This document shows, piece by piece, positions 1-64,000 of a stretch of 64,000 nt of DNA (the stretch's first letter is position 1; the number at the start of each line of letters is the position of its first letter). The translations under genes and the position numbers were made by a program. This DNA comes from Pseudoalteromonas sp. NC201 (GTDB taxonomy: Bacteria > Pseudomonadota > Gammaproteobacteria > Enterobacterales > Alteromonadaceae). Below the pieces are notes generated by a model, which worked only from the letters and a program-made list of their open reading frames with translations, made no database searches and was not told where the DNA came from. The stretch covers positions 810,097-874,096 of the forward strand of contig NZ_CP022522.1 in the NCBI RefSeq assembly GCF_002850255.1, in the 5' to 3' direction.

Positions 1-125
1 TGGGCTGTATTTGTTTTACCGCCTATGGTGCACTTATCCAAGCTTGGCCGGTGGCGTTAACTAATGGTCTACTGGCACTAGTTAACACCTACCACTTGGT
101 GAAATTACAAAAAGATCAACGCTGA
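1..125 (+). CDS. 3' end of a small membrane protein (partial)
   Basis: Reading frame 3 is open from the window edge to a TGA at 123-125, giving about 40 C-terminal residues. They contain a hydrophobic stretch with the pattern YGALIQAWPVALTNGLLALVN and end in a charged tail (KLQKDQR). The pattern resembles the last helix of PQ-loop/SemiSWEET-like or YgjV-type inner-membrane proteins. That resemblance is recalled, not tested. The stop overlaps the convergent amidohydrolase gene by 10 bases. The start and most of the protein lie outside the window. Confidence 0.45.
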   Translation, partial: GCICFTAYGALIQAWPVALTNGLLALVNTYHLVKLQKDQR

Positions 126-1756
126 TATTTAAGTTCACCTGCAATCCAGGTCTGCTCGACTTTAATATCATCAATTTTATCTTCGCTTACGGTAAAGTAA
201 TCTTGGTCTATTAAGATAAAATCGGCCCACTTTCCTTGTTCTAAACTTCCCAGTTTATACTCTTGAAATGCGGCATACGCAGCATCAACAGTAAATGCCT
301 GGAGTGCTTGTTCTCTGGTTAGCTTTTCTGTTGGGCGCCAGCCATCCTTGGGTAAATCTTGATGGTCTTGTCTGGTGATAGCGGCATGCAGACCATGGAA
401 AGGGTTTGCGAGCTCCACTGGAAAGTCAGAACCCGCCGCCACTCTACTTCCTTGCTTTAAGAATGTTTGCCATGCGTAAGCGCCGCTAAGCTGTTTGTCG
501 TCTAGGCGCTTTTCGGCCATATGCATATCAGATGTGGCATGAACAGGCTGCATTGATGGAATAATATCTAGCGTCTTAAAGCGGGGGATATCATCCGGAT
601 GGACAATCTGTGCGTGCTCAATGCGATTTCTGAGCAGTCTACCACCTGCTTTTTTAAAAACGTGTTGATATGAATCTAGCACGATGCGATTCGCTCTATC
701 GCCAATGGCGTGAGTGTGTGCACTGTAGCCGCTGCGTATGGCTTGGGTGATCAATGCTTCAAGCGTCGCTTGGTTTTCGAGCATTAACCCTTTGTGACCT
801 TTGCGGTCATGATAGTCGCGAATAAGTGCCGCACCTCGACTGCCAAGTGCACCATCAGCATAGATTTTTACACTACGAATAGAGAGTTGATCTCGTGTAT
901 CTTTGATCACTCCCACGTCCAACATCTCTGCGAGTTTGGGGGAGCTTGCACTGAGCATAGCGTAGACGCGTAGCGGCATCGTGTGTTCCTTGGCGCGTGC
1001 TTGGTAAACCTGCCATGTGGTGTAGTCAATCCCGGCATCATGGGCTGAGGTAATGCCTAAACTCAGCAAGTGTTCTCCGGCTTTATTCAGCGCCTTGTTT
1101 ACCTGTGCATCTGACTGAGCTGGGACATGAGTGCGAATAAGGTCTTCTGCCTTGTCGATAAAAATCCCGCTCGGCATACCGCTATTCAATGTAATGATTT
1201 CACCGCCTTCCGGCGTCTTTGTTGATTTCGAAATGTTGGCAAGCGCCATCGCTTTTGAGTTTACCCAAATAGCGTGACCATCTACTCGAGTGAGTATGAC
1301 GGGCTTATCTTTTACGTATTTGTCGAGATCGGCTGCGGTTGGGAATTGTCCGCCGGGCCATAAGGTTTGATCCCAGCCTCGACCTATTATCCATTCACCT
1401 TCATGGGCTTTTGCGTAGTGGCTAAGCCGTTTTCCTACTTCTGCAATGGTTTTGCTACCGCGCACGTCGAGTGTGAGTAAATTATTGCCAAGGCCAATGA
1501 TATGACCGTGCGCATCAATTAAACCAGGTAATAGGGTTTTTCCCTCACCATCAAATTTGGTTGCACTCGGGTATTGGGTACTCAGATCCTTTGCACTTGT
1601 TTTTACGACTTTACCGTCTTTAATTACCAAAGAAGAAAAGCGCTCAATTTGCTGCGATTTAGTGGGCGTATAGCCATTTACATTGTGGATTAAGGTTACT
1701 TGAGCTGTTGTTGACAGGCTAAAGCTAGCCAAAAGCGCGAGGAATGTTTTTTTCAT
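116..1756 (-). CDS. secreted amidohydrolase (YtcJ-like, amidohydrolase_3 family)
   Basis: About 546 residues. A signal peptide (MKKTFLALLASFSLSTTAQ) suggests export to the periplasm. Metal-dependent hydrolase signatures occur in order: an HGH motif after LIDAHG near residue 83, a THAIGDRANR block, EHAQIVHPDD, and a GSDFPVE block near the end. The family hydrolyses C-N bonds and is often annotated as N-substituted formamide deformylase or predicted metal-dependent hydrolase; the substrate cannot be read from sequence. The frame extends to a GTG at 1771, but AAGGAC at 1763-1768 sits 6 nt before the ATG at 1756 and the signal peptide begins there, so 1756 is preferred. It converges with the truncated gene on its left. 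Confidence 0.85.
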   Translation of the reverse strand: MKKTFLALLASFSLSTTAQVTLIHNVNGYTPTKSQQIERFSSLVIKDGKVVKTSAKDLSTQYPSATKFDGEGKTLLPGLIDAHGHIIGLGNNLLTLDVRGSKTIAEVGKRLSHYAKAHEGEWIIGRGWDQTLWPGGQFPTAADLDKYVKDKPVILTRVDGHAIWVNSKAMALANISKSTKTPEGGEIITLNSGMPSGIFIDKAEDLIRTHVPAQSDAQVNKALNKAGEHLLSLGITSAHDAGIDYTTWQVYQARAKEHTMPLRVYAMLSASSPKLAEMLDVGVIKDTRDQLSIRSVKIYADGALGSRGAALIRDYHDRKGHKGLMLENQATLEALITQAIRSGYSAHTHAIGDRANRIVLDSYQHVFKKAGGRLLRNRIEHAQIVHPDDIPRFKTLDIIPSMQPVHATSDMHMAEKRLDDKQLSGAYAWQTFLKQGSRVAAGSDFPVELANPFHGLHAAITRQDHQDLPKDGWRPTEKLTREQALQAFTVDAAYAAFQEYKLGSLEQGKWADFILIDQDYFTVSEDKIDDIKVEQTWIAGELKYQR

Positions 1757-1864
1757 TATATTGTCCTTCACTGAGAGTATTTATTCAGAATAATCATCTA
1801 ACTCAATAAAGCCAAGTCTTTGCGTTGAGAGTATACTTGGGTTTTAAAGGAGTGGAGTGTCAAA

Positions 1865-2365
1865 GTGAAGTTGTTTGTTGTATACCTAGGCGGCCGTATT
1901 CAAGGTTGCCATATTGAAATGCATGATGTGCGCTTTGTCGCGGCAAATACAATTGAAGAAGCTTATCCCAAATTAAAGCAGCAATGGGTTGGTGATAAAA
2001 ACTCGGTGCATATGGATAGCTACACAATCATTGAACATGCCGATGGCTATGCCATTGAACTTACCGAAGAGCGTGTTGAGCAAGCTGAGCATTTGTATTT
2101 TGTGAACTTGGGAGGATATAAGCCAGATAGTTTAGCTGAGGCGCATGACTTTGGGCTGTTCGTTGCAACGAATGCCGATGAAGCAAAAGAGAAGGCAAAA
2201 GCGTTTTTGCTTAACGGTTTTAGCCATATTCATAAAGACGATTTACATGATGTAGATGACTGTTTTGCCATCGATTTATTTGATCAAAACTTAAATATCA
2301 AGCTCACCCACAGTGGCCAATCAACACCGCTTACCCCTTTGTGGTTTGGTTATCATCCTCTATAA
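1865..2365 (+). CDS. DUF1543 domain-containing protein
   Basis: 166 residues, no signal peptide or membrane segment. Two similar halves are visible: MKLFVVYLGGRIQGCHIEMHD at the start and LYFVNLGGYKPDSLAEAHD near residue 77. Each is followed by a VAANTIEEAYPK / VATNADEAKEKAK element, which is the internal duplication typical of DUF1543 proteins. Function is unknown. The start codon is GTG, with GGAG at 1854-1857 about 7 nt upstream. The gene stands alone and converges with the small membrane protein gene that follows. Confidence 0.75.
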   Translation: MKLFVVYLGGRIQGCHIEMHDVRFVAANTIEEAYPKLKQQWVGDKNSVHMDSYTIIEHADGYAIELTEERVEQAEHLYFVNLGGYKPDSLAEAHDFGLFVATNADEAKEKAKAFLLNGFSHIHKDDLHDVDDCFAIDLFDQNLNIKLTHSGQSTPLTPLWFGYHPL

Positions 2366-2370
2366 CCAAT

Positions 2371-2393
2371 GTGAGGGATACTTTAGCCCTCAC
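2371..2393. terminator. stem-loop between convergent genes
   Basis: A perfect 7-bp stem, GTGAGGG (2371-2377) with CCCTCAC (2387-2393), and a 9-nt loop. It lies just after the DUF1543 stop and overlaps the last codons of the convergent small membrane protein gene. There is no strong T-run, so it may be a weak bidirectional terminator or only a 3'-end stabilising hairpin. Confidence 0.4.
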
Positions 2394-2610
2394 CCTCATT
2401 GTTTTCATCGTTATCTGCTTTTATGGCTATTTTGATAGCGACAATCACGACGGCAAACATTAAAAACGGCAGTGCAGCTAGAGAGTATTCGACAATGTGG
2501 CTGTCTTTGTAGCTAGGTTGCAAAATAAAATGGCCACCCACACACATTAAGATCACTACAAACAGCAAAGGTAGCATCATAATCTCTTTGTTCTTTTTGT
2601 GTTTTTTCAT
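2383..2610 (-). CDS. small two-helix membrane protein, hypothetical
   Basis: 75 residues. A short basic N-terminus (MKKHKKNKE) is followed by two hydrophobic segments at roughly residues 11-29 and 43-63, then an acidic tail (KADNDENNEGEG). This is the layout of a small inner-membrane protein with the N-terminus in the cytoplasm. I do not recognise the family. Codon use looks like that of the neighbours and the membrane pattern supports a real gene, but no function can be given. Confidence 0.5.
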   Translation of the reverse strand: MKKHKKNKEIMMLPLLFVVILMCVGGHFILQPSYKDSHIVEYSLAALPFLMFAVVIVAIKIAIKADNDENNEGEG

Positions 2611-2702
2611 TCTGAACTCAGCTAATTATTCTTTCATTGAATGGTGAACACTCTCTCACACGCGGTGCAAAAAAGCCTTGATCGAAATCAGTGCGGCGGA
2701 TT

Positions 2703-2762
2703 ATACCAATTCACTCTGAGTTAGAAATAAAATTCATTAGTTTATACCAATGCAATTGGTAT
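2703..2762. repeat. 60-bp element with ATACCAATT terminal inverted repeats
   Basis: Begins ATACCAATT and ends AATTGGTAT, the same termini as the two longer repeats at 14830-14980 and 42731-42892. It also has a second internal ATACCAAT, so its right end is itself a palindrome (ATACCAAT-GCA-ATTGGTAT, 2744-2762). The interior does not match the longer copies. It may be a short or rearranged member of the same family lying in front of proB. Confidence 0.4.
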
Positions 2763-2830
2763 TATTACTTGGGAGGGGGGAAGGTCCGTGGTATAACGAA
2801 GCTCTATCGCTGTAAAAACCAACAAATACT

Positions 2831-3970
2831 ATGACCAAAAACAATAAACAAACCATTGTTATCAAGCTCGGCACAAGTGTCTTAACTGCAGGCAGCCAGA
2901 CCTTAAACAAGCCCAGACTTGTTGAGCTGGTAAGGCAGTGTGTAACGTTGCGTCAAGCTGGTCATCAGGTCATTGTTGTATCTAGCGGTGCTGTTGCTGC
3001 TGGGCGCGGTGTATTGCAGCAACAAATTGGTCATTCACTCGCTGAAAAACAGATGTTGGCTGCGATTGGGCAAGGTCAATTAATCCATTTATGGCAGTCA
3101 TTGTTTAGTATTTACGACGTTAATGTGGCACAAATGCTACTGACACGAGCCGATCTTGAGCACCGCGAACGTTATCTAACGGCACGGGACATGCTCACTA
3201 AGCTTTTAGAGCATCATGTCGTGCCGATCATCAACGAAAACGATGCGGTGGCAACGTCTGAAATCAAAGTTGGCGATAACGATAACCTCTCGGCTTACGT
3301 CGCAATTTTAGCAAATGCCGATAAATTGGTATTACTCACCGATCAGCATGGTCTTTTTACCGCAGATCCCAGAGCCAATCCAGATGCGCAGTTGATAGAG
3401 CAAGTAACACATATAAACGACGAACTTAGAGCTCTTGCTGGTGGTAGTGGCACACAACTTGGCACGGGTGGTATGGCGACTAAGTTGCAAGCCGCCGACA
3501 TCGCACAACGAGCAGGCGTTGATGTCGTGATTGCAAAAGGTAGTGAATACGACATTTTACCGCAAGTACTTACGCAAACCGCACCAAGCACGACGTTTTT
3601 GAAGTTTGACGCTCCGGTTGGAGGGCGCAAGCGCTGGTTGCTGTCTGGCCCTAAATCAACCGGTAAAATAATTTGTGATAGTGGTGCAATCAATGCGGTA
3701 TGTAATCAAGGAGCAAGTTTACTAGCAAAAGGTATCGTGTCGATTGAAGGGCAATTTAAACGTGGTGAGCTGGTTCAAGTGTTTTGCCAACAAGGCACGC
3801 TACAGGCACAAGGTTTAACTAGCTTAAGTAATCAAGAACTTGGTTTGGTAATTGGCCGTCATAGTAGTGAATTTGCGCAGTGTCTTGGCTTTGAAAGTGC
3901 AGAGGAGATCATCCATCGCGATAATTTGGTGCTCTTAAATCAACATAGCCAACAAGAAGTATTAAATTAG
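2831..3970 (+). CDS. proB: glutamate 5-kinase
   Basis: 379 residues, the usual length for the kinase plus C-terminal PUA domain form. It phosphorylates L-glutamate to gamma-glutamyl phosphate, the first step of proline synthesis, in the cytoplasm. The amino-acid-kinase fold is clear: VIKLGTSVLT at residue 10, VSSGAVAAGR near 52, INENDAVAT near 135, DNDNLSA near 149, and a GGMATKLQAA block near 215. The PUA domain follows from about residue 275. No recognisable Shine-Dalgarno precedes the ATG. The usual partner proA is not downstream; a diguanylate cyclase gene follows after 71 bp. Confidence 0.95.
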   Translation: MTKNNKQTIVIKLGTSVLTAGSQTLNKPRLVELVRQCVTLRQAGHQVIVVSSGAVAAGRGVLQQQIGHSLAEKQMLAAIGQGQLIHLWQSLFSIYDVNVAQMLLTRADLEHRERYLTARDMLTKLLEHHVVPIINENDAVATSEIKVGDNDNLSAYVAILANADKLVLLTDQHGLFTADPRANPDAQLIEQVTHINDELRALAGGSGTQLGTGGMATKLQAADIAQRAGVDVVIAKGSEYDILPQVLTQTAPSTTFLKFDAPVGGRKRWLLSGPKSTGKIICDSGAINAVCNQGASLLAKGIVSIEGQFKRGELVQVFCQQGTLQAQGLTSLSNQELGLVIGRHSSEFAQCLGFESAEEIIHRDNLVLLNQHSQQEVLN

Positions 3971-4041
3971 CCTATAAATTACTGTAAATTCAGAGAGCTG
4001 TTCTACACTTATCAAGAGTCAACTTTATTGAGAGGCCTTGA

Positions 4042-5010
4042 ATGTCGATTAGCTATTCACCCTGTGGTCACGAACTTACTTTAGAGCTCTTGGCGCAAAA
4101 GAGTGAACTGGTGCTAATGCAGGCCCTTGAGCGGGTTATCTCTGATGTTTGTGGGGAAAGCTATGCATTTTATTTCAGTAAAAGCTTATCGGAAAAAGAA
4201 GTCCCAAAATCTATATTTGTGAGCCATCGCGACTTTTGTGTTGTGGTGGGACCGGTAGATGCCGTGGTAGATAAATTACAGCAGCGCCAAGATGACAAAC
4301 ACCTCATTCAATACCACGGCGATAGTGTTATCCCGTTTTATCACCAAGCTCAGCTCGTTGGTTTTTTATATATAGAAGGTCAAGTAAATCTCACCACTGC
4401 GACTTTAATGAAGCACTTACTCACTGTTTTTGCGCATCAAATGGCAACATTGCACTTTGCTCGTATCGATCCGCTTTCCGAGCTACTCAATCGCCAAACG
4501 TTTGATGAAAAAGTCATGGAAATAACCAATGGGGACGGGTTTACGGTATGCCGTGATGACAGTGAAGACCGCAAGTGGTATTTAGCGATGGTAGATATCG
4601 ATCACTTTAAACAGGTAAACGACAATTTTGGTCATGTGATTGGCGATGAAGTGATCCTGTTGGTAGCACAAAAGATCAAAGCTAACTTTAGAGCAGAAGA
4701 CTATGTGTTTCGCTACGGCGGAGAGGAGTTTGCGGCGCTATTTCAAAGTCGCAATGATGACTCTGCTGCAGTAGCACTTGAGCGCTTGAGAAGTACAATA
4801 GCTTCCAGCCGATTTCCGCAAGTAGAGCATGTTTCTGTGAGCCTAGGTTTTACTGAAGTGGTCGATACACTACAAGTTTCTGAGCAAGTTCATAAAGCCG
4901 ATCTTGCGCTTTATCACTCAAAAGAAAATGGCAGAAACCAAGTTACAAACTACCTCGCTTTAGGGTTAGCTGAATCACAATACGCATGTGCAGAAATAGA
5001 GTTGTTTTAA
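4042..5010 (+). CDS. diguanylate cyclase (GGDEF domain)
   Basis: 322 residues, cytoplasmic, with no membrane segment. The first ~155 residues are an unrecognised, possibly GAF-like sensor region. The C-terminal GGDEF domain carries DIDHFKQVNDNFGH (metal and substrate binding) and the active-site motif GGEEF at residues 226-230. An intact product-inhibition I-site, RAED at 217-220, sits exactly five residues before the motif, so feedback control by c-di-GMP is expected. It should make c-di-GMP from GTP. GAGAGG ends about 6 nt before the ATG, supporting this start. It sits alone between proB and a glutaredoxin-like gene. Confidence 0.9.
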   Translation: MSISYSPCGHELTLELLAQKSELVLMQALERVISDVCGESYAFYFSKSLSEKEVPKSIFVSHRDFCVVVGPVDAVVDKLQQRQDDKHLIQYHGDSVIPFYHQAQLVGFLYIEGQVNLTTATLMKHLLTVFAHQMATLHFARIDPLSELLNRQTFDEKVMEITNGDGFTVCRDDSEDRKWYLAMVDIDHFKQVNDNFGHVIGDEVILLVAQKIKANFRAEDYVFRYGGEEFAALFQSRNDDSAAVALERLRSTIASSRFPQVEHVSVSLGFTEVVDTLQVSEQVHKADLALYHSKENGRNQVTNYLALGLAESQYACAEIELF

Positions 5011-5039
5011 GCTCCGCTTATATATAGCGCTTAAAGATT

Positions 5040-5462
5040 ATGCTAAACTCCCCAACCTATTTTTTAGCGAATGTAGCAAAAGGTTTGGGAAACGTTATGC
5101 AATTTGTAAGATGGTTTTTAGGACGTCTGATTTTACTTTTTGATTTTATTTTTACCCCGCGCAGTAAAAAACGTGCCGCAGAACAACAGCAAAAGCTAGA
5201 TGCTATGACGGCAAACTTAAAGTTATACCAATTTAAGGCATGTCCATTTTGCGTTAAAGTGCGCCGCGCTGCCAAGCGTGAAGGGCTTAAGCTCGAAACC
5301 CGTGATGCCAAAAATGATGAGCAATATCGCCAAGAGTTGCTAGAGCAGGGGGGTAAAGTGAAGGTGCCATGCTTGCGAATCGAAGAGCAAGGCGAAGTCA
5401 CTTGGCTGTACGAATCCAATGACATTGTTGCTTATCTAGAAAAGCTGGAAAAAGCAGCTTAA
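5040..5462 (+). CDS. membrane-anchored glutaredoxin / GST N-terminal-domain protein
   Basis: 140 residues. One hydrophobic segment (FVRWFLGRLILLFDFIF, about residues 22-38) precedes a thioredoxin-fold domain with a dithiol CPFC motif near residue 68, a VPCLRIEE stretch containing the conserved cis-Pro, and a YESNDIVAYLE glutathione-binding region. It is likely a thiol-disulfide oxidoreductase facing the cytoplasm. The ATG at 5040 gives the full frame. A second ATG at 5097 (MQFVRWFLGR) has GGGAA about 6 nt before it and may be the true start. It begins 29 bp after the diguanylate cyclase stop. Confidence 0.8.
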   Translation: MLNSPTYFLANVAKGLGNVMQFVRWFLGRLILLFDFIFTPRSKKRAAEQQQKLDAMTANLKLYQFKACPFCVKVRRAAKREGLKLETRDAKNDEQYRQELLEQGGKVKVPCLRIEEQGEVTWLYESNDIVAYLEKLEKAA

Positions 5463-5489
5463 TTCACGCGCCTTACTATGCGCTAATCA

Positions 5490-5511
5490 GGCGCTATGCT
5501 AGCATAGCGCC
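5490..5511. promoter_or_regulatory. perfect 22-bp palindrome upstream of gltX
   Basis: GGCGCTATGCT at 5490-5500 is followed immediately by its exact reverse complement at 5501-5511. It lies 34 bp before the gltX start and is not followed by a T-run. As DNA it could be an operator for a dimeric regulator. As RNA it would form a hairpin ending the upstream transcript or in the gltX leader. A related AGCGCTA half-site also occurs near 43076-43113. Confidence 0.5.
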
Positions 5512-5545
5512 ATTAATCGACTAATCCATTTTTAAGAGAATTTTG

Positions 5546-7033
5546 ATGACTATCCGTACTCGTGTCGCACCCTCTCCAACAGGTGATCCGCATTTAGGAA
5601 CGGCTTATATTGCCTTATTCAACTATTGCTTTGCCAAGCAGCAAGGTGGTGAGTTTGTATTACGAATTGAAGATACCGATCAGGTACGTAGTACTGTTGA
5701 ATCTGAGCAAGCTATCATGGACAGCCTACGTTGGTTAGGGCTTGACTGGGATCATGGTCCGGATGTGGGTGGCGAGTTTGGTCCATACCGTCAATCAGAG
5801 CGTTCTGACTTATACAAAAAGTTTGCACAGCAGCTTGTAGATGATGGTAAAGCGTTTTACTGCTTTGCGACGGCTGAAGAGCTAGACCAAATGCGTGAAG
5901 AGCAGATGGCAGAAGGCTTACGCCCTAAATATGATGGCCGTGGCTTACGTTTATCTGAAGAACAAGTAAAGGCAAACCTTGAAGCTGGCAAGCCTTACGT
6001 AATTCGCATGAAAATCCCAGAAGAAGGCACGTTTAAGTTTAACGATTACCTACGCGGTGAAATTGAGATCCCATGGGAAAACGTAGACATGCAAGTTTTG
6101 TTGAAAGCCGACGGCTTCCCAACTTACTTCCTTGCAAACGTAGTAGATGACCATCACATGGAGATTAGCCATATCTTCCGTGGTGAAGAGTGGATCAACT
6201 CTGCGCCTAAACTACTAAAATTGTACGAAGACTTCGGCTGGGAAGCACCTGTACTTGGTCACTTACCGCTACTTCGTAACCCTGATAAGTCTAAGCTGTC
6301 AAAGCGTAAAAACCCAACTTCAATTAACTACTACAAAGAAATGGGTTTCTTACCAGAAGCACTACTTAACTATTTAGGTCGTATGGGTTGGTCAATGCCG
6401 GATGAGCGTGAAAAGTTCACTTTGGCTGAGATGATTGAACACTTTGATATGAAGCGCGTATCGCTTGGTGGACCTATCTTTGATATTGACAAGCTTAACT
6501 GGTTAAACGGTCTGTGGATCCGTGAAAACCTAACCGATGCAGAACTTATCCAGCGCTTTGTCGACTGGAAGTTTAACGGTGATATGTTGGCTCGCGTACT
6601 TCCTGAAGCCAAGGCGCGTATTAACACGTTATCTGATTTGGTGGGGCTAGCAGGCCACTTTGTGGCGGGCTTACCTGAATACGATCCAGCGTTATTAACG
6701 GCTGGTAAAGCGGACGAAGAAGTGGTTCGTCAAGCTCTGCAGTTCTTTATTTGGGAATTGGAAAAGCTGCGTACGTGGAACAAGTCTGAGATCTTCTCTA
6801 TTGCAAAGGCTGTGGCGACACACCATGAGTTAAAGATCAAAGAGTTCTTAGAGCCTATCTTCGTTGCTATTACAGGCAAAACCTCATCGACCTCAGTAGT
6901 AGATGCGATGGAAGTGTTAGGTTCAGACCTTTCTCGTGCGCGTTTAAGAGTGGCACTAGAGCATATTGGTGTATCTAAAAAGCAAGCGAAAAAGCTTGAA
7001 AAAGCATACCGTGAGTACCCGTCTATTGCATAA
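5546..7033 (+). CDS. gltX: glutamyl-tRNA synthetase
   Basis: 495 residues, class I aminoacyl-tRNA synthetase that charges tRNA-Glu with glutamate. The nucleotide-binding HIGH-type motif is in [14 protein letters not shown] (residues 8-21), and the KMSKS-type loop is KLSKRKNP near residue 250. The C-terminal half is the tRNA anticodon-binding domain. The frame can be extended one codon to a TTG at 5543, but the ATG at 5546 is the usual N-terminus ([13 protein letters not shown]). A clear factor-independent terminator follows. It is a single-gene unit by spacing. Confidence 0.97.
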
Positions 7034-7050
7034 TAGCGAGACCGTATTGT

Positions 7051-7077
7051 AAAAGCCGCTGATGTAGCGGCTTTTTT
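7051..7077 (+). terminator. factor-independent terminator of gltX
   Basis: A perfect 10-bp stem, AAAAGCCGCT (7051-7060) with AGCGGCTTTT (7066-7075), a 5-nt loop and a T-run continuing to 7077, 17 nt after the gltX stop. The A-run on the 5' side makes it usable by the opposing ohrR transcript too. Confidence 0.9.
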
Positions 7078-7098
7078 ATTGTCCGAAATGTATCGTGT

Positions 7099-7536
7099 TT
7101 ACCGCTTTCCTTGTGCCATCAACACATCAAGAGACTGCCTTAACAGTTGAATTTGCTCCATACTTAAGCCCGCTTTTGCCATCATTTGTGCTGGGATACA
7201 AGCGCATGATTGCTCGAGGATTTTACCTGCTTGAGTTAAGTGAATGAAGGTTTGTCGTTCATCATCAGGATTTTTGCTACGGGTAACGAGACCACGCTCT
7301 GCTAAGCGCTTAAGGAGCGGTGTTAGGGTGTTGCTATTGAGTTCAGCTCGTTCGCCTATTTCTTTCACGAGCTGTCCGTCCTGCTCCCATAAAATCAATA
7401 ACACTATGTATTGCGGATACGTGAGCCCAACCTCTTTGAGTAACGGCTGATAGAGTCGTGTAACCTGTCTTGATGCACTATATAGCCGAAAACAGATCTG
7501 GTTATCGAGATTGAGCTGCGGGTTAGATTGACTCAT
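7099..7536 (-). CDS. OhrR-type MarR-family peroxide sensor repressor
   Basis: 145 residues with a winged-helix MarR fold (ELNSNTLTPLLKRLAERGLVTRSKNPDDERQTFIHLT). Cys15 in LDNQICFRLY occupies the position of the reactive cysteine of OhrR regulators, which is oxidised by organic hydroperoxides and releases DNA. Two more cysteines lie in the C-terminal SCACIP segment and could form a disulfide, as in two-Cys OhrR proteins. The start overlaps the 3' end of the glutathione peroxidase gene by 14 bp, so the two are translated from one message. In many bacteria ohrR pairs with ohr; here it pairs with gpx. Confidence 0.85.
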   Translation of the reverse strand: MSQSNPQLNLDNQICFRLYSASRQVTRLYQPLLKEVGLTYPQYIVLLILWEQDGQLVKEIGERAELNSNTLTPLLKRLAERGLVTRSKNPDDERQTFIHLTQAGKILEQSCACIPAQMMAKAGLSMEQIQLLRQSLDVLMAQGKR

Positions 7537-8011
7537 TTAGTAACTTTTCAATATCTTTGGCTATTTGTTCAGGCTTGGTGATTGGGGCATAGCGCTTAAC
7601 GGGTTCACCCTGCTGGTTAAATAAAAACTTAGTGAAGTTCCATTTGATTTTATTACCAAATAGCCCTGGAAGCGCGGACTTTAGGTATTGATACAGTGGG
7701 TGTGCTTTATCGCCATTAACCTCAATCTTTTCCATCATCTGAAAATCAACACCGTAGTTAATTAAGCAGCCTTCTTGAATTTGTTTTGCATCTCCGGGTT
7801 CTTGTTTACCAAACTGATTGCAGGGAAAGCCGATGATCACAAGTCCCTGATCCGCGTATTTTTGGTGTAGCTCTTGGAGTCCTTCATATTGTGGTGTTAA
7901 TCCACACTCACTAGCCGTGTTAACAATAAGCACAGCTTTGCCTTGTAAGTCGGTAAAATGATATGCCTGACCTTGTAACGTGTTTGCTTCAAACTGATAG
8001 AGTGTCGTCAT
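7523..8011 (-). CDS. glutathione peroxidase (cysteine type)
   Basis: 162 residues. It reduces hydrogen or organic peroxides. Peroxidatic Cys36 replaces selenocysteine in NTASECGLTPQYEGL. The catalytic Gln is in FPCNQFGKQEPG (Gln70), and Trp-Asn in KWNFTKF completes the tetrad. Cys82 (QEGCLINYGVDF) aligns with the resolving cysteine of thioredoxin-dependent plant and fungal enzymes, so thioredoxin rather than glutathione may be the reductant. No signal peptide, so cytoplasmic. It is the first gene of a two-gene unit with the OhrR-like repressor, and a palindrome just upstream is a candidate OhrR operator. Confidence 0.92.
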   Translation of the reverse strand: MTTLYQFEANTLQGQAYHFTDLQGKAVLIVNTASECGLTPQYEGLQELHQKYADQGLVIIGFPCNQFGKQEPGDAKQIQEGCLINYGVDFQMMEKIEVNGDKAHPLYQYLKSALPGLFGNKIKWNFTKFLFNQQGEPVKRYAPITKPEQIAKDIEKLLNESI

Positions 8012-8014
8012 TTT

Positions 8015-8056
8015 TAGTCTCTTGTGATTTAATCGTGCACGATTTAATTTAGACTA
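8015..8056. promoter_or_regulatory. candidate OhrR operator before gpx-ohrR
   Basis: The core AATCGTGCACGATT at 8031-8044 is a perfect 14-bp palindrome, flanked by TTTA/TTTAAT sequence and, further out, by TAGTCT (8015-8020) and AGACTA (8051-8056) as inverted repeats. It lies 20 bp before the gpx start codon, where a repressor would block transcription. Assignment to the adjacent OhrR-like protein is inference from position and symmetry. Confidence 0.6.
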
Positions 8057-8086
8057 AGTATGACCCTTGTGCAACCGCAGTTGAAA

Positions 8087-8944
8087 TTATTTTGCAGGAG
8101 TATGTTGATATTTGGCGCTTAGCATCGCAAGCCGCCTGGTGATCAATGCGTGATCTTGCTTGGGGAGATATTTTAAGTGTGTGGTTAGGTAGGTACTGGT
8201 GGAATATAGTGCACGGATCATCTGGTTGGCCTTGTCGATAAATGCTCGTGTTTCTTGGGTGTGGCTACAAGCAATATGGCCTTCAAGATGAGGGAGGTTA
8301 TTTGCAATCGGTAATGAGCCCACTAGATGGGCTTTGTCCTTTGGAAAGCTTTGCTGAAAAATAGCGGGGTAGGCTAATATAAAGTCGACTTTACCTGCAT
8401 TAAACTGCTCCATAATGGTTTGTGCTGAGGTTTTATACGGTCTAATGGCAACATTTTTGGGCTCAAGTAGCGCTAATGCAGAGTCAATGGTATTGCCATA
8501 AGATTTGCCGACCTCTTTGATGATAGTGGTCTGTGGATAGTAAGCCATTAAACTTGCAAGCGACTTTAGCTTACCCGTGGCGTTCACAAGGCTGGCATCC
8601 ATCGGGGTGTGCTGTTTGAAGTAATATAATCTATGGCTCGGATATAGGTGGATGGGGATGGTAAACAAGAAGGCTTGCTGGCGACTTGGGGTTTTTAGGC
8701 GAGACACCGCGCACACAGGCTCTTCGCTTGCTAGTAATTGGTTAAGCTTGGTTGGGGTGACAATGTTAAAGTCAAAGTAATCTCGGCCAAACTGGTTTAA
8801 AAGCAAGTTGTTGGTATCTGACTCTAAACTATGGGCTTGTCTGGTAAAAAGTCTTTGCTCATCGGCAGGTTCATTCGAGATCAGCAATATTTTTGCGTTG
8901 CAGCACGCACCAAATAACAGCAGCATTAGCAGTAAATATTTCAT
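8087..8944 (-). CDS. periplasmic solute-binding-like protein (SBP family 3 fold)
   Basis: About 285 residues with a signal peptide (MKYLLLMLLLFGACCNA). The body shows a weak family-3 solute-binding pattern: an early ILLISNEPADEQRLF strand, a LASLMAYYPQTTIIKEVGKSYG hinge-like stretch, and MEQFNAGKVDFILAYPAIF, which is the usual second-lobe signature. Adjacent Cys residues at the signal end could also make it a lipoprotein. No permease gene is nearby, so it is probably a stand-alone sensor or orphan binding protein. The frame reaches a TTG at 8968, but GGAG 5 nt before the ATG at 8944 decides the start. Confidence 0.6.
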   Translation of the reverse strand: MKYLLLMLLLFGACCNAKILLISNEPADEQRLFTRQAHSLESDTNNLLLNQFGRDYFDFNIVTPTKLNQLLASEEPVCAVSRLKTPSRQQAFLFTIPIHLYPSHRLYYFKQHTPMDASLVNATGKLKSLASLMAYYPQTTIIKEVGKSYGNTIDSALALLEPKNVAIRPYKTSAQTIMEQFNAGKVDFILAYPAIFQQSFPKDKAHLVGSLPIANNLPHLEGHIACSHTQETRAFIDKANQMIRALYSTSTYLTTHLKYLPKQDHALITRRLAMLSAKYQHTPAK

Positions 8945-9182
8945 TATTGCTCCAACCCAGTAAAGCAAACACCAGTTTACTATAGAACATTATTACTCGG
9001 AGCTGCGAAGTTTGCTGCAAAAACATGTCTAAAAGCCTAACAAACATCAGACAGATGTATATAAATTGGACGCAAAATACGGTGCCAAATCAAGATAAGT
9101 GGTTATTTAACCTTAACTCTTTGTGCTGAGTTTTATAACCTGTCATCATTGCAATGATTTTTACCTATGGGGCAAATAAACA

Positions 9183-9821
9183 ATGACCAAAGTGTGGGAT
9201 GGATTTATCCGCGGGTTTCACTGGCTGCTCGTAGCAGGACTAGTAACCTTATATATTACCGGTGAAGAAGGCATGATGGATCTTCACTTTGTTACTGGCT
9301 ATTTATTGTTAGCACTGATGGCAGCGCGATTAATTTGGGGTGTCATTGGTAGCCAAACCGCTAAATTAAGCGCGTTATTTCATTCACCTAAAGCAATTTT
9401 ATCGGCCATTAAATCAAAACAAAGCCATGTAGGACATAATCCTGCGGGAAGTTTGATGGTGCTGCTATTTTTTGTGCTGATCATTGTCCAGCTTGTTTCT
9501 GGCTTGATGACAACAGATGATATTTTGGTGGAAGGCCCACTTGCACAATATGTATCTTACGACTTAGTTGAATTAGCAGGTGATATACATCACACCAATA
9601 TTGAGCTGTTAATTGCGGCCATTGCACTGCATATATTTGCTATTGTGGTGTATCGCCTAAAAGGTCAAAACCTAGTAAAGACATTAGTTACTGGTAAGCA
9701 AGAACATGCAGTCAGCACGCCTGTCATGAAATCGGGTGTTGTTGCATACCTTATCTTTATTGCACTTTCAGCTTTGTTACTCTTTACGTGGGGCGCTGAG
9801 CCATTACAAGGGTTAATGTAA
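9183..9821 (+). CDS. cytochrome b561-type membrane protein
   Basis: 212 residues with at least four hydrophobic helices. Candidate haem-ligating histidines sit in helix starts or ends: GFHWLLVAG (helix 1), DLHFVTGYLLLALMAARLIWG (helix 2) and IHHTNIELLIAAIALHIFAIVVYRLKG. These fit the cytochrome b561/Ni-Fe hydrogenase b-type cytochrome family, which passes electrons across the inner membrane. No hydrogenase or cytochrome c gene adjoins it, so the partner is unknown. The ATG is preceded by a weak ribosome site. Confidence 0.8.
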   Translation: MTKVWDGFIRGFHWLLVAGLVTLYITGEEGMMDLHFVTGYLLLALMAARLIWGVIGSQTAKLSALFHSPKAILSAIKSKQSHVGHNPAGSLMVLLFFVLIIVQLVSGLMTTDDILVEGPLAQYVSYDLVELAGDIHHTNIELLIAAIALHIFAIVVYRLKGQNLVKTLVTGKQEHAVSTPVMKSGVVAYLIFIALSALLLFTWGAEPLQGLM

Positions 9822-9838
9822 CTTAACTCTAAACAGAG

Positions 9839-9880
9839 GTTAGCGAGGTCATTGTTTTCAATAACTTCGCTAACTTTTAG
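9839..9880 (+). terminator. terminator after the cytochrome b561 gene
   Basis: Left arm GTTAGCGAGGTCATTG (9839-9854) pairs with right arm CAATAACTTCGCTAAC (9859-9874) at 14 of 16 positions, with the two others able to form G-U pairs in RNA. TTTT follows. It begins 17 nt after the stop codon. Confidence 0.8.
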
Positions 9881-9998
9881 TGCCAAGTCCGGTCAATGTA
9901 ATATTTGTTAACAGATTATCGTAACAGATATGACCTCTATTTCAGAAAATTCTGGTAACATGGCGCAGTTTTATCATAGAGGTTAGAGAAAAGTAGCG

Positions 9999-10697
9999 AT
10001 GTTAGAGCCGTATTATCAACAACAAGCAAATGAGATCACCATTACCAGAGAGCAGGGGAGTTTATTTGCAAAAGGAGTCGCGGACGACTACAACCCACTG
10101 CACGACATCGATGCAAAGAAGTTTTGTGTACCGGGTGATCTACTTTTCTCCTTAGTGTTAAAGCACTACGGCTTAAGCGAGAATATGGAGTTTAGCTTTG
10201 TGGGCATGGTTGATGAAACAACAACCCTTACATTGCCAGAAGGTGCTGCGCAATTTGATATTACCGCAAATGATAAAGTGATGCTGTCAGTGTCGCGCGC
10301 TGGCGAAACCAGCACGTGCCCAACGCTCATCAATAGTTTGACGAGAAATTACGTAGAATTTTCAGGCACTACCTTTCCTCATGTGATCATCCCATTGATG
10401 GGTGAGCAAGAGGTAATGATAAACCCAGCAAGGCCAATGGTGATATACGAATCTATGTCTATTCATATGGATGATATATCGGTAACGGAAGTAACATTGG
10501 AAGCGGCTAAACCTGAGTTTAGCCATGAAGGCAAACGTGGCAAAATCAACCTGCGTTTTAACTTGCTGTCGAACGGCACTAAAGTCGGTTATGGTGAAAA
10601 GCACATGTTAGTTTCTGGGATCCGTGAGTATTGTCAGCAAACCGTTGATGATTTGATTGCCTATTACAACGATAGAAAAGTAGCATTAAAGCCGTAA
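9999..10697 (+). CDS. DUF3581 family protein (hot-dog-like)
   Basis: 232 residues, cytoplasmic. The segment FAKGVADDYNPLHDIDAKKFCVPGDLLFSLVL (residues 23-54) has the D-x-N-P-x-H layout seen in MaoC-type hot-dog hydratases. Overall it matches my memory of DUF3581, a family of Shewanella and Pseudoalteromonas with no assigned role. Length fits that family. A hydratase or acyl-thioester-binding role is possible but not shown. It is a single-gene unit, followed by a perfect stem-loop. Confidence 0.65.
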   Translation: MLEPYYQQQANEITITREQGSLFAKGVADDYNPLHDIDAKKFCVPGDLLFSLVLKHYGLSENMEFSFVGMVDETTTLTLPEGAAQFDITANDKVMLSVSRAGETSTCPTLINSLTRNYVEFSGTTFPHVIIPLMGEQEVMINPARPMVIYESMSIHMDDISVTEVTLEAAKPEFSHEGKRGKINLRFNLLSNGTKVGYGEKHMLVSGIREYCQQTVDDLIAYYNDRKVALKP

Positions 10698-10706
10698 CCT
10701 CCCAAT

Positions 10707-10732
10707 ACACGCTGACGCACCTGTCAGCGTGT
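10707..10732 (+). terminator. stem-loop after the DUF3581 gene
   Basis: A perfect 10-bp stem ACACGCTGAC / GTCAGCGTGT with a 6-nt loop, starting 10 nt after the stop. There is no T-run directly after it, so it may be a 3'-end hairpin or Rho-assisted terminator rather than a classical one. Confidence 0.55.
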
Positions 10733-10829
10733 TGCCCACACCGTTTTCCTTTGAAACAATAATTCATCCACTCTTCAGCTGTCCGCTATACTGTTTAGAT
10801 AAAATGTAATTGAATTAAATGGTATTACT

Positions 10830-11780
10830 GTGCCGTATGCTGACTTGCTCAAACCAGAAGCCTCACAACAAACATTATTAAAATGGCAAAAAACAGTCGA
10901 TTTGATGGCGAAGATTTTTTCGGCGCCTGCTGCGTTTGTGGTACAAAAAAAAGAAGACGGTTTTGCAGTGATGATTGCAAGTGACCAAGAAGAAAACCCG
11001 TATCCTGCAGGTGGTTTTATACCGCAAGAAACCAATATCTTTTGTAAGCATGTTGTCGCTAATAATCACAATCTATATGAGCAGCACGCCAGCGTAAACT
11101 ATCAATGGGACGATAACCCTGAGGTTGCCAATGATGGCTTTGAGTCTTATTTGGGTGTACCAATCCACTGGCCCAATGGAAAATCGTTTGGCACATTGTG
11201 TGTGATGGATTTTAAGCCTACAAATTACAACGCTTCGTTGGTTGAATTTATAGAGCACTTACGCGATATGCTAGAAGACGATTTGGTGATGATTGAGCGC
11301 TATAGCAAAATCAAAGCGATAGCGATGCAAGATCCGTTGACTGAAGTACTAAATCGCCGCGCGACTGAAATACTCGGTGAACATAAGCGTGATATTGCCT
11401 TAAAACTGGGTGGTGCGCTTTACTGTGTCTTTCTTGATTTAGATGGTTTTAAACCGATAAATGACAGCTATGGTCATGAAGTTGGAGATCAGGTGTTACA
11501 AAGTTTGGCTGAAGCCTTGAAAGCCGCAAGTAGCGAAGATGATATTATTGGGCGCTATGGCGGCGATGAGTTTCTGGCTATTGTACAACGAGATAATGAA
11601 GAAGCAGTAAACGACTTTATTTTTCAAAGTGAGGCTAATTTCTATCAGGCGTTAAAAAAGAAAAAGCTCCCCAAGTGTGGTTTTTCTGCGGGATTTGCCA
11701 AGAGCGACAGTAAGTTTGAAAGCATGACCAGTTTATTCTCTCGAGCAGACAAACACATGTATCAGAAAAAAATGAACTAG
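10830..11780 (+). CDS. GAF-sensor diguanylate cyclase
   Basis: 316 residues, GTG start, cytoplasmic. The N-terminal ~150 residues look like a GAF domain (FVVQKKEDGFAVMIASDQEE, NIFCKHVVANN, YLGVPIHWPNGKSFGTLCVMD). The C-terminal domain has FLDLDGFKPINDSYGHEVGD and GGDEF at residues 244-248, so it should synthesise c-di-GMP. The I-site position five residues before GGDEF reads SEDD and lacks the arginine, so feedback inhibition by product is probably weak or absent, unlike the cyclase at 4042. It is a single gene between the DUF3581 gene and the siderophore locus. Confidence 0.88.
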   Translation: MPYADLLKPEASQQTLLKWQKTVDLMAKIFSAPAAFVVQKKEDGFAVMIASDQEENPYPAGGFIPQETNIFCKHVVANNHNLYEQHASVNYQWDDNPEVANDGFESYLGVPIHWPNGKSFGTLCVMDFKPTNYNASLVEFIEHLRDMLEDDLVMIERYSKIKAIAMQDPLTEVLNRRATEILGEHKRDIALKLGGALYCVFLDLDGFKPINDSYGHEVGDQVLQSLAEALKAASSEDDIIGRYGGDEFLAIVQRDNEEAVNDFIFQSEANFYQALKKKKLPKCGFSAGFAKSDSKFESMTSLFSRADKHMYQKKMN

Positions 11781-11931
11781 CGTGCCTACAAATCGCGCTT
11801 TCCTTAAATTAATTCCCTTAGTCACCGTCTACTAAACAGAGTGCATGTAACCTCATGACTCGGTTACTAAATCTTTCAAACGGGCTTTGTCGCTTCAATG
11901 ACAGTCGTTTGTGTAATTTAAGTGGAAAAGT

Positions 11932-12564
11932 ATGTATTCAATTCACCCTTTGTGGCAGCAATTCCCTTGTGCCGACAAAACCGCGCTGCAAGGTACAGAG
12001 CTCGCCTCGTATCACAACCCGCAGATCAATAAGACAGTGCGCTTTAAGCTGATCTCAAAAGCGGATTTACCACTATTTTGTCAGTGGATGAACGATCCTC
12101 GAGTTGCACATTTTTGGCAGCAGGCGTGGTCAGAAGAAAAGCAGTGGCAGTATCTCAGCGAACGTTTAGCAGACAACTTTAGTTTGCCGCTCGTCATGTA
12201 TTTTGATGAGCAGCCATTTGGCTATGTTGAAGTTTATTGGGCTGAGTTAGATAAGTTAGCGGGATATTATGAGTGGCAGCCCAAAGATAGAGGCGTCCAT
12301 TTATTAGTTGGCGAGCAATCATGTAGAGGTCCCGAAAATTTTCGTGCTTGGATGACCAGTTTAAGTCACCTTATTTATTTAGGGCATGAAGATACTCAGC
12401 GTATTGTGCTAGAGCCTCGCCATGATAATACGCGGCTACTCACTCGCATTGCAGAGCTTGGTTATCATAGCCAGTTTGAGTTTGACTTTCCTCATAAGCG
12501 TGCTGCGTTAGTGATGGCTGAGAAAGCTTCATTCTATCGAGACGTTTTTCCTCAGTTTGCTTAG
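11932..12564 (+). CDS. siderophore GNAT acetyltransferase (IucB/RhbD-like)
   Basis: 210 residues. The Acetyltransf_8 family acylates the hydroxylated side-chain amine of lysine, ornithine or diamines to make a hydroxamate. Family features are visible: CQWMNDPRVAHFW near residue 44, PFGYVEVYWAELDKLAGYY near 96, DRGVHLLVGEQSCRGP with the conserved His and acetyl-CoA loop near 120, and a TQRIVLEPRHDN strand. With the PvdA-like ornithine hydroxylase at 41347-42651, the expected product is N5-acetyl-N5-hydroxyornithine. It converges with the FhuF-like gene and overlaps it by 36 bp. GGAAAAG precedes the ATG. Confidence 0.88.
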   Translation: MYSIHPLWQQFPCADKTALQGTELASYHNPQINKTVRFKLISKADLPLFCQWMNDPRVAHFWQQAWSEEKQWQYLSERLADNFSLPLVMYFDEQPFGYVEVYWAELDKLAGYYEWQPKDRGVHLLVGEQSCRGPENFRAWMTSLSHLIYLGHEDTQRIVLEPRHDNTRLLTRIAELGYHSQFEFDFPHKRAALVMAEKASFYRDVFPQFA

Positions 12565-13290
12565 GTTACTTAGCGCGGCTTTTCTTTGCACCATATTGTG
12601 CTTGTGTTTGGGACAGTCGCGGCAGTAATTGCCATTTTCTCGGTCGTGGAGAAGGCAGCATTCAGGGCGGATTTGATATTTGCCACTCGGATCATGTGCG
12701 GTTATTTCGGTAAACTTAAGCGGATTCTTTAGCGCCCCTAAGTGGGCGGATGTAGTCAGTATTTGTTTATCTTCAAGCAATGTTGGATGCGCACCCACAA
12801 GCCCCATAATAATGTCGAAAAAGTCGTTCAAGCGATAAAAGCAATTACTCCATAACGTCCGCTCTTTTACGCCAAAAGCTTGGTGTAGCAGGTCGTGAAG
12901 CGGTGATAAGTGATTGAACAATAAGTCGTGATAGCGTGTTTCTGTGTCAGTGTTTTTAAGTGCTTTACCTTGATGCGGCAGCAAAATGCTGAGCTGCTCA
13001 GGGTTGTAGCTCAATTCGCAAAGCTTTAGTGGCAAGGGTGTTAGCAATAATGAATGGCTCACGATGATGCTTGGAAAAATATTGAAGGTGTAATACATAT
13101 GCCACACGGAGGCTTGAGCCCTTGATTTCGTTACGCCTCTCTCTAAGCTAAAGCGAGTTATATGGTCGATAAAATGTGGTGACTCTAATAACTCAGAAAA
13201 AGTCGCTGTAGATCGTAAGGGGGTGAGGTCAACACCTTGCGCATACGTATCATAAGGAGGTTTAAAAAAAGGCACTAAATTCGGCAGCAT
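12529..13290 (-). CDS. FhuF-type ferric siderophore reductase
   Basis: 253 residues, soluble. The C-terminus carries Cys211, Cys212, Cys223 and Cys226 in the spacing C-C-x10-C-x2-C, the unusual [2Fe-2S] motif that defines FhuF reductases. These reduce Fe(III) in hydroxamate siderophores in the cytoplasm to release Fe(II). The rest of the protein fits the alpha-helical ferric iron reductase family. It is divergent from the DapE-like gene and convergent with the acetyltransferase. Its presence says that the intact ferric siderophore is taken into the cytoplasm, although no inner-membrane importer gene is in the window. Confidence 0.9.
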   Translation of the reverse strand: MLPNLVPFFKPPYDTYAQGVDLTPLRSTATFSELLESPHFIDHITRFSLERGVTKSRAQASVWHMYYTFNIFPSIIVSHSLLLTPLPLKLCELSYNPEQLSILLPHQGKALKNTDTETRYHDLLFNHLSPLHDLLHQAFGVKERTLWSNCFYRLNDFFDIIMGLVGAHPTLLEDKQILTTSAHLGALKNPLKFTEITAHDPSGKYQIRPECCLLHDRENGNYCRDCPKHKHNMVQRKAALSNLSKLRKNVSIE

Positions 13291-13610
13291 TGAAACGAAC
13301 AGCTATAGAGGTTTATGGTTAATGACGAAGCGCAACTTCATTAATTTAATACCGCCTTTTAGTCTCAAACTCCCACATTACTTTAGTGCTTATGTTTGTT
13401 TGGCTGTTATCTGCCAAAAACGGCACTAGAAAATGCAGTTAATGGTCAAATTACATGTTTTGGCGGGGTAAAAAATACCGAACACCGACAAATCAATAAT
13501 CTTATGTAAAAAAATTTAGTTTAGTTTCGTCACTAGTCTGAGTGTCGTGGTTGCTGCCTAAAAGTGGTGTGCAACAAAAACAAATATTCGGCTTGGGAAC
13601 TAGGCTCTAC
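13291..13610. other. divergent intergenic region, fhuF-like / dapE-like
   Basis: About 320 bp between two divergent starts, AT-rich, and expected to hold both promoters. I looked for a 19-bp Fur-type inverted repeat and for a sigma-54 -24/-12 element on both strands and saw neither convincingly. A GTG at 13542 could extend the DapE-like frame into this region. Confidence 0.4.
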
Positions 13611-14807
13611 ATGCAAGAACTAACTAAAAAAATAACCCAAATAAGTACCTCTATAAGTCTTCTACAGGAGTTCATCGCGGCGCCGTCTGTGACGCCTTGT
13701 GATGCCGGGTTGATCTTAACAATCGCCCAATATCTTGAGGAACTCGGGTTTGAAACCTCATGGTTTGAAGAAAATGGAGTGCGTAACCTTATAGCCAAGC
13801 AGGTTTTTTCTGAAGGTCCAAGTTTTGCATTTTCTGGTCATGTTGATGTTGTCCCCGCTGAGCAGGAGCATTGGCATTCCGATCCATTTAAAGCGACTGT
13901 CGTAAACGATGTTATTTATGGCAGGGGCGTGTCCGATATGAAAGGGGGCATTGCTGCCATGCTGAGTGCCACACGAGTCTTACTGGCTTCGAAGCAAAAG
14001 CTTAAAGGCACTTTCTATTGGTTGCTGACATCCGATGAAGAGGGGGAAGCTGAATTTGGTACCAAGCGAATCGTCGAGCGACTCAGTCAAGATGGTGTAA
14101 CGATTGACGCTTGCCTTGTTGGAGAGCCTACCTCACACAATCGAGTGGGTGATGTGATCCGAAATGGTCGCCGCGGCTCAATCTCAGGTGCCATAAAAAT
14201 TGAAGGGAAAGCAGGCCATGTCGCTTATCCCGAACAAACGGTCAATGCAGCACATATCGCGGGTAAAGTAGTGGCGATACTATGCAGTTTACAGTGGCAA
14301 AAAGACCAACCAGATGTCAAAACAACCCTTCAAGTCACGGGCGTCAATACGACGACTGATGTGGATAATATCGTACCTGAAGCGTGTCAGGTTAATTTCA
14401 ATATTAGATACAGCCATGGGTATTGTAATCAAGAGATCATCGGCATTATCGAAAATCACTTAGCAAGATTTAAAGACAACCTGAGCCTAGATTGGTCAAG
14501 GGCATGTAACCCCTATTATACCAGTGCAGATATGGAAAATTCGTTCTTAAACTTAGTGGAAAACGCCATCGTGCGGTGTACTGCGAGATATCCCATAGTA
14601 AACACCGCTGGAGGCACGTCTGATGGGCGTTTTTTTGCCAATGGCCACACCCAAACGATTGAATGTGGTGTTAAAAACGACACGATACACCAAGCCAATG
14701 AGTGTTTACCCATAAGTGATTTACTGGAAATCGAGCAGATTTATTTAACGGTGCTCAGTGATTTTTTTGGCGCAAAGCAACACCTTAACTTGCCCGCTGG
14801 TGAATAA
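13611..14807 (+). CDS. DapE-like M20 metallopeptidase
   Basis: About 398 residues. It matches succinyl-diaminopimelate desuccinylase closely: FSGHVDVVPAEQEHW (metal His-Asp), YGRGVSDMKGGIAAML (metal Asp), TSDEEGEAEFGT (catalytic and metal Glu), GEPTSHNRVGDVIRNGRRGSISG, and GGTSDGRFFA with the C-terminal metal His in NDTIHQANE. DapE removes succinate from N-succinyl-diaminopimelate in lysine synthesis. Its place inside a siderophore locus suggests a paralogue that trims an N-acyl group from a precursor, but this is inference. The frame opens at GTG 13542; the ATG at 13611 matches the family N-terminus. If the genome lacks another dapE, it is simply the housekeeping gene. Confidence 0.85.
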   Translation: MQELTKKITQISTSISLLQEFIAAPSVTPCDAGLILTIAQYLEELGFETSWFEENGVRNLIAKQVFSEGPSFAFSGHVDVVPAEQEHWHSDPFKATVVNDVIYGRGVSDMKGGIAAMLSATRVLLASKQKLKGTFYWLLTSDEEGEAEFGTKRIVERLSQDGVTIDACLVGEPTSHNRVGDVIRNGRRGSISGAIKIEGKAGHVAYPEQTVNAAHIAGKVVAILCSLQWQKDQPDVKTTLQVTGVNTTTDVDNIVPEACQVNFNIRYSHGYCNQEIIGIIENHLARFKDNLSLDWSRACNPYYTSADMENSFLNLVENAIVRCTARYPIVNTAGGTSDGRFFANGHTQTIECGVKNDTIHQANECLPISDLLEIEQIYLTVLSDFFGAKQHLNLPAGE

Positions 14808-14829
14808 GTTGCACGCCGTCAGGCAGACA

Positions 14830-14980
14830 ATACCAGTTTGACTTCATACTTGCTCAATTTGAGGGATTAAATCTGACGCGAGCTGTGTTAAAAATTTATC
14901 AGTTAGAACAACTAAATAGCAAAATTTTTGCCGGGCTAAAGACAAGATTTTCTGGCCTCAACATTTAGGTAAATTGGTAT
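14830..14980. repeat. MITE-like interspersed repeat, copy A
   Basis: 151 bp beginning ATACCAG and ending AATTGGTAT, so its ends form imperfect inverted repeats. It shares long blocks with copy B at 42731-42892 in the same orientation: TTGCTCAATTTGA near the left, AATCTGACGC, GTTAAAAATTT, then AGAACAACTAAATAGCAAAA, and GACAAGATTT near the right. No coding capacity. It looks like a non-autonomous mobile element or REP-type repeat. It lies between the DapE-like gene and the exporter. Confidence 0.85.
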
Positions 14981-15073
14981 AAATCTAGTTTTTTTTAGAC
15001 TTTCATTAAACAACTTTAGAAGTGCTTCGTCTTGTTGCTATCAGACTCAGTAATTGAATTATGAGGAAATCGT

Positions 15074-16690
15074 GTGCTTGGGTATTTAATTCGTCAATCA
15101 AAATGGTTGTTAGGTGCGGCTGTGTTCACGAGTGCAATCTGCGGTGTGTGTGCCGTATTGTTACTCACGCAAATTAATAAGGTATTGAATTCATCACAAC
15201 AAGAAGCCAATCAATTTTTTGGTATTTTTGTGGCTTTGGTGGTGGCTGTGCTGTTTTTTCAGGTGGTGGCTTCAACATTGTTTGAGCGATTGAGTCAACA
15301 GGCACATGCTGTGCTGAGAAGGCATATTTCAGATAAGGTGCTGCAAGCAGATTATCGTCAACTTGAAGAAGTAGGCGGAGCCAAGGTGCAATCAGCGCTG
15401 TCTGAACACTGTTTAAAAGTTGCTGAGTTTTTCGTCCGGTTACCGGTGATCGTCGTCAATGGTATTATTGTAATTGGTTGTATGGCTTACATCGCTTGGT
15501 TATCGCTGGATGTATTTGTGATGGCGCTGGTGGTCTTGGGTTTAGGCTCTATTGGCTATCATTTGGTTCATCTCAAAGCCATCGGCTATTTAAATGGTGC
15601 AGCAAAAGAGCAAGATCGCTTGTTTGGACACTTTAGTGCTTTGGTTGATGGTGCCAAAGAGCTACGCTTGCATGCTGGTAAAAGACAGCGATTTGCAGAT
15701 AACGTGCTTGGAGATTCCATTGAATCGGTTCGTAAGCAACGGACGGTGGGCATGTCTGTCTTTGTTATTTCTACCGCTTGGGGAAATTTCTTAATCTACG
15801 CATTTATTGGCGCGGTTTTGTTCGCGCTGGTAGCAGATTCAGCGCAGCGTACCCAAATACTAACGGGCTTTGCGTTGGTCTTTATATATATGATTGCGCC
15901 CTTAGAGAACTTACTAAAGGCTCTGCCCGCGGCCAATATAGCGAAAGCATCAGCTGCACGCATTGAAGCTGTTACCGCGCATTTATCCGAAGGAGCGAAA
16001 GAAAAGCACTTACCGAATGCGCCTTCCTCGTTTAAACAGCTTGAATTAAGCGGGTTAACACATCAGTTTTATCATGAACCTTCTGATGATTTATTCACAC
16101 TTGGACCTATCGATTTATCGTTTAAACCGGGGGAAATTGTCTTTTTGGTTGGCGGTAATGGCAGTGGCAAAACCACGCTGGCTAAGATGTTGGTCGGATT
16201 ATACAAGAGTAATACTGGTCAACTTCGCTTAGATGGCAAAACCATTAACCCTGAAGATCTAGATGAGTATAGACAGCTTTTCACCGCAATTTTCTCTGAC
16301 TTTTATCTGTTTGAAGAATTGCTGGATATCCCTTCGGCTGAATTAGATGCGGCCGCAAACTCACTGTTAGAAAAGCTCCAACTTAATCGTAAAGTGCATG
16401 TTGCCAATGGTGCATTTTCAACGCGTGCGTTATCTCAAGGGCAAAGAAAGCGACTAGCCATGGTGGTAGCCCATTTAGAGCAGCGTCCGTTTTTAGTCTT
16501 TGATGAATGGGCGGCGGACCAAGATCCTATATTTAAAGAGGTGTTTTATCGCCAGTTATTACCAGAGCTTAAAGCGCAGGGTAAAACGCTGTTGGTTATC
16601 TCTCATGACGATAAGTATTTTGACTGCGCCGATCGACTGTTGCGAATGGAGCACGGCCAACTTTATCAGCGTGAAGAGGCAGCTGCATAA
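15074..16690 (+). CDS. PvdE-like peptide/siderophore ABC exporter (fused permease-ATPase)
   Basis: 538 residues, GTG start with GAGGAAA upstream. The N-terminal ~310 residues carry six hydrophobic helices of an ABC exporter. The C-terminal ATPase has Walker A GGNGSGKTT (near residues 360-368), the signature LSQGQRKRL, and Walker B FLVFDEWAADQD near 477. The unusual LSQGQ signature and DEWAADQDP run are typical of the cyclic-peptide/pyoverdine PvdE exporter family, which moves the assembled peptide from cytoplasm to periplasm. It lies upstream of mbtH and the assembly line and most likely exports the siderophore. A paralogue is at 56992-58713. Confidence 0.92.
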   Translation: MLGYLIRQSKWLLGAAVFTSAICGVCAVLLLTQINKVLNSSQQEANQFFGIFVALVVAVLFFQVVASTLFERLSQQAHAVLRRHISDKVLQADYRQLEEVGGAKVQSALSEHCLKVAEFFVRLPVIVVNGIIVIGCMAYIAWLSLDVFVMALVVLGLGSIGYHLVHLKAIGYLNGAAKEQDRLFGHFSALVDGAKELRLHAGKRQRFADNVLGDSIESVRKQRTVGMSVFVISTAWGNFLIYAFIGAVLFALVADSAQRTQILTGFALVFIYMIAPLENLLKALPAANIAKASAARIEAVTAHLSEGAKEKHLPNAPSSFKQLELSGLTHQFYHEPSDDLFTLGPIDLSFKPGEIVFLVGGNGSGKTTLAKMLVGLYKSNTGQLRLDGKTINPEDLDEYRQLFTAIFSDFYLFEELLDIPSAELDAAANSLLEKLQLNRKVHVANGAFSTRALSQGQRKRLAMVVAHLEQRPFLVFDEWAADQDPIFKEVFYRQLLPELKAQGKTLLVISHDDKYFDCADRLLRMEHGQLYQREEAAA

Positions 16691-16706
16691 ATAACCTGAG
16701 TGGTTA

Positions 16707-16750
16707 AAGTTGAGCGCAGTGCAAGCCAACACTATCACTGCGTTTAACTT
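16707..16750 (+). terminator. long stem-loop after the exporter gene
   Basis: Left arm 16707-16721 (AAGTTGAGCGCAGTG) pairs with right arm 16736-16750 (CACTGCGTTTAACTT) over 15 positions, two of them as G-U pairs in RNA, with a 14-nt loop. No T-run follows. It begins 16 nt after the exporter stop, so it may end that transcript, act as an attenuator for the downstream biosynthetic operon, or protect the exporter mRNA. Confidence 0.55.
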
Positions 16751-17003
16751 GATAACCGCTTAGCGGCTAAGCATATTTAGGCCGCGATATCCCTACCCAT
16801 ATGCTTTCAATTATCTGCACTGGTAAAAAATCAGAATATAGACGCTTTTTTCTTTAAACAATTCGCATTTCTATTCGTCTACAGAGGCAATATCGCCAAA
16901 TTTATTGGCATGTTGAGAAGGTAGCACGGAGATACATACCTCATGGCTACCCAACCTCATCAGAATGTAAACCGACTGCCTATAGTAGCAGTGCAATATT
17001 TAT

Positions 17004-17009
17004 CAGGAG
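17004..17009 (+). promoter_or_regulatory. ribosome binding site deciding the mbtH start
   Basis: CAGGAG ends 5 nt before the ATG at 17015. The alternative ATG at 16943 has GGAG about 11 nt away and would give an N-terminal extension that MbtH proteins normally lack. Confidence 0.7.
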
Positions 17010-17014
17010 ATGTC

Positions 17015-17251
17015 ATGTCAGTGAGCTGTTTTGACCGCGAAGATGAAACCTTCATCGTGCTTATTAATCAAGAAGAACAATATTCAATTTGGCCCGAGTG
17101 GAAAGCGGTACCAGTGGGTTGGCAAGCTGTAGCTGGTGTTCAGGGCGATAAGGCCCACGTGCAAAGCTACATTAACGAGCACTGGACTGATATGCGTCCT
17201 GCTTCTTTGCGTCAGTGGATGGCTGAGCAAGCGCAACAAGGTGACGCGTGA
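17015..17251 (+). CDS. MbtH-family NRPS activator
   Basis: 78 residues from the preferred start, the usual family size. The signature is complete: [22 protein letters not shown], then VPVGWQAV, and near the end [11 protein letters not shown]. MbtH proteins bind NRPS adenylation domains and are needed for their solubility or activity. The gene's stop overlaps the GTG start of the type II thioesterase by 4 bp, so the two are translationally coupled at the head of the biosynthetic operon. A longer start at 16943 would give 102 residues. Confidence 0.93.
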
Positions 17252-17988
17252 GTACATCAAGCATTAAGCTGTTGTGCCTGCCTTGTGCTGGGGCGAGTGC
17301 CTCAATGTACTTACGTTGGAGTCGGCAATTGCCTAGCTGGATAAAGCTAGTGCCCATTGAGCTTGCAGGAAGAGGCCCTAGGTTAGATGAAGAGAAAGTC
17401 GAAAACTACCACGAGCAAGTGAGTGCGATACTTCAGTGTTATCAGCATGAGATGACCGGTGATTATGCTTTTTTTGGTCATAGCATGGGAGCTTTGCTTG
17501 CCTATGGCGTAACACTGCAGTTGCAACAGCGCAATTTACCTTTGCCTAACACTTTGATGCTATCGGCGTGTCCTGCGCCACAGTTTATTCATCCTGAGCG
17601 CTATCCAGAACCTAATGATCGGCAAGCGCTCATTGCTGAATTGCGAGCGCAGGGAGGAACGCCAGACATGCTATTTGACAATGCTGATTTATTGGAAATG
17701 ACGCTTGAGGTGCTGGCCGCTGACTATCACGCATTGCGCTCGTTTACGCCACCGAGCTCTTCGCAAATAACCGTGCCGGTAACCACTTTTTATGGTCACG
17801 ATGACTTAATCAGTGTTAGCGAAGTACTGGCCTGGCAGCAACACGCCCGTCAACCATTATCGCAACAAGGGTTCGCTGGTGGGCATTTTTATATTCACAG
17901 TGCCCAAGCTTCAGTGTTGTCTGCACTTGAGCAAACACTGAGTCGCCATAATACATCAGCGGCTGCTTTGGTCAGTAGTTGTGAGTAA
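17248..17988 (+). CDS. type II thioesterase (GrsT/RifR-like)
   Basis: 246 residues, alpha/beta hydrolase. The early [17 protein letters not shown] motif, nucleophile Ser79 in [12 protein letters not shown], an Asp in GHDDLIS (about 185) and His213 in FAGGHFY form the catalytic triad of editing thioesterases. These clear misprimed or stalled acyl groups from carrier proteins of NRPS and PKS lines. It overlaps mbtH by 4 bp and is 126 bp before the first megasynthase gene, so it almost certainly serves this assembly line. Confidence 0.92.
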
Positions 17989-18114
17989 AACCAAGCGCTG
18001 CACTTGAGGACTTGGGTTATCACACAGCATTAAACACTTGGTATTAGTCGGTTCGCTTTTTAATCTTGTCTCTAGTCGCGAGCCCATTTAGAAAAATTGA
18101 GGTAGAGCTGCAAT

Positions 18115-21100
18115 ATGCAACACAAGCCATTACAACTAAACCCGTATCTCACGGGCGAGACGCCCCACAGCATGGTTGAGCGTTTACAACACCTTGCCCA
18201 GATCCAAGCAGATAAAACCGCGCTGGTGGTCGTTAGTGACAAAGAAGGTGTGCTGGATGAGCGCTCATTTACCTATGGTGAATTAGATATACAGATTAAA
18301 AGACTAGCGGCCGAGCTGCAGCTACAGTGTCGTCAAGGTGATCGCGTGCTGTTGATGCTAGATAACAATGAACACTATGTTATCAGTTTCTTCGCATGCC
18401 TTTATGCCGGTCTCATCGCGGTTCCTTTATTTGTTCCCGAATCTTCACGTTCTCAGCATATTCAGCGCGTTGTTGGGATTGCGTTAAATTGTCAAGCAAC
18501 CGCTATTTTAGCGCATTCTGCAGATCATCAGTTAGTTGAACTAGCCAAACAAGAAATGCACAACAGCGGCCTAAGTGCTGCAAGTTTACTGTTTGTTGAC
18601 CAGTTAAATTATCAAGAGAATACCTGCTGGCAAGCGCATACGCCACAACCACAAGAGTTGGCATTTTTACAATATACCTCAGGCTCAACGGCAGCACCAA
18701 AGGGTGTTATGGTGAGTCACGGTAATTTGATTGCAAATGAAATTGCCATCAGCGAAGGGAGTGGGGTGATAGCAGACGAGGTTGTGGTGTCTTGGTTGCC
18801 TCTGTACCACGATATGGGATTAATGGCCGGCTTGATTTTGCCTTTATTCAATGGCTCAAAATGTGTCTTGATGTCGCCTCGCTACTTCCTTGAAAAACCA
18901 ATCCGCTGGCTTGAAGCAATTGCTAGACACCGAGGTACGTCAAGCGGTGGTCCAGATTTTGGTTATCGCTTGTGTGTTGAAAGGATAAGGCCAAGCGCAA
19001 TGGCGAACTTGGATCTGTCTTCTTGGCAAGTGGCCTTTAGTGGCGCAGAGCCTGTAAGGGTTGATACGCTTGATAGCTTTTTTGCACAAGCCACGCCAGC
19101 AGGTTTTAATCCTCAAGCCATATACCCGTGTTATGGATTGGCTGAAGCAACCTTATTTGTTACTGGGCCAAAAAGACAATCTGGCCTAGTGGTACAGTCA
19201 TTTTCTGCTGCCTCACTTGCACAAGGTATCGCACAACAAGCTGAGCACGGCGTAAAGCAGGTAGCCTGTGGCGTACCAGCTTCACATCATAGTATACGGA
19301 TCACAGACAACACGACCAAGGCGGCATTGCCGGCAGGACATGTGGGTGAAATTTGGGTATCGGGGCCGAGTATTGCTCAGGGCTATTGGCAAAACCCAGC
19401 TGCAACGGCAGACACCTTTGTAGAACATGAGCAAGCGCGTTGGCTGCGCACTGGGGACTTAGGGGTTTGGCAAGATAATCAACTATACATTGTTGGCCGC
19501 ATCAAGGATTTGATCATTTCTCATGGTCGCAATATCTATCCTCAGGATATTGAAAAAATTATCGAAACGGAATTTGAGTTCGCCCGTAAAGGTCGGATCG
19601 CGGTATTTGCAGCCACGGATAACCATAGCGAAGGCGTTGGTGTAGCCCTAGAAATTGCGCGCAAGGTTCAGCGCCAAGTGAGTCCGCAGTTGTTGGTCAA
19701 TCGCTTAAAGGAAATCGTTGCAGAATATTGTGATGAGTCCGTCACAGGCGTTTTGATGATGCAACCTGCAAGCTTGCCAAAAACGTCCAGTGGCAAATTA
19801 CAGCGTAGCGCCTGCAAGCAAATGTGGACGCAAGCCGCTGAACTGAGTGTCGCTGCGCCACTGTCAGACGATAATGTTGATAAGGCTTATGCGATTTATG
19901 CACATAATCAGCTGGTGCGTGGTCAAACACTGGCAGATACTTTGGCCCCAGCACCTTTATCAGAACACGAGCAAGCACTGGCCGATATCTGGCAAGCCGT
20001 GCTCAATCGTAAGAGTGATTTTAGTCGTGACGCACACTTTCTAGCAGAGGGCGGTAACTCGCTAAAAGCGGTGCAGTTAATTCACGCCATTGAGCAACAT
20101 TGGCAAGTGAAGTTTGACCCCACAGAAATATTTCATTGTTTGCGCTTAGGCGAGCAAGCCGATGCTATTTTGGCCGCGTCACAACGTCAACAGTTGGTGG
20201 CTAAAGAAGCTTCCAGCGTGTCATCAATAAATTCCATTATTGCCAACGAGTATGGAATTGAGCAGGCCGTTCCAATGTCTCATGCGCAAGCGAGACTATG
20301 GTTTTTATGGCAACTAGAACCCCATAGCAGTGCTTACAATATTGGTGCGCGCATCAACCTACACTCAGATATAGACGCTACGCGCTTGCAAAACGCGTTA
20401 AATACTCTGGTGGCTGAACACCAAGCCCTGCGCACACGCTTTGATACCGATGAACTTGGTACGGCAATCCAAGTGGTTGCGCAAACGGGTCATTGGCCGC
20501 TGCAACAATTTGACTTAAGTAATGTTGCAGCGTCGCAGCAAGCTTCGGCATTGGCTGAATTGGTTGCCACAGTGAGTCAATACGCATTTGATTTAACTAA
20601 AGGGGATGTCGTCAACGCGGCGCTAATTAATCTAGGTGAGCAAGGCTATCAGCTGATTATAGTGATGCATCACATCGTTTCCGATGGCGTATCGATGCAA
20701 ATATTACTAGACCAACTTGCGCATATTTATTTGGGAACCTTGAGTGCGAGTAAAGTGCGAGAGGGCACAATCACCTATCAAGACTTTTCTTTGTGGCAGC
20801 GGTCGTATCTCACCTCCGATGCAGCGCAAGCACAATTAACGTGGTGGCAAGCACAGCTCGCCTGCGATGAGCAACCTATTTTGCAGTTGTGCACGGATTT
20901 CCCTCGAGTCAATAAAGCGCACTCTCCTGAAAATAATAAGCAACTGTTAGGTGCAAATCACAGTGTCGTCTTACCGGCTCAACTGGTTAAGCAACTTCGT
21001 CGCCAAGCGGCCAAACAAAACGCCAGCTTATTTATGGTGATGTTAGCCAGTTTTCATGCATTGCTTTATCGTCATACTGGGCAACATGACATTCGAGTGG

Positions 21101-23571
21101 GGATACCAGTTGCGAACCGCCATTTGCCTCAACTCCAAGAGTTAGTAGGCTTTTTTGTAAATACCCAAGTGATCCCTGCGAAGTTTTCGGGTCAGACTTG
21201 TTTGCAAGATATTGTGGCGCAAGTCAAAACTGCCGTCTTGGGCGCACAAGCAAATCAAGATGTTCCTTTTGAGTATCTAGTCGAAGCGCTAGCGCCGGAA
21301 CGGAGCGTCGATACGCATCCGCTTTTCCAGGTAATGTTTAGCCATACGGAGCATGATACTCGTGCATGGCAGCCGTTGGTCGCAAAGGATACTAACTTAT
21401 CAGCCCGCGCTTGGCAGCCGCTAGAAGTGGCGCCGCAATTTGACTTAACGCTCGAAACTTACGAGCTAGAAGAGGATCAAGTAGCGCTAGAGTTTGTTTA
21501 TCCCAGAGCACTATTTTTGCCACAAACGATAGCGCGTATGGCTGAGCAATATGTTGCTCTGCTACATGCCCAGCTTGAGTCTGGCGCAACGCCACTTGCG
21601 CAGCTATGTGTGCAAACCTCGGCAGAGCAAGCGTGGTTGACTCAGGTTGCCAAAGGGCCTGCGGTTGCAACGGATGACTCTACCATTTATCAATTGTTTG
21701 AGGAGCAAGTGAAGCGCACGCCAGATGCGCCCGCACTTATCTTCAACCAACAAACCGTGAGTTATAACGCATTAAATCAACGAGCCAACCAGCTCGCGCA
21801 CTATTTAAAAAGTCGAGGTATTGGGCCTGAAGATTGTGTCGGTATGGCGCTTGAGCGCGGTATTGAGATGTATGTCACCCTATTTGCGATTTGGAAAGCG
21901 GGAGCCGCCTATGTGCCACTCGATCCGACGTACCCTGAGGACAGGCTTGTTCACATGGTGAAGGATAGCGGGGTTAAGTTGGTGCTGACCAATGCTGCGC
22001 TCGTGGCGCATATTCCAAACGCTGAAAACGCCATCTCTGTGCTTGCATACGAGCATATAGCGCTTGGCGACTTTGCAACGACTAATCCTGCGATTGCATC
22101 ACACTCCCAGCACTTGGCGTATGTTATTTACACCTCAGGCTCGACCGGGTTGCCCAAAGGGGTCGCCGTTACGCATGGCCCATTGTCCATGCATATTCAA
22201 AATATGGTTGACGTATATGGAGTGGATAGCGATCACACGGAGCTGCAGTTCTTTTCGATTAACTTTGATGCCGCAGGTGAGCAGTGGATGACACCACTGA
22301 TCAAAGGTGGTGCGTTAGTGCTGGCGACTAAGGCGCAGCTCAATGTGGAGGCCGTCAGTGAGTTAATAAACGTGCACAAGGTGACGGCACTGCATTTACC
22401 GCCCGCCTATTTACGCCTTTTGACGCCGCATTTGCACGACTGTAAGCAAATTCGCACCTGTATTGTCGGCGGTGAAGAATTTAGCCGCACAGATTATCAA
22501 GACGCTCATCGGGCGTTTTCTGCGCCTCGGATTGTCAACGCCTATGGGCCAACTGAAACCATTATTACACCAACGGCATGGATCAGTTTACCGGGTGAGC
22601 TACATGAGGTTAGCACTGTACCAATTGGCAAGCCGATAGGTGCGCGTGAGGCCTATATTTTAGACGCCGATCTGAATCCTGTACCACAAGGAGCAAGCGG
22701 TGAACTTTACGTGGGTGGTCGTGGTGTTGCTCGTGGTTATTTGGGGCGTCCAGCCCTGACCGCAGAGCGTTTTGTTGCCAACCCATTTAGTAGCGATGGC
22801 GAAGTCTTATATCGAACGGGAGACTTGGTTCGTTGGAATCAACGCGATGAACTGGAATATTTAGGGCGCATCGATCATCAAGTCAAAATTCGTGGTTTTC
22901 GGATAGAGCTCGGTGAAGTTGAAGCGCAATTAATGGCACTTCCACACATTAAAGAAGCGGTTGTATTGGCCAAAGACGGTGATGGCCAACATGGTCATTC
23001 TGGGACACATTTGGTGGCTTATGTTGGCGCTGAGGAGAATGGCCAAGGCGTATTACCTAGCGCGCAAACACTGAAGCAAAGTTTACTGCAAAAACTACCA
23101 GACTACATGGTCCCGAGTTGTATCACCGTATTGGCAAACTTGCCTGTGACGGCCAATGGCAAAATTGACCGTCATCACTTACCCGAACCTCAGTGGGGGA
23201 GTGGTGAAAGCCATCAAGTACCAACAGGCGGCTTAGCAAATAAAGTCGCTGCGATTTGGGCGGAAGTGCTAGGTCTAGATGCGAAACAAATTGGCCTGCA
23301 TGACAACTTCTTTGACTTGGGCGGTCACTCCCTATTGTTTGGTCAAATTCAGCAACGTCTTGAAGCCGAATTTAGCTGTAAATTGACCATGTTAGAACTG
23401 TTTCATATGACAACCGTAAGTGCCATGGCCACTTACTTTGAACAACGTACACCTGAAGGCGCTGCGAATGCACAGCAAGCAGTTGCCAAAGAAATGAAAA
23501 AAGCATCGGCGCGTGGTCAACGCCAGCGCCAAGCCTTCTTGAAAAAAACACGCACAAAAGTGGAAAGCTAA
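18115..23571 (+). CDS. NRPS with fatty acyl-AMP ligase loader: FAAL-ACP-C-A-T
   Basis: 1818 residues. The FAAL domain (about 1-590; YTSGSTAAPKG at 187, TGDLGVW near 446) activates a free fatty acid and loads it on an ACP (Ser649 in EGGNSLKAV). The condensation domain (about 720-1150; H852-H853-IVSD857-G) joins the acyl chain to the first amino acid. The adenylation domain (about 1190-1690; YTSGSTGLPKG at 1339) gives a hand-read ten-residue code D-A-E-H-I-G-A-I-T-K. Glu at the third position suggests a residue with a basic side chain such as ornithine, lysine or diaminobutyrate, but I know no exact match. The carrier Ser is 1739. A basic tail (SARGQRQRQAFLKK) may dock the PKS. The PKS gene starts 2 bp later. 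Confidence 0.93.
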   Translation: MQHKPLQLNPYLTGETPHSMVERLQHLAQIQADKTALVVVSDKEGVLDERSFTYGELDIQIKRLAAELQLQCRQGDRVLLMLDNNEHYVISFFACLYAGLIAVPLFVPESSRSQHIQRVVGIALNCQATAILAHSADHQLVELAKQEMHNSGLSAASLLFVDQLNYQENTCWQAHTPQPQELAFLQYTSGSTAAPKGVMVSHGNLIANEIAISEGSGVIADEVVVSWLPLYHDMGLMAGLILPLFNGSKCVLMSPRYFLEKPIRWLEAIARHRGTSSGGPDFGYRLCVERIRPSAMANLDLSSWQVAFSGAEPVRVDTLDSFFAQATPAGFNPQAIYPCYGLAEATLFVTGPKRQSGLVVQSFSAASLAQGIAQQAEHGVKQVACGVPASHHSIRITDNTTKAALPAGHVGEIWVSGPSIAQGYWQNPAATADTFVEHEQARWLRTGDLGVWQDNQLYIVGRIKDLIISHGRNIYPQDIEKIIETEFEFARKGRIAVFAATDNHSEGVGVALEIARKVQRQVSPQLLVNRLKEIVAEYCDESVTGVLMMQPASLPKTSSGKLQRSACKQMWTQAAELSVAAPLSDDNVDKAYAIYAHNQLVRGQTLADTLAPAPLSEHEQALADIWQAVLNRKSDFSRDAHFLAEGGNSLKAVQLIHAIEQHWQVKFDPTEIFHCLRLGEQADAILAASQRQQLVAKEASSVSSINSIIANEYGIEQAVPMSHAQARLWFLWQLEPHSSAYNIGARINLHSDIDATRLQNALNTLVAEHQALRTRFDTDELGTAIQVVAQTGHWPLQQFDLSNVAASQQASALAELVATVSQYAFDLTKGDVVNAALINLGEQGYQLIIVMHHIVSDGVSMQILLDQLAHIYLGTLSASKVREGTITYQDFSLWQRSYLTSDAAQAQLTWWQAQLACDEQPILQLCTDFPRVNKAHSPENNKQLLGANHSVVLPAQLVKQLRRQAAKQNASLFMVMLASFHALLYRHTGQHDIRVGIPVANRHLPQLQELVGFFVNTQVIPAKFSGQTCLQDIVAQVKTAVLGAQANQDVPFEYLVEALAPERSVDTHPLFQVMFSHTEHDTRAWQPLVAKDTNLSARAWQPLEVAPQFDLTLETYELEEDQVALEFVYPRALFLPQTIARMAEQYVALLHAQLESGATPLAQLCVQTSAEQAWLTQVAKGPAVATDDSTIYQLFEEQVKRTPDAPALIFNQQTVSYNALNQRANQLAHYLKSRGIGPEDCVGMALERGIEMYVTLFAIWKAGAAYVPLDPTYPEDRLVHMVKDSGVKLVLTNAALVAHIPNAENAISVLAYEHIALGDFATTNPAIASHSQHLAYVIYTSGSTGLPKGVAVTHGPLSMHIQNMVDVYGVDSDHTELQFFSINFDAAGEQWMTPLIKGGALVLATKAQLNVEAVSELINVHKVTALHLPPAYLRLLTPHLHDCKQIRTCIVGGEEFSRTDYQDAHRAFSAPRIVNAYGPTETIITPTAWISLPGELHEVSTVPIGKPIGAREAYILDADLNPVPQGASGELYVGGRGVARGYLGRPALTAERFVANPFSSDGEVLYRTGDLVRWNQRDELEYLGRIDHQVKIRGFRIELGEVEAQLMALPHIKEAVVLAKDGDGQHGHSGTHLVAYVGAEENGQGVLPSAQTLKQSLLQKLPDYMVPSCITVLANLPVTANGKIDRHHLPEPQWGSGESHQVPTGGLANKVAAIWAEVLGLDAKQIGLHDNFFDLGGHSLLFGQIQQRLEAEFSCKLTMLELFHMTTVSAMATYFEQRTPEGAANAQQAVAKEMKKASARGQRQRQAFLKKTRTKVES

Positions 23572-23573
23572 GC

Positions 23574-26500
23574 ATGACTACAGAAACTTATTCAAGCACA
23601 GATATTGCCATTGTCGGCCTAGCAGGTCGTTTCCCAGGAGCTGAGAACGTAGATGCCCTGTGGGAAAACCTAAAAAACGGGGTGGAATCAATCAAAACCT
23701 TCACAGAGGCAGAATTACGTGAACTTGGGGTGTCGGAAGCGACTATTGCTGACCCCAACTTTGTCCCTCGGTGTGCGTTGTTGCCTGATCAAGACAAGTT
23801 TGACGCGTCATTTTTTGGCTATTCACCGCGTGAAGCAGAAGAGCTTGACCCGCAGCAACGTCTCTTTTTAGAAACCGCTTGGCAGGCGCTGGAAAATGCT
23901 GGCTACGATGGTGACAAGTGTGACTTTCCAATAGGTGTCTATGGCGGCTGTGGCGTAAACACTTATCTAATCTCTAATTTGATGCAAAGTGGCCGTTTTA
24001 GCGATCTTGGTAATATCTCGCAGCTACAAGCGCTGATGAACGGTAATAACAAAGATGCCATGACCATGACACTGGCCTACAAACTAAACCTAAAGGGCCC
24101 TGCGGTAACGGTACAAACGGCGTGCTCAACTTCCTTGGCTGCAGTTCACATGGCGACACGCTCATTATTGAATTATGAGTCAGATATGACCTTGGCTGGC
24201 GGCTCATGGTTGAACTTTTTGCATCAGGGCGGTTATGTATATCAACCCGGCGCAATTTTGTCTTCAGATGGTCACTGTCGTCCGTTTGACGCAGATTCTC
24301 AAGGGACGGTAATTGGTTCTGGCTCTGGTGTCGTGGTACTTAAACGCCTTGAAGATGCAATGGCTGATGGCGATACAATTTATGCCGTGATCAAGGGCTC
24401 TGCAATGAATAATGATGGTAATACTAAAGCAGGTTACACCGCACCTAGTGTGGATGGGCAGGCTGAAGTTATCGCCGCAGCACTGGAAATGGCTGATACC
24501 CCGGCAGAGAGCATTGGTTACGTTGAAGCGCATGGTACCGGCACGGTGATTGGCGACCCCATTGAAATTGCTGCGCTCACCCGCGCCTACCGAATGGATA
24601 CTGAGCAAACGCAATATTGTGCCGTAGGTTCAGTCAAATCGAATGTCGGCCACCTAGATGCAGCCGCAGGGGTTACCGGGTTAATAAAGGCCGCGCTGAC
24701 AGTGAAGCACGGACAAATCCCGCCGAGTTTGCACTACAAGCAAGCTAACCCAGAAATTGACTTTGCCAATAGCCCGTTCTATGTCGCGGATAAGCTGACG
24801 CCTTGGTCAAATGAAACAGGCCCACGCCGTGCTGGGGTGAGTTCATTCGGTATTGGTGGCACCAATGTGCATGTGGTCCTTGAGGAGCCACCAGTTCAAC
24901 GTGCGACGCAGTCGCAGCGCAACTGGCAAATCCTACCGCTGTCGGGCCACACCAAAACTGCACTGGCCAGTCGCCGCGAGCAGTTAGCAACTTGGTTTAA
25001 GCAAGCAAGCACTCAGCCTTTGTGGCAAGACAGTGCTTACACTTTGCAAGTGGGTAGGAAAGGCCTAACCCATCGTGCCGTCGTGGTGGCGCAAAATAGT
25101 GAGCAAGCGATTGCAGCACTGGCTGACGATACCAGCACATTAAGAGCGCAAGGGCAGTTAACGGTTTCAGGTGACAGGCCCGTTACCTTTATGTTCCCAG
25201 GGCAAGGTTCGCAGCATATCAATATGGCCCGCGCACTGTATGAGTCAGAAAGCGTGTTTAGAGATGCATTTGACCGCTGTCGGGAGGGCCTGATAGCGCA
25301 TGTTGGGCAAGATATTAAAGACCTTATTTTTGTTGATGAAGCGGACGTTGAGCACGGTGCGGCGCAACTAAAACAAACATCAGTCACTCAGCCGGTATTA
25401 TTTGCTGTGGAATATGCATTGGCGCAGCAGTGGTTGGCGTGGGGAGTGAAGCCTAGCGCTATGATTGGCCACAGTATCGGCGAATACGTCGCCGCGTGTA
25501 TTGCGGGGGTGTTTAGTTTAGAGGATGCATTATACCTGGTCGCCAAGCGGGGCGAATTTATTCAGGCGCAAGCACCAGGCTGTATGTTATCGGTGGCGCT
25601 CTCAGAAGCCGCTTTAGCTCCTTATCTTGATACCGACAATCTTGGGCATAAAGTTGAGCTGGCAGCGGTGAATAGCCCTGAAAACTGTGTTGTATCGGGC
25701 TCAGAGCAAGCGATAGCGGCACTATCAAATAGGCTCACTGAGCAAGGGGTCGTAGTACAGCCTTTACATGTTTCCCATGCGTTCCATTCGTCCTTGGTGA
25801 GTGATGCAGGTGATCAACTGGCTAAGTTGATTGCTCAGGTTCAGCGCAATGCCCCAAGCATTCCATTTGTATCGAATGTAACAGGCACTTGGATAACCGA
25901 CCAACAAGCGACCGACCCTCAATATTGGGCGCAGCATTTAGCACAAGCGGTGCGCTTTAATCAAGGTCTGCGCACTATCGTCAATCTTGACAATCCAGAG
26001 TCAGAAAATGGCTTAGAACAAACTGTGCTACTCGAAGTGGGACCAAGTAATACGCTAAGTCAACTTGCTGGACGGGATGCAGAAGTAAAAGCGCAAACGA
26101 GTATTGTCACTTCGCTACCACACCCAAGAAAAGCGCAAGAGACAGAGCAACACTTTGCCTTAGCCTTGGGACGTTTATGGATTGAAGGCGTAGAGATTGA
26201 TTGGGATGCCTTGTATGAGCAGACACCTCATCGCGTCGCCTTACCTGTTTACCCGTTTGAGCGAAAACGTTTTTGGATTGAAGCTGATGCAAATATTGTG
26301 GCGCAAAACAACCATAACGCCTTGGCACCAAAACCGATTGAACAGTGGTGTTACATCCCTTCATATAAGCGCTCGGTTCCTGATTTAACTCAGCCGGTTG
26401 AACTGGGTTGTACTTTGCTATTTGAAACACAGCATAAGGCCTGCGACCTGCTCCTTGATAAGCTACACACGCAGAGCGATAAGCTAATTCGGGTCAAATT

Positions 26501-28100
26501 AGGGCAAGCATTTCAGCAAGAATCGGATAATGAGTTTGTGATCCGCGCGGCTCAGTTGAGCGACTATCAGCAACTTATTGCAAGCGTGAATCAAATTCAT
26601 GGTCCTGTATCGCATATATTCCATTTGTGGAGCTTGCCGACCAGCGAGCCTGCTGATTTAAGCCAAACTCAACAACAGGGCATGATGAGTCTAATCGCAC
26701 TTGCTCAAGCACTTGAATCGCAACAGTTAGGTCAGCCGGTTAATTTGAGCGTAGTGAGCCAAGGGTTGGCCGATGTGTCGGGTAATGATGAGATTTCACC
26801 CGCTCAGTCGATGTTACTTGGCCCATGTAAAGTCATCCCGCAGGAGTTCCCACACATTCAATGTCAATTGGTTGATTTTGGTGCACAACTTCACGGTGAC
26901 TGGATAGATTGGTTGTTGTCAGAGCAACATGGCGAAGCGGGCGAGGTGGTTGCTTATCGGTCTTATCATCGTTGGCTGATGGGCTTTGAAGCGACGGCCA
27001 AACCTAAGCAAAATGAAGCGATTTATCGCCAAGGTGGGGTGTACTTAATTACCGGCGGTTTAGGTGGCGTTGGTTTGGTAATGGCTGAGCATTTGGCGGA
27101 GCACTACCAGGCTAAATTAGTCTTGCTTGGTCGCAGCACGCCTTCAGAGGCACAACAGCAAAAATTAGCACAATTGCAATCTTTTGGTGCGCAGGTACTG
27201 GTTAAACAAGCGGATGTGGCGGACTTTGAACAAATGGCAGAGGTTGTCGCACAAGCACATCAGCAGTTTGGGCAGATCAATGGGGTGATCCACGCAGCAG
27301 GGAGTGGTGCAACGTCCTTAATTAGTTCGACGGATGCAGCGTTTATCGAGCAGATGTTTGCTGCCAAAGTTGTGGGAACGCAACATTTGTTGGCTTTATT
27401 TAACGAGCAGCCACTGGACTTTATGGTGTTGTGCTCATCGCTTGCTAGCATTGCAGGTGGTTTATCTAAGGCCGCCTACGCGTCAGCGAATGCCTATCTA
27501 GATGCTATTGCACAGCAATACGCTCAGCAATCGGTGCAAACAGGCGGCTATCCAATACTGGCTGTTAACTGGGACAGTTGGCGAGAAGTCGGCATGGCTG
27601 GTGATATGGATATGCCTGACGGAGTCGGTATCGCGCCTCAGCAAGGGGTTGAAGTTATGGCGCGCATACTCAGCGCACCAATATTGCCGCAAGTTGCGGT
27701 CTCAACGCTCGACCTTCCGGCACGATTAGAAGCCACCAAAGGTAACCTGTTAGATGCAGAATTGACTATGGCAGATGCGACACCTCGCAGTGGTGGCTAT
27801 GAGCGTCCTGAGTTATCAACGCCATATGTTGCGCCAGAAGATGATTTACAAGTTGGTATTGCGCAAGTCTGGAGCGCCATGTTGGGGATAGAGCAAATAG
27901 GCATTCACGATAATTTGTTTGAGCTGGGCGGTGACTCCTTAATGGGGGTACAAATCATGTCGCAACTAAGCAATAAATTTGAAGTGACCTTGTCACCAGC
28001 TTCCTTTTTTAAAGATCCAACCATTTTGGGGCTTGCTCGAGTAATAGAAGCCATTCTAATACAAGAGCTACAGCAAGAGCTGGCTGAGGGAGCGAAATAA
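23574..28100 (+). CDS. type I PKS module: KS-AT-KR-ACP
   Basis: 1508 residues. The KS has the full triad Cys184 (TACSTSL), His320 (EAHGTGTV) and His360 (SNVGH). The AT has Ser634 in GHSIGEY and HAFH at 735-738, which points to malonyl-CoA. The KR has the NADPH loop GGLGGVG near 1161 and Ser1289, Tyr1302 and Asn1306. It lacks the LDD motif of B-type KRs, so alcohol stereochemistry is uncertain. The ACP Ser is 1455 (GGDSLMG). No DH or ER is visible. One round would extend the first aminoacyl unit by two carbons and leave a beta-hydroxyl, giving a statine-like gamma-amino-beta-hydroxy acid. The 2-bp gaps on both sides show one operon. Confidence 0.94.
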   Translation: MTTETYSSTDIAIVGLAGRFPGAENVDALWENLKNGVESIKTFTEAELRELGVSEATIADPNFVPRCALLPDQDKFDASFFGYSPREAEELDPQQRLFLETAWQALENAGYDGDKCDFPIGVYGGCGVNTYLISNLMQSGRFSDLGNISQLQALMNGNNKDAMTMTLAYKLNLKGPAVTVQTACSTSLAAVHMATRSLLNYESDMTLAGGSWLNFLHQGGYVYQPGAILSSDGHCRPFDADSQGTVIGSGSGVVVLKRLEDAMADGDTIYAVIKGSAMNNDGNTKAGYTAPSVDGQAEVIAAALEMADTPAESIGYVEAHGTGTVIGDPIEIAALTRAYRMDTEQTQYCAVGSVKSNVGHLDAAAGVTGLIKAALTVKHGQIPPSLHYKQANPEIDFANSPFYVADKLTPWSNETGPRRAGVSSFGIGGTNVHVVLEEPPVQRATQSQRNWQILPLSGHTKTALASRREQLATWFKQASTQPLWQDSAYTLQVGRKGLTHRAVVVAQNSEQAIAALADDTSTLRAQGQLTVSGDRPVTFMFPGQGSQHINMARALYESESVFRDAFDRCREGLIAHVGQDIKDLIFVDEADVEHGAAQLKQTSVTQPVLFAVEYALAQQWLAWGVKPSAMIGHSIGEYVAACIAGVFSLEDALYLVAKRGEFIQAQAPGCMLSVALSEAALAPYLDTDNLGHKVELAAVNSPENCVVSGSEQAIAALSNRLTEQGVVVQPLHVSHAFHSSLVSDAGDQLAKLIAQVQRNAPSIPFVSNVTGTWITDQQATDPQYWAQHLAQAVRFNQGLRTIVNLDNPESENGLEQTVLLEVGPSNTLSQLAGRDAEVKAQTSIVTSLPHPRKAQETEQHFALALGRLWIEGVEIDWDALYEQTPHRVALPVYPFERKRFWIEADANIVAQNNHNALAPKPIEQWCYIPSYKRSVPDLTQPVELGCTLLFETQHKACDLLLDKLHTQSDKLIRVKLGQAFQQESDNEFVIRAAQLSDYQQLIASVNQIHGPVSHIFHLWSLPTSEPADLSQTQQQGMMSLIALAQALESQQLGQPVNLSVVSQGLADVSGNDEISPAQSMLLGPCKVIPQEFPHIQCQLVDFGAQLHGDWIDWLLSEQHGEAGEVVAYRSYHRWLMGFEATAKPKQNEAIYRQGGVYLITGGLGGVGLVMAEHLAEHYQAKLVLLGRSTPSEAQQQKLAQLQSFGAQVLVKQADVADFEQMAEVVAQAHQQFGQINGVIHAAGSGATSLISSTDAAFIEQMFAAKVVGTQHLLALFNEQPLDFMVLCSSLASIAGGLSKAAYASANAYLDAIAQQYAQQSVQTGGYPILAVNWDSWREVGMAGDMDMPDGVGIAPQQGVEVMARILSAPILPQVAVSTLDLPARLEATKGNLLDAELTMADATPRSGGYERPELSTPYVAPEDDLQVGIAQVWSAMLGIEQIGIHDNLFELGGDSLMGVQIMSQLSNKFEVTLSPASFFKDPTILGLARVIEAILIQELQQELAEGAK

Positions 28101-28102
28101 GC

Positions 28103-31100
28103 ATGTCGATCAATGCACTATTGGCAGCGCGCAAAGGCAATATGACACTGGCGCAGAAAAAAGCCATGCTTAAACAGCTCGAGGATAAACAGCCGGTTCA
28201 GTCGAGTGCGCCAGTAATTAAAAAACTTGGCAAACTTCAAGCGCCGTTATCGGCGGCGCAGCAAAGGCTGTGGTTTGAGTGGTTGATCAACCCTGAAAAT
28301 ACCGCATACCACCTTGGTGGGGGGATGTGTTTAAGTGGCCATCTAGACAAAGACGCGCTGCGTGCAAGCTTAGATCACTTAGCCGAGCGCCATGCTGGGC
28401 TTCGTACTCAGTTTGTTGAAGGGGAAGGCGCCAAACCTGCGCAAGTGGTTTTGCCGACACTGCGCTTACCGCTGGAATCGGTAGAGCAACACGAATTAGC
28501 CGCTGAAGTCGCAGCACTGCAAGCACATGATACAGAGCTGAGTCGCGAACAAGCGCAGGAACAGGTTTATAAAGCAAGGTTAGCGCGCTTCGCTGCAACG
28601 CCCTTTGATTTACGGACAGGTCCTTTGATGCGAATGCAGTGGTTGCAGTTTGCTCCAGAACAGCATGTACTCTTAGTCGTGATGCACCACATAATTAGTG
28701 ATGCGTGGTCGAAGAGTTTGATTATTAAAGACTTCGTTGAAATTTATCAAAAAGCGAGTCTCGCTCAACCCATCACCCATGACGCGAACCGGTTAGATTA
28801 TACTGACTTTGCTCAGTGGCAAAATGATTGGCTTAACAGTGATGCTGAGCAAGTGCAGCAGCAGTGGCAATTTTGGCAGCAACAACTCACAGGTCACTTG
28901 CCTGTGGTTGAACTCGGTGTGACAAACTCAGCAAATAGTGTACCTAAGGCAGAGCAACTCGTTACTCAGTTACCCGCGCAATTGGCAGCACAAGTCACAC
29001 AATTTGCGCGTGAACAAGGGGTCTCGCTATTCGTCGTGTTATTGACTGCGTATCAAGCTTTGCTGCATAGATACACAAACGAAGATGAGCTGCTGACGGC
29101 GGTTCCGGTGGCAAATCGGAACCAGTTTGCTACCCATAGTGTGGTTGGCTTTTTTGTTAATATACAGCTGATGCGCTTGCCTGTTGCTGGTGAATTAACG
29201 CTACAGCAGCTATTGCGTAACTGTGCCAAACAGGCATTAGCAATCCAAGCGCAACAAGACATCCCCATAGACTCACTGATGAAGCGTTTTCAACCTAACT
29301 TGCAGGGCGCAACGCCTTATCAAGTGATGTTCAATCACCTCAAAGATAGCAGCAGTGGTTTAGCACAATTGCATGGTGCCTCGTTGACCAATTACTTTAG
29401 TTTGACTCAGGGCATAATGTGTGACCTTGCGCTAGATACAACCGAGCTAAGTGATGGTGGCGTGCAATTACAATGGCGTGTTGATAGCAATAAACTTTCA
29501 GCGGCTTGGATCTCCACATTTGACGAGCAATATCAGTCGCTCCTGCGCACCTTTTGCCAAGCTCCAGAGACTCAAATTCGCGATCTTTTACTGATGAGTG
29601 CCGAGCGGAAGGCGGCTTTAGCGGCGCTTGAATCTGGCGGTAAAACTTCAGCAAGCTTGCTTAGCGTACCTCAAGCATTTGCGCTTCAGGCACAGAAAAC
29701 CCCAGACGCGATTGCGTTAAGGTTTATGGGCGAGTCTGTCACCTATGCTGAATTACAGCAACGGGTAAATCAATTAGCACAGTATTTGGTGGCGCAAAAT
29801 ATCAGCCATGAGTCGAAAGTGGCATTGCTATTTGAGCGCAGCATTGAGATGGTGGTGGCGATGCTGGCTACGCTTCAAGCGGGCGCGGCTTACGTACCAA
29901 TCGAGCCTCAACTGCCCGAGGCACGCTTACACTATATTATTGAGCAAAGCGCCTGTGCTTGTATCTTGAGTCATGCTTCAGTAAAAGCACAGCTGGCAGA
30001 GAATATCAGCGCTCAAGTAACATGGCTTGAGCACTTAGAGTTAAGCGCTTATCCAACCACAGCACCCAATGTGACAATCCATTTAGATAACTTAGCCTAT
30101 GTGATTTATACCTCAGGCTCGACGGGCAAGCCCAAAGGGGTTGCATGTGTACATCGTGGCGTCGCAAATCGCTTGGCTTGGGGGCAAACTCGCTATCAGC
30201 TTCAAGGCAGTGATAGGGTGTTGCAAAAAACGCCATTTGGTTTTGATGTATCTATTTGGGAGTTCTTCTGGCCATTAACGCAAGGTGCAAGCCTAGTATT
30301 AGCAGCGCCAGAACAACACAAAGAACCGTCACAAATTCGGCAACTTATTGAAACAGAAGCGGTGACGGTTTGTCACTTTGTTCCCTCCATGTTGCAAGCA
30401 TTTATGACGGGGATAAGCAGCTCACGCGATGCGCTGGGCGGAAAAGCCTTATGCCCAAGTTTACGCCAAGTATTTACGAGCGGTGAAATGCTTACCTTGC
30501 AAACCCAACAGCAATTTTTTAGCTACTTTGAACAAACGGCACTGCACAATCTTTATGGACCGACAGAAACGGCGATAGAGGTGACAAGCTGGCAGTGTCA
30601 CCAGCAAGATGACGTAATTCCAATTGGTAAACCTATCTCTGGCATACAAGCTTATGTATTGGATGGTGCACTCAATCAAGTGCCGATAGGGGTGGCAGGA
30701 GAGTTATATCTTGCCGGTGAGTGCTTGGCGCGTGGTTACTTATCTAGACCGGATCTCAGTGCCGATCGTTTTGTCGCGAATCCATTTGCCGGTAGCAACA
30801 GCCAAGGCGCTAGAATGTATCGCACTGGCGACAAGGTAGTTTGGAATGATGAAGGTCAACTTGAGTTTTTAGGCCGCTTAGATCAGCAAGTGAAGATCCG
30901 TGGTTTGCGGATTGAATTGGGCGAAATAGAGAGCCAATTAAGGCAATTAGCCAATGTAGTTGATGCTGCGGTGTTAGTGAAAAGTAGCGCTGGTGGCGAG
31001 CAACTAGTGGCATATTTGGTGTTGGTAAATGACGCTGAGCTTGAGCCTGATACGCTTAACTCGCAACTCACTACTCAGTTGCCGCAATATATGATCCCTA

Positions 31101-31486
31101 GTGTGTTTGTGCAGCTTGAAAAATTGCCGCTCACCGTGAATGGCAAGCTAGACCGTAAAGCTTTACCTGAGCCATCGCTACAGCAATTTTCAACGTTTGC
31201 GGCACCACAAGGTGAAATCGAAAGTGGACTGGCCGAGATATGGCAGCAAGTACTGCAGCTTGAAAAAGTCGGACGTGACGACAACTTTTTTGCACTTGGC
31301 GGACATTCTTTACTTGCGGTGGAAACCCTGAGTCAAATCCAAGCACAATTTGGTGTAGACATTGCGGTGCGCGACGCCTTTGCGAATCCAATACTAAAAG
31401 ACTTAGCTGCAATTATTTCAGCACAAACAAATCCAGAGCAAGAAGATGCCTTGCTCGACTTAGAAGCATTTCTGGAGAACCTATAA
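28103..31486 (+). CDS. NRPS module C-A-T, serine predicted
   Basis: 1127 residues. The short helical N-terminus (LLAARKGNMTLAQKKAMLKQL) looks like a docking element. The condensation domain (about 45-480) has H195-H196-IISD200-A201, with Ala in place of the usual Gly. It accepts the PKS-extended donor. The adenylation domain (YTSGSTGKPKG near 669) gives the hand-read code D-V-W-H-F-S-L-I-E-K, one or two residues from the known serine code DVWHFSLVDK, so serine is predicted. The carrier Ser is 1069 (LGGHSLLAV). The stop codon shares one base with the next start (TAATG). No epimerase domain. Confidence 0.93.
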   Translation: MSINALLAARKGNMTLAQKKAMLKQLEDKQPVQSSAPVIKKLGKLQAPLSAAQQRLWFEWLINPENTAYHLGGGMCLSGHLDKDALRASLDHLAERHAGLRTQFVEGEGAKPAQVVLPTLRLPLESVEQHELAAEVAALQAHDTELSREQAQEQVYKARLARFAATPFDLRTGPLMRMQWLQFAPEQHVLLVVMHHIISDAWSKSLIIKDFVEIYQKASLAQPITHDANRLDYTDFAQWQNDWLNSDAEQVQQQWQFWQQQLTGHLPVVELGVTNSANSVPKAEQLVTQLPAQLAAQVTQFAREQGVSLFVVLLTAYQALLHRYTNEDELLTAVPVANRNQFATHSVVGFFVNIQLMRLPVAGELTLQQLLRNCAKQALAIQAQQDIPIDSLMKRFQPNLQGATPYQVMFNHLKDSSSGLAQLHGASLTNYFSLTQGIMCDLALDTTELSDGGVQLQWRVDSNKLSAAWISTFDEQYQSLLRTFCQAPETQIRDLLLMSAERKAALAALESGGKTSASLLSVPQAFALQAQKTPDAIALRFMGESVTYAELQQRVNQLAQYLVAQNISHESKVALLFERSIEMVVAMLATLQAGAAYVPIEPQLPEARLHYIIEQSACACILSHASVKAQLAENISAQVTWLEHLELSAYPTTAPNVTIHLDNLAYVIYTSGSTGKPKGVACVHRGVANRLAWGQTRYQLQGSDRVLQKTPFGFDVSIWEFFWPLTQGASLVLAAPEQHKEPSQIRQLIETEAVTVCHFVPSMLQAFMTGISSSRDALGGKALCPSLRQVFTSGEMLTLQTQQQFFSYFEQTALHNLYGPTETAIEVTSWQCHQQDDVIPIGKPISGIQAYVLDGALNQVPIGVAGELYLAGECLARGYLSRPDLSADRFVANPFAGSNSQGARMYRTGDKVVWNDEGQLEFLGRLDQQVKIRGLRIELGEIESQLRQLANVVDAAVLVKSSAGGEQLVAYLVLVNDAELEPDTLNSQLTTQLPQYMIPSVFVQLEKLPLTVNGKLDRKALPEPSLQQFSTFAAPQGEIESGLAEIWQQVLQLEKVGRDDNFFALGGHSLLAVETLSQIQAQFGVDIAVRDAFANPILKDLAAIISAQTNPEQEDALLDLEAFLENL

Positions 31487-34400
31487 TGAGCAGTGAGGTC
31501 ATCCAACGCATTGCTGAGCGCTTTCATCAGTTACCTCAAGAAAAACGTCAGCTGGTATATCAAAAGGTGCAAGCCGATGGGCTGAGCATGCGTCAGTTTC
31601 CCGTTTTACCTTTTCATCACTCAGCTGAGGCTGCTGAGCTGTCTTATGCACAGCAACGTCAGTGGTTTTTATGGCATTTAGACCCAGACAGTGCAGCGTA
31701 TCACATCACTGGGGGATTACAGCTTGAAGGTGAGATAAACCTGAGTGCGTTGACACGTGCTTTTCAGCTATTAATTGCTCGTCACAGTTCGCTTCGCACG
31801 CAATTTGTACAAGTTGATGCTGAGGTAAAGCAGCAGGTGCAACCAATCGAGATTGCCAATGATTTTCAGGTAGAGGTAGGAGCGGGTGATAACATTGATG
31901 CGGTGCGTCAGCAATGGTTAAACACACCGTTCAATCTCACCCAAGGCAACTTAATCCGTGTGGGGTTACTCACGCTTGCGCCAAACCAATATCAACTGGT
32001 GGTGGTACTGCATCATATTATTGCCGATGGTGGTTCCTTACAGATTTTAGTGGGAGAATTTGCCGCGCTGTATAGCCAATTGCTTAGCGCTGAAATTGCA
32101 TCGGGAGATTTATCGAGCCAGCTGGCCCAATCAGCGCTACCAGCACTGAATATTGCCTATGGTGATTATGCTAAATGGCAAAAAGACTGGATGACGGCCG
32201 GTGAGCTTGAGCGTCAGTTAGCGTATTGGCAGCAAAAGCTCGGTGACGAACAGCCAGTGTTACAGCTTAAGGTGGATAATGGTTTAGCTCAACACTCAGA
32301 GCATGGCAGCGCTCGCGGTGCCTCACACGCTTGGCAATTACCACAGAGCTTAACGCAGCAGCTAGGTACTTTTGCCACCAGCCATCAGGTTTCTCATTAC
32401 ATGATATTGCTGACGGCATTTCAGGTATTGCTACAGCGCTATACCGGGATGGAGCAGATCCGTGTCGGTACGCCAATCGCGAATCGACAACGGGCTGAAG
32501 TCGCTAATTTGGTCGGCTTATTCGTCAATACCCAAGTGCAGGATAACCGCTTTGACAGCCGCACTTCATTGCAACAGGTTTTAGCACAGGTAAAGGCTTC
32601 CACACTTGGAGCACAAGAATATCAAGATTTACCTTTTGAGCAATTAGTTGAAGCCTTGCAACCTGAGCGAAGTAGCGAAGTGCATCCGTTATTTCAGATA
32701 TTGTTTAACTATCAGTTTGGTGATTTAAGCCAGTTACAACAGTTGCCTGGGCTCAAAGTGGGTGAATTGCCCGCAACCACAGGAGAAGTGCAGTTTGAGT
32801 TGGTGTTAGATGCTCATGAAAACCGAGCAGGCGCTTGCTTGTTGACCTTTACTTACGATCAAAAGGCCATCTCCACACAACGCATTGTTCGCATGAGTCA
32901 GCACTTTGAGCGAGTGCTTGCTGCCTTGCTCACTGAGCCGACTATGGCCCTTGGTGACATTAACTTGCTAGACGATAGTGAAACGCAGCAATGGCAGCGT
33001 TGGGGGTTAAATCCACAACTAGAAGACACCACCCCAGTGCAGCAAAAGTTTAGCCGTTTGGCTGACACCCAGCCAGATGCAGTGGCAGCGGTATTTGCAG
33101 ATTTAACGTTGAGCTATAAACAACTGGATGAACGTTCAAATCAGCTTGCGCAGCACCTTCAAAGCCTAAATATTGGTCGCGAAGATAGAGTCGGTGTAGC
33201 GCTACAGCGCAGTATGGATACGGTAGTGACGTTATTAGGCGTGTTAAAAACTGGCGCTGCCTTTGTGCCTATGGACCAAGATTATCCGCCAGAGCGACTG
33301 GCTTACATCGCAGAAAATAGTCAACTCACAGCCATTATCACTCACCCTGACGCACAGTCGAAATTAACCGAGGTGCTGAAAGATACGCAGATCACACACC
33401 ATTTGGCTTCTCTGCCAGTCGTCAACTTAGCACAATTGCCTTGGCAAACGTTGTCAGCCCAATCGCTCGACGTGGCTATTCATCCCGAGCAATTGGCTTA
33501 TATGATTTATACTTCGGGCTCAACGGGTCGCCCGAAAGGGGCTGCGATCAGCCATCGTGCACTGAGTAACTGCATGGCATGGATGGCAAGACAATACTCT
33601 CCACAACCTGAGGAAGCGGTATTGCACAAAGCCGCTTTTGGGTTTGACGTGTCTTGCTGGGAGATTTTCTTCCCTCTGAGTGAAGGGATGTCTGTGGTGG
33701 TTGCAAAACCTGGTGACCAACGCGATCCACTCGAACTGAAGCGACTTATCCAACAGCAAAGAGTCGCAATTACCTCGTTTCCTCCGGCTTTATTACAGGC
33801 CTTTATCGAGCTACCTGATGTGGCTGAATGCACCTCGCTGCGGCATATCATGTGTGGTGGTGAAGCCGTGCCTGCTGAATTATTCCGTGATACATACAAG
33901 GCACTGCCTGATGTTGTGATGAACAACCTGTATGGGCCAACAGAAACCACAATTCATGTAACCCACTGGCCTTTTATTAACGACAATAGAAGCTTGGCGC
34001 CTATTGGCCAAGGTATTTCACAAACCCATACCTATATTTTAGATGCCAGTTTAAATCCCGTGCCAGAGGGCGTTACTGGAGAGTTATACATAGGAGGCAT
34101 CCAGCTGGCCAGAGGGTATTTTGCCCGACCAGATTTAACCGCCGAACGCTTTGTTGCAGACAGCGTGTTAGGTAATGGCCAAAGGATGTATCGTACTGGT
34201 GATTTGGCGCGCTGGAATCAAAACGGTGAGATTGAATACCTAGGTCGTAGCGATGACCAAGTACAGATCAGAGGGTTTAGAATAGAGCTGGGTGAAATTG
34301 CCGAGCAGTTAAGACGCTTACCTCAAGTGCGTGAAGCCAAAGTCTTAGTTAAACACTTGGCTACTGGCGATAAATTGGTCGCTTACGTAACTGGTAGTAT

Positions 34401-37400
34401 TCAAGATGAGCAGCAATTAGCTCAAGCGCTTGGTGAAAATGTTCCGGATTATATGGTGCCCAATGCGTTTGTGGTGTTAGATAAAATGCCACTGACAGCC
34501 AATGGTAAAGTCGATAGCAAAGCTTTGCCTGAGCCGCAATGGGCCAAAGCGCAAGAATACAGCGCACCGATAGGTGAGGCTGAAACCATGGCTGCACACC
34601 TATGGGCAGATTTACTCGGCCTTGAGCGAGTGGGCAGGGATGACAACTTCTTCTCGTTAGGTGGCCACTCACTGCTGGCGATTAAGCTGGTGGAGCGTGC
34701 CCGCCAAGCTGGCTGGCAAGCACAAGTGAAAACCCTATTTAGTCAGCCAGTGCTCAAACACTTCGCTGCTGCCCTTACGCCTTACCGCCAAGATACGGCA
34801 CCAGAAACCGCATGGTCAGGGATTGCGACGGATACCGCTGTTATCACCAGTGAAATGCTGCCATTGGTCAGTCTGGATAATGACCAGATAGCTAAAGTCG
34901 TCGAGCAAGTAGATGGGGGCGTACAAAATGTCCAAGATATTTATCCGCTGGCACCGCTGCAGTCGGGAATTTTATTCCATCATACTTTGCAAGAAAAAGG
35001 CGACGCTTACATTACGCCTAATCTATTACGTTTTGAAAGCCGCGCGCAGCTAAGTGCATTTGTTGATGCGCTTAACCTTGTTATTGCCCGTCATGATATT
35101 CTGCGGACAGCCATTTTTTGGCAGGGCCTGCCTGAGCCTGTGCAAGTTGTGCAGCGTCAGGCCAAAGTGGAAATCAAGTGGTTAGATTATGCCTGTGATG
35201 CGCCATTAGCTGCTGATGAAGCGGGCTTAACGGCAGCAGCAAGACGCTTAAATGAAGCCGTAGATCCAACCCACTTTAGACTAAATACACAGTGTGCACC
35301 TTTAATTGCCGCCATCGCTATTGCCGAAGTGCAAGACGAGACCTGCTGGTTGCAACTGCCGAGTCATCATTTAGTGATGGATCACACCAGCTTAGAAGTA
35401 CTCGTTGAAGAAGTGCAGATGATTTTAGCGGGTAATGTAGCGCTACTGCCAGAGCCTGTGCCGTTTAGACATTTTGTGGCGCTAGCGCAGCAAAACCCAG
35501 AGGCCGAAGCGGAGCAAAATACGTTCTTTAGCGAATTATTAGGGGATATAGAAACGCCAACTGCGCCATTTGGGTTGTTAGATATTAAGGGCACAGGTGA
35601 GGACATTCTAACGCACGAAACTGCCGTGCCTGAAGCACTGGCCGCCCAAGTGCGCCACCTTGCCGTAAAGCAAAACACCAGTGCTGCGGCGGTATTCCAC
35701 CTAGCTTGGGCGATGGTGCTACAAAAGCTGACCGGACTAAATGATCCGGTATTTGGCACGGTGATGTTTGGCCGTTCACAAGGTGGAGAAGGCGCCGATA
35801 GGGCTGTTGGCATGTTTATCAATACATTGCCGATCCGTTTTCGATTGCGCCAAGCAGATCTTAAATCAGGATTGCAACAAGCGCAGCAGCTGTTAACTGC
35901 GCTTATTTGCCATGAAAGTGCGAGCTTATCCAAAGCACAATCTTGCAGCAACGTAGCGAAAGGAACGCCGCTGTTTTCGACGCTGTTGAACTATCGCTAT
36001 AGCCCAAATGCGCACAAACATGGTGATTCGAAAAAGCTCTATGTTACCGATGATGGCTGGCAAGTATTTGGCGGTGAGGAACGCACCAATTACCCTATTG
36101 GAGTTTCTATTGACGATGCTGGCGATGGCTTTAACATCGTAGCGCAAACACTACCGAGTGTTGAACCTGCGCAGTTGTGTGGCTATTTACTGAATGCGTT
36201 GACTCAGCTTGTCGCAGAGCCTGCACTAAGACAGCTAGGTGATTGGCAAGCGTTGACTGACAATGCGTGGCAAACTCAGCGCTTGTGGAGCGAAAACACC
36301 ACCAAAGAGAACACCCAGCAAGCGATCTACCGCTTATTTGAAGCACAGGTGCAAAAACAGCCTGACGCTATTGCCGTCACATTTAAAAACAATCACGTGC
36401 GTTACGCTGAGCTTAACCAACAAGCGAATCAGCTCGCGCATTATCTACAATCACGAGGCGTGGGTATAGAGAGCCGAGTCGCTGTGGGCATGTGGCGTAG
36501 TGTTGAAACCGTGATAAGTCTGTTGGCAATCATGAAAGTGGGCGCCTCGTACGTACCACTAGATTTAGATTATCCAGCGGAGCGTTTGCAATATATTGTG
36601 GCGTCAAGTGGCGTACAGTTGCTATTGACTCATGCTGAAGGGGTAGATGCACTGCCGCCATTCCCTGAGCAGCTCACGCAGTGTGTATGGCAACAGATAG
36701 ACTTAGCGCCATACAGCCAAGATAATCTCATTGTCGATGCTCACCCAGAGCAACTGGCTTATGTGATTTATACCTCAGGCTCGACGGGACGACCTAAAGG
36801 CGTGGCTATTAGTCACCGCTCACTGGTTAGCTGTATGCAGTGGATGCAGCGCGAGTATCAACTCACACGGGAAGATGCGGTGTTACATAAGGCACCATTT
36901 GGCTTTGATGTGTCTTGTTGGGAGCTATTTTTCCCACTGAGTCAAGGCGGCCGCATTGTAGTATCTGAACCCGGAGATCATAAAGATCCAGACAAATTAA
37001 TTGCACTTATCAAGGCGCAACAAGTTACAACAGCAAGTTTTGTACCGACGATGCTACAAGCCTTTATTGAGCAAACTAACCCCAATGAAGAGAACTATTT
37101 ACGTAACATTATGGTAGGAGGAGAGGCTGCGCCACCGGAACTTCGTCAACGTATGTTCGCCGCACTACCAAATGCTAAGGTGCATAATTTATATGGACCA
37201 ACAGAAACCACAATTCATGTGACCAACTGGGAGTTTACGCAAGCGCCACGAACCACAATTCCAATCGGTCGTGCTATCTCAAACACCAGTTGCTACGTAC
37301 TCGATGAATACTTGACGCCAGTTCCTCAAGGGGTAGTAGGTGAGCTCTATTTAGGTGGAGTAGGGTTGAGCCGGGGTTATCTTAACCGCCCTGACTTAAC

Positions 37401-38919
37401 CGCAGAGCGATTTGTTGCCGATCCGATATCCGCATCAGGTGGTCGTCTTTACCGTACCGGTGATTTGGTGCGTTGGAATAAAGAAGGACTGATTGAATAC
37501 ATGGGCCGACTTGATCACCAAGTTAAGATCCGAGGCCTACGTATTGAACTTGAAGAAATTGAAGCTCAGCTTGCAAGTATTAGCGGTATTCAAAAAGCCG
37601 TTGTATTGGCAAAGCCTTCGCCGTCAGGCGACCGTTTAGTCGGCTATGTGCAGTCTCAACAAGTACAGTCAAGTGATGAGCTAAAAAGCATCTTAGCTAA
37701 AGTCTTACCTGACTATATGGTGCCAAACAGCATTTTGAGTCTTGAGCGCTTGCCACTTAGCCCGAATGGGAAAATTGACCGCGACGCTTTACCGGAACCG
37801 GTTTGGCAAGATAGCGGAGAGTTTGTTGCGCCAATAAACGACATGGAGCAAAGTGTGGCGCAAGTCTGGTCTGAGGTTTTAGGAATCAATTATATCAGTC
37901 GTTTTGCTAATTTCTTTACGCTTGGCGGCGATTCTATCGCATGTCTAAAAGTGGTGTCATTGATGCGCCAACGTGGTTTTGACATGGCGGTAAAACACAT
38001 GTTTGAAACCGCAGATCTGAGTCAGTTAGCCTTGCAGTTGACTGAGTTGCAAGGCGCTACCGGCTCTGGAAATACACTTTGTAGCGAGCCTATTATCGCA
38101 CTGAATCAAAAATCAGCTGCTGCAAGTGCGCTATTTTGCTTACATGATGGTTTTGGTAAAGTGTTGGACTACACCACTTTGGCAAGGCATCTCGATGGCA
38201 AGCGTACGGTGTACGGACTGACTTATCAGCCTGGTTCTTTAACTGGACAAGCTGCTGATTTATCTGCACTGGTGGCATCGCATCTGAGCGAAATTCGCAA
38301 AGTGCAAGCTCGCGGACCTTACCGTTTATGTGGCTGGTCTTTAGGTGGCGTGTTGGCGCACGCTATTGCCGCTGAGTTAGAACAACAAGGTGAGCAAGTA
38401 GAGCAGCTGCTTTTACTTGACCCTTACTCGCCACCTAATGCAAGTGCACAGCGCTCAACACTGGCAGAGCAAATAGGCCCAATGATGCAGCTACAAACTT
38501 TCTTCAGCTTATTACTGAGCGAAGAAAGTGGGTTTGCCTTGATGCAAGACGTTGAAATACAAAGTACGCTGGCTGAATGTTCTGCTCAACAGCAGATATC
38601 AAGTGATGACATTCAAAGGTTGATGCAGCAAGTGTTTGAGCACCCAAGGACGGAGTTTATGACGGGTTACGGACAGTTAACGGCTCAAGACTTATACCAT
38701 TTATATCTGGCCTTCCAACCGCTATTTTTGGCTGCTGTCAATATTGAGACGCTGCCTGTTTACACCGGTAAGGCTGAACTATTTTGGATGAAAGGTCGAG
38801 AGCAAGCGCATAAAGCATGGTGGTACGAGTGGTTGAATAGCCAAAGTGTTTCGTCTCACGACTTGGATGTTGGACATTTCGCGGTGGTTAAAGATTGCAC
38901 TATATTAGAACGTGTCTAG
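31486..38919 (+). CDS. terminal NRPS: C-A-T-(E/C)-A-T-TE
   Basis: 2477 residues with two modules. Module 1: C (H176-H177-IIAD181-G), A (YTSGSTGRPKG at 675), carrier Ser1062. The second condensation domain begins IYPLAPLQSGILF and has HHTLQEKGD at 1165-1173, close to the extended His motif HH(I/L)xxxxGD of dual epimerisation/condensation domains. Its core motif reads H1294-H1295-LVM-D1299-H1300. Then come A (YTSGSTGRPKG at 1762), carrier Ser2150 (LGGDSIACL) and a thioesterase with Ser2285 in GWSLGG and a late His in DVGHFAVV. Both A domains give the same hand-read code D-V-W-S-M-G-L-I-H-K, so the two modules should load the same residue, probably N5-acetyl-N5-hydroxyornithine given the tailoring genes. 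The TE releases or cyclises the chain. Confidence 0.93.
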   Translation: MSSEVIQRIAERFHQLPQEKRQLVYQKVQADGLSMRQFPVLPFHHSAEAAELSYAQQRQWFLWHLDPDSAAYHITGGLQLEGEINLSALTRAFQLLIARHSSLRTQFVQVDAEVKQQVQPIEIANDFQVEVGAGDNIDAVRQQWLNTPFNLTQGNLIRVGLLTLAPNQYQLVVVLHHIIADGGSLQILVGEFAALYSQLLSAEIASGDLSSQLAQSALPALNIAYGDYAKWQKDWMTAGELERQLAYWQQKLGDEQPVLQLKVDNGLAQHSEHGSARGASHAWQLPQSLTQQLGTFATSHQVSHYMILLTAFQVLLQRYTGMEQIRVGTPIANRQRAEVANLVGLFVNTQVQDNRFDSRTSLQQVLAQVKASTLGAQEYQDLPFEQLVEALQPERSSEVHPLFQILFNYQFGDLSQLQQLPGLKVGELPATTGEVQFELVLDAHENRAGACLLTFTYDQKAISTQRIVRMSQHFERVLAALLTEPTMALGDINLLDDSETQQWQRWGLNPQLEDTTPVQQKFSRLADTQPDAVAAVFADLTLSYKQLDERSNQLAQHLQSLNIGREDRVGVALQRSMDTVVTLLGVLKTGAAFVPMDQDYPPERLAYIAENSQLTAIITHPDAQSKLTEVLKDTQITHHLASLPVVNLAQLPWQTLSAQSLDVAIHPEQLAYMIYTSGSTGRPKGAAISHRALSNCMAWMARQYSPQPEEAVLHKAAFGFDVSCWEIFFPLSEGMSVVVAKPGDQRDPLELKRLIQQQRVAITSFPPALLQAFIELPDVAECTSLRHIMCGGEAVPAELFRDTYKALPDVVMNNLYGPTETTIHVTHWPFINDNRSLAPIGQGISQTHTYILDASLNPVPEGVTGELYIGGIQLARGYFARPDLTAERFVADSVLGNGQRMYRTGDLARWNQNGEIEYLGRSDDQVQIRGFRIELGEIAEQLRRLPQVREAKVLVKHLATGDKLVAYVTGSIQDEQQLAQALGENVPDYMVPNAFVVLDKMPLTANGKVDSKALPEPQWAKAQEYSAPIGEAETMAAHLWADLLGLERVGRDDNFFSLGGHSLLAIKLVERARQAGWQAQVKTLFSQPVLKHFAAALTPYRQDTAPETAWSGIATDTAVITSEMLPLVSLDNDQIAKVVEQVDGGVQNVQDIYPLAPLQSGILFHHTLQEKGDAYITPNLLRFESRAQLSAFVDALNLVIARHDILRTAIFWQGLPEPVQVVQRQAKVEIKWLDYACDAPLAADEAGLTAAARRLNEAVDPTHFRLNTQCAPLIAAIAIAEVQDETCWLQLPSHHLVMDHTSLEVLVEEVQMILAGNVALLPEPVPFRHFVALAQQNPEAEAEQNTFFSELLGDIETPTAPFGLLDIKGTGEDILTHETAVPEALAAQVRHLAVKQNTSAAAVFHLAWAMVLQKLTGLNDPVFGTVMFGRSQGGEGADRAVGMFINTLPIRFRLRQADLKSGLQQAQQLLTALICHESASLSKAQSCSNVAKGTPLFSTLLNYRYSPNAHKHGDSKKLYVTDDGWQVFGGEERTNYPIGVSIDDAGDGFNIVAQTLPSVEPAQLCGYLLNALTQLVAEPALRQLGDWQALTDNAWQTQRLWSENTTKENTQQAIYRLFEAQVQKQPDAIAVTFKNNHVRYAELNQQANQLAHYLQSRGVGIESRVAVGMWRSVETVISLLAIMKVGASYVPLDLDYPAERLQYIVASSGVQLLLTHAEGVDALPPFPEQLTQCVWQQIDLAPYSQDNLIVDAHPEQLAYVIYTSGSTGRPKGVAISHRSLVSCMQWMQREYQLTREDAVLHKAPFGFDVSCWELFFPLSQGGRIVVSEPGDHKDPDKLIALIKAQQVTTASFVPTMLQAFIEQTNPNEENYLRNIMVGGEAAPPELRQRMFAALPNAKVHNLYGPTETTIHVTNWEFTQAPRTTIPIGRAISNTSCYVLDEYLTPVPQGVVGELYLGGVGLSRGYLNRPDLTAERFVADPISASGGRLYRTGDLVRWNKEGLIEYMGRLDHQVKIRGLRIELEEIEAQLASISGIQKAVVLAKPSPSGDRLVGYVQSQQVQSSDELKSILAKVLPDYMVPNSILSLERLPLSPNGKIDRDALPEPVWQDSGEFVAPINDMEQSVAQVWSEVLGINYISRFANFFTLGGDSIACLKVVSLMRQRGFDMAVKHMFETADLSQLALQLTELQGATGSGNTLCSEPIIALNQKSAAASALFCLHDGFGKVLDYTTLARHLDGKRTVYGLTYQPGSLTGQAADLSALVASHLSEIRKVQARGPYRLCGWSLGGVLAHAIAAELEQQGEQVEQLLLLDPYSPPNASAQRSTLAEQIGPMMQLQTFFSLLLSEESGFALMQDVEIQSTLAECSAQQQISSDDIQRLMQQVFEHPRTEFMTGYGQLTAQDLYHLYLAFQPLFLAAVNIETLPVYTGKAELFWMKGREQAHKAWWYEWLNSQSVSSHDLDVGHFAVVKDCTILERV

Positions 38920-38938
38920 CGAAGTTTAAAGTTAAAGT

Positions 38939-38967
38939 ATAAAGCGGCTCTAAGTCGCTTTATTTTT
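38939..38967 (+). terminator. terminator of the NRPS operon
   Basis: Perfect 8-bp stem ATAAAGCG / CGCTTTAT with a 9-nt loop, followed by TTTTTA, 20 nt after the stop of the last synthetase gene. Confidence 0.75.
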
Positions 38968-39006
38968 ATCTTTAGGGTTGTCTTTGGAAGGTTTGTCTTT
39001 GGAAAT

Positions 39007-39035
39007 AAAAACGGCGCTGAGTAGCGCCGTTTTTG
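39007..39035. terminator. bidirectional terminator, NRPS operon / receptor gene
   Basis: A strong stem AAAACGGCGCT / AGCGCCGTTTT with a 4-nt loop (GAGT), with an A-run on one side and a T-run on the other. It stands between the convergent NRPS operon and TonB-dependent receptor gene and can end transcripts from both strands. Confidence 0.9.
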
Positions 39036-39061
39036 TGAGAGTTAACTCTAGTTGCTAGCAC

Positions 39062-41260
39062 TTACCATTGGTAAGTTGCAGTTAATGCGATGTTTCGGCG
39101 ACTGCCATAGGAGCAGGATGTTTCACCACATGAAGCGATAACCTTTTTGTCAGTTAGGTTACGTACGTTCAGTGCAAAGCGCCATTGTGCCAGATCATAG
39201 CTTGCCATGGCATCAAACAGGGTGTAACCCTCAACGGTTTTAGGTGCTTTTTCACCAGTACCTTTGTTACTACCCGTGTAACGTGCGCCTAAACCTACAG
39301 TGAAGTCGTCAGTAAGTTGATAGTCACTCCAGATATTAAACTGATGCTTTGAAACTGCTTTATCCTGTTTGCCGACTTCGTCAGCAAGTCTTGGATCAAG
39401 ACCACTCTCAGTGACATCCGCTTTAGGAATATAAGCGTAAGAAGCGGTTAAGTTCATTTTTTCAGTTGGTTGTACAAAGGTATCAAACTCTAAACCGCGC
39501 ACAACGACGGCACCCGTTTGTTTGTAGCCAGCAGGTTCGGTTGTCCATACCCACTGAGTGAAGTCACTACGTTCAATCTCAAATACCGCTGCACTATAGC
39601 TTGAAGTTGAGTCCTTTGGTTGATAGCGCACACCGGTTTCGTATTGTTTACCTGTTTCAGGTGAGAAAGGACGAGCGGTAGCAGGGTCAACATTGGTTGT
39701 CGGTGCAAAAGATTCAGAGTAGCTAAAGTAAGGTGCTAAGCCGTTGTCAGCTAAATAAACAACCCCGGCGCGAGCACTAAATTCTCTGTCTGTACGCACT
39801 GATGTCGGGTCTACTTGACCTTCTAGCGTCTCATTTTTTAGCTTTGCTTCATCCCAACGACCAGCCAAAGAAATGATGATCTTCTCATTAATTTTGATTT
39901 GGTCTTGGATATAAATACCAAATTGCTCTAGCTTGGAAACACCCTTGATATTAGGTTCAGGTTGGATCACACTTGAGCCGTAAGTCGGGTTAAAGATATC
40001 AAGATCAGCTAACACACCGCCGTAGCGCGCTCTCACTTCAATCTCTGTATCTTGATAATCGGCACCAATGAGTAATGTGTGTTCTACGTTGCCGTGTGAA
40101 AACTGACCGATCAAATGCGTGTCGATAGTAGCGCCGCTGACTTTCTCTTTACTTGATAGTGGAGTACGGGCTAAGTAACGGAAGTTTTCTGGGTCACTTG
40201 GGTTATCAGCATTTTTTTGCGCCCATTTACCCCAAATGACGCCATAGTCAACGTCAAATTCCGCATAGCGCGCGTGTTGCTTGATTTGCCAGTTGTCATT
40301 GAAATGATATTCGCCTTTATAACCTACTACCCACTGCTCTTGGTTGTAGCGGTTGAAATCAGGCTCACCAATCAATGTTGAAAACGGGATTTGGCCGTTA
40401 GGGTTAGGTAAAATAGTACCTGTTGTTGGGTAGGCGTGCCAAGCAGCGCCAGACTCAATGTCGTAGTATTGTGAATAAAAGGTGATTTTCCCTTGGCTAC
40501 TTGGTTGCCAAGTCATTGACAGTGCTAGGTAGTCGCGATCGTTTTCTAGTGGATCGGTACTCAAATCAGATTTTTTGGTTAAGCCTGTCACGCGATATAA
40601 ATACTCGCTGTCGTCGTCAATTGGACCTGACATATCAACGGCTAGTTGTTTGAGGCTGTTATTGCCAAGTTTGATCTGCAGCTCATTTTGCGAAAATGGC
40701 GTTGGCATTTTACTAACTAGGTTAACGACGCCACCTGGACCATTTTGACCATATAATACTGAAGAGGGGCCTTTAAGAATTTCTATACGCTCCATACCGT
40801 AGCTTTCGGTCTGCCATAAACCCCAGTTACCACTGTTACGGATCTGTAGACCATCTTGGTAGAAACCAGGTGCATAAGCATCAAAGCCACGAATGTATAA
40901 CCAATCGTATTGTGGTAAGTCACCCCAAGGTGCGGTATTTACACCTGCGGTATATGATAATGCTTCTGTTACACGCGTTGCGCCGATGGCTTCAATTTTG
41001 TCTGCGGTGACAACATTGATGGTTTGTGGCACCTCAATTATTGCAACATCGATTTTTGAGCCAGTTGCACTGCGGCGTGCATTGTAACCTTCAACCGGAC
41101 CTGTTGCCGTTTCTTGGTCGGCATCAGCATTGACGGTAACCGCTTTTAGTTTGCTTGGCGAGTTACCTTCAGCATGTGCAGTTGATACCAGTGTTAAACC
41201 TAAAATGGCGGCAGCAATTGGTGATAGGGTTAACAATGGGGTTGAGCGTTGTTGTTTCAC
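39062..41260 (-). CDS. TonB-dependent siderophore receptor
   Basis: 732 residues, outer membrane. The signal peptide ends near STAHA (about residue 30). There is no STN signalling domain. A TonB-box-like LKAVTVNA precedes the plug domain (VPQTINVVTADKIEAIGATRVTEALSYTAGV, GMERIEILKGPSSVLYGQNGPGGVVNLVSKMP), and a long beta-barrel follows, ending in the C-terminal aromatic TATYQW. The plug sequence is that of FhuE/FpvA-type hydroxamate siderophore receptors. It is co-directional with and 86 bp downstream of the ornithine hydroxylase gene, likely one operon, so it should import the siderophore made by the adjacent assembly line. Confidence 0.95.
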   Translation of the reverse strand: MKQQRSTPLLTLSPIAAAILGLTLVSTAHAEGNSPSKLKAVTVNADADQETATGPVEGYNARRSATGSKIDVAIIEVPQTINVVTADKIEAIGATRVTEALSYTAGVNTAPWGDLPQYDWLYIRGFDAYAPGFYQDGLQIRNSGNWGLWQTESYGMERIEILKGPSSVLYGQNGPGGVVNLVSKMPTPFSQNELQIKLGNNSLKQLAVDMSGPIDDDSEYLYRVTGLTKKSDLSTDPLENDRDYLALSMTWQPSSQGKITFYSQYYDIESGAAWHAYPTTGTILPNPNGQIPFSTLIGEPDFNRYNQEQWVVGYKGEYHFNDNWQIKQHARYAEFDVDYGVIWGKWAQKNADNPSDPENFRYLARTPLSSKEKVSGATIDTHLIGQFSHGNVEHTLLIGADYQDTEIEVRARYGGVLADLDIFNPTYGSSVIQPEPNIKGVSKLEQFGIYIQDQIKINEKIIISLAGRWDEAKLKNETLEGQVDPTSVRTDREFSARAGVVYLADNGLAPYFSYSESFAPTTNVDPATARPFSPETGKQYETGVRYQPKDSTSSYSAAVFEIERSDFTQWVWTTEPAGYKQTGAVVVRGLEFDTFVQPTEKMNLTASYAYIPKADVTESGLDPRLADEVGKQDKAVSKHQFNIWSDYQLTDDFTVGLGARYTGSNKGTGEKAPKTVEGYTLFDAMASYDLAQWRFALNVRNLTDKKVIASCGETSCSYGSRRNIALTATYQW

Positions 41261-41346
41261 AAAGACTCCTTATTATTTTTGAGAAGCAGATTTATTTATG
41301 AGGTGATTGAGCAGAGCTTTTCTCAATCACCCGTTTTAGTTCGAGG

Positions 41347-42651
41347 CTAGTCCACTAGCGCCGTGTTATCAGTAACTTGAGGCGTTGATGTTTGTTTTAG
41401 TTGTTTAAGTACCTCACCAATTTCTTGGCTACGGACTGCCAAAATTGATAACAAGGTATCGCTCAGTCCATGGGAACTTTCGCATGCGCCTTGCAAGAAA
41501 ATATTCGGTTTAAAGTCTTCCGTGCTTTGAATGCGGTAGTCGCGTCCCACAGTAAAGTCACCTAAGTATTTTGATAAAGGTGCCAATAGCGTTTTGTGCT
41601 GATCTCGTACATAGCCTGTTGCCAACACTACCGCATCGTAGCTACACACTTTAGTGTCGCCAGTTTTGCGGTTTGTGAGGGTTAGATGAATACCGTTTTC
41701 GTCCGCGTCAACCGCTGCGACCTCTGTGCTAGAAAGGAAGCGATGGCGATAGTGGCTGCGTACTTTTTGTTCGTAAAATACGCCGTAAATTTGTTCGATA
41801 AGGGGTAAGTCAGGACAAGCGTAATTGGTCTGGCGGTATTCTTTTAAGAAGGCTTCGCGTTCGATATCGGATTTGGAGAAAACTTTATCAGTATATTCTG
41901 CATTGAAGATTTCATTTACAAATGGACTGTCGTCCGATGGCTTAATAGAGTTTGCACGAATAACAAAATCGACTTGGTTATCATCTGCGCGGCCGTGTAA
42001 ATCCATAAATATTTCGGCGGCACTTTGGCCTGCGCCAATGACGGCAATTTTCTTAGCTGTGTTATTTGCTTCAATAGCAACTTTGTAATCATTGCTGTGG
42101 AATACGCGGGTGTCGCCCGCCAGCTTTCTAAATTGTTTTGGTATATATCCACCACCACCAATACTGATGACTAGGTTATCTGTTTCAACGACTTTTTCAC
42201 TGCCATCAACACCTCTGGAATGCACTTGTAGCGCAACAACTTGCTCGTTTGCTAAAATCGGTTGGACATCAAATACTGTTTCGCCATAGCTGGTTTGATC
42301 TTTAAAATGCGAAGCCGCCCATGCTAAGTAGTCGTTAAACTCATGTCGGCTTGGGAAAAATGTTTGAAGGTTGATAAAGTCTGCTAAGCGATTTTTTTGG
42401 TGTAAATAGTTAATAAACGTAAATTCACTTTTAGGATTACGAATAGTGACAAGGTCTTTCAAAAAGGAAATTTGCATGTGCGTGTTTTCGAGCATCATAT
42501 TTTTATGCCATGAAAACTCTGGCTGACGTTCCATAAACAAGGCATGGTTAGCCCAATCTGTTAGGCCTTGCTCACGAAGTGCGATTGCTAGTGCAATATT
42601 AGAAGGTCCGAAGCCAATACCTACTAATGAAAAGCGAGATGTGTTGTTCAT
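41347..42651 (-). CDS. L-ornithine N5-monooxygenase (PvdA-like)
   Basis: 434 residues, flavin-dependent N-hydroxylase. FAD motif GIGFGPSN at residues 12-19, the substrate region QISFLKDLVTIRNPKSEFTF, the NADPH motif VIGAGQSAAE, DDSPFVNEIFNAEYTDKV, and the C-terminal LATGYVRDQHKTLL and ASCESSHGLSDTL-like blocks track PvdA closely. PvdA oxidises the side-chain amine of ornithine to N5-hydroxyornithine. Lysine hydroxylase IucD is related, so lysine cannot be fully excluded, but the FLKDLVTIRNP and NYLHQKNRLADFINLQTFFPSR stretches look more like PvdA. The acetyltransferase at 11932 would complete the hydroxamate. The receptor gene follows on the same strand. Confidence 0.92.
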   Translation of the reverse strand: MNNTSRFSLVGIGFGPSNIALAIALREQGLTDWANHALFMERQPEFSWHKNMMLENTHMQISFLKDLVTIRNPKSEFTFINYLHQKNRLADFINLQTFFPSRHEFNDYLAWAASHFKDQTSYGETVFDVQPILANEQVVALQVHSRGVDGSEKVVETDNLVISIGGGGYIPKQFRKLAGDTRVFHSNDYKVAIEANNTAKKIAVIGAGQSAAEIFMDLHGRADDNQVDFVIRANSIKPSDDSPFVNEIFNAEYTDKVFSKSDIEREAFLKEYRQTNYACPDLPLIEQIYGVFYEQKVRSHYRHRFLSSTEVAAVDADENGIHLTLTNRKTGDTKVCSYDAVVLATGYVRDQHKTLLAPLSKYLGDFTVGRDYRIQSTEDFKPNIFLQGACESSHGLSDTLLSILAVRSQEIGEVLKQLKQTSTPQVTDNTALVD

Positions 42652-42730
42652 ACTTAATCCTCACAGTTACGGTTAGCTACTGCTATTGTCCTAGGGCCTG
42701 CTGAGCGTCAAGACCGACAGGGCACTATTA

Positions 42731-42892
42731 ATACCAATTAGTCTTAATAGTTGCTCAATTTGAAGGAGCAAATCTGACGCTAACCGCGTTAAAAATTTCT
42801 CATTTAGAACAACTAAATAGCAAAATTTTCGCCTTGTTATCGACAAGATTTGCTCGCCTCAAAATAGATCACTTAATTAAGCGAATTGGTAT
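42731..42892. repeat. MITE-like interspersed repeat, copy B
   Basis: 162 bp with ATACCAATT and AATTGGTAT at the ends, a perfect 9-bp terminal inverted repeat. It is homologous along its length to copy A (14830-14980) and in the same orientation, with small indels mostly near the right end. The best conserved block is AGAACAACTAAATAGCAAAA. Non-coding. The two copies flank 27.7 kb holding the exporter, mbtH, the thioesterase, the NRPS-PKS line, the receptor and the hydroxylase. Confidence 0.88.
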
Positions 42893-43075
42893 GACTATCA
42901 GAAGCTCAACTAAAATTATGTTTTGGATTAGACGAGTGAGAATTTAATTTATTTAAATATTTATGAAATTAATTCGTATTTAAACTGTCTAACGAGATCC
43001 TTCGTCGTTTAGTGCCTAATCTCTGCCCGTTGCACTGTGTTAAAAAAGCTAAGTTCTATCTATTTATCAATCTTC

Positions 43076-43113
43076 ATAGCGCTATAACAAGGCGACACCC
43101 CGCTTAGCGCTAT
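43076..43113 (-). terminator. stem-loop after exbD
   Basis: Perfect 9-bp arms ATAGCGCTA (43076-43084) and TAGCGCTAT (43105-43113) with a 20-nt loop, just past the exbD stop on the minus strand. No strong T-run directly follows on that strand, so it may be a Rho-assisted terminator or mRNA-stabilising hairpin of the tonB-exbB-exbD operon. Confidence 0.45.
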
Positions 43114-43123
43114 CTTGCTTTTA

Positions 43124-43540
43124 TTACTTGGTTTGTGTCACAAAGTTCAGCGAGTTAACGCCCGATTGCTGCGCCAGTGCCATAACCTCGACTATTTTTT
43201 CATAGGGAACTTTGGCAGCCCCTTGTAATTGGATCGGAGGCTGCGGTGATTGTGCGGCAACTTCCACTAAACGTTGTTTAAGTTGCGCGAGCGTGATGGC
43301 TTGTTGTTGCCACTGAATATCACCATTCGCTTGTACTATCAAAGAAACGCTGTCGGGCAATATCTCTGCGCTGGTTTCTTGCAAGGCTGCTTTGGGCAGC
43401 TCTACTTCAATGGACTGAGTGATCACAGGCATGGTGATAATAAAAATGATCAGCAATACCAACATCACATCCACAAGTGGTGTCATGTTTATTTCAGCCA
43501 TGACCTCTTCGTCATCTTCAAACCCTTGGCCAAACGCCAT
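43124..43540 (-). CDS. exbD: biopolymer transport protein ExbD
   Basis: 138 residues. A cytoplasmic N-terminus (FEDDEEVMAEINMTPLVDVMLVLLIIFII) carries the conserved membrane Asp in PLVDVMLVLL, which is needed for proton use. The C-terminal two thirds is periplasmic. With ExbB it forms the proton-driven motor that energises TonB. Its start overlaps the exbB stop by one base (TAATG). It is the last gene of the tonB-exbB-exbD operon. Confidence 0.95.
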   Translation of the reverse strand: MAFGQGFEDDEEVMAEINMTPLVDVMLVLLIIFIITMPVITQSIEVELPKAALQETSAEILPDSVSLIVQANGDIQWQQQAITLAQLKQRLVEVAAQSPQPPIQLQGAAKVPYEKIVEVMALAQQSGVNSLNFVTQTK

Positions 43541-44262
43541 TATTTACCTCCGACCGATTTAAATACTGGGCGCTTAGCGTTTGCATTTGGTGCAGAGCCC
43601 ATCAGTAAGAATGCGTGTAATTCGTGAGCAAAGTGGTTCAGGCGGTTTACAACGCGTTTGTTTCCCCGAGTGAGTGCGTTGTAACCCAGTACTGCGGGGA
43701 TAGCGACGGCAAGGCCAAAAGCAGTCATAATTAATGCTTCACCCACAGGACCTGCTACTTTGTCGATACTTGCTTGGCCACTAACGCCAATGCTTATCAG
43801 GGCATGGTAAATTCCCCATACCGTGCCAAACAAGCCGATAAAAGGAGCGGTGGCACCAATGGAAGCTAGTATCGCTAAGTTACTCTGTAGTTCCGATTTA
43901 CTTTCGTCAATAGAAGTTCGTAAGCTGGCAGTTAACCATTCCGCGATAGGTAAATTACCATGCAAATCTTCTTTGTGTTGCTCATGATGCGCCTTGGCAT
44001 GCATGCCTTCGTTGACCAGTGAACTAAAGGGCGTTGCTTGGCCCGTTGGAGTTTCGAGTAATAAAATACCTGACTGTACATCTTGTGCGTGCCAAAACTG
44101 CTTGGAGCCAACAAGTGGCTGTTTTAATTTATAAAGCTTAATGCCTTTGATTAATATGACGCACCAAGTTGCGATTGACATAAACAGCAAACTAAACGCT
44201 ACTGCTTTAATGACGATATCGCTTTGTGCCCACATGGCGGCGATTCCGTATGGGTTCTCCAT
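43540..44262 (-). CDS. exbB: biopolymer transport protein ExbB
   Basis: 240 residues, MotA/TolQ/ExbB family. Three membrane helices are apparent at about residues 17-37, 130-152 and 165-190, with the conserved LASIGATAPFIGLFGTVWGIYHAL and VAGPVGEALIMTAFGLAVAIPAV blocks. It assembles as the pentameric stator around ExbD. It lies 13 bp after tonB and overlaps exbD by a base, so all three are co-translated. Confidence 0.96.
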   Translation of the reverse strand: MENPYGIAAMWAQSDIVIKAVAFSLLFMSIATWCVILIKGIKLYKLKQPLVGSKQFWHAQDVQSGILLLETPTGQATPFSSLVNEGMHAKAHHEQHKEDLHGNLPIAEWLTASLRTSIDESKSELQSNLAILASIGATAPFIGLFGTVWGIYHALISIGVSGQASIDKVAGPVGEALIMTAFGLAVAIPAVLGYNALTRGNKRVVNRLNHFAHELHAFLLMGSAPNANAKRPVFKSVGGK

Positions 44263-44275
44263 GACTGTTCCTTAT

Positions 44276-45178
44276 TTAATTTAATGCAAAATTGACAGGC
44301 TGTAGGTACCAATAACCGATCGCTTGTCCGTCTTGAGTTGCCGGTTGGTATTGCCAGTGCTTTACAGTTGCTTTTGCAGACTGATCTAGGCGACCGTGGC
44401 CACTCGACTCATGTATTTCTATCTCAGAGACGCTGCCGTCCGCTTCAATATAAATTTTTAATAAGACTGTCCCTTGTTCTTTAAATTTACGGGATAATCT
44501 TGGGTAAATAGGTGCCGGATTGTTTAATGCATTAGCGTCACTCATGTGCGGCAATACAAGTCCTGGCGGTAAACTCGGATCCTGAGAAGTGGTGGCCGCC
44601 TCAGCTGTGTTACTAACATCTTTTTGTTCTGGTTGGACTGCGGAGCTGACTGGAGCAGGCTCTACAACAGGCTCAGGCTCTACAACAGGTTCAGGCTCTA
44701 CAACAGGTTCAGGCTCCACAACAGGTTCAGGCTCCACAACAGGCTCAGGCTCTACAACAGGCTCAGGCTCTACAACAGGCTCAGGCTCTACAACAGGCTC
44801 AGGCTCTACAACAGGCTCAGGCTCTACAACAGGTTCAGGCTCTACAACAGGCTCAGGCTCTACAACAGGCTCAGGCTCTACAATAGGCTCAGGCTCTACA
44901 ATAGGTTCAGGCTCTACAATAGGTTCAGGCTCTACAATAGGTTCAGGTTGTTGAACTGTGGTTTCCTTTGTTTGCGCTGGTAAGTTGATAAACTTGCCCT
45001 TAATGCTCGAGTGCTGAGAAGATATTTCCACTGGCTCAGGTGTTGAGGTAGTTGTCCACGCAAAAGCAATGCCTCCGATATGAATAGCAATAACAAGGAA
45101 ACATGAACTTAAGGACGCGACGTCTGGGGTTTGCTGTCGCAAAGCTTTTGTGTGTGAGGTAGGCACAACTACGTACAT
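44276..45178 (-). CDS. tonB: TonB protein with a long Glu-Pro repeat linker
   Basis: 300 residues. An N-terminal membrane anchor (SSCFLVIAIHIGGIAFAW, about 24-41) is followed by a periplasm-spanning linker and a C-terminal TonB domain (PIYPRLSRKFKEQGTVLLKIYIEADGSVSEIEIHESSGHGRLDQSA... with YQPA near the end). The linker contains 16 consecutive six-residue repeats, 12 EPVVEP and 4 EPIVEP; E. coli TonB instead has separate Glu-Pro and Lys-Pro runs. The protein links inner-membrane energy to the receptor at 39062. It is the first gene of the operon, with a Fur-like box just upstream. Confidence 0.94.
   Translation of the reverse strand: MYVVVPTSHTKALRQQTPDVASLSSCFLVIAIHIGGIAFAWTTTSTPEPVEISSQHSSIKGKFINLPAQTKETTVQQPEPIVEPEPIVEPEPIVEPEPIVEPEPVVEPEPVVEPEPVVEPEPVVEPEPVVEPEPVVEPEPVVEPEPVVEPEPVVEPEPVVEPEPVVEPEPVVEPAPVSSAVQPEQKDVSNTAEAATTSQDPSLPPGLVLPHMSDANALNNPAPIYPRLSRKFKEQGTVLLKIYIEADGSVSEIEIHESSGHGRLDQSAKATVKHWQYQPATQDGQAIGYWYLQPVNFALN
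44655..44945 (-). repeat. 16 tandem copies of an 18-bp repeat inside tonB
   Basis: On the plus strand the unit is GGCTCAGGCTCTACAACA with C/T and AACA/AATA variants; on the coding strand each copy encodes EPVVEP or EPIVEP. The four AATA copies (isoleucine) are all at the 5' (N-terminal) end and the 12 AACA copies follow, so the array seems to have grown by local duplication. In-frame length changes would alter linker reach without breaking the gene. Confidence 0.95.
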
Positions 45179-45194
45179 CCGTTACTAATTTAAA

Positions 45195-45209
45195 TGCAAA
45201 TCGTTATTA
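45195..45209 (-). promoter_or_regulatory. candidate Fur box before tonB-exbB-exbD
   Basis: TGCAAATCGTTATTA on the plus strand matches the 7-1-7 Fur half-site pattern TGATAAT-N-ATTATCA at 10 of 14 positions. It lies 17 bp upstream of the tonB start codon. Iron repression of this operon is expected from its role, but the match is imperfect. Confidence 0.45.
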
Positions 45210-45336
45210 CTTTATTTTGTTTGTTACAAAAATACAAGAACGATCCCGCTAATTGATGGATATTTTGTTTATGAATGATTCATCTACTGCAATAAGGTGT
45301 ATACCTAAAAATAGTAATATAACGCTGTAGCAATTG

Positions 45337-46635
45337 TTACGATTGCAACCTTGGAAGAGAAACTATTGCAACAGCTCCTTTTTTATCGTTTCTATTTTGA
45401 ATTTGTAAATCACCTAAATGGTTGAAAAGTATTTGCCGGCTAAACACTAGACCTATACCGCTGCCAGACACTTTGGTAGAAAAAAACGGAATAAAGAGGT
45501 TGTCAGTATTACTAATGCCGACACCCTCATCAATTATCTTTATACTGCAATATTTGTCGCTTTGTTCAAACTCAATGGTAATCTCTCCTGTTGTTGTACT
45601 CATGGCTTCTTGAGCGTTTTTTAAAAGATTCACAAAGACTTGTTCTAATTGGTGTGGATCAGCATATAGCTGGCATTTCGTTGGATTTAGTAGTGATATT
45701 TTGCTATCGGGAAATAGTAAAATACATTTTTCGATAAGTTCACAGATGTCGAGCGGTTGCTTATTAGGTTGAGGTAGCTTACTAATTTTCTGAAAGTTGC
45801 TAATAAATTTGTAGAGCGAAGTTGAGCGATTATGGATCACCGTAAGACCCTGCTCAAGAGCCGGTGTAGCACTTTCTAGTTTCTGAAGCTGTTTCAGTAA
45901 CGTGGCACTAATAGAAGAGATCGGAGCTAAACTATTGTTAACTTCATGACTGAGTACTCGATGTAAGCGTTGCCAACTCTCTCGCTCTTTATCTATTAAT
46001 AACCATTGTACGTCGCTGATAAAAAATAGATAGTTGAGCTGCTGATGATGAATGTATTTTACTACCGCAATTCGATAGGTTTTACTAACAGCACCATCTT
46101 TAATGGTAAAGCTTTGTGGCTGTCTTGTAACTTGTTCTACAGGGATTGTAGTGCAGCTTAAGTTTGCGCCTTGTTGTGACGATTGAAGGCCTAGTAACTC
46201 ATTAGCTGCGGGGTTTGCAAAGGTTATGTCGTAGTTAACATCCGTGGCAATTATTCCTACATCAATGTGAGTGATCACTTTTTCCAGTAAAAGTTGGCTT
46301 TCTTTTATGGCAACATTTTGTTGTGCTAGTCTTTGTGAAAGTGTATTGAGGAGCTGTTTTATTTCTAGCATCTCATCATCTTCAGCACGGATGGCTGACC
46401 GTATGTTGTAGTCTTCGTCCACCAGTGCTTCTAGTAATACAGCAATGTTTCTAGTTTGGTTGTAATAGCTCGCTTTTATGTGGTTAGTTAAAAACAGGCA
46501 GGCTGGAAGTAGAAATAGCCCTGTCAACGCTATGATATATTTAGATACCGATAGTAAGCTTAATAAATAACAAAAGGCTAAACTCAATACTATGAGCATT
46601 CCAGTTGTGGTTTTAAGTGTGGTAGACAAGGTCAA
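45337..46635 (-). CDS. sensor histidine kinase (NtrB/NtrY-like)
   Basis: 432 residues. Two N-terminal membrane helices (about 13-30 and 33-50) with almost no periplasmic loop, a PAS-like region (VITHIDVGIIATDVNYDITFANPAANELLGL), then the phosphoacceptor His in HRVLSHEVNNSLAPISS and an ATPase domain with NLLKNAQEA (N box), IIDEGVGIS (G1) and SGIGLVFSRQI (G2). It should phosphorylate the sigma-54 regulator encoded 12 bp upstream in the same unit. The signal is unknown; the short loops suggest sensing in or at the membrane. The annotated start is TTG; an ATG at 46599 would remove 12 residues. Confidence 0.9.
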   Translation of the reverse strand: MTLSTTLKTTTGMLIVLSLAFCYLLSLLSVSKYIIALTGLFLLPACLFLTNHIKASYYNQTRNIAVLLEALVDEDYNIRSAIRAEDDEMLEIKQLLNTLSQRLAQQNVAIKESQLLLEKVITHIDVGIIATDVNYDITFANPAANELLGLQSSQQGANLSCTTIPVEQVTRQPQSFTIKDGAVSKTYRIAVVKYIHHQQLNYLFFISDVQWLLIDKERESWQRLHRVLSHEVNNSLAPISSISATLLKQLQKLESATPALEQGLTVIHNRSTSLYKFISNFQKISKLPQPNKQPLDICELIEKCILLFPDSKISLLNPTKCQLYADPHQLEQVFVNLLKNAQEAMSTTTGEITIEFEQSDKYCSIKIIDEGVGISNTDNLFIPFFSTKVSGSGIGLVFSRQILFNHLGDLQIQNRNDKKGAVAIVSLPRLQS

Positions 46636-46647
46636 AGCTGCTATGTT

Positions 46648-48030
46648 TTAAAGGTTGTACTTTTCAATTCTACGATAGTAGCCGCTTCGGCTAAGGCCTA
46701 ATGATGCTGCTGTCTTTTTCACATTTCCTGCATAATGTTCAAGTCTTTCGATGATGGCTTGTCGTTCGAGTTCATCCAAAGTCAGGTTTAATGGTACCGC
46801 TGCGGTAACCGCAGCGTTTGCTGTTGTAGCTGCAGGCTCAGTAACTAAGTGCAAATGATGTGCATCTATGACACCGTTTTGACACATAAATACTGCCCGT
46901 TCAATACAATGGTTAAGTTCTCGAATATTGCCTGGCCATGAATGTGCTTTAAGTTTCTCCATGGCGCAATTCGTAAGCCTTATTGGTGCGAAGCTATACT
47001 CAGCGATGAGCTTATCTAACATATGATCTACTAAAAGAGGAATATCTTCCAGACGCTCCCTAAGTGACGGTACACGAAGTTCGATAGTGTTTAGACGATA
47101 AAATAGATCTTGGCGAAATGTTCCTTCCATTATCGCTCTGACTAAATCCATATTAGTGGCGCTAATGACTCTGACGTCAGCGTGATATACCTGTGTGCTC
47201 CCAACAGGTGTATACATTTTCTCTTCAATCACGCTAAGTATTTTAGCTTGTTGAGAAAGGGGAGTGTTCCCTATTTCATCTAAAAATAATGTGCCACATT
47301 GAGCCTGTTTGACAAGACCTTCTCGACTAGTAATTGCTCCTGTAAACGCTCCTTTTTTATGGCCAAAAAATTCACTTTCAAACACACCATCAGCGATAGC
47401 TCCCATATTTACGGAGATAAAAGGCTGCTGACTTCGTTGTGAGTCATTATGTATATAGCGAGCGAGTAGCGTTTTTCCTGTGCCGTTTTCACCGGTAAGT
47501 AAAATGCTCGATTGGCTTTCTCGTAATCGATCTATTTCTGCAATTAATTTCTGCATCGCAGGTGAGTCTGCGATTAGAGTGCAGTGATTATTACTGAGTT
47601 GCGTACGTAACTGATTGTTTTCGGCACTTAGTTTTTTGCTTAACCTTTGGCTATCGCTTAAGGCTAATTGGGTTTTAATGCTGTTTGCGAGGTGTTCGTT
47701 CTGCCAAGGTTTTTGGATAAAATCATTAGCACCTTGTTGGAGAGCCGTTATTGCTAACTCTACAGTAGCCCATCCGGTCATGACTATTACGGGGATGTCC
47801 CATTTGGCTCGAATATTAGCTAATAACTCTAGACCTTCCATACCTGAGGTGCTGTCTAAGTGATAATTAAGGTCCATGAGTATTAGATCGAAGTGCTTTG
47901 TTTCCAGTGCATTAAGTAGCTCTGTTGGGGTAGTAGCACTGAATACCTGATAGTCAAACTCAGCAAGCAGTAGTTGTACAGAGGTGATGATGTCTGGATT
48001 ATCATCTGCTACAAGAATCGATTCACTCAT
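46648..48030 (-). CDS. sigma-54-dependent response regulator (NtrC family)
   Basis: 460 residues. The receiver domain has the phosphoacceptor Asp53 (LILMDLNYH). The AAA+ domain has Walker A GENGTGKT, the sigma-54 contact loop GAFTGA, and Walker B LFLDEIGN. The C-terminus is a Fis-type helix-turn-helix (NVKKTAASLGLSRSGYYRRIEKY). It activates promoters read by sigma-54. Together with the kinase it is the obvious regulator for the efflux genes beside it, though I could not find a -24/-12 promoter by eye. A 14-codon ORF with a very good ribosome site lies just upstream. Confidence 0.95.
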   Translation of the reverse strand: MSESILVADDNPDIITSVQLLLAEFDYQVFSATTPTELLNALETKHFDLILMDLNYHLDSTSGMEGLELLANIRAKWDIPVIVMTGWATVELAITALQQGANDFIQKPWQNEHLANSIKTQLALSDSQRLSKKLSAENNQLRTQLSNNHCTLIADSPAMQKLIAEIDRLRESQSSILLTGENGTGKTLLARYIHNDSQRSQQPFISVNMGAIADGVFESEFFGHKKGAFTGAITSREGLVKQAQCGTLFLDEIGNTPLSQQAKILSVIEEKMYTPVGSTQVYHADVRVISATNMDLVRAIMEGTFRQDLFYRLNTIELRVPSLRERLEDIPLLVDHMLDKLIAEYSFAPIRLTNCAMEKLKAHSWPGNIRELNHCIERAVFMCQNGVIDAHHLHLVTEPAATTANAAVTAAVPLNLTLDELERQAIIERLEHYAGNVKKTAASLGLSRSGYYRRIEKYNL

Positions 48031-48420
48031 CGTGATTTCCTAATTAACAGGCAGCAATTCGTAGAGCATATCTTGCCATTTTTGTCATTTTACTACTCCT
48101 CTGGTGGTGACAATGCAACCCGTAAGACTATCTATATCATATATTTGCTTAGCTGAAGCGGCGTTATTAGTATTTAACGCCTGCTATATTAAAACGGTAA
48201 TTTGATATTACAACAACAACTGCTTCACAAACATTACGCTTGCTGCTTCGAGGTATCATGTGTATCAAGGAAAAAATCTTTATCTATATGATTTACATTA
48301 TAAAAATTTAATCTTTACTCATGATCTTTGCTAGGATAAATAATAGCAATAACTCCATCTTGCTGAATTACTTGTGTTTTTTCAAGTCAATTTTTACCTT
48401 CTCTATATTACTAATGTCGC
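48031..48420. other. intergenic region upstream of the response regulator gene
   Basis: 390 bp, AT-rich, between the TPR gene and the regulator gene, both on the minus strand. It holds the putative 14-codon ORF at 48044-48088. The rest shows no gene and no clear promoter consensus. Confidence 0.4.
48044..48088 (-). CDS. putative 14-residue leader peptide
   Basis: On the minus strand AGAGGAG (48096-48102) sits exactly 7 nt before an ATG that opens MTKMARYALRIAAC and a stop at 48044-48046. The stop is 13 nt before the response-regulator start, which has its own TTAGGA site. The ribosome site is better than that of most genes here. It may be a leader peptide coupling translation to the regulator gene. 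It may also be the remnant of a longer gene. Fourteen codons alone cannot prove coding. Confidence 0.4.
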   Translation of the reverse strand: MTKMARYALRIAAC

Positions 48421-49422
48421 TTATTGGCTTACTTTATCGAGTGCACGGCGAATATCTCGCTTTGTTGAACTGTCATTGCTAAGTGTTAGCGCTTGTTGAT
48501 AAGCACTTTTAGCTTTATTGTTGTCCTTTACTGCTCGACTTAGTTCACCTAACAGCATTAAGTATTCTATGTGCTGCTCATCTTCTACTTGTTCTTTGCT
48601 TATTAAGTGCTCCATGGCATCAACTGCTAATTGCTTATCCCCGTGTTCCTGTAATGCTAAATAAGCGGCAGACACACAAGTATCTCGCCAAGTAGGTAAC
48701 AACCCAGTGGCTACATTATTAATTTGGCACCCTTTAGCGAACAGATTCTGTGCTTGTTTTTTGGCCGAAAAAGTCCAAAGCAAATTAGCGGCTCGGTTTA
48801 CTAAGGCAATATCATGAGGGTAGTGCTGATTCACAAAATCAACAGTTTGTAACGCGAGGCTTTCATTTTGAGTGTTTTGAAGGTAATCCATGAGAGCCAA
48901 ATAATAATAATGTTTATCCATGTCTTTCAGTCGTTCGACGATAGCTTTCGATGCTTTCTTTTCTGAGTCCCAAAAGCCGCTTTCAATAGCTAAAGCTTTT
49001 GCAGCAGCAACTAAATATTTAGGATTGTTTGGTGCTAACTCAGCAGCTCTAATTGAATGCTTATTAGATTTTTCCACCAGACCAAGTTTATTAAAGAGGT
49101 TCGATTGCTCCTTAATTTGATACCATAATTCGCCAGCTACAAAATGCACTTCGGCATTTTCTGGATGCCGCTTGATCAAGGCATTTAGCATCGCTTCTTT
49201 ATCGTCGCTATCTTGTGCTACTGCAACGGATACAGCCATTATTTCCGAGTTAAGATCTTTGTTTTTTTGGGCCGCTAATGCTTCAGCGACTTGCTCATAT
49301 TGTCGATTGTAAAATGCCGATTCAAGCGAAGTGGTTTGTGGGGCGGGTTGTTGTGCTTGCGACGTCGCGCAGAGCATAACAAGTGCTGTAAAGCCGACGC
49401 GTATGACAGTAGTTGTAAACAT
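48421..49422 (-). CDS. exported TPR-repeat protein
   Basis: 333 residues with a signal peptide (MFTTTVIRVGFTALVMLCATSQAQ). Helical repeats follow, e.g. HPENAEVHFVAGELWYQI, SIRAAELAPNNPKYLVAAAKALA, HPHDIALVNRAANLLW-like and IEYLMLLGELSRAVKDNNKAKSAYQQALTLS. It is probably a periplasmic scaffold. GGAGAAGG precedes the ATG. It lies downstream of the MacB-like gene (69 bp) on the same strand and likely belongs to that operon, perhaps helping assemble the pump. No enzyme motif seen. Confidence 0.75.
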   Translation of the reverse strand: MFTTTVIRVGFTALVMLCATSQAQQPAPQTTSLESAFYNRQYEQVAEALAAQKNKDLNSEIMAVSVAVAQDSDDKEAMLNALIKRHPENAEVHFVAGELWYQIKEQSNLFNKLGLVEKSNKHSIRAAELAPNNPKYLVAAAKALAIESGFWDSEKKASKAIVERLKDMDKHYYYLALMDYLQNTQNESLALQTVDFVNQHYPHDIALVNRAANLLWTFSAKKQAQNLFAKGCQINNVATGLLPTWRDTCVSAAYLALQEHGDKQLAVDAMEHLISKEQVEDEQHIEYLMLLGELSRAVKDNNKAKSAYQQALTLSNDSSTKRDIRRALDKVSQ

Positions 49423-49490
49423 TTCCTTCTCCTTAGGGTCTGATTTTAGGACCTAGCTGACAAAGATCGTCAGCTAGGAGGTTTGCTACA

Positions 49491-51911
49491 TCAGTCTTCA
49501 CAGCGCAGTGTTTCACTCGGCTCTAATTGAATTGAGCGGCGCGCAGGAAGGTAAATGGCGCTTAACACAGCCGTGCTTGTTATTACAATTACAACCAAGG
49601 CGCTAATCGCGTAGAGATAGATATCTAACGCGATGATCTGCCAAGTGGCAAAGCTGAGTATGGCTGACAAAACTAAACCAATACTTAGACCCTTTAACAT
49701 CGGTCTTGCTCCGAGTTTAACGAGCCAGCGGATGATGTTTTGATCGTTTGCACCTAATGCCCTGCGGATCCCAATTTCATGTTGGCGTTGGGTAACTGAA
49801 TTGGCCGTGAGGCCATAAATACCTGTCACTCCCAATGCCAAGGCAAATAAGCCGCATTTCAAAAATAGTTGGGTTGCAGAGTGAGTGAGATCCCTTAGCA
49901 TTACGAGTAATTCTTCCATACTTTTAAGTGCACTGATACGTACTTCTGAGTCTATTGCGTATAGCGTTTCATAAATCACTGAGCGAGCTTGTTGCTCTGA
50001 ACCAATAAACTTGTATTCTATATTGATATTACCGCTATCTAGTTGACTTATTGGACGATAAATTGTCATTAGATTTTTAGGATCGCTAACTGGAGTGCCT
50101 TCAACACGATCTGAAACTACGCCGACAATTGTTGCCCAAGTACTAGCTGTTTCTACTTCGTCACTTATTTTAAGTTGTTTACCTATGGCCGATCCTTCAG
50201 GCCAATAAGTCTGTGCTAAAGTTTTACTGATCATTGCTGCAGGCATGGTGTTCCCTTGGTCCCTTGAATCTATATAGCGGCCTGTGAGTAGCTGGACACC
50301 TGTGAATTGAATGTTGCCTGATACACTTCTAATCACAGCTTGTGGTTTATCTTGCTCCAGCTGGTATTTTATACCTTGTTGCATGAAGGTATTTTTACCA
50401 AAGCTAGTAGTGACAACTGCATCAGACACACTTGACTGTTGCTGTAGCCTAGATGCGATATTTTGGTAGAGTGCATTGCGGCGAGGGTGGGAGTCGTAAC
50501 GTTCTGCTGGCAGAGAAACTTGGGCAGACAAGATGTTTTTGGTGTTTAAGCCAATATCTAAATTGATCAGCTGATTGGCAAAAAAACTAGAGACAATACC
50601 TAGGTACATTAATACCGTAACAACAGTAATTTCGGTAGTGAGTAGCATTCTAGTAACTTTGTTTCCTTTGCTGCTAGCCGCGCCTCTGGTACCACCTCGC
50701 AAAATGGCGTTGAAGTCGCCACCTGTTACATGTAGCGCAGGTAATACACCCGTCATGATAATAGCGACAAAAATGAAGATGATAGTCGCAAAGATAGTAT
50801 TCAGGTCAAGTCCCCAGTGCCACCAATAGGCCAATCCGTCAGCTAGATTCATGTTAATCCAAAACTGATTAACTTGTTGCAGTGCCCAGCCTGATAAAAG
50901 TAAAGCAATAACGCCACCAGCTACGCAGATAATAATACTTTCCCACATCATTTGGACGATAAGCCGTTTCTGCGGCGCACCAAGGGCGACTCGGATAGAT
51001 ATCTCTTTGGTTCTTGCATTCATGCGGGCTAACAGTAAATTCCCCACATTAATTGCTGCTAGCAGAAAAATAAATCCGGTGACTATGTTTAGAATGGTGA
51101 AAACGATAATACCATCAGCGCCATTGGTTTGCGCGGCTTGAAAAGTCGTGATGTAAATGTCATCGATTGCAGTATCACTATTTTGACGACGCATCTCATA
51201 AGTGTTTTTGGCGATGCGAGATAGTGCGTCATTAGCAACGTTTTGTGCTATATCGGGCTTTATCCGAGCGTATACATCTACATAAACTTGATCCCTGTTT
51301 TGAGTCGTAAACAAGGGCTCAGGAATCGGCAGCCATAATTTTGAAGCAACAGGGAAACCATATCCCTGAGGCATAACGCCAACGACTCGGGTATTTTTAC
51401 CATTGATTTTAATTGTGGAGTCAAGAATATCCGGCGTGCCGAAGAACTTACTTTGCCAAAGGTCATAGCCTATCACGGCAACTTTTTCTGACCGAGGGGA
51501 GCTGTCATCAGGTCTAAAAGCTCGACCCATTAGCGGTTGGACGCGGGAGAATTGGAACAAGTTCCATTCGCTAAAAGTAGCATTGTGAGACTGAGCTTGA
51601 CCATTAATATCCAACAGCACTGAAGTTGAATAATACATGCCATATTCACTTAGCGTTGATATTTGTGGCCGAATGGCAGCAAAGTCAACGGCATCAAACA
51701 TACGGTCATAGCCCTGTTCTGTCGCTTGTAGTTTCACTATCGACTCGCCTTCGGGTAATGGTAAATCAGAAAAGACGAAGGTATGCAAAAAAGAGTAGCT
51801 GAATATACTGACCGCAAGACCGCCAGCCAATACGATGGTTGTCAAAATAGTAAAAAGCGGAGACTTTGCCAAAAGTCGAAAAGCGTATTTTATATCTAAT
51901 AAATAATTCAT
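49491..51911 (-). CDS. MacB-like ABC permease with two FtsX domains
   Basis: About 806 residues. The first helix (LLAKSPLFTILTTIVLAGGLAVSIFSYSF) leads into a MacB periplasmic core domain, three membrane helices in the middle (FTILNIVTGFIFLLAAINVGNLLLARMNARTKEISIRVALGA...), a second periplasmic domain, and a second FtsX unit at the end with EIGIRRALGANDQNIIRWLV. This duplicated layout resembles the orphan-permease group of MacB proteins. It lacks its own ATPase, which is the next gene upstream. Such permeases extrude peptides or siderophores from the periplasm. The ATG at 51911 follows AAGGTG; the frame could start at GTG 51920. Confidence 0.88.
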   Translation of the reverse strand: MNYLLDIKYAFRLLAKSPLFTILTTIVLAGGLAVSIFSYSFLHTFVFSDLPLPEGESIVKLQATEQGYDRMFDAVDFAAIRPQISTLSEYGMYYSTSVLLDINGQAQSHNATFSEWNLFQFSRVQPLMGRAFRPDDSSPRSEKVAVIGYDLWQSKFFGTPDILDSTIKINGKNTRVVGVMPQGYGFPVASKLWLPIPEPLFTTQNRDQVYVDVYARIKPDIAQNVANDALSRIAKNTYEMRRQNSDTAIDDIYITTFQAAQTNGADGIIVFTILNIVTGFIFLLAAINVGNLLLARMNARTKEISIRVALGAPQKRLIVQMMWESIIICVAGGVIALLLSGWALQQVNQFWINMNLADGLAYWWHWGLDLNTIFATIIFIFVAIIMTGVLPALHVTGGDFNAILRGGTRGAASSKGNKVTRMLLTTEITVVTVLMYLGIVSSFFANQLINLDIGLNTKNILSAQVSLPAERYDSHPRRNALYQNIASRLQQQSSVSDAVVTTSFGKNTFMQQGIKYQLEQDKPQAVIRSVSGNIQFTGVQLLTGRYIDSRDQGNTMPAAMISKTLAQTYWPEGSAIGKQLKISDEVETASTWATIVGVVSDRVEGTPVSDPKNLMTIYRPISQLDSGNINIEYKFIGSEQQARSVIYETLYAIDSEVRISALKSMEELLVMLRDLTHSATQLFLKCGLFALALGVTGIYGLTANSVTQRQHEIGIRRALGANDQNIIRWLVKLGARPMLKGLSIGLVLSAILSFATWQIIALDIYLYAISALVVIVITSTAVLSAIYLPARRSIQLEPSETLRCED

Positions 51912-51921
51912 AGTGCACACC

Positions 51922-52635
51922 TTAAGCGGCAGAGTTTTTTGCGCTTACGACTTGATCCGCAACGATTTTACCATCAAACATCTCAACTTGGCGGTTGGCT
52001 TGTCCAGCTGAGCGCGGGTCATGTGTCACCATAACAATCGTCGTACCTTCATTGTGTAACTTTTTTAGTAATTCTAAAACCGCATCAGTGTTTTTAGAAT
52101 CAAGGTTACCAGTTGGTTCATCAGCTAAAATTAAAGCTGGCTTTCCTGCAATCGCTCGGGCAATGGCAACACGTTGCTGCTGGCCCCCTGATAGCTGACT
52201 TGGGAAATGCTTACGGCGATGTTGCATATCAACCTTTTCTAGTGCGAAGTCAATAAGATGACTAATCTGTTTTTGGTCGATGTTGTTTCGATAACTTAGT
52301 GGTAGAGCAATATTTTCCTCAACAGTCATATCGCTAATTAAATTAAAAGACTGAAATACAAATCCAATATGTTCATTACGGATGGCGGCTCGCTCATCTC
52401 GACTGATTTGGCTGACATCATGCCCACTTAGTACGTATTTACCTGCTGACGGCACATCAAGTAAGCCAATGAGCGATAGCAGTGTCGATTTACCACAACC
52501 AGAAGGGCCTGTAATTGCAATATAATCGCCAGAGTTAATAGTGAGACTGATCTGACTTAATGCATAAGTTTCAACATCTTCCGTTGAGAATTTTTTCTCG
52601 ATATTGTCCAGTTGAATAATTGTTTTATTTGTCAT
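51922..52635 (-). CDS. MacB/LolD-type ABC ATPase
   Basis: 237 residues. Walker A GPSGCGKST, signature LSGGQQQRVAIARAI, Walker B LILADEPTGNLDS and the H-loop VTHDP are all present. The EEN-IALPLSYR and DEPTGNLDSKN features are those of the LolD/MacB/FtsE subfamily, which powers mechanotransmission permeases. It lies 10 bp before the permease gene and 9 bp after the adaptor gene, so the three form one tripartite efflux unit. Confidence 0.93.
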   Translation of the reverse strand: MTNKTIIQLDNIEKKFSTEDVETYALSQISLTINSGDYIAITGPSGCGKSTLLSLIGLLDVPSAGKYVLSGHDVSQISRDERAAIRNEHIGFVFQSFNLISDMTVEENIALPLSYRNNIDQKQISHLIDFALEKVDMQHRRKHFPSQLSGGQQQRVAIARAIAGKPALILADEPTGNLDSKNTDAVLELLKKLHNEGTTIVMVTHDPRSAGQANRQVEMFDGKIVADQVVSAKNSAA

Positions 52636-52644
52636 AAGGCTTCC

Positions 52645-53910
52645 CTAATTGAGGATAATTTCCGCATGCTGCTCCCAAGCAGATTGGTCTGAAATGATAA
52701 TTCTGTCACCTGCTTTGAGCCCAGACAGTATTTCAACGGTGTTTGTTGATACTTGGCCAAACTCAACTTTAACGCGCTGGGCTGTTTTTGAATTGTTATC
52801 TACACGATAGACATATGCTTGTGTATTTTCTGAGGCAAATACTGGGCGTTTAACAAATAGAGTGTCCTTTTTATCTGCGATCGCAATAGTTCCTTCGACA
52901 CTTAAGTCCGGTCGAGCCTCAGGTGGAAGTTCTCCTTGCAAATTGACTTCCACTTTAACTGTTCCTTCAACAACATTGGGATCGATCCGTTCAACAACTC
53001 CATTAACTGTCGAAGTCCTTGTGTCTATTTTTACTTTTTGTCCTTGTTGAATATTTTGTACTTGAAGCTCTTGTACTTTTAACTCGGCCTGAAAGTCATT
53101 TAAGCGGGCTATCTTGGCTACGCCATCGCCACTAGTCAATTGTTGCCCGAGTTCCAGCTCCATCTCTTGTACAACACCATCGGAGGTCGCCACTATATCT
53201 AATGCGTCGACTTGACCTTGAACTTGTTGTAACGTCTTTCGCATTTTATTTAAGCGCGCTTTAGCACCAGCAATATGAGCTTCGAGATTCTCTTCCATTT
53301 TTTTATATTGCTGAGCTTGTAAGTTTTGACGCAGCTCAATGTTTTTCATGGTCAATTTAGTTTTCGAGTGGTCAAGTGCTGAAATAGTTGAGTTACCAGC
53401 TTTTATAAGGGCTTCTTGGGCATCCAGTACCAGTTTGGTGGATTCAAACTCGGCATCGGTCTCCAGTAGCGTTGTTTTGAGTTGGAATAATTGCGATTCT
53501 AATGCCACGCGTTCAGCCTTTTTCTCGGCAATCAATGCCTCGAGCTCCCATGTGGTTTCTTCCTTTTTTTGTATTAACTGGGGGTTTTGCAAAGAAACTA
53601 AAATGTCACCACGCTTTACGCTATCTCCAGGTTTAACCCACAGTTGTTTAACTCTGCCGTTAATATCAGTAGAAATCCAATGGATCTCTTTAGGGACTAA
53701 TGCACCATAGCCTCTCACGTTAATAGTGAATTGGCCTTGCTGAACGTTAGCAAAAAGTAAACTACGATTATTGGCTATATAAGAAGCGTTGGAGTATCCG
53801 CTATTAAAGAATAAATAAAACACAATAATGACCATTGCACTGGCTGTGATAATTAACCACATTTTTTTGCTGACGTTTTTCTTACTCTTTTTATTAATAG
53901 TTATATCCAT
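52645..53910 (-). CDS. MacA/HlyD-type periplasmic adaptor
   Basis: About 421 residues. A cytoplasmic basic start (MDITINKKSKKNVSKK), one membrane helix (MWLIITASAMVIIVFYLFF), a lipoyl-like half domain (GRVKQLWVKPGDSVKRGDILVSL), a long coiled coil (about 120-240), the second half (ATSDGVVQEMELELGQQLTSGDGVAKI), and a beta-barrel/membrane-proximal end (KAGDRIIISDQ). It would link the inner-membrane MacB-like pump to an outer-membrane channel, which is not encoded in the window. The frame extends to a TTG at 53988, but ATG 53910 gives the normal MacA N-terminus. Confidence 0.9.
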   Translation of the reverse strand: MDITINKKSKKNVSKKMWLIITASAMVIIVFYLFFNSGYSNASYIANNRSLLFANVQQGQFTINVRGYGALVPKEIHWISTDINGRVKQLWVKPGDSVKRGDILVSLQNPQLIQKKEETTWELEALIAEKKAERVALESQLFQLKTTLLETDAEFESTKLVLDAQEALIKAGNSTISALDHSKTKLTMKNIELRQNLQAQQYKKMEENLEAHIAGAKARLNKMRKTLQQVQGQVDALDIVATSDGVVQEMELELGQQLTSGDGVAKIARLNDFQAELKVQELQVQNIQQGQKVKIDTRTSTVNGVVERIDPNVVEGTVKVEVNLQGELPPEARPDLSVEGTIAIADKKDTLFVKRPVFASENTQAYVYRVDNNSKTAQRVKVEFGQVSTNTVEILSGLKAGDRIIISDQSAWEQHAEIILN

Positions 53911-54500
53911 GAACTCTACCGTATATCTTCTGATGTAAGCTTGGTTAGCAGATTTAATACCAACTTCTACTTTTGTTTTATTTGTCAATTGGAATCAATT
54001 GGTTATGTATTTTTAAAAGACTTTACTTACAGCAGGCAAAAGTCCCACTTTCGATACATTTGCAATTTTTTGTTCCGGAATTGATATATCTCGCGATTAA
54101 CATCTTGGGTTACATGTTTTATGAAGTAGACCACTACTGGCAAGACCACATACCCTCTAGCTGTTTTTCCTTTACTTATAAAGCTGATGTTAAAACAGAT
54201 GAAAAATTAGCCATTAGTTTGTTTTGTTTCACGAATGGTTGCAAGTGTTATTTTTTTGTTTTCTTGGTTGATTTTGTGTTTTCTAAAGGTTAAGTTTGAT
54301 TGTGGTTATATTTTACCCTAGTCAGCGACTTAGCCAATTTCAACAGATTAAGTCTCGCTCATTCATGAACACGATTTCGTTTTAACAGCCCGAGTGACTG
54401 GAGGCAGTCGTCACTGGGAGTTCAGGGGATCTTAGGGGTTGTTGGGTTTAGCAGTACAGGTGCTAGAAATAAATTATAATAAAAAAGGATTAGTTCGCTC
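53911..54500. other. divergent intergenic region, adaptor / acylase
   Basis: 590 bp between divergent starts. It contains a doubled CAATTGG (53986-54003) and a bulged stem-loop at 54393-54415. A 106-codon frame at 53973-54293 has no good ribosome site and a composition (many Phe, Cys, Tyr) typical of AT-rich non-coding DNA, so I do not call it. The region should hold promoters for both the efflux unit and the acylase-exporter-NRPS unit, plausibly under control of the sigma-54 regulator. Confidence 0.45.
54393..54415. promoter_or_regulatory. bulged inverted repeat upstream of the acylase gene
   Basis: AGTGACTG and CAGTCgTCACT flank a GAGG loop. The arms pair except for a 3-nt bulge. It lies about 85 bp before the acylase start and has no T-run. 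It could be an operator or a 5'-UTR hairpin. Confidence 0.35.
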
Positions 54501-56930
54501 GTGTTTAAGAGTTACCCATTGATTTCAAGAGTAATTTTAGTGGTCTTACTACCTTTACTCGTTATTCTGATATACGGAGTTAACCATCTTCAGGCAAGCC
54601 TCCCGCCACTCAAAGGGCAGCTAAAGGCTCCATGGTTGAGCGCTAATGTAAAAGTTTATCGTGACCAAAATGGCGTTGTTTATCTCGACGGTAGTGATGA
54701 TCAAGATATTTTCTTTGCAACAGGGGTTGTCCATGCTCAAGATAGAATGTGGCAGCTTGAACTTCAAAAACGCATGGCTCAAGGACGCTTGAGCGAAGTA
54801 CTCGGTCGAGATGCTCTAGGAAGTGACATTTGGATACGAAGCCTTGGAATTTATGGCGCTGCAGAGCAAGCTTGGCAAAACCTTTCTCCCGAAGCTAAAA
54901 AGTCAGTTACAGCGTATGTTGCTGGGATTAACTATTGGATTGCGCAACAGACTGTTTATCCAGCTGAGTTTACTTTACTAGATATAAAACCACAGCGATG
55001 GCGAGAAATAGATACTATTGCTTGGGTTAAAATGTTTGCGCTAAATTTGGCTGGCAATATGAATGATGAGATTCGAAACTATATTGCCGCTCAGTCTTTG
55101 CCAGAAAAGCAGCTTACTCAGTTATTTGGTGGCATCACCAGTAAGTTTAGTATTGCTCAATACTCCGAATTTAATCAACAACCTACTTTAGTCGCACTTG
55201 AAAATGTGATGCGACGTAACTCGCAGTTACAAAAACAATTTAACTTTGGTGGTCAATATGTTGGTAGTAATGCGTGGGTTATAAGTGGCAAGCATAGCAA
55301 AGATAATATGCCTATTCTGGCAAATGATCCGCACTTAGGACTGCAAATCCCCTCATATTGGTATGCACTTTCGCAACAAGGTGAGCATCTATCAGCTAAA
55401 GGAATGGGCTTGGTTGGTACCCCGTTGATTATCTTTGGTCAAAACGATCATATCAGCTGGGGGGGGACTAATATGATGGCTGATGTGCAAGACCTATATT
55501 TCGAAACTTTAAACATTAACCAAAAAGGCCTATATGAGTCAGGGAGTTCATGGCAACCACTTGGTGAACGAATTGAGATCATAGAGGTTAGAGCTGACAC
55601 TCCAGAATTACTGAATAAACGTATAAAGCCAGTAAAAATCAATGTTCGAACTACTGAGCGTGGTCCCTTGATCAGTGATATCAAGCAGTCAATGATGCAC
55701 CCTGTTTCCCTAAGGTGGACGGGATTAGACCCTGATGATACGTCTTATGAGGCTTTTTTTAAGCTTAACTATGCCAACAATTGGTCATCATTTGAAAATG
55801 CCCTCAGCTTTTTAGTCGCGCCAGCACTGAATATGCTTTATGCCGATACCGAAGGGAATATTGGTTACGCTGGAGCAGGACGCATACCTATAAGGGCTGT
55901 TGGTGAGGGGGTAATCCCATTGCCTGCTGGTCGGGTTAATACCGATTGGGCTGGTTATATTCCGTATCAACAAATGCCTAAGCTATATAACCCGGAAAGT
56001 GGCATTATCGTGTCAGCCAATGATGGTTTGTTATTTGATTCTTATCCATATTTTATCAGTCATGCATTTGCCCCTAGCTATCGCAGTCAGCGGATTAGCT
56101 ATTTAATAAAAAATCCAGAAAGGCTGCTCACAGCAAAGGACATGATGAGCATACAAGGGGACACATTAGATCTTGAAGTGAAAAAATTGCTGCCGCTGGC
56201 GCAGCAAATTCAACCGCAGAATGAGCATCAACGTCAAGCGCTAGAGCTGCTGAAAAGTTGGTCCGGCAATATGTCAGCGGATAGTCAGGCGCCAAGCATT
56301 TTTATTGTGTGGCAGCGTGAGATAAGAAAGTTGCTATTAAAGGACGAGCTGGCTGGCTTTTGGAATCAGCAAGGGCAGCTAGATATTTTGCAGGACATTG
56401 CATCTACTTTACCGCTGACGACTGTTGTTGAGTTGCTGCAGCATCCGCAATGGTGTGTGGATAGTGCAGCAAACTCCTCTAGTGATAATTGTCAACAACT
56501 TATAAATAAAGCGTTTAAAAAAGCCTTGCAGGTGTTATCAAATCAACTAGGTGAAGACATTGCTGGATGGAATTGGGGAGAATTGCAACATACTGAATAT
56601 GCTCATACTCCCTTTAGTCATATAAGAGTATTGGATGGCTTATTTGAGCGCAGGGCTCCTGCTGGCGGCTCAATACACTCGGTCAATGTTGCAGCCTCAT
56701 ATTACGACAAATCACAAGGGTTTGTGCAAAACTTTGGTGCCGGTATGAGGCAAATTATAGTGATGGGCGATCCTGAGCAGCACTTCTACATGAACTCAAC
56801 TGGGCAGTCTGGCAACCCGATCAGTGAGCATTACGATGACATGGTTATGAAGTTTAGTCGAGTAGAGTTCGAAAGGTTTGATGCAGAACCATCGCAGCTT
56901 GCTTACGTTGAATTGATTGCGGGTGATTAG
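54501..56930 (+). CDS. penicillin-acylase-family Ntn hydrolase (PvdQ-like)
   Basis: 809 residues, GTG start. An N-terminal signal or anchor (SRVILVVLLPLLVILIYG, about 8-26) sends it to the periplasm. The family is made as one chain that cuts itself; here the cut should fall before Ser256 in YVGSNAWVISGKHS, which becomes the N-terminal nucleophile of the beta chain. The early RDQNGVVYLDGSDDQDIFFATGVVHAQDRMWQLE block is the alpha-chain hallmark. Members hydrolyse amides of penicillin, acyl-homoserine lactones, or the fatty acid of the pyoverdine precursor (PvdQ). With a PvdE-like exporter and an NRPS directly downstream, deacylation of an exported lipopeptide is the most likely job. Quorum quenching is the alternative. 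Confidence 0.9.
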   Translation: MFKSYPLISRVILVVLLPLLVILIYGVNHLQASLPPLKGQLKAPWLSANVKVYRDQNGVVYLDGSDDQDIFFATGVVHAQDRMWQLELQKRMAQGRLSEVLGRDALGSDIWIRSLGIYGAAEQAWQNLSPEAKKSVTAYVAGINYWIAQQTVYPAEFTLLDIKPQRWREIDTIAWVKMFALNLAGNMNDEIRNYIAAQSLPEKQLTQLFGGITSKFSIAQYSEFNQQPTLVALENVMRRNSQLQKQFNFGGQYVGSNAWVISGKHSKDNMPILANDPHLGLQIPSYWYALSQQGEHLSAKGMGLVGTPLIIFGQNDHISWGGTNMMADVQDLYFETLNINQKGLYESGSSWQPLGERIEIIEVRADTPELLNKRIKPVKINVRTTERGPLISDIKQSMMHPVSLRWTGLDPDDTSYEAFFKLNYANNWSSFENALSFLVAPALNMLYADTEGNIGYAGAGRIPIRAVGEGVIPLPAGRVNTDWAGYIPYQQMPKLYNPESGIIVSANDGLLFDSYPYFISHAFAPSYRSQRISYLIKNPERLLTAKDMMSIQGDTLDLEVKKLLPLAQQIQPQNEHQRQALELLKSWSGNMSADSQAPSIFIVWQREIRKLLLKDELAGFWNQQGQLDILQDIASTLPLTTVVELLQHPQWCVDSAANSSSDNCQQLINKAFKKALQVLSNQLGEDIAGWNWGELQHTEYAHTPFSHIRVLDGLFERRAPAGGSIHSVNVAASYYDKSQGFVQNFGAGMRQIIVMGDPEQHFYMNSTGQSGNPISEHYDDMVMKFSRVEFERFDAEPSQLAYVELIAGD

Positions 56931-56991
56931 GCACGTCATGGAAATGAAAAACGACGCTATTTTCTTGGCATTAGTCTAACTAAGGATAACT

Positions 56992-58713
56992 ATGAAGCTG
57001 TTTGATGTATTTACAAAAAAGGCGCCTAACAAGGTATTTTGTGCCATCTTTCTCGGAGCGCTGGCGGGCATCGCTTATTCACTTCTTATTCCATTGGTCC
57101 TAAAAGCGCTTCAGCCGTCGTTGGGAGGGTTGGCAACAGAGTCAGATCAATTAGAACTCTTTGGTTGGCAGGTAAGCAGTGCCAAATTTGCAATTGCGTT
57201 TGCTATTTTATGTGCCCTTATTTTTGTAACACGTTCACTTTCACAAGTATTACTGACTCGTGTTGCGCTTGAGGTCACGACGCAGATGCGTAAGGACATG
57301 TACGATCGCATCCGTAAAGCACCAATAGTGGCGTTGGAAAAAGTAGGTTCAGCTAAATTGATTGCAGCGCTAACGACTGATGTTCAGAGGATCGTGATGG
57401 GAGCGAGAGTGTTACCTGATTTATTAACAAATGGTGTAACGCTACTGGGCATGATGATCTTTCTCTACTATCTCAATAGAGATGTTTTTCTGTTTGTCGC
57501 TTACTGCATTGTATTTGGTGTGGTGACTTATCAATTACCCATGTATGTGAGCCGAGTATATATAACAAAGTCCCGCAAGCACGTTGATAATTTACAAGAA
57601 GGTATCCGCGGTATTATTAATGGTGCGAAGGAGCTCAAACTAAACAGAGCCAAAAGTGACGATTACTTTGATTATGCATTGCATCAGCAAGAAAGCCATA
57701 TCCTAGCCTCCGATAAAATAGCGCAAAGCGTACTGCGAGTTGCTGTGAATTACGGTGATATTTTGAGTTTTATGGTGATTGGAATGATCAGCTTTGTCTT
57801 TGTCAATTATCACCAAATATCTTCATCTGAGTTGATTGGTGTAGTGATGGTGTTGTTGTATATCGCAGGTCCAGTATCGGTGATTTTGAACGCTATTCCC
57901 CAGATTGCGATTGCTAAAGTCTCAGTTAGGAAAGTTAACACCCTGCTAGAAACATTACCCGAAGAGCAATTTATCGAGAAAATTTCTCCACTTCCAGAAT
58001 GGCAAAGTATTCGTTTTGATGACGTAAGTTTTCGATATTTGAGTGTTGATGATAAACCCGGATTTAAAGTAGGACCGTTGAGTTTCGAAATTCGCAAAGG
58101 TGAGGTTGTTTTTATTGTCGGAGGGAATGGTTCTGGGAAATCCACGCTAAGTAAATTGATGACACTGCATTATCAAGCAACAGAAGGCGATATTTACTTT
58201 GGTGACACAAAAGTAACAATGGAAAGCCTAGCTAGTTGCCGTGAAGAAGTTGCAGCCATTTACTCTGATTATCACTTATTTAAGCGTCTTTTTGGTTTGA
58301 AAGTGGATCCGGAAAGAATTACTCAATTGCTTCGTGCATTGGATCTTAATGAAAAAGTGAAGGTTGTAGATAACGCATTTTCAACGACTTCGTTATCGGA
58401 TGGGCAGAGAAAGAGATTAGCACTTTTGGTTAGTGTCCTTGAAGATAAAAGCTTATACCTTTTTGATGAATGGGCAGCCGATCAAGACCCCGAGTTTAAA
58501 GAAATATTTTATACGGAAATTCTTCCGCAATTAAAGTCAGCAAATAAAGCCGTAGTAGTTATAAGCCACGATGACAGGTACTTCAAAATCGCTGATAAGG
58601 TGATCCGAATGGAGCAAGGTCAGCTATCAATCTTGCAACCAATCGCTACCGACTCCTCTCCCACAACAGAACTTAAACAACTAAGTGGCCAGTTGAACGC
58701 GATAATCCAATGA
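56992..58713 (+). CDS. PvdE-like peptide ABC exporter, second copy
   Basis: 573 residues. Six hydrophobic helices in the first ~320 residues, Walker A GGNGSGKST (377-385), signature LSDGQRKRL, and Walker B YLFDEWAADQDPEFKEIFY. It is a clear paralogue of the exporter at 15074, sharing the rare DEWAADQDP run, but it is longer and its codon use and wording differ, so they are not a recent duplicate. It begins 61 bp after the acylase and ends 9 bp before the NRPS start, so the three are one operon. It should move the NRPS product into the periplasm, where the acylase acts. Confidence 0.92.
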   Translation: MKLFDVFTKKAPNKVFCAIFLGALAGIAYSLLIPLVLKALQPSLGGLATESDQLELFGWQVSSAKFAIAFAILCALIFVTRSLSQVLLTRVALEVTTQMRKDMYDRIRKAPIVALEKVGSAKLIAALTTDVQRIVMGARVLPDLLTNGVTLLGMMIFLYYLNRDVFLFVAYCIVFGVVTYQLPMYVSRVYITKSRKHVDNLQEGIRGIINGAKELKLNRAKSDDYFDYALHQQESHILASDKIAQSVLRVAVNYGDILSFMVIGMISFVFVNYHQISSSELIGVVMVLLYIAGPVSVILNAIPQIAIAKVSVRKVNTLLETLPEEQFIEKISPLPEWQSIRFDDVSFRYLSVDDKPGFKVGPLSFEIRKGEVVFIVGGNGSGKSTLSKLMTLHYQATEGDIYFGDTKVTMESLASCREEVAAIYSDYHLFKRLFGLKVDPERITQLLRALDLNEKVKVVDNAFSTTSLSDGQRKRLALLVSVLEDKSLYLFDEWAADQDPEFKEIFYTEILPQLKSANKAVVVISHDDRYFKIADKVIRMEQGQLSILQPIATDSSPTTELKQLSGQLNAIIQ

Positions 58714-58722
58714 GCTAGGAAG

Positions 58723-61700
58723 ATGATGATGGATGGACAAAAGCAAGGCTCAACCTGCTACTTAGCGTTGAGTTTAACGCAGCGCGACATTTACTTGGAC
58801 CAACAACAGTATCTTGAGCACCCACTATATAATGTTGGTGGCTATATTAAGTTGGGAGCGATTGACGAAAGTCGGATTAAAGCAGCTCATGAAAAGCTAG
58901 TCATAAATCATGAAATATTTGGAATGAGAGTGCGCCAGAGTGAAAGCGGCATATCTCAGTATTTTAGTGACTCTAGACTTACTAATTTAGAAGTACTCGA
59001 CTTTTCGGCTTACTCAACTCCTCTTGAGCATGCCACAGTTTGGCTGCAGCAGCGTTTTGCAGAAGCGTTTCAGCTTGAAGAGCAGCCGTTATACGATGCC
59101 TATTTGGTCAAGCTTTCCGTGAATGAATACTGGTATGTAGCGATTGCTCATCATGTCATGATGGACGGTTGGGGATTTGCAAACTGGGCTGATTTATTGA
59201 GCCAGTATTATCGTGGTCAAGACCCACAACATCAATCAAAGATGGGGCTCTGGGCTGAAATTGTCGCAGACGACGAAAATTATGTAGCAAGTTTAAAGTA
59301 TCAAAGAGATAGAGAATTTTGGCTTGAACAGGGAATAACGCCTCAAGCACGAGTTTTTAACCGTACTCATAAAGAAAGCTGGCGTCAACAACATACACCG
59401 AGTAACCGAATACAACTTGATATTCCTACGCAGTTACACAAAAGCATGGTTGCTCGAGCTAAAGCATGGGGAGTGAGTGTTGCTCAATTGGTATTAGCTG
59501 GAGTAAGCATCTATTTTTCCAAAGCTTACCAATTAACGGAATTGAACATAGGGTTATCTTTTCATAACCGTAACGGTGCTAAACAAAAGCGGATGCTGGG
59601 GGCTTTTACCAGTATCAGTCCAACAACACTTAATTGCGCAGGTGAGAAGTCGTTGCTGGAGTTAGTCAAAGATATCGCAAATCGGCAGAAAAAGTGCTTT
59701 CGACATCAGCGTTTTCCCTTCGGGCACTTGGTCAATGCATTGGGTAGCTCAGGCAAAGAAAATCAACTATTTGATATTGCCTTTAACTATTTAAAATTGG
59801 ATAGCTCCCTGAATTTTGAAAATGGTACCGAGTCTCTTGAGTATGTATCACATCTACATGAAATAACTCCAGTTACGGTGACTTATTGGGAGTATGGTGA
59901 GGAACTATCACCAGCGTTAATGCTTGATCATAACCTTGCTTATTTCAATGAAATTGAAGGCATTCAGTTGTTAGAAAGGCTAATGGTCGTGATGCAAGAG
60001 ATCACCTTACAAAGTGCTGAAACTCCAGTTTCTGATATTGAGATTCTCTCTGCTGAAGATCAGCAAAGGTTCGCGCTGCTAAAAAATACACCGATTGACG
60101 AGTTAGATACCGAGCAAGCCTTACTACATCAGCAAATCGCTTTGCATAGCAACAACCTTGCTGCGCGGACGGCTGTGATTGCAGCAGATCAAACGATTAG
60201 CTACGCCGAACTTGAGCGTCGTGCAGATGCAATGGCCCAACACTTGTTAATGTTAGGTGTGAAAAGACAAGACCGAGTGTTAGTTTACCAGCAACGCAGT
60301 ATAGCACTTATTGTCAATATACTGGCGATTATGAAGGTGGCAGCTGTCTATGTACCATGTGATATGGCCCTTCCTCTAGCGCGTCTTCAAGTTATGGTTG
60401 CTGATGCCGACCCTGTGTTGTGCTTATCCGACAATGCAGGGCTTACTAACTTAAAAAATCAAAATAACCAAAGCCTTGGTTGCACCGTCATCAACAGCGA
60501 TGATCTGACGCTTGAACAATACGAATATCAGCAAGTCTCTATCCCTACTAAGTCAGACGATTTAGCTTATCTCATGTATACCTCAGGCTCCACCGGCAAA
60601 CCAAAAGGGGTGATGGTTGAATATCGCCAGCTAGCAGCATTTATCCTGCCATTACAGCACAAATATTCCATGACTGCGGGTAAGCGAGTATTACAATTTG
60701 CTTCATTGAGCTTTGATACAGCAATAGAAGAAATCTTTGTCGCCTTGGTACATGGTGGAACTTTAGTGTTACGTAGTGAAACCTGCTTGGGAAGTGCTGA
60801 TGCTTTTTGGCAATTTTGTCAAAAGTACGAAATTAACTTGCTTAGTTTACCGACCGCGTTTTGGCATCGACTTGCAGTCGAGCTTGATGGTCAGATACCG
60901 AGTTGTATTGAGCTTATTATTTTAGGTGGTGAAGCGTTAGCGGTAGATAAAGTCAGAAAATGGCTAAATGAAACGAATACTACAGCTAGGCTAATCAATT
61001 CCTATGGGCCCACTGAAACAACGGTTTCAGCCTGTTGTTTTGAGATTGAGAAAAATGGAGATATCCAAGATAGGGTACCAATAGGTCGTGCAGATCCCAA
61101 CACTCAACTGTACATTCTAGACTCAAAGCAACGTCCGCTTCCATTTGGAGTACCTGGAGAAATATACATTGGAGGAAGTAAAGTTACTCGCGGATACTGG
61201 CAACGTCCGGATCTAACGGCACGAACGTTTTTCGCAGATCCTTGGCAAAATCAACCCGACGCAAGAATGTATAAATCCGGAGATATAGGTCGTTTTAGAA
61301 GTGATGGGAACATTGAATATTTAGGGCGTAATAATAAGCAAGTTAAAATCCGTGGTCACCGAGTTGAACTTGGAGAAATTGAAAATCATATCAAACAGAT
61401 AAGTGGTGTCGACTCGGTTATCGTCGTACTCGATTCCTCAGGCTCTGAAGCTCAGCTTAATGCCTATGTTAAAGCTGTGGATAACAAAACCGAAGAATTA
61501 TTGGCGCAGATTAAACGCGCATTAGCATTGGAACTACCCAGCTATATGATACCAAGTGGTTTTATGTTGCTGGAACAGTGGCCGATTTCAGCAAATGGCA
61601 AAATAGATCTGAAAGCGCTCCCACAAATCGCCTTGTGTGATGGTGTTAACTCAAAGATGAGCCTGAGCGAAATGGAGTTGCGTGTGGCTTCGATATGGTC

Positions 61701-64000
61701 AGAGCTGTTAAACGTTTCTATTGCCAAGTTAGCGCCAGAAAGCGACTTTTTTGCTTTGGGTGGGCATTCCTTGCTGGCGGTCAGCATGCTCTCGGGATTA
61801 AAGCGCGAGTTTAAAGTTGATATTAACTTGGCGACTTTATTCAGAGCCTCAACGATTGCCGCTTTAACTGAGCAGCTAAATGCTGCGAGTCAAGCGACTG
61901 AAAACCTCACAACAATATTGCCTCAACCTTCTGCTGAGCGTTACCCCCTGTCAATGGCCCAGTTAAGGCTGTGGTCACTGGATCAGCTACAAGGTGGTAG
62001 TTGTGAATACAACATGCTAGCTGCTTTTGAGTTTTCTGAACATATCGATATTCATAGCTTGAATAAAGCCTTGATTGCTTTGGCGACGCAGCATGAGATC
62101 CTACGTACTAACCTAGTTCAAGATGGCTCCTCTGTAGTTCAAGTTATTTCTGCTCCCCGAGATGACTACATAAGAGTGATTGATTACTCCCAGCTTACAG
62201 CGCGAGATTATCAATTAGCTCGACAAAGGTATATTCAAGAACAACAGGAATATAATTTTGAACTCGGCCGTGACACACTTTTTAACGTGGATGTATTGCT
62301 GCAAAGTGGTGTTGGTGATGACAAAGTAAAGTCAGGCACTTTAGTGATAAATTTACATCACATTATCGCTGACGGTTGGTCAGTGGAGATTTTTTGTCAA
62401 GCACTTGCAACTGCATACCAGTTAGCATTGCAGAAAAAAGAAGTAAAACTACCAGAGCTGCCAATTCAATATAAAGATTACGCATTGTGGCAACGAGATA
62501 GAGAAAATAGCGACGAATTGGCTCAGCAATATAATTATTGGCAAAGTCAGCTTGCCCACTTGCCAACAACTGCATATCTAAACGTTTCCAAACGAGCAGA
62601 GCAACGAGGTCAGCAAGGTCAATATTCTAGTCGTATTTCTGACGCTTTAAAGCGACCTTTGGAAGCGCAATTAAAAGATAATCAAATGACCCCATTTATG
62701 CTAGTTCATGGGGTTCTGGCTTTGTTATTAGCACGTCATAGCAATAGCACAGACATTGTTGTGGGTACGGCGGCTGCAAATCGTCTTACCATAGAAACTC
62801 AAGGTCTAATAGGTTTCTTTGTCAATATCTTGGTGTTGAGAACTCAGGTAGAGGATACGTTACTTACCGATTTCTTCGCCCAAATAAAAGATGTTAACAG
62901 GCAAGCGCAAGCCAACCAAGAGGCCTCTTACGAGGAACTGGTGAGACGTTTAGCTCCAGAGCAAGGGCGTAATTTATTTCAAATAATGCTGACGCAACAA
63001 CAAGATTTTGAGCAGGGGATTGCTCCTGAGCAGCTGTTCTTATCTGGAACAAACTTATCCTTACTTCAGCTACATCAAAGTAAAGCAAAGTTTGATCTGC
63101 ACTTAGAGTTTAGCTTTGATCACAAAACGCTATACCTTAATTGGTATTACGATCAGAACTGTTTTGACCATGCCTTAATTGAGAGCTTAGATCAACACTT
63201 TTGGCAGCTTTTGAGAAGCGTGCTAAGCAACCGTGAGGGCAGTACTGCTCAGCTTGAAATGTTAACTCAGTCCGAGCAAGACTATTTAATCCATACTTTA
63301 AACCAAGCCCAAATCCCTTACCCAATAAATCAATCAGTATCACAACGCTTTGAATCCATTGCGCTGAAATATGCGGATAAAGTGGCTGTCATTGCAAAGA
63401 ATAAAAAATATAGTTATGAAGAGTTAAACCACCTAGCAAATCAGTTCGCTCACACTCTAGTTGAAAAGTATAACGTTACATCAGGAATGCTAGTTGGCTT
63501 ACATGTATCTCGTAGCGTAGAAATGCTAGTTTCGATGTTGGCAATACTGAAAGTTGGAGGCGCCTATGTACCTCTTGATAGTAATCAACCACAACAGCGA
63601 CTTGAGAATATTGTAACTGATGCTCAGTTGTCGCTTGTGATAACTGAACCAAGTCTTAGCAGTACACTCACATTTTTCCAAGGTACTAAGCTGCTACTCT
63701 GTGATGGTTATTTGGAAAGATTGATTGATACCGCTAAGCTGCTGAGCAAGCCCGCAATATCTACTCCTCCTGAGCAAGTAGCTTATGTTATTTACACATC
63801 TGGGTCGACAGGTAAGCCAAAAGGTGTTTTAACCTCACAGCAAGGGATTTTACGCTTAGTTTGTGACGCCGAGTATTTTCCTCTTAATTCAATGACACAG
63901 GTATTGCACTGTGCAAACATTGCTTTTGACGCAGCAACATTCGAAATTTGGGGACCGCTACTTAACGGTGGAACCTGCGTTGTTTACCCTGAAAAATTTG
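58723..64000 (+). CDS. large NRPS, C-A-T-C-A..., truncated by the window end
   Basis: At least 1759 residues, open to the last base. Three tandem in-frame ATGs (58723, 58726, 58729) follow AGGA at 58717-58720; any could be used. Domain order: condensation with H143-H144-VMMD148-G; adenylation with YTSGSTGKPKG at 619 and hand-read code D-T-E-S-I-G-S-V-S-K, which has the acidic third residue of basic-side-chain codes (lysine or ornithine class); carrier Ser1016 (LGGHSLLAV); a second condensation with H1212-H1213-IIAD1217-G; a second adenylation with YTSGSTGKPKG near 1691, cut before the specificity code is complete. The first module opens with a C domain, as in lipo-initiated synthetases. Downstream modules are not visible. 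Confidence 0.93.
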   Translation, partial: MMMDGQKQGSTCYLALSLTQRDIYLDQQQYLEHPLYNVGGYIKLGAIDESRIKAAHEKLVINHEIFGMRVRQSESGISQYFSDSRLTNLEVLDFSAYSTPLEHATVWLQQRFAEAFQLEEQPLYDAYLVKLSVNEYWYVAIAHHVMMDGWGFANWADLLSQYYRGQDPQHQSKMGLWAEIVADDENYVASLKYQRDREFWLEQGITPQARVFNRTHKESWRQQHTPSNRIQLDIPTQLHKSMVARAKAWGVSVAQLVLAGVSIYFSKAYQLTELNIGLSFHNRNGAKQKRMLGAFTSISPTTLNCAGEKSLLELVKDIANRQKKCFRHQRFPFGHLVNALGSSGKENQLFDIAFNYLKLDSSLNFENGTESLEYVSHLHEITPVTVTYWEYGEELSPALMLDHNLAYFNEIEGIQLLERLMVVMQEITLQSAETPVSDIEILSAEDQQRFALLKNTPIDELDTEQALLHQQIALHSNNLAARTAVIAADQTISYAELERRADAMAQHLLMLGVKRQDRVLVYQQRSIALIVNILAIMKVAAVYVPCDMALPLARLQVMVADADPVLCLSDNAGLTNLKNQNNQSLGCTVINSDDLTLEQYEYQQVSIPTKSDDLAYLMYTSGSTGKPKGVMVEYRQLAAFILPLQHKYSMTAGKRVLQFASLSFDTAIEEIFVALVHGGTLVLRSETCLGSADAFWQFCQKYEINLLSLPTAFWHRLAVELDGQIPSCIELIILGGEALAVDKVRKWLNETNTTARLINSYGPTETTVSACCFEIEKNGDIQDRVPIGRADPNTQLYILDSKQRPLPFGVPGEIYIGGSKVTRGYWQRPDLTARTFFADPWQNQPDARMYKSGDIGRFRSDGNIEYLGRNNKQVKIRGHRVELGEIENHIKQISGVDSVIVVLDSSGSEAQLNAYVKAVDNKTEELLAQIKRALALELPSYMIPSGFMLLEQWPISANGKIDLKALPQIALCDGVNSKMSLSEMELRVASIWSELLNVSIAKLAPESDFFALGGHSLLAVSMLSGLKREFKVDINLATLFRASTIAALTEQLNAASQATENLTTILPQPSAERYPLSMAQLRLWSLDQLQGGSCEYNMLAAFEFSEHIDIHSLNKALIALATQHEILRTNLVQDGSSVVQVISAPRDDYIRVIDYSQLTARDYQLARQRYIQEQQEYNFELGRDTLFNVDVLLQSGVGDDKVKSGTLVINLHHIIADGWSVEIFCQALATAYQLALQKKEVKLPELPIQYKDYALWQRDRENSDELAQQYNYWQSQLAHLPTTAYLNVSKRAEQRGQQGQYSSRISDALKRPLEAQLKDNQMTPFMLVHGVLALLLARHSNSTDIVVGTAAANRLTIETQGLIGFFVNILVLRTQVEDTLLTDFFAQIKDVNRQAQANQEASYEELVRRLAPEQGRNLFQIMLTQQQDFEQGIAPEQLFLSGTNLSLLQLHQSKAKFDLHLEFSFDHKTLYLNWYYDQNCFDHALIESLDQHFWQLLRSVLSNREGSTAQLEMLTQSEQDYLIHTLNQAQIPYPINQSVSQRFESIALKYADKVAVIAKNKKYSYEELNHLANQFAHTLVEKYNVTSGMLVGLHVSRSVEMLVSMLAILKVGGAYVPLDSNQPQQRLENIVTDAQLSLVITEPSLSSTLTFFQGTKLLLCDGYLERLIDTAKLLSKPAISTPPEQVAYVIYTSGSTGKPKGVLTSQQGILRLVCDAEYFPLNSMTQVLHCANIAFDAATFEIWGPLLNGGTCVVYPEKF

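Follow-up and report, generated by a model that had tools for sequence, protein, structure and literature searches.

Does the interval between positions 11,932 and 45,178 of the 64,000-nucleotide stretch of Pseudoalteromonas sp. NC201 DNA analysed here (the window) encode a complete pathway for a fatty-acid-tailed siderophore, and what would its product look like? The initial annotation had read the locus as that of an acylated NRPS-PKS hydroxamate siderophore. Profile searches of the window recovered the domains and accessory genes that it listed, open and in place; its gene list was accurate as far as it went, but left out an M20/DapE-like gene (Table 1). We favour the reading, with a probability of roughly two in three, that this is a self-contained amphiphilic siderophore locus, the product being an acyl peptide started by a FAAL and holding an extended basic residue, Ser and two hydroxamates. 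Judged from sequence, the gene set for making, exporting and re-importing such an iron-scavenging peptide is most likely complete.

Table 1. Features of the siderophore locus, in window coordinates
Feature	Position	Strand	Evidence
GNAT acyltransferase, probable N5-hydroxyornithine N-acetyltransferase	11932..12564	+	PF13523 158.8 bits
FhuF-like ferric siderophore reductase	12529..13290	-	PF06276 30.2 bits over 25.2
M20 / DapE-like metallo-amidohydrolase	13542..14807	+	PRK13009 393 bits (cut-off 284)
ABC exporter, cyclic-peptide exporter family	15074..16690	+	TIGR01194 423 bits (cut-off 286)
MbtH-like protein	16943..17251	+	PF03621 62 bits; Colwellia and G077 also have one
Type II thioesterase	17248..17988	+	PF00975 145 bits; present in Colwellia
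NRPS1: FAAL-ACP-C-A-T	18115..23571	+	A code DAEHIGAIT, Arg-like
PKS: KS-AT (malonyl motif)-KR-ACP	23574..28100	+	orthologues at 99, 90 and 66%
NRPS2: C-A-T	28103..31486	+	A code DVWHFSLIE, Ser-like
NRPS3: C-A-T-(dual E/C)-A-T-TE	31486..38919	+	both A codes DVWSMGLIH, modified-Orn-like
Dual epimerisation/condensation domain	34906..36285	+	HHx5GD
TonB-dependent siderophore receptor, FhuA/FoxA-like (hydroxamate type)	39062..41260	-	PF00593, PF07715
L-ornithine N5-monooxygenase	41347..42651	-	PF13434 388 bits
ExbD	43124..43540	-	PF02472
ExbB/TolQ-type	43540..44262	-	PF01618
TonB with Glu-Pro repeats	44276..45178	-	PF03544

Assembly line and predicted product

Domain searches reveal an intact line of the order FAAL-ACP-C-A-T / KS-AT-KR-ACP / C-A-T / C-A-T-(E/C)-A-T-TE, beside which the same interval carries accessory and iron-uptake genes in open reading frames. 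Among solved structures, the FAAL is most like chains annotated as polyketide synthase and as saframycin Mx1 synthetase B; fatty acyl-adenylate ligases come next, FadD23, FadD28 and FadD32 among them. The claim of a basic residue extended by malonate is borne out by two features: the code of the first A domain fits D(A/V)E-x-(I/V/L)GA(V/I)(T/D) and differs from the published Arg pattern at one position (His in place of Asp at 278), and the AT carries HAFH and no YASH, motifs that we take to mark malonyl and methylmalonyl types, respectively. The malonyl AT and the KS/KR motifs were found in the window, in the related genome G077 and in Colwellia. The proposed Ser module is supported by its Ser-like code. 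The two hydroxamate residues can be specified as two modified Orn: the third and fourth A domains share one code, which resembles the published modified-Orn code DVWNIGLIHK, and in Colwellia both modules read DVWNMGLIH. A Thr-like reading of this code (Thr code DFWNIGMVHK) was rejected because DVWNIGLIHK is named among modified-Orn codes and because of the Colwellia counterpart. HHx5GD, a motif taken to indicate a dual E/C domain, is shared by two orthologues, and the domain previously left as ambiguous (E/C) looks like a dual E/C domain by its sequence. Neither an Asp nor a Pro code was found among the A domains of the locus, and TauD had no match in the four assembly-line proteins. Domains and codes thus support the acylated hydroxamate siderophore of the initial annotation, with a predicted product of fatty acyl, Arg-like residue plus malonate, Ser and two N5-acyl-N5-hydroxyornithines, this acyl group being predicted to be acetyl in the window product.

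Hydroxamate formation, export and uptake

The functions taken to characterise a hydroxamate locus are encoded in the cluster: an ornithine N5-hydroxylase with a hydroxylamine acyltransferase, and a TonB-dependent receptor with a FhuF-type reductase, for which the NCBIfam model TIGR03951 scores 60.8 bits, just below its cut-off of 63.85. Among solved relatives, the hydroxylase matches L-ornithine 5-monooxygenase best (453 bits; lysine enzyme MbtG, 301 bits), its best NCBIfam name, histamine N-monooxygenase, lying far below cut-off (190 versus 700). The genome has five matches in all, of which this alone is strong; the other four reach at most 27.6 bits. The best solved relatives of the GNAT protein are SidF and MbtK; its NCBIfam names are aminoglycoside acetyltransferases, at no more than 35 bits against cut-offs of at least 260. 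The FhuF-like protein carries CC-x10-C-x2-C. The receptor scores 303 bits with TIGR01783 (cut-off 223.5), and its best names, FhuA (498 bits) and ferrioxamine receptors, each remain below their own cut-offs, as do both the tolQ and the exbB models for the ExbB/TolQ-type protein. Among the cluster genes, we saw neither an inner-membrane permease for ferric siderophores nor catechol (2,3-dihydroxybenzoate) genes.

Elsewhere in the genome, IucA/IucC had no match, and the three isochorismatases sit in frames of 175-200 codons, which cannot accommodate the 288-residue isochorismatase-carrier fusion of related loci; hence, no rival pathway of either kind was found. The genome is NRPS-rich (63 condensation-domain matches), and a second giant NRPS cluster lies right beside the siderophore locus. 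The histidine kinase/regulator genes at 45337-48030 and a MacB-type block were set aside as cluster parts; next to tonB in G048, the kinase had no match in the 1.3 kb read beyond that gene. A kinase/regulator pair adjoins the locus in G017.

Conservation of the cluster

The cluster is present in 3 of 147 relatives, its own genome included; the other two, G048 and G077, keep its gene set and A codes, although the type II thioesterase had no match in the G077 stretch. Colwellia psychrerythraea GAB14E retains the assembly line with near-identical codes (PKS identity 66%) as well as exporter (77% identity), MbtH, receptor, hydroxylase, tonB-exbB-exbD and M20 genes. The conservation of gene order and codes across G048 and G077, and of the assembly line as far as Colwellia, makes the locus more than a chance assembly. 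The 51 kb Colwellia region, in which a formyltransferase takes the place of the GNAT, gave no match to either FhuF or GNAT; FhuF-based release is therefore not universal. Wider samples, in which G048, G077 and Colwellia are not among the genomes listed, gave PKS matches in 5 of 394 genomes of the order (E <= 1e-280) and 5 of 369 of the class (E <= 1e-300), the own genome counted each time and the others being 40-43% and 40-47% alike, respectively. For each of the four class hits, the 20 kb of surrounding sequence that was read gave no FAAL or ornithine hydroxylase match. PKS relatives about 50% alike occur in Nitrosospira. Within the genus, four further loci (G061, G059, G029 and G056) have a PKS with 41-44% identity, and the first three contain catechol genes.

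Alternative interpretations

That the product is a non-siderophore lipopeptide with iron genes as chance neighbours is highly improbable. The NRPS-rich setting would allow it, and so would the regulatory search, in which three consensus patterns were run over the window and one over nine gene gaps, with shuffled sequence as control: no gap holds a Fur box clearly above shuffled sequence. The best 19-mer (15/19 at 48900, against 0.2 expected) falls within an unrelated gene, and the best gap matches (12/15 at 42962 and 45193) were reached in 32 and 23 of 300 shuffles, a result compatible with other kinds of regulation. Against it stand the fact that receptor, hydroxylase and tonB-exbB-exbD accompany the assembly line in Colwellia as well as in three Pseudoalteromonas, and the position of the only strong ornithine hydroxylase within the locus. 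More weight may be given to a derivation of the malonate-extended residue from Lys or Orn instead of Arg, making the product an acylated relative of alterobactin or lystabactin. Lystabactin reportedly also holds a Lys-type extended residue, and the single mismatch to the Arg pattern would agree with this origin, as would the occurrence of a Lys-type extended residue in the genus (alterobactin, in the passages available; PMC6836290). We nevertheless consider it doubtful: the first A domain of related loci has DAEDHGTVE, which is similar to the published Lys code DGEDHGTVVK, whereas the DAEHIGAIT of the window fits the Arg-type pattern instead.

In pyoverdine maturation, an acylated precursor is exported and its acyl group is removed by a periplasmic acylase. 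By analogy, the fatty acid could be a temporary tag, removed after export by a periplasmic penicillin-amidase-type acylase, so that the final siderophore would not be amphiphilic. Such an amidase adjoins a FAAL-NRPS or PKS gene in all four same-genus loci, the window itself contains one of the genome's three (54501-56930), and the exporter is of the cyclic-peptide family. However, the window amidase is 21.7 and 24.5% alike over ~550 residues to two of the four locus amidases and has no hit at 1e-5 to the remaining two; it is separated from the cluster by 9.3 kb, with an ABC protein and the next NRPS cluster after it; and searches of the 51 kb Colwellia region with it and with the four locus amidases found no relative. 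On the grounds of low likeness, distance and absence from Colwellia, it was set aside as the acylase of the cluster, and a temporary tag appears unlikely.

A DapE-like hydrolase in hydroxamate loci

The M20 protein belongs to the DapE (succinyl-diaminopimelate desuccinylase) sequence family, DapE enzymes being its nearest solved relatives: its score with TIGR01246 (359.2) just misses the cut-off of 361.8, and the His, Asp, Glu-Glu, Glu and His motifs, which we take to be metal ligands, align. The likely start is at 13611, where the G077 protein begins. The gene was rejected as the housekeeping dapE, since it is only 38% identical to the likely housekeeping copy (L068); its identity to a separate paralogue (L069) is 57%. 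Of 16 genomes that carry the ornithine hydroxylase, 15 have an M20/DapE-like gene no more than 30 kb from it, and these linked genes derive from several M20 lineages. No M20/DapE gene tied to a siderophore locus was found in the titles and abstract openings searched. The recurrence of the gene points to a step in hydroxamate siderophore metabolism, most likely one of two: ornithine supply from an N2-acyl precursor, or breakdown of the returned siderophore. A bolder combined proposal, which we regard as quite improbable, is that the hydrolase of Pseudoalteromonas hydroxamate loci, recruited more than once, removes the C-terminal hydroxyornithine from the re-imported siderophore, so that iron is freed by destruction of the chelator as well as by FhuF reduction, and that the Arg-derived 3-hydroxy gamma-amino unit of the window siderophore is the third ligand, giving six donors.

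Proposed pathway

The genes could act in the following manner: The FAAL would load a fatty acid, which N-acylates Arg (less likely Lys or Orn); malonate extension and reduction would then yield 4-amino-7-guanidino-3-hydroxyheptanoate. Ser would be added next, followed by D- and L-N5-acetyl-N5-hydroxyornithine, and release by the TE would probably give a linear acid. Export of the siderophore may fall to the ABC protein; the ferric complex could re-enter via the FhuA-like receptor, energized by the dedicated TonB-ExbB-ExbD, with FhuF-type reduction presumably releasing the iron. As neither beta-hydroxyaspartate nor catechol is present, the predicted product has four obvious donors. The four donors of two hydroxamates are too few for a hexadentate complex, which is a point against our preferred explanation, as are the lack of a clear Fur box in the gaps, the His of the first A code, the want of a permease among the cluster genes and the lack of a FhuF match in the Colwellia region; the last two might come from the 3-hydroxy gamma-amino unit, from other ligands or from a second siderophore molecule. 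For the Arg form with two N5-acetyl-N5-hydroxyornithines, the calculated C12:0 product is C37H69N9O12 ([M+H]+ 832.5138, ferric ion 885.4253), with [M+H]+ of 804.4825 for C10:0 and 860.5451 for C14:0; an acetylated C12 product and its formylated C14 counterpart would be isobaric. An isolated product would show whether a statine-type unit can act as an iron ligand, and the locus allows structure and exact masses to be predicted from the genes for an amphiphilic siderophore of marine origin that seems to lack both beta-hydroxyaspartate and catechol.

Comparison with known siderophores

Two Pseudoalteromonas piscicida strains gave a strong CAS reaction, yet antiSMASH identified no siderophore cluster in them; an NRPS lies near siderophore genes, the locus not being named in the passages available (PMC4359443). 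Pseudochelin A, reported from other P. piscicida strains (PMC11217947), could be the source of CAS activity in those strains that make it. No cluster with the same domain order was found in the titles, abstract openings and passages searched, which include few subscription journals. The novelty claimed initially holds for the combination, for which no report was found (acyl, extended Arg-like residue, Ser and two hydroxyornithines without beta-hydroxyaspartate and catechol), and not for the kinds of block, which are known from related siderophores.

Amphibactins, which are said to combine a fatty acyl group with Ser and N-acetyl-N-hydroxyornithines, resemble the predicted product in these parts, but reportedly have three hydroxamates instead of two and no PKS-extended residue. 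Lystabactins reportedly contain Ser and two hydroxamates. As described in part, the alterobactin/lystabactin group shares with the locus the genus and a malonate-extended basic gamma-amino-beta-hydroxy acid; its unit is Lys-derived and accompanied by catechol, whereas the locus is without catechol genes. Alterobactin A of Pseudoalteromonas holds 4,8-diamino-3-hydroxyoctanoic acid, the lysine counterpart of the extended Arg (PMC6836290, in part). The view that PKS-extended amino acids are rare, with the crochelins as sole precedent, does not hold, as both alterobactin and the variochelins have such units. In the crochelins of Azotobacter, the gamma-amino acid is reported to chelate iron in hexadentate binding (PMC7947814, one passage); their likeness to the unit predicted here is one of description only.

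According to the passages available, variochelins (Variovorax) contain an acylated Arg-methylmalonate gamma-amino acid, Ser and two N-acetyl-N-hydroxyornithines, and are made by an NRPS-PKS cluster whose PKS gene was shown to be essential (PMC10999976). Compared by composition only, they differ from the window product in methylmalonate, beta-hydroxyaspartate and Pro: the locus has a malonyl AT motif in place of a methylmalonyl-specific AT, no beta-hydroxyaspartate module with TauD in its four assembly-line proteins, and no Asp or Pro code. They agree with it in the N-terminal fatty acyl group, the PKS-extended Arg gamma-amino-beta-hydroxy acid, Ser and two N5-acetyl-N5-hydroxyornithines, and the corresponding acyl start, extended Arg, Ser and two hydroxyornithine modules are all predicted in the locus from domains and codes.

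Conservation and assembly line of the locus

The genome measures 5.38 Mb in two contigs, and the one that carries the cluster (positions 11932-45178) is 4.13 Mb long. Pfam and NCBIfam scans of the cluster's genes bear out the elements named there by the initial annotation, from the acylated NRPS-PKS line to the hydroxylase, acetylase, FhuF-type reductase, exporter and TonB system. Gene content was compared in the window, two relatives (G048 and G077) and a 51 kb region of Colwellia psychrerythraea GAB14E. The PKS orthologues of G048 and G077 (99% and 90% identity) lie inside the same cluster; the type II thioesterase gene has no match in the G077 stretch. Among the 120 matches listed, of 8000 scored in a protein search, at least ten clusters (P0001-P0008, P0011, P0012) have 64-99% identity at near-full length and belong, where named, to P. 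piscicida, P. prydzensis, an Alteromonadaceae MAG and Colwellia; a partial protein (P0057) reaches 67%, and the next full-length match listed (P0052) 54%. No inner-membrane ferric-siderophore permease was seen among the cluster genes, and no Fur box stands clearly above chance in the gene gaps.

The assembly line is intact: the KS motifs (TACST, HGTGT, NVGH), the AT motifs (GHSIGE, HAFH), the KR tyrosine motif, the carrier serines and the GWSLG thioesterase motif are all present. The uncertain domain of NRPS3 carries HHx5GD, a motif typical of dual E/C domains and kept in G077 and Colwellia; a dual reading fits the order C-A-T-X-A-T without separate E and C domains. The hydroxylase is nearer to ornithine than to lysine hydroxylases, and SidF and MbtK are closest to the GNAT among solved structures.

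Features of the window and paralogues elsewhere on its contig (G000:C1)
Feature	Window position	Contig position	Remark
GNAT acyltransferase (probable acetyltransferase)	11932-12564
M20/DapE-like gene	13542-14807
L-ornithine N5-monooxygenase (hydroxylase)	41347-42651
TonB	44276-45178		long run of near-identical Glu-Pro repeats; frame shorter in G048 (228 vs 300 residues)
Two-component PAS kinase and sigma-54 regulator, then MacB-type permease and ABC ATPase	45337-53988		kinase/regulator pair also adjoins the siderophore locus of relative G017
Frame between regulator and MacB-type permease	48421-49422		no Pfam match
Penicillin amidase, ABC protein and very large NRPS cluster	54501-64000	868861-941475	NRPS cluster begins beside amidase and ABC protein, just downstream of siderophore locus
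DapE-like paralogue		1186667-1187797
DapE-like paralogue		2230788-2231906

Predicted product

A-domain codes were read by alignment on core motifs, with a position map based on GrsA numbering. A1 (DAEHIGAIT) matches, save for His instead of Asp at 278, the Arg pattern D(A/V)E-D-(I/V/L)GA(V/I)(T/D) given in a 2025 survey (PMC12283262), which also has DVWNIGLIHK among the codes for modified Orn; A2 (DVWHFSLIE) is Ser-like, and A3 and A4 share DVWSMGLIH. The Colwellia codes (DAEHIGAIT, DVWHFSLID and, twice, DVWNMGLIH) are nearly the same at an A-domain identity of 55-66%, so they are under constraint. The predicted product is fatty acyl / 4-amino-7-guanidino-3-hydroxyheptanoate / Ser / D-N5-acetyl-N5-hydroxyornithine (AcOHOrn) / AcOHOrn, of which we infer the stereochemistry, chain length, linear release and acyl retention.

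The GNAT and FhuF have no match in the Colwellia region. Genes for an ECF sigma factor and a phosphopantetheinyl transferase are present there instead, and a 286-residue protein between hydroxylase and exbD carries a formyltransferase domain (28.6 bits, cut-off 26.1). The same scaffold probably carries formyl hydroxamates in Colwellia and acetyl hydroxamates here. Catechol genes were absent among the scanned genes of both loci, and the Colwellia region yielded no amidase relative.

Related loci in the genus

A hydroxylase match (E <= 1e-80) occurs in 16 of 147 genomes, own included. Loci of nine other genomes were examined: the two orthologous ones, six more with the hydroxylase (G061, G059, G029, G017, G071, G089) and G056, picked for its PKS. 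G061, G059 and G029 (L050-L055, L058-L060) combine FAAL-C-A-T with a KS-AT-KR-ACP protein 43-44% like the PKS of the window, a Lys-like first A code (DAEDHGTVE), an M20 gene adjoining the hydroxylase, penicillin amidase, an isochorismatase-carrier fusion and a short-chain dehydrogenase; G061 and G059 were also confirmed to have a chorismate-binding enzyme, as were G061 and G029 for a formyltransferase domain. We suggest that these are probable lystabactin-type loci with temporary acylation. The G056 locus (L056-L057), with FAAL, PKS, amidase and codes including DATKVGEVG and DAEDIGAIT, has no ornithine hydroxylase match and is a candidate alterobactin-type locus.

A recurrent DapE-like hydrolase

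The M20 gene, missed by the initial annotation, is kept within the conserved cluster of G048 and G077. In 15 of the 16 hydroxylase genomes, the hydroxylase has a DapE-like gene (E <= 1e-50) no more than 30 kb away, ten times at 317-340 bp. In this count the own genome was represented by four copies and every other genome by its nearby copy alone; the rough chance of such linkage is 0.046 per genome, the 15 not being independent. The exception, G089, belongs to another family and has no M20 gene in the examined 14 kb upstream and 25 kb downstream of the hydroxylase, its one match having no listed position; Colwellia is a further case of the association.

Comparison of nine cluster proteins with five other M20 proteins of the own genome gave several lineages (the window type, a G061/G059/G029/Colwellia type, G017 and G071, with three weak forks). 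The Colwellia protein groups with the G061 type, whereas its assembly line resembles that of the window; this mismatch suggests an exchange of the gene that left the association intact. Two DapE-like paralogues exist beyond the likely housekeeping dapE: the one at C1:1186667, nearest kin of the window gene, is matched by counterparts throughout the genus, and another has a separate NRPS locus ~6 kb away. A loop that contains Gly in the likely housekeeping DapE (WILNGLPF) contains Cys in the nine cluster proteins and both paralogues.

The DapE metal-ligand motifs align in the M20 proteins. Since known DapE-fold enzymes need a free carboxylate beside the cut amide, likely substrates are N2-acyl-ornithine or, in a linear siderophore, the amide of the C-terminal hydroxyornithine. 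The former would place the enzyme in precursor supply (probability about 0.4); the latter would make it an agent of siderophore breakdown, a somewhat less likely role, and some other function is about as likely as breakdown. The recurring hydrolase is the least explained part of the locus.

Comparison with known siderophores

Earlier studies describe P. piscicida strains as CAS-positive without an antiSMASH siderophore call (PMC4359443) and report pseudochelin A for this species (PMC11217947). The chemistry proposed by the initial annotation mostly stands; its view of crochelins as the one precedent for a PKS-extended amino acid does not. Variochelins join an acylated Arg-methylmalonate gamma-amino acid to Ser, Pro, beta-hydroxyaspartate and two N-acetyl-N-hydroxyornithines, their PKS gene being essential by knockout (PMC10999976); alterobactin A contains (3R,4S)-4,8-diamino-3-hydroxyoctanoic acid (PMC6836290), and a new gamma-amino acid is reported to give crochelins hexadentate binding (PMC7947814). 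PKS-extended amino acids are thus already established in siderophores, this genus included. What is new in the predicted product is its short composition, with neither beta-hydroxyaspartate nor catechol.
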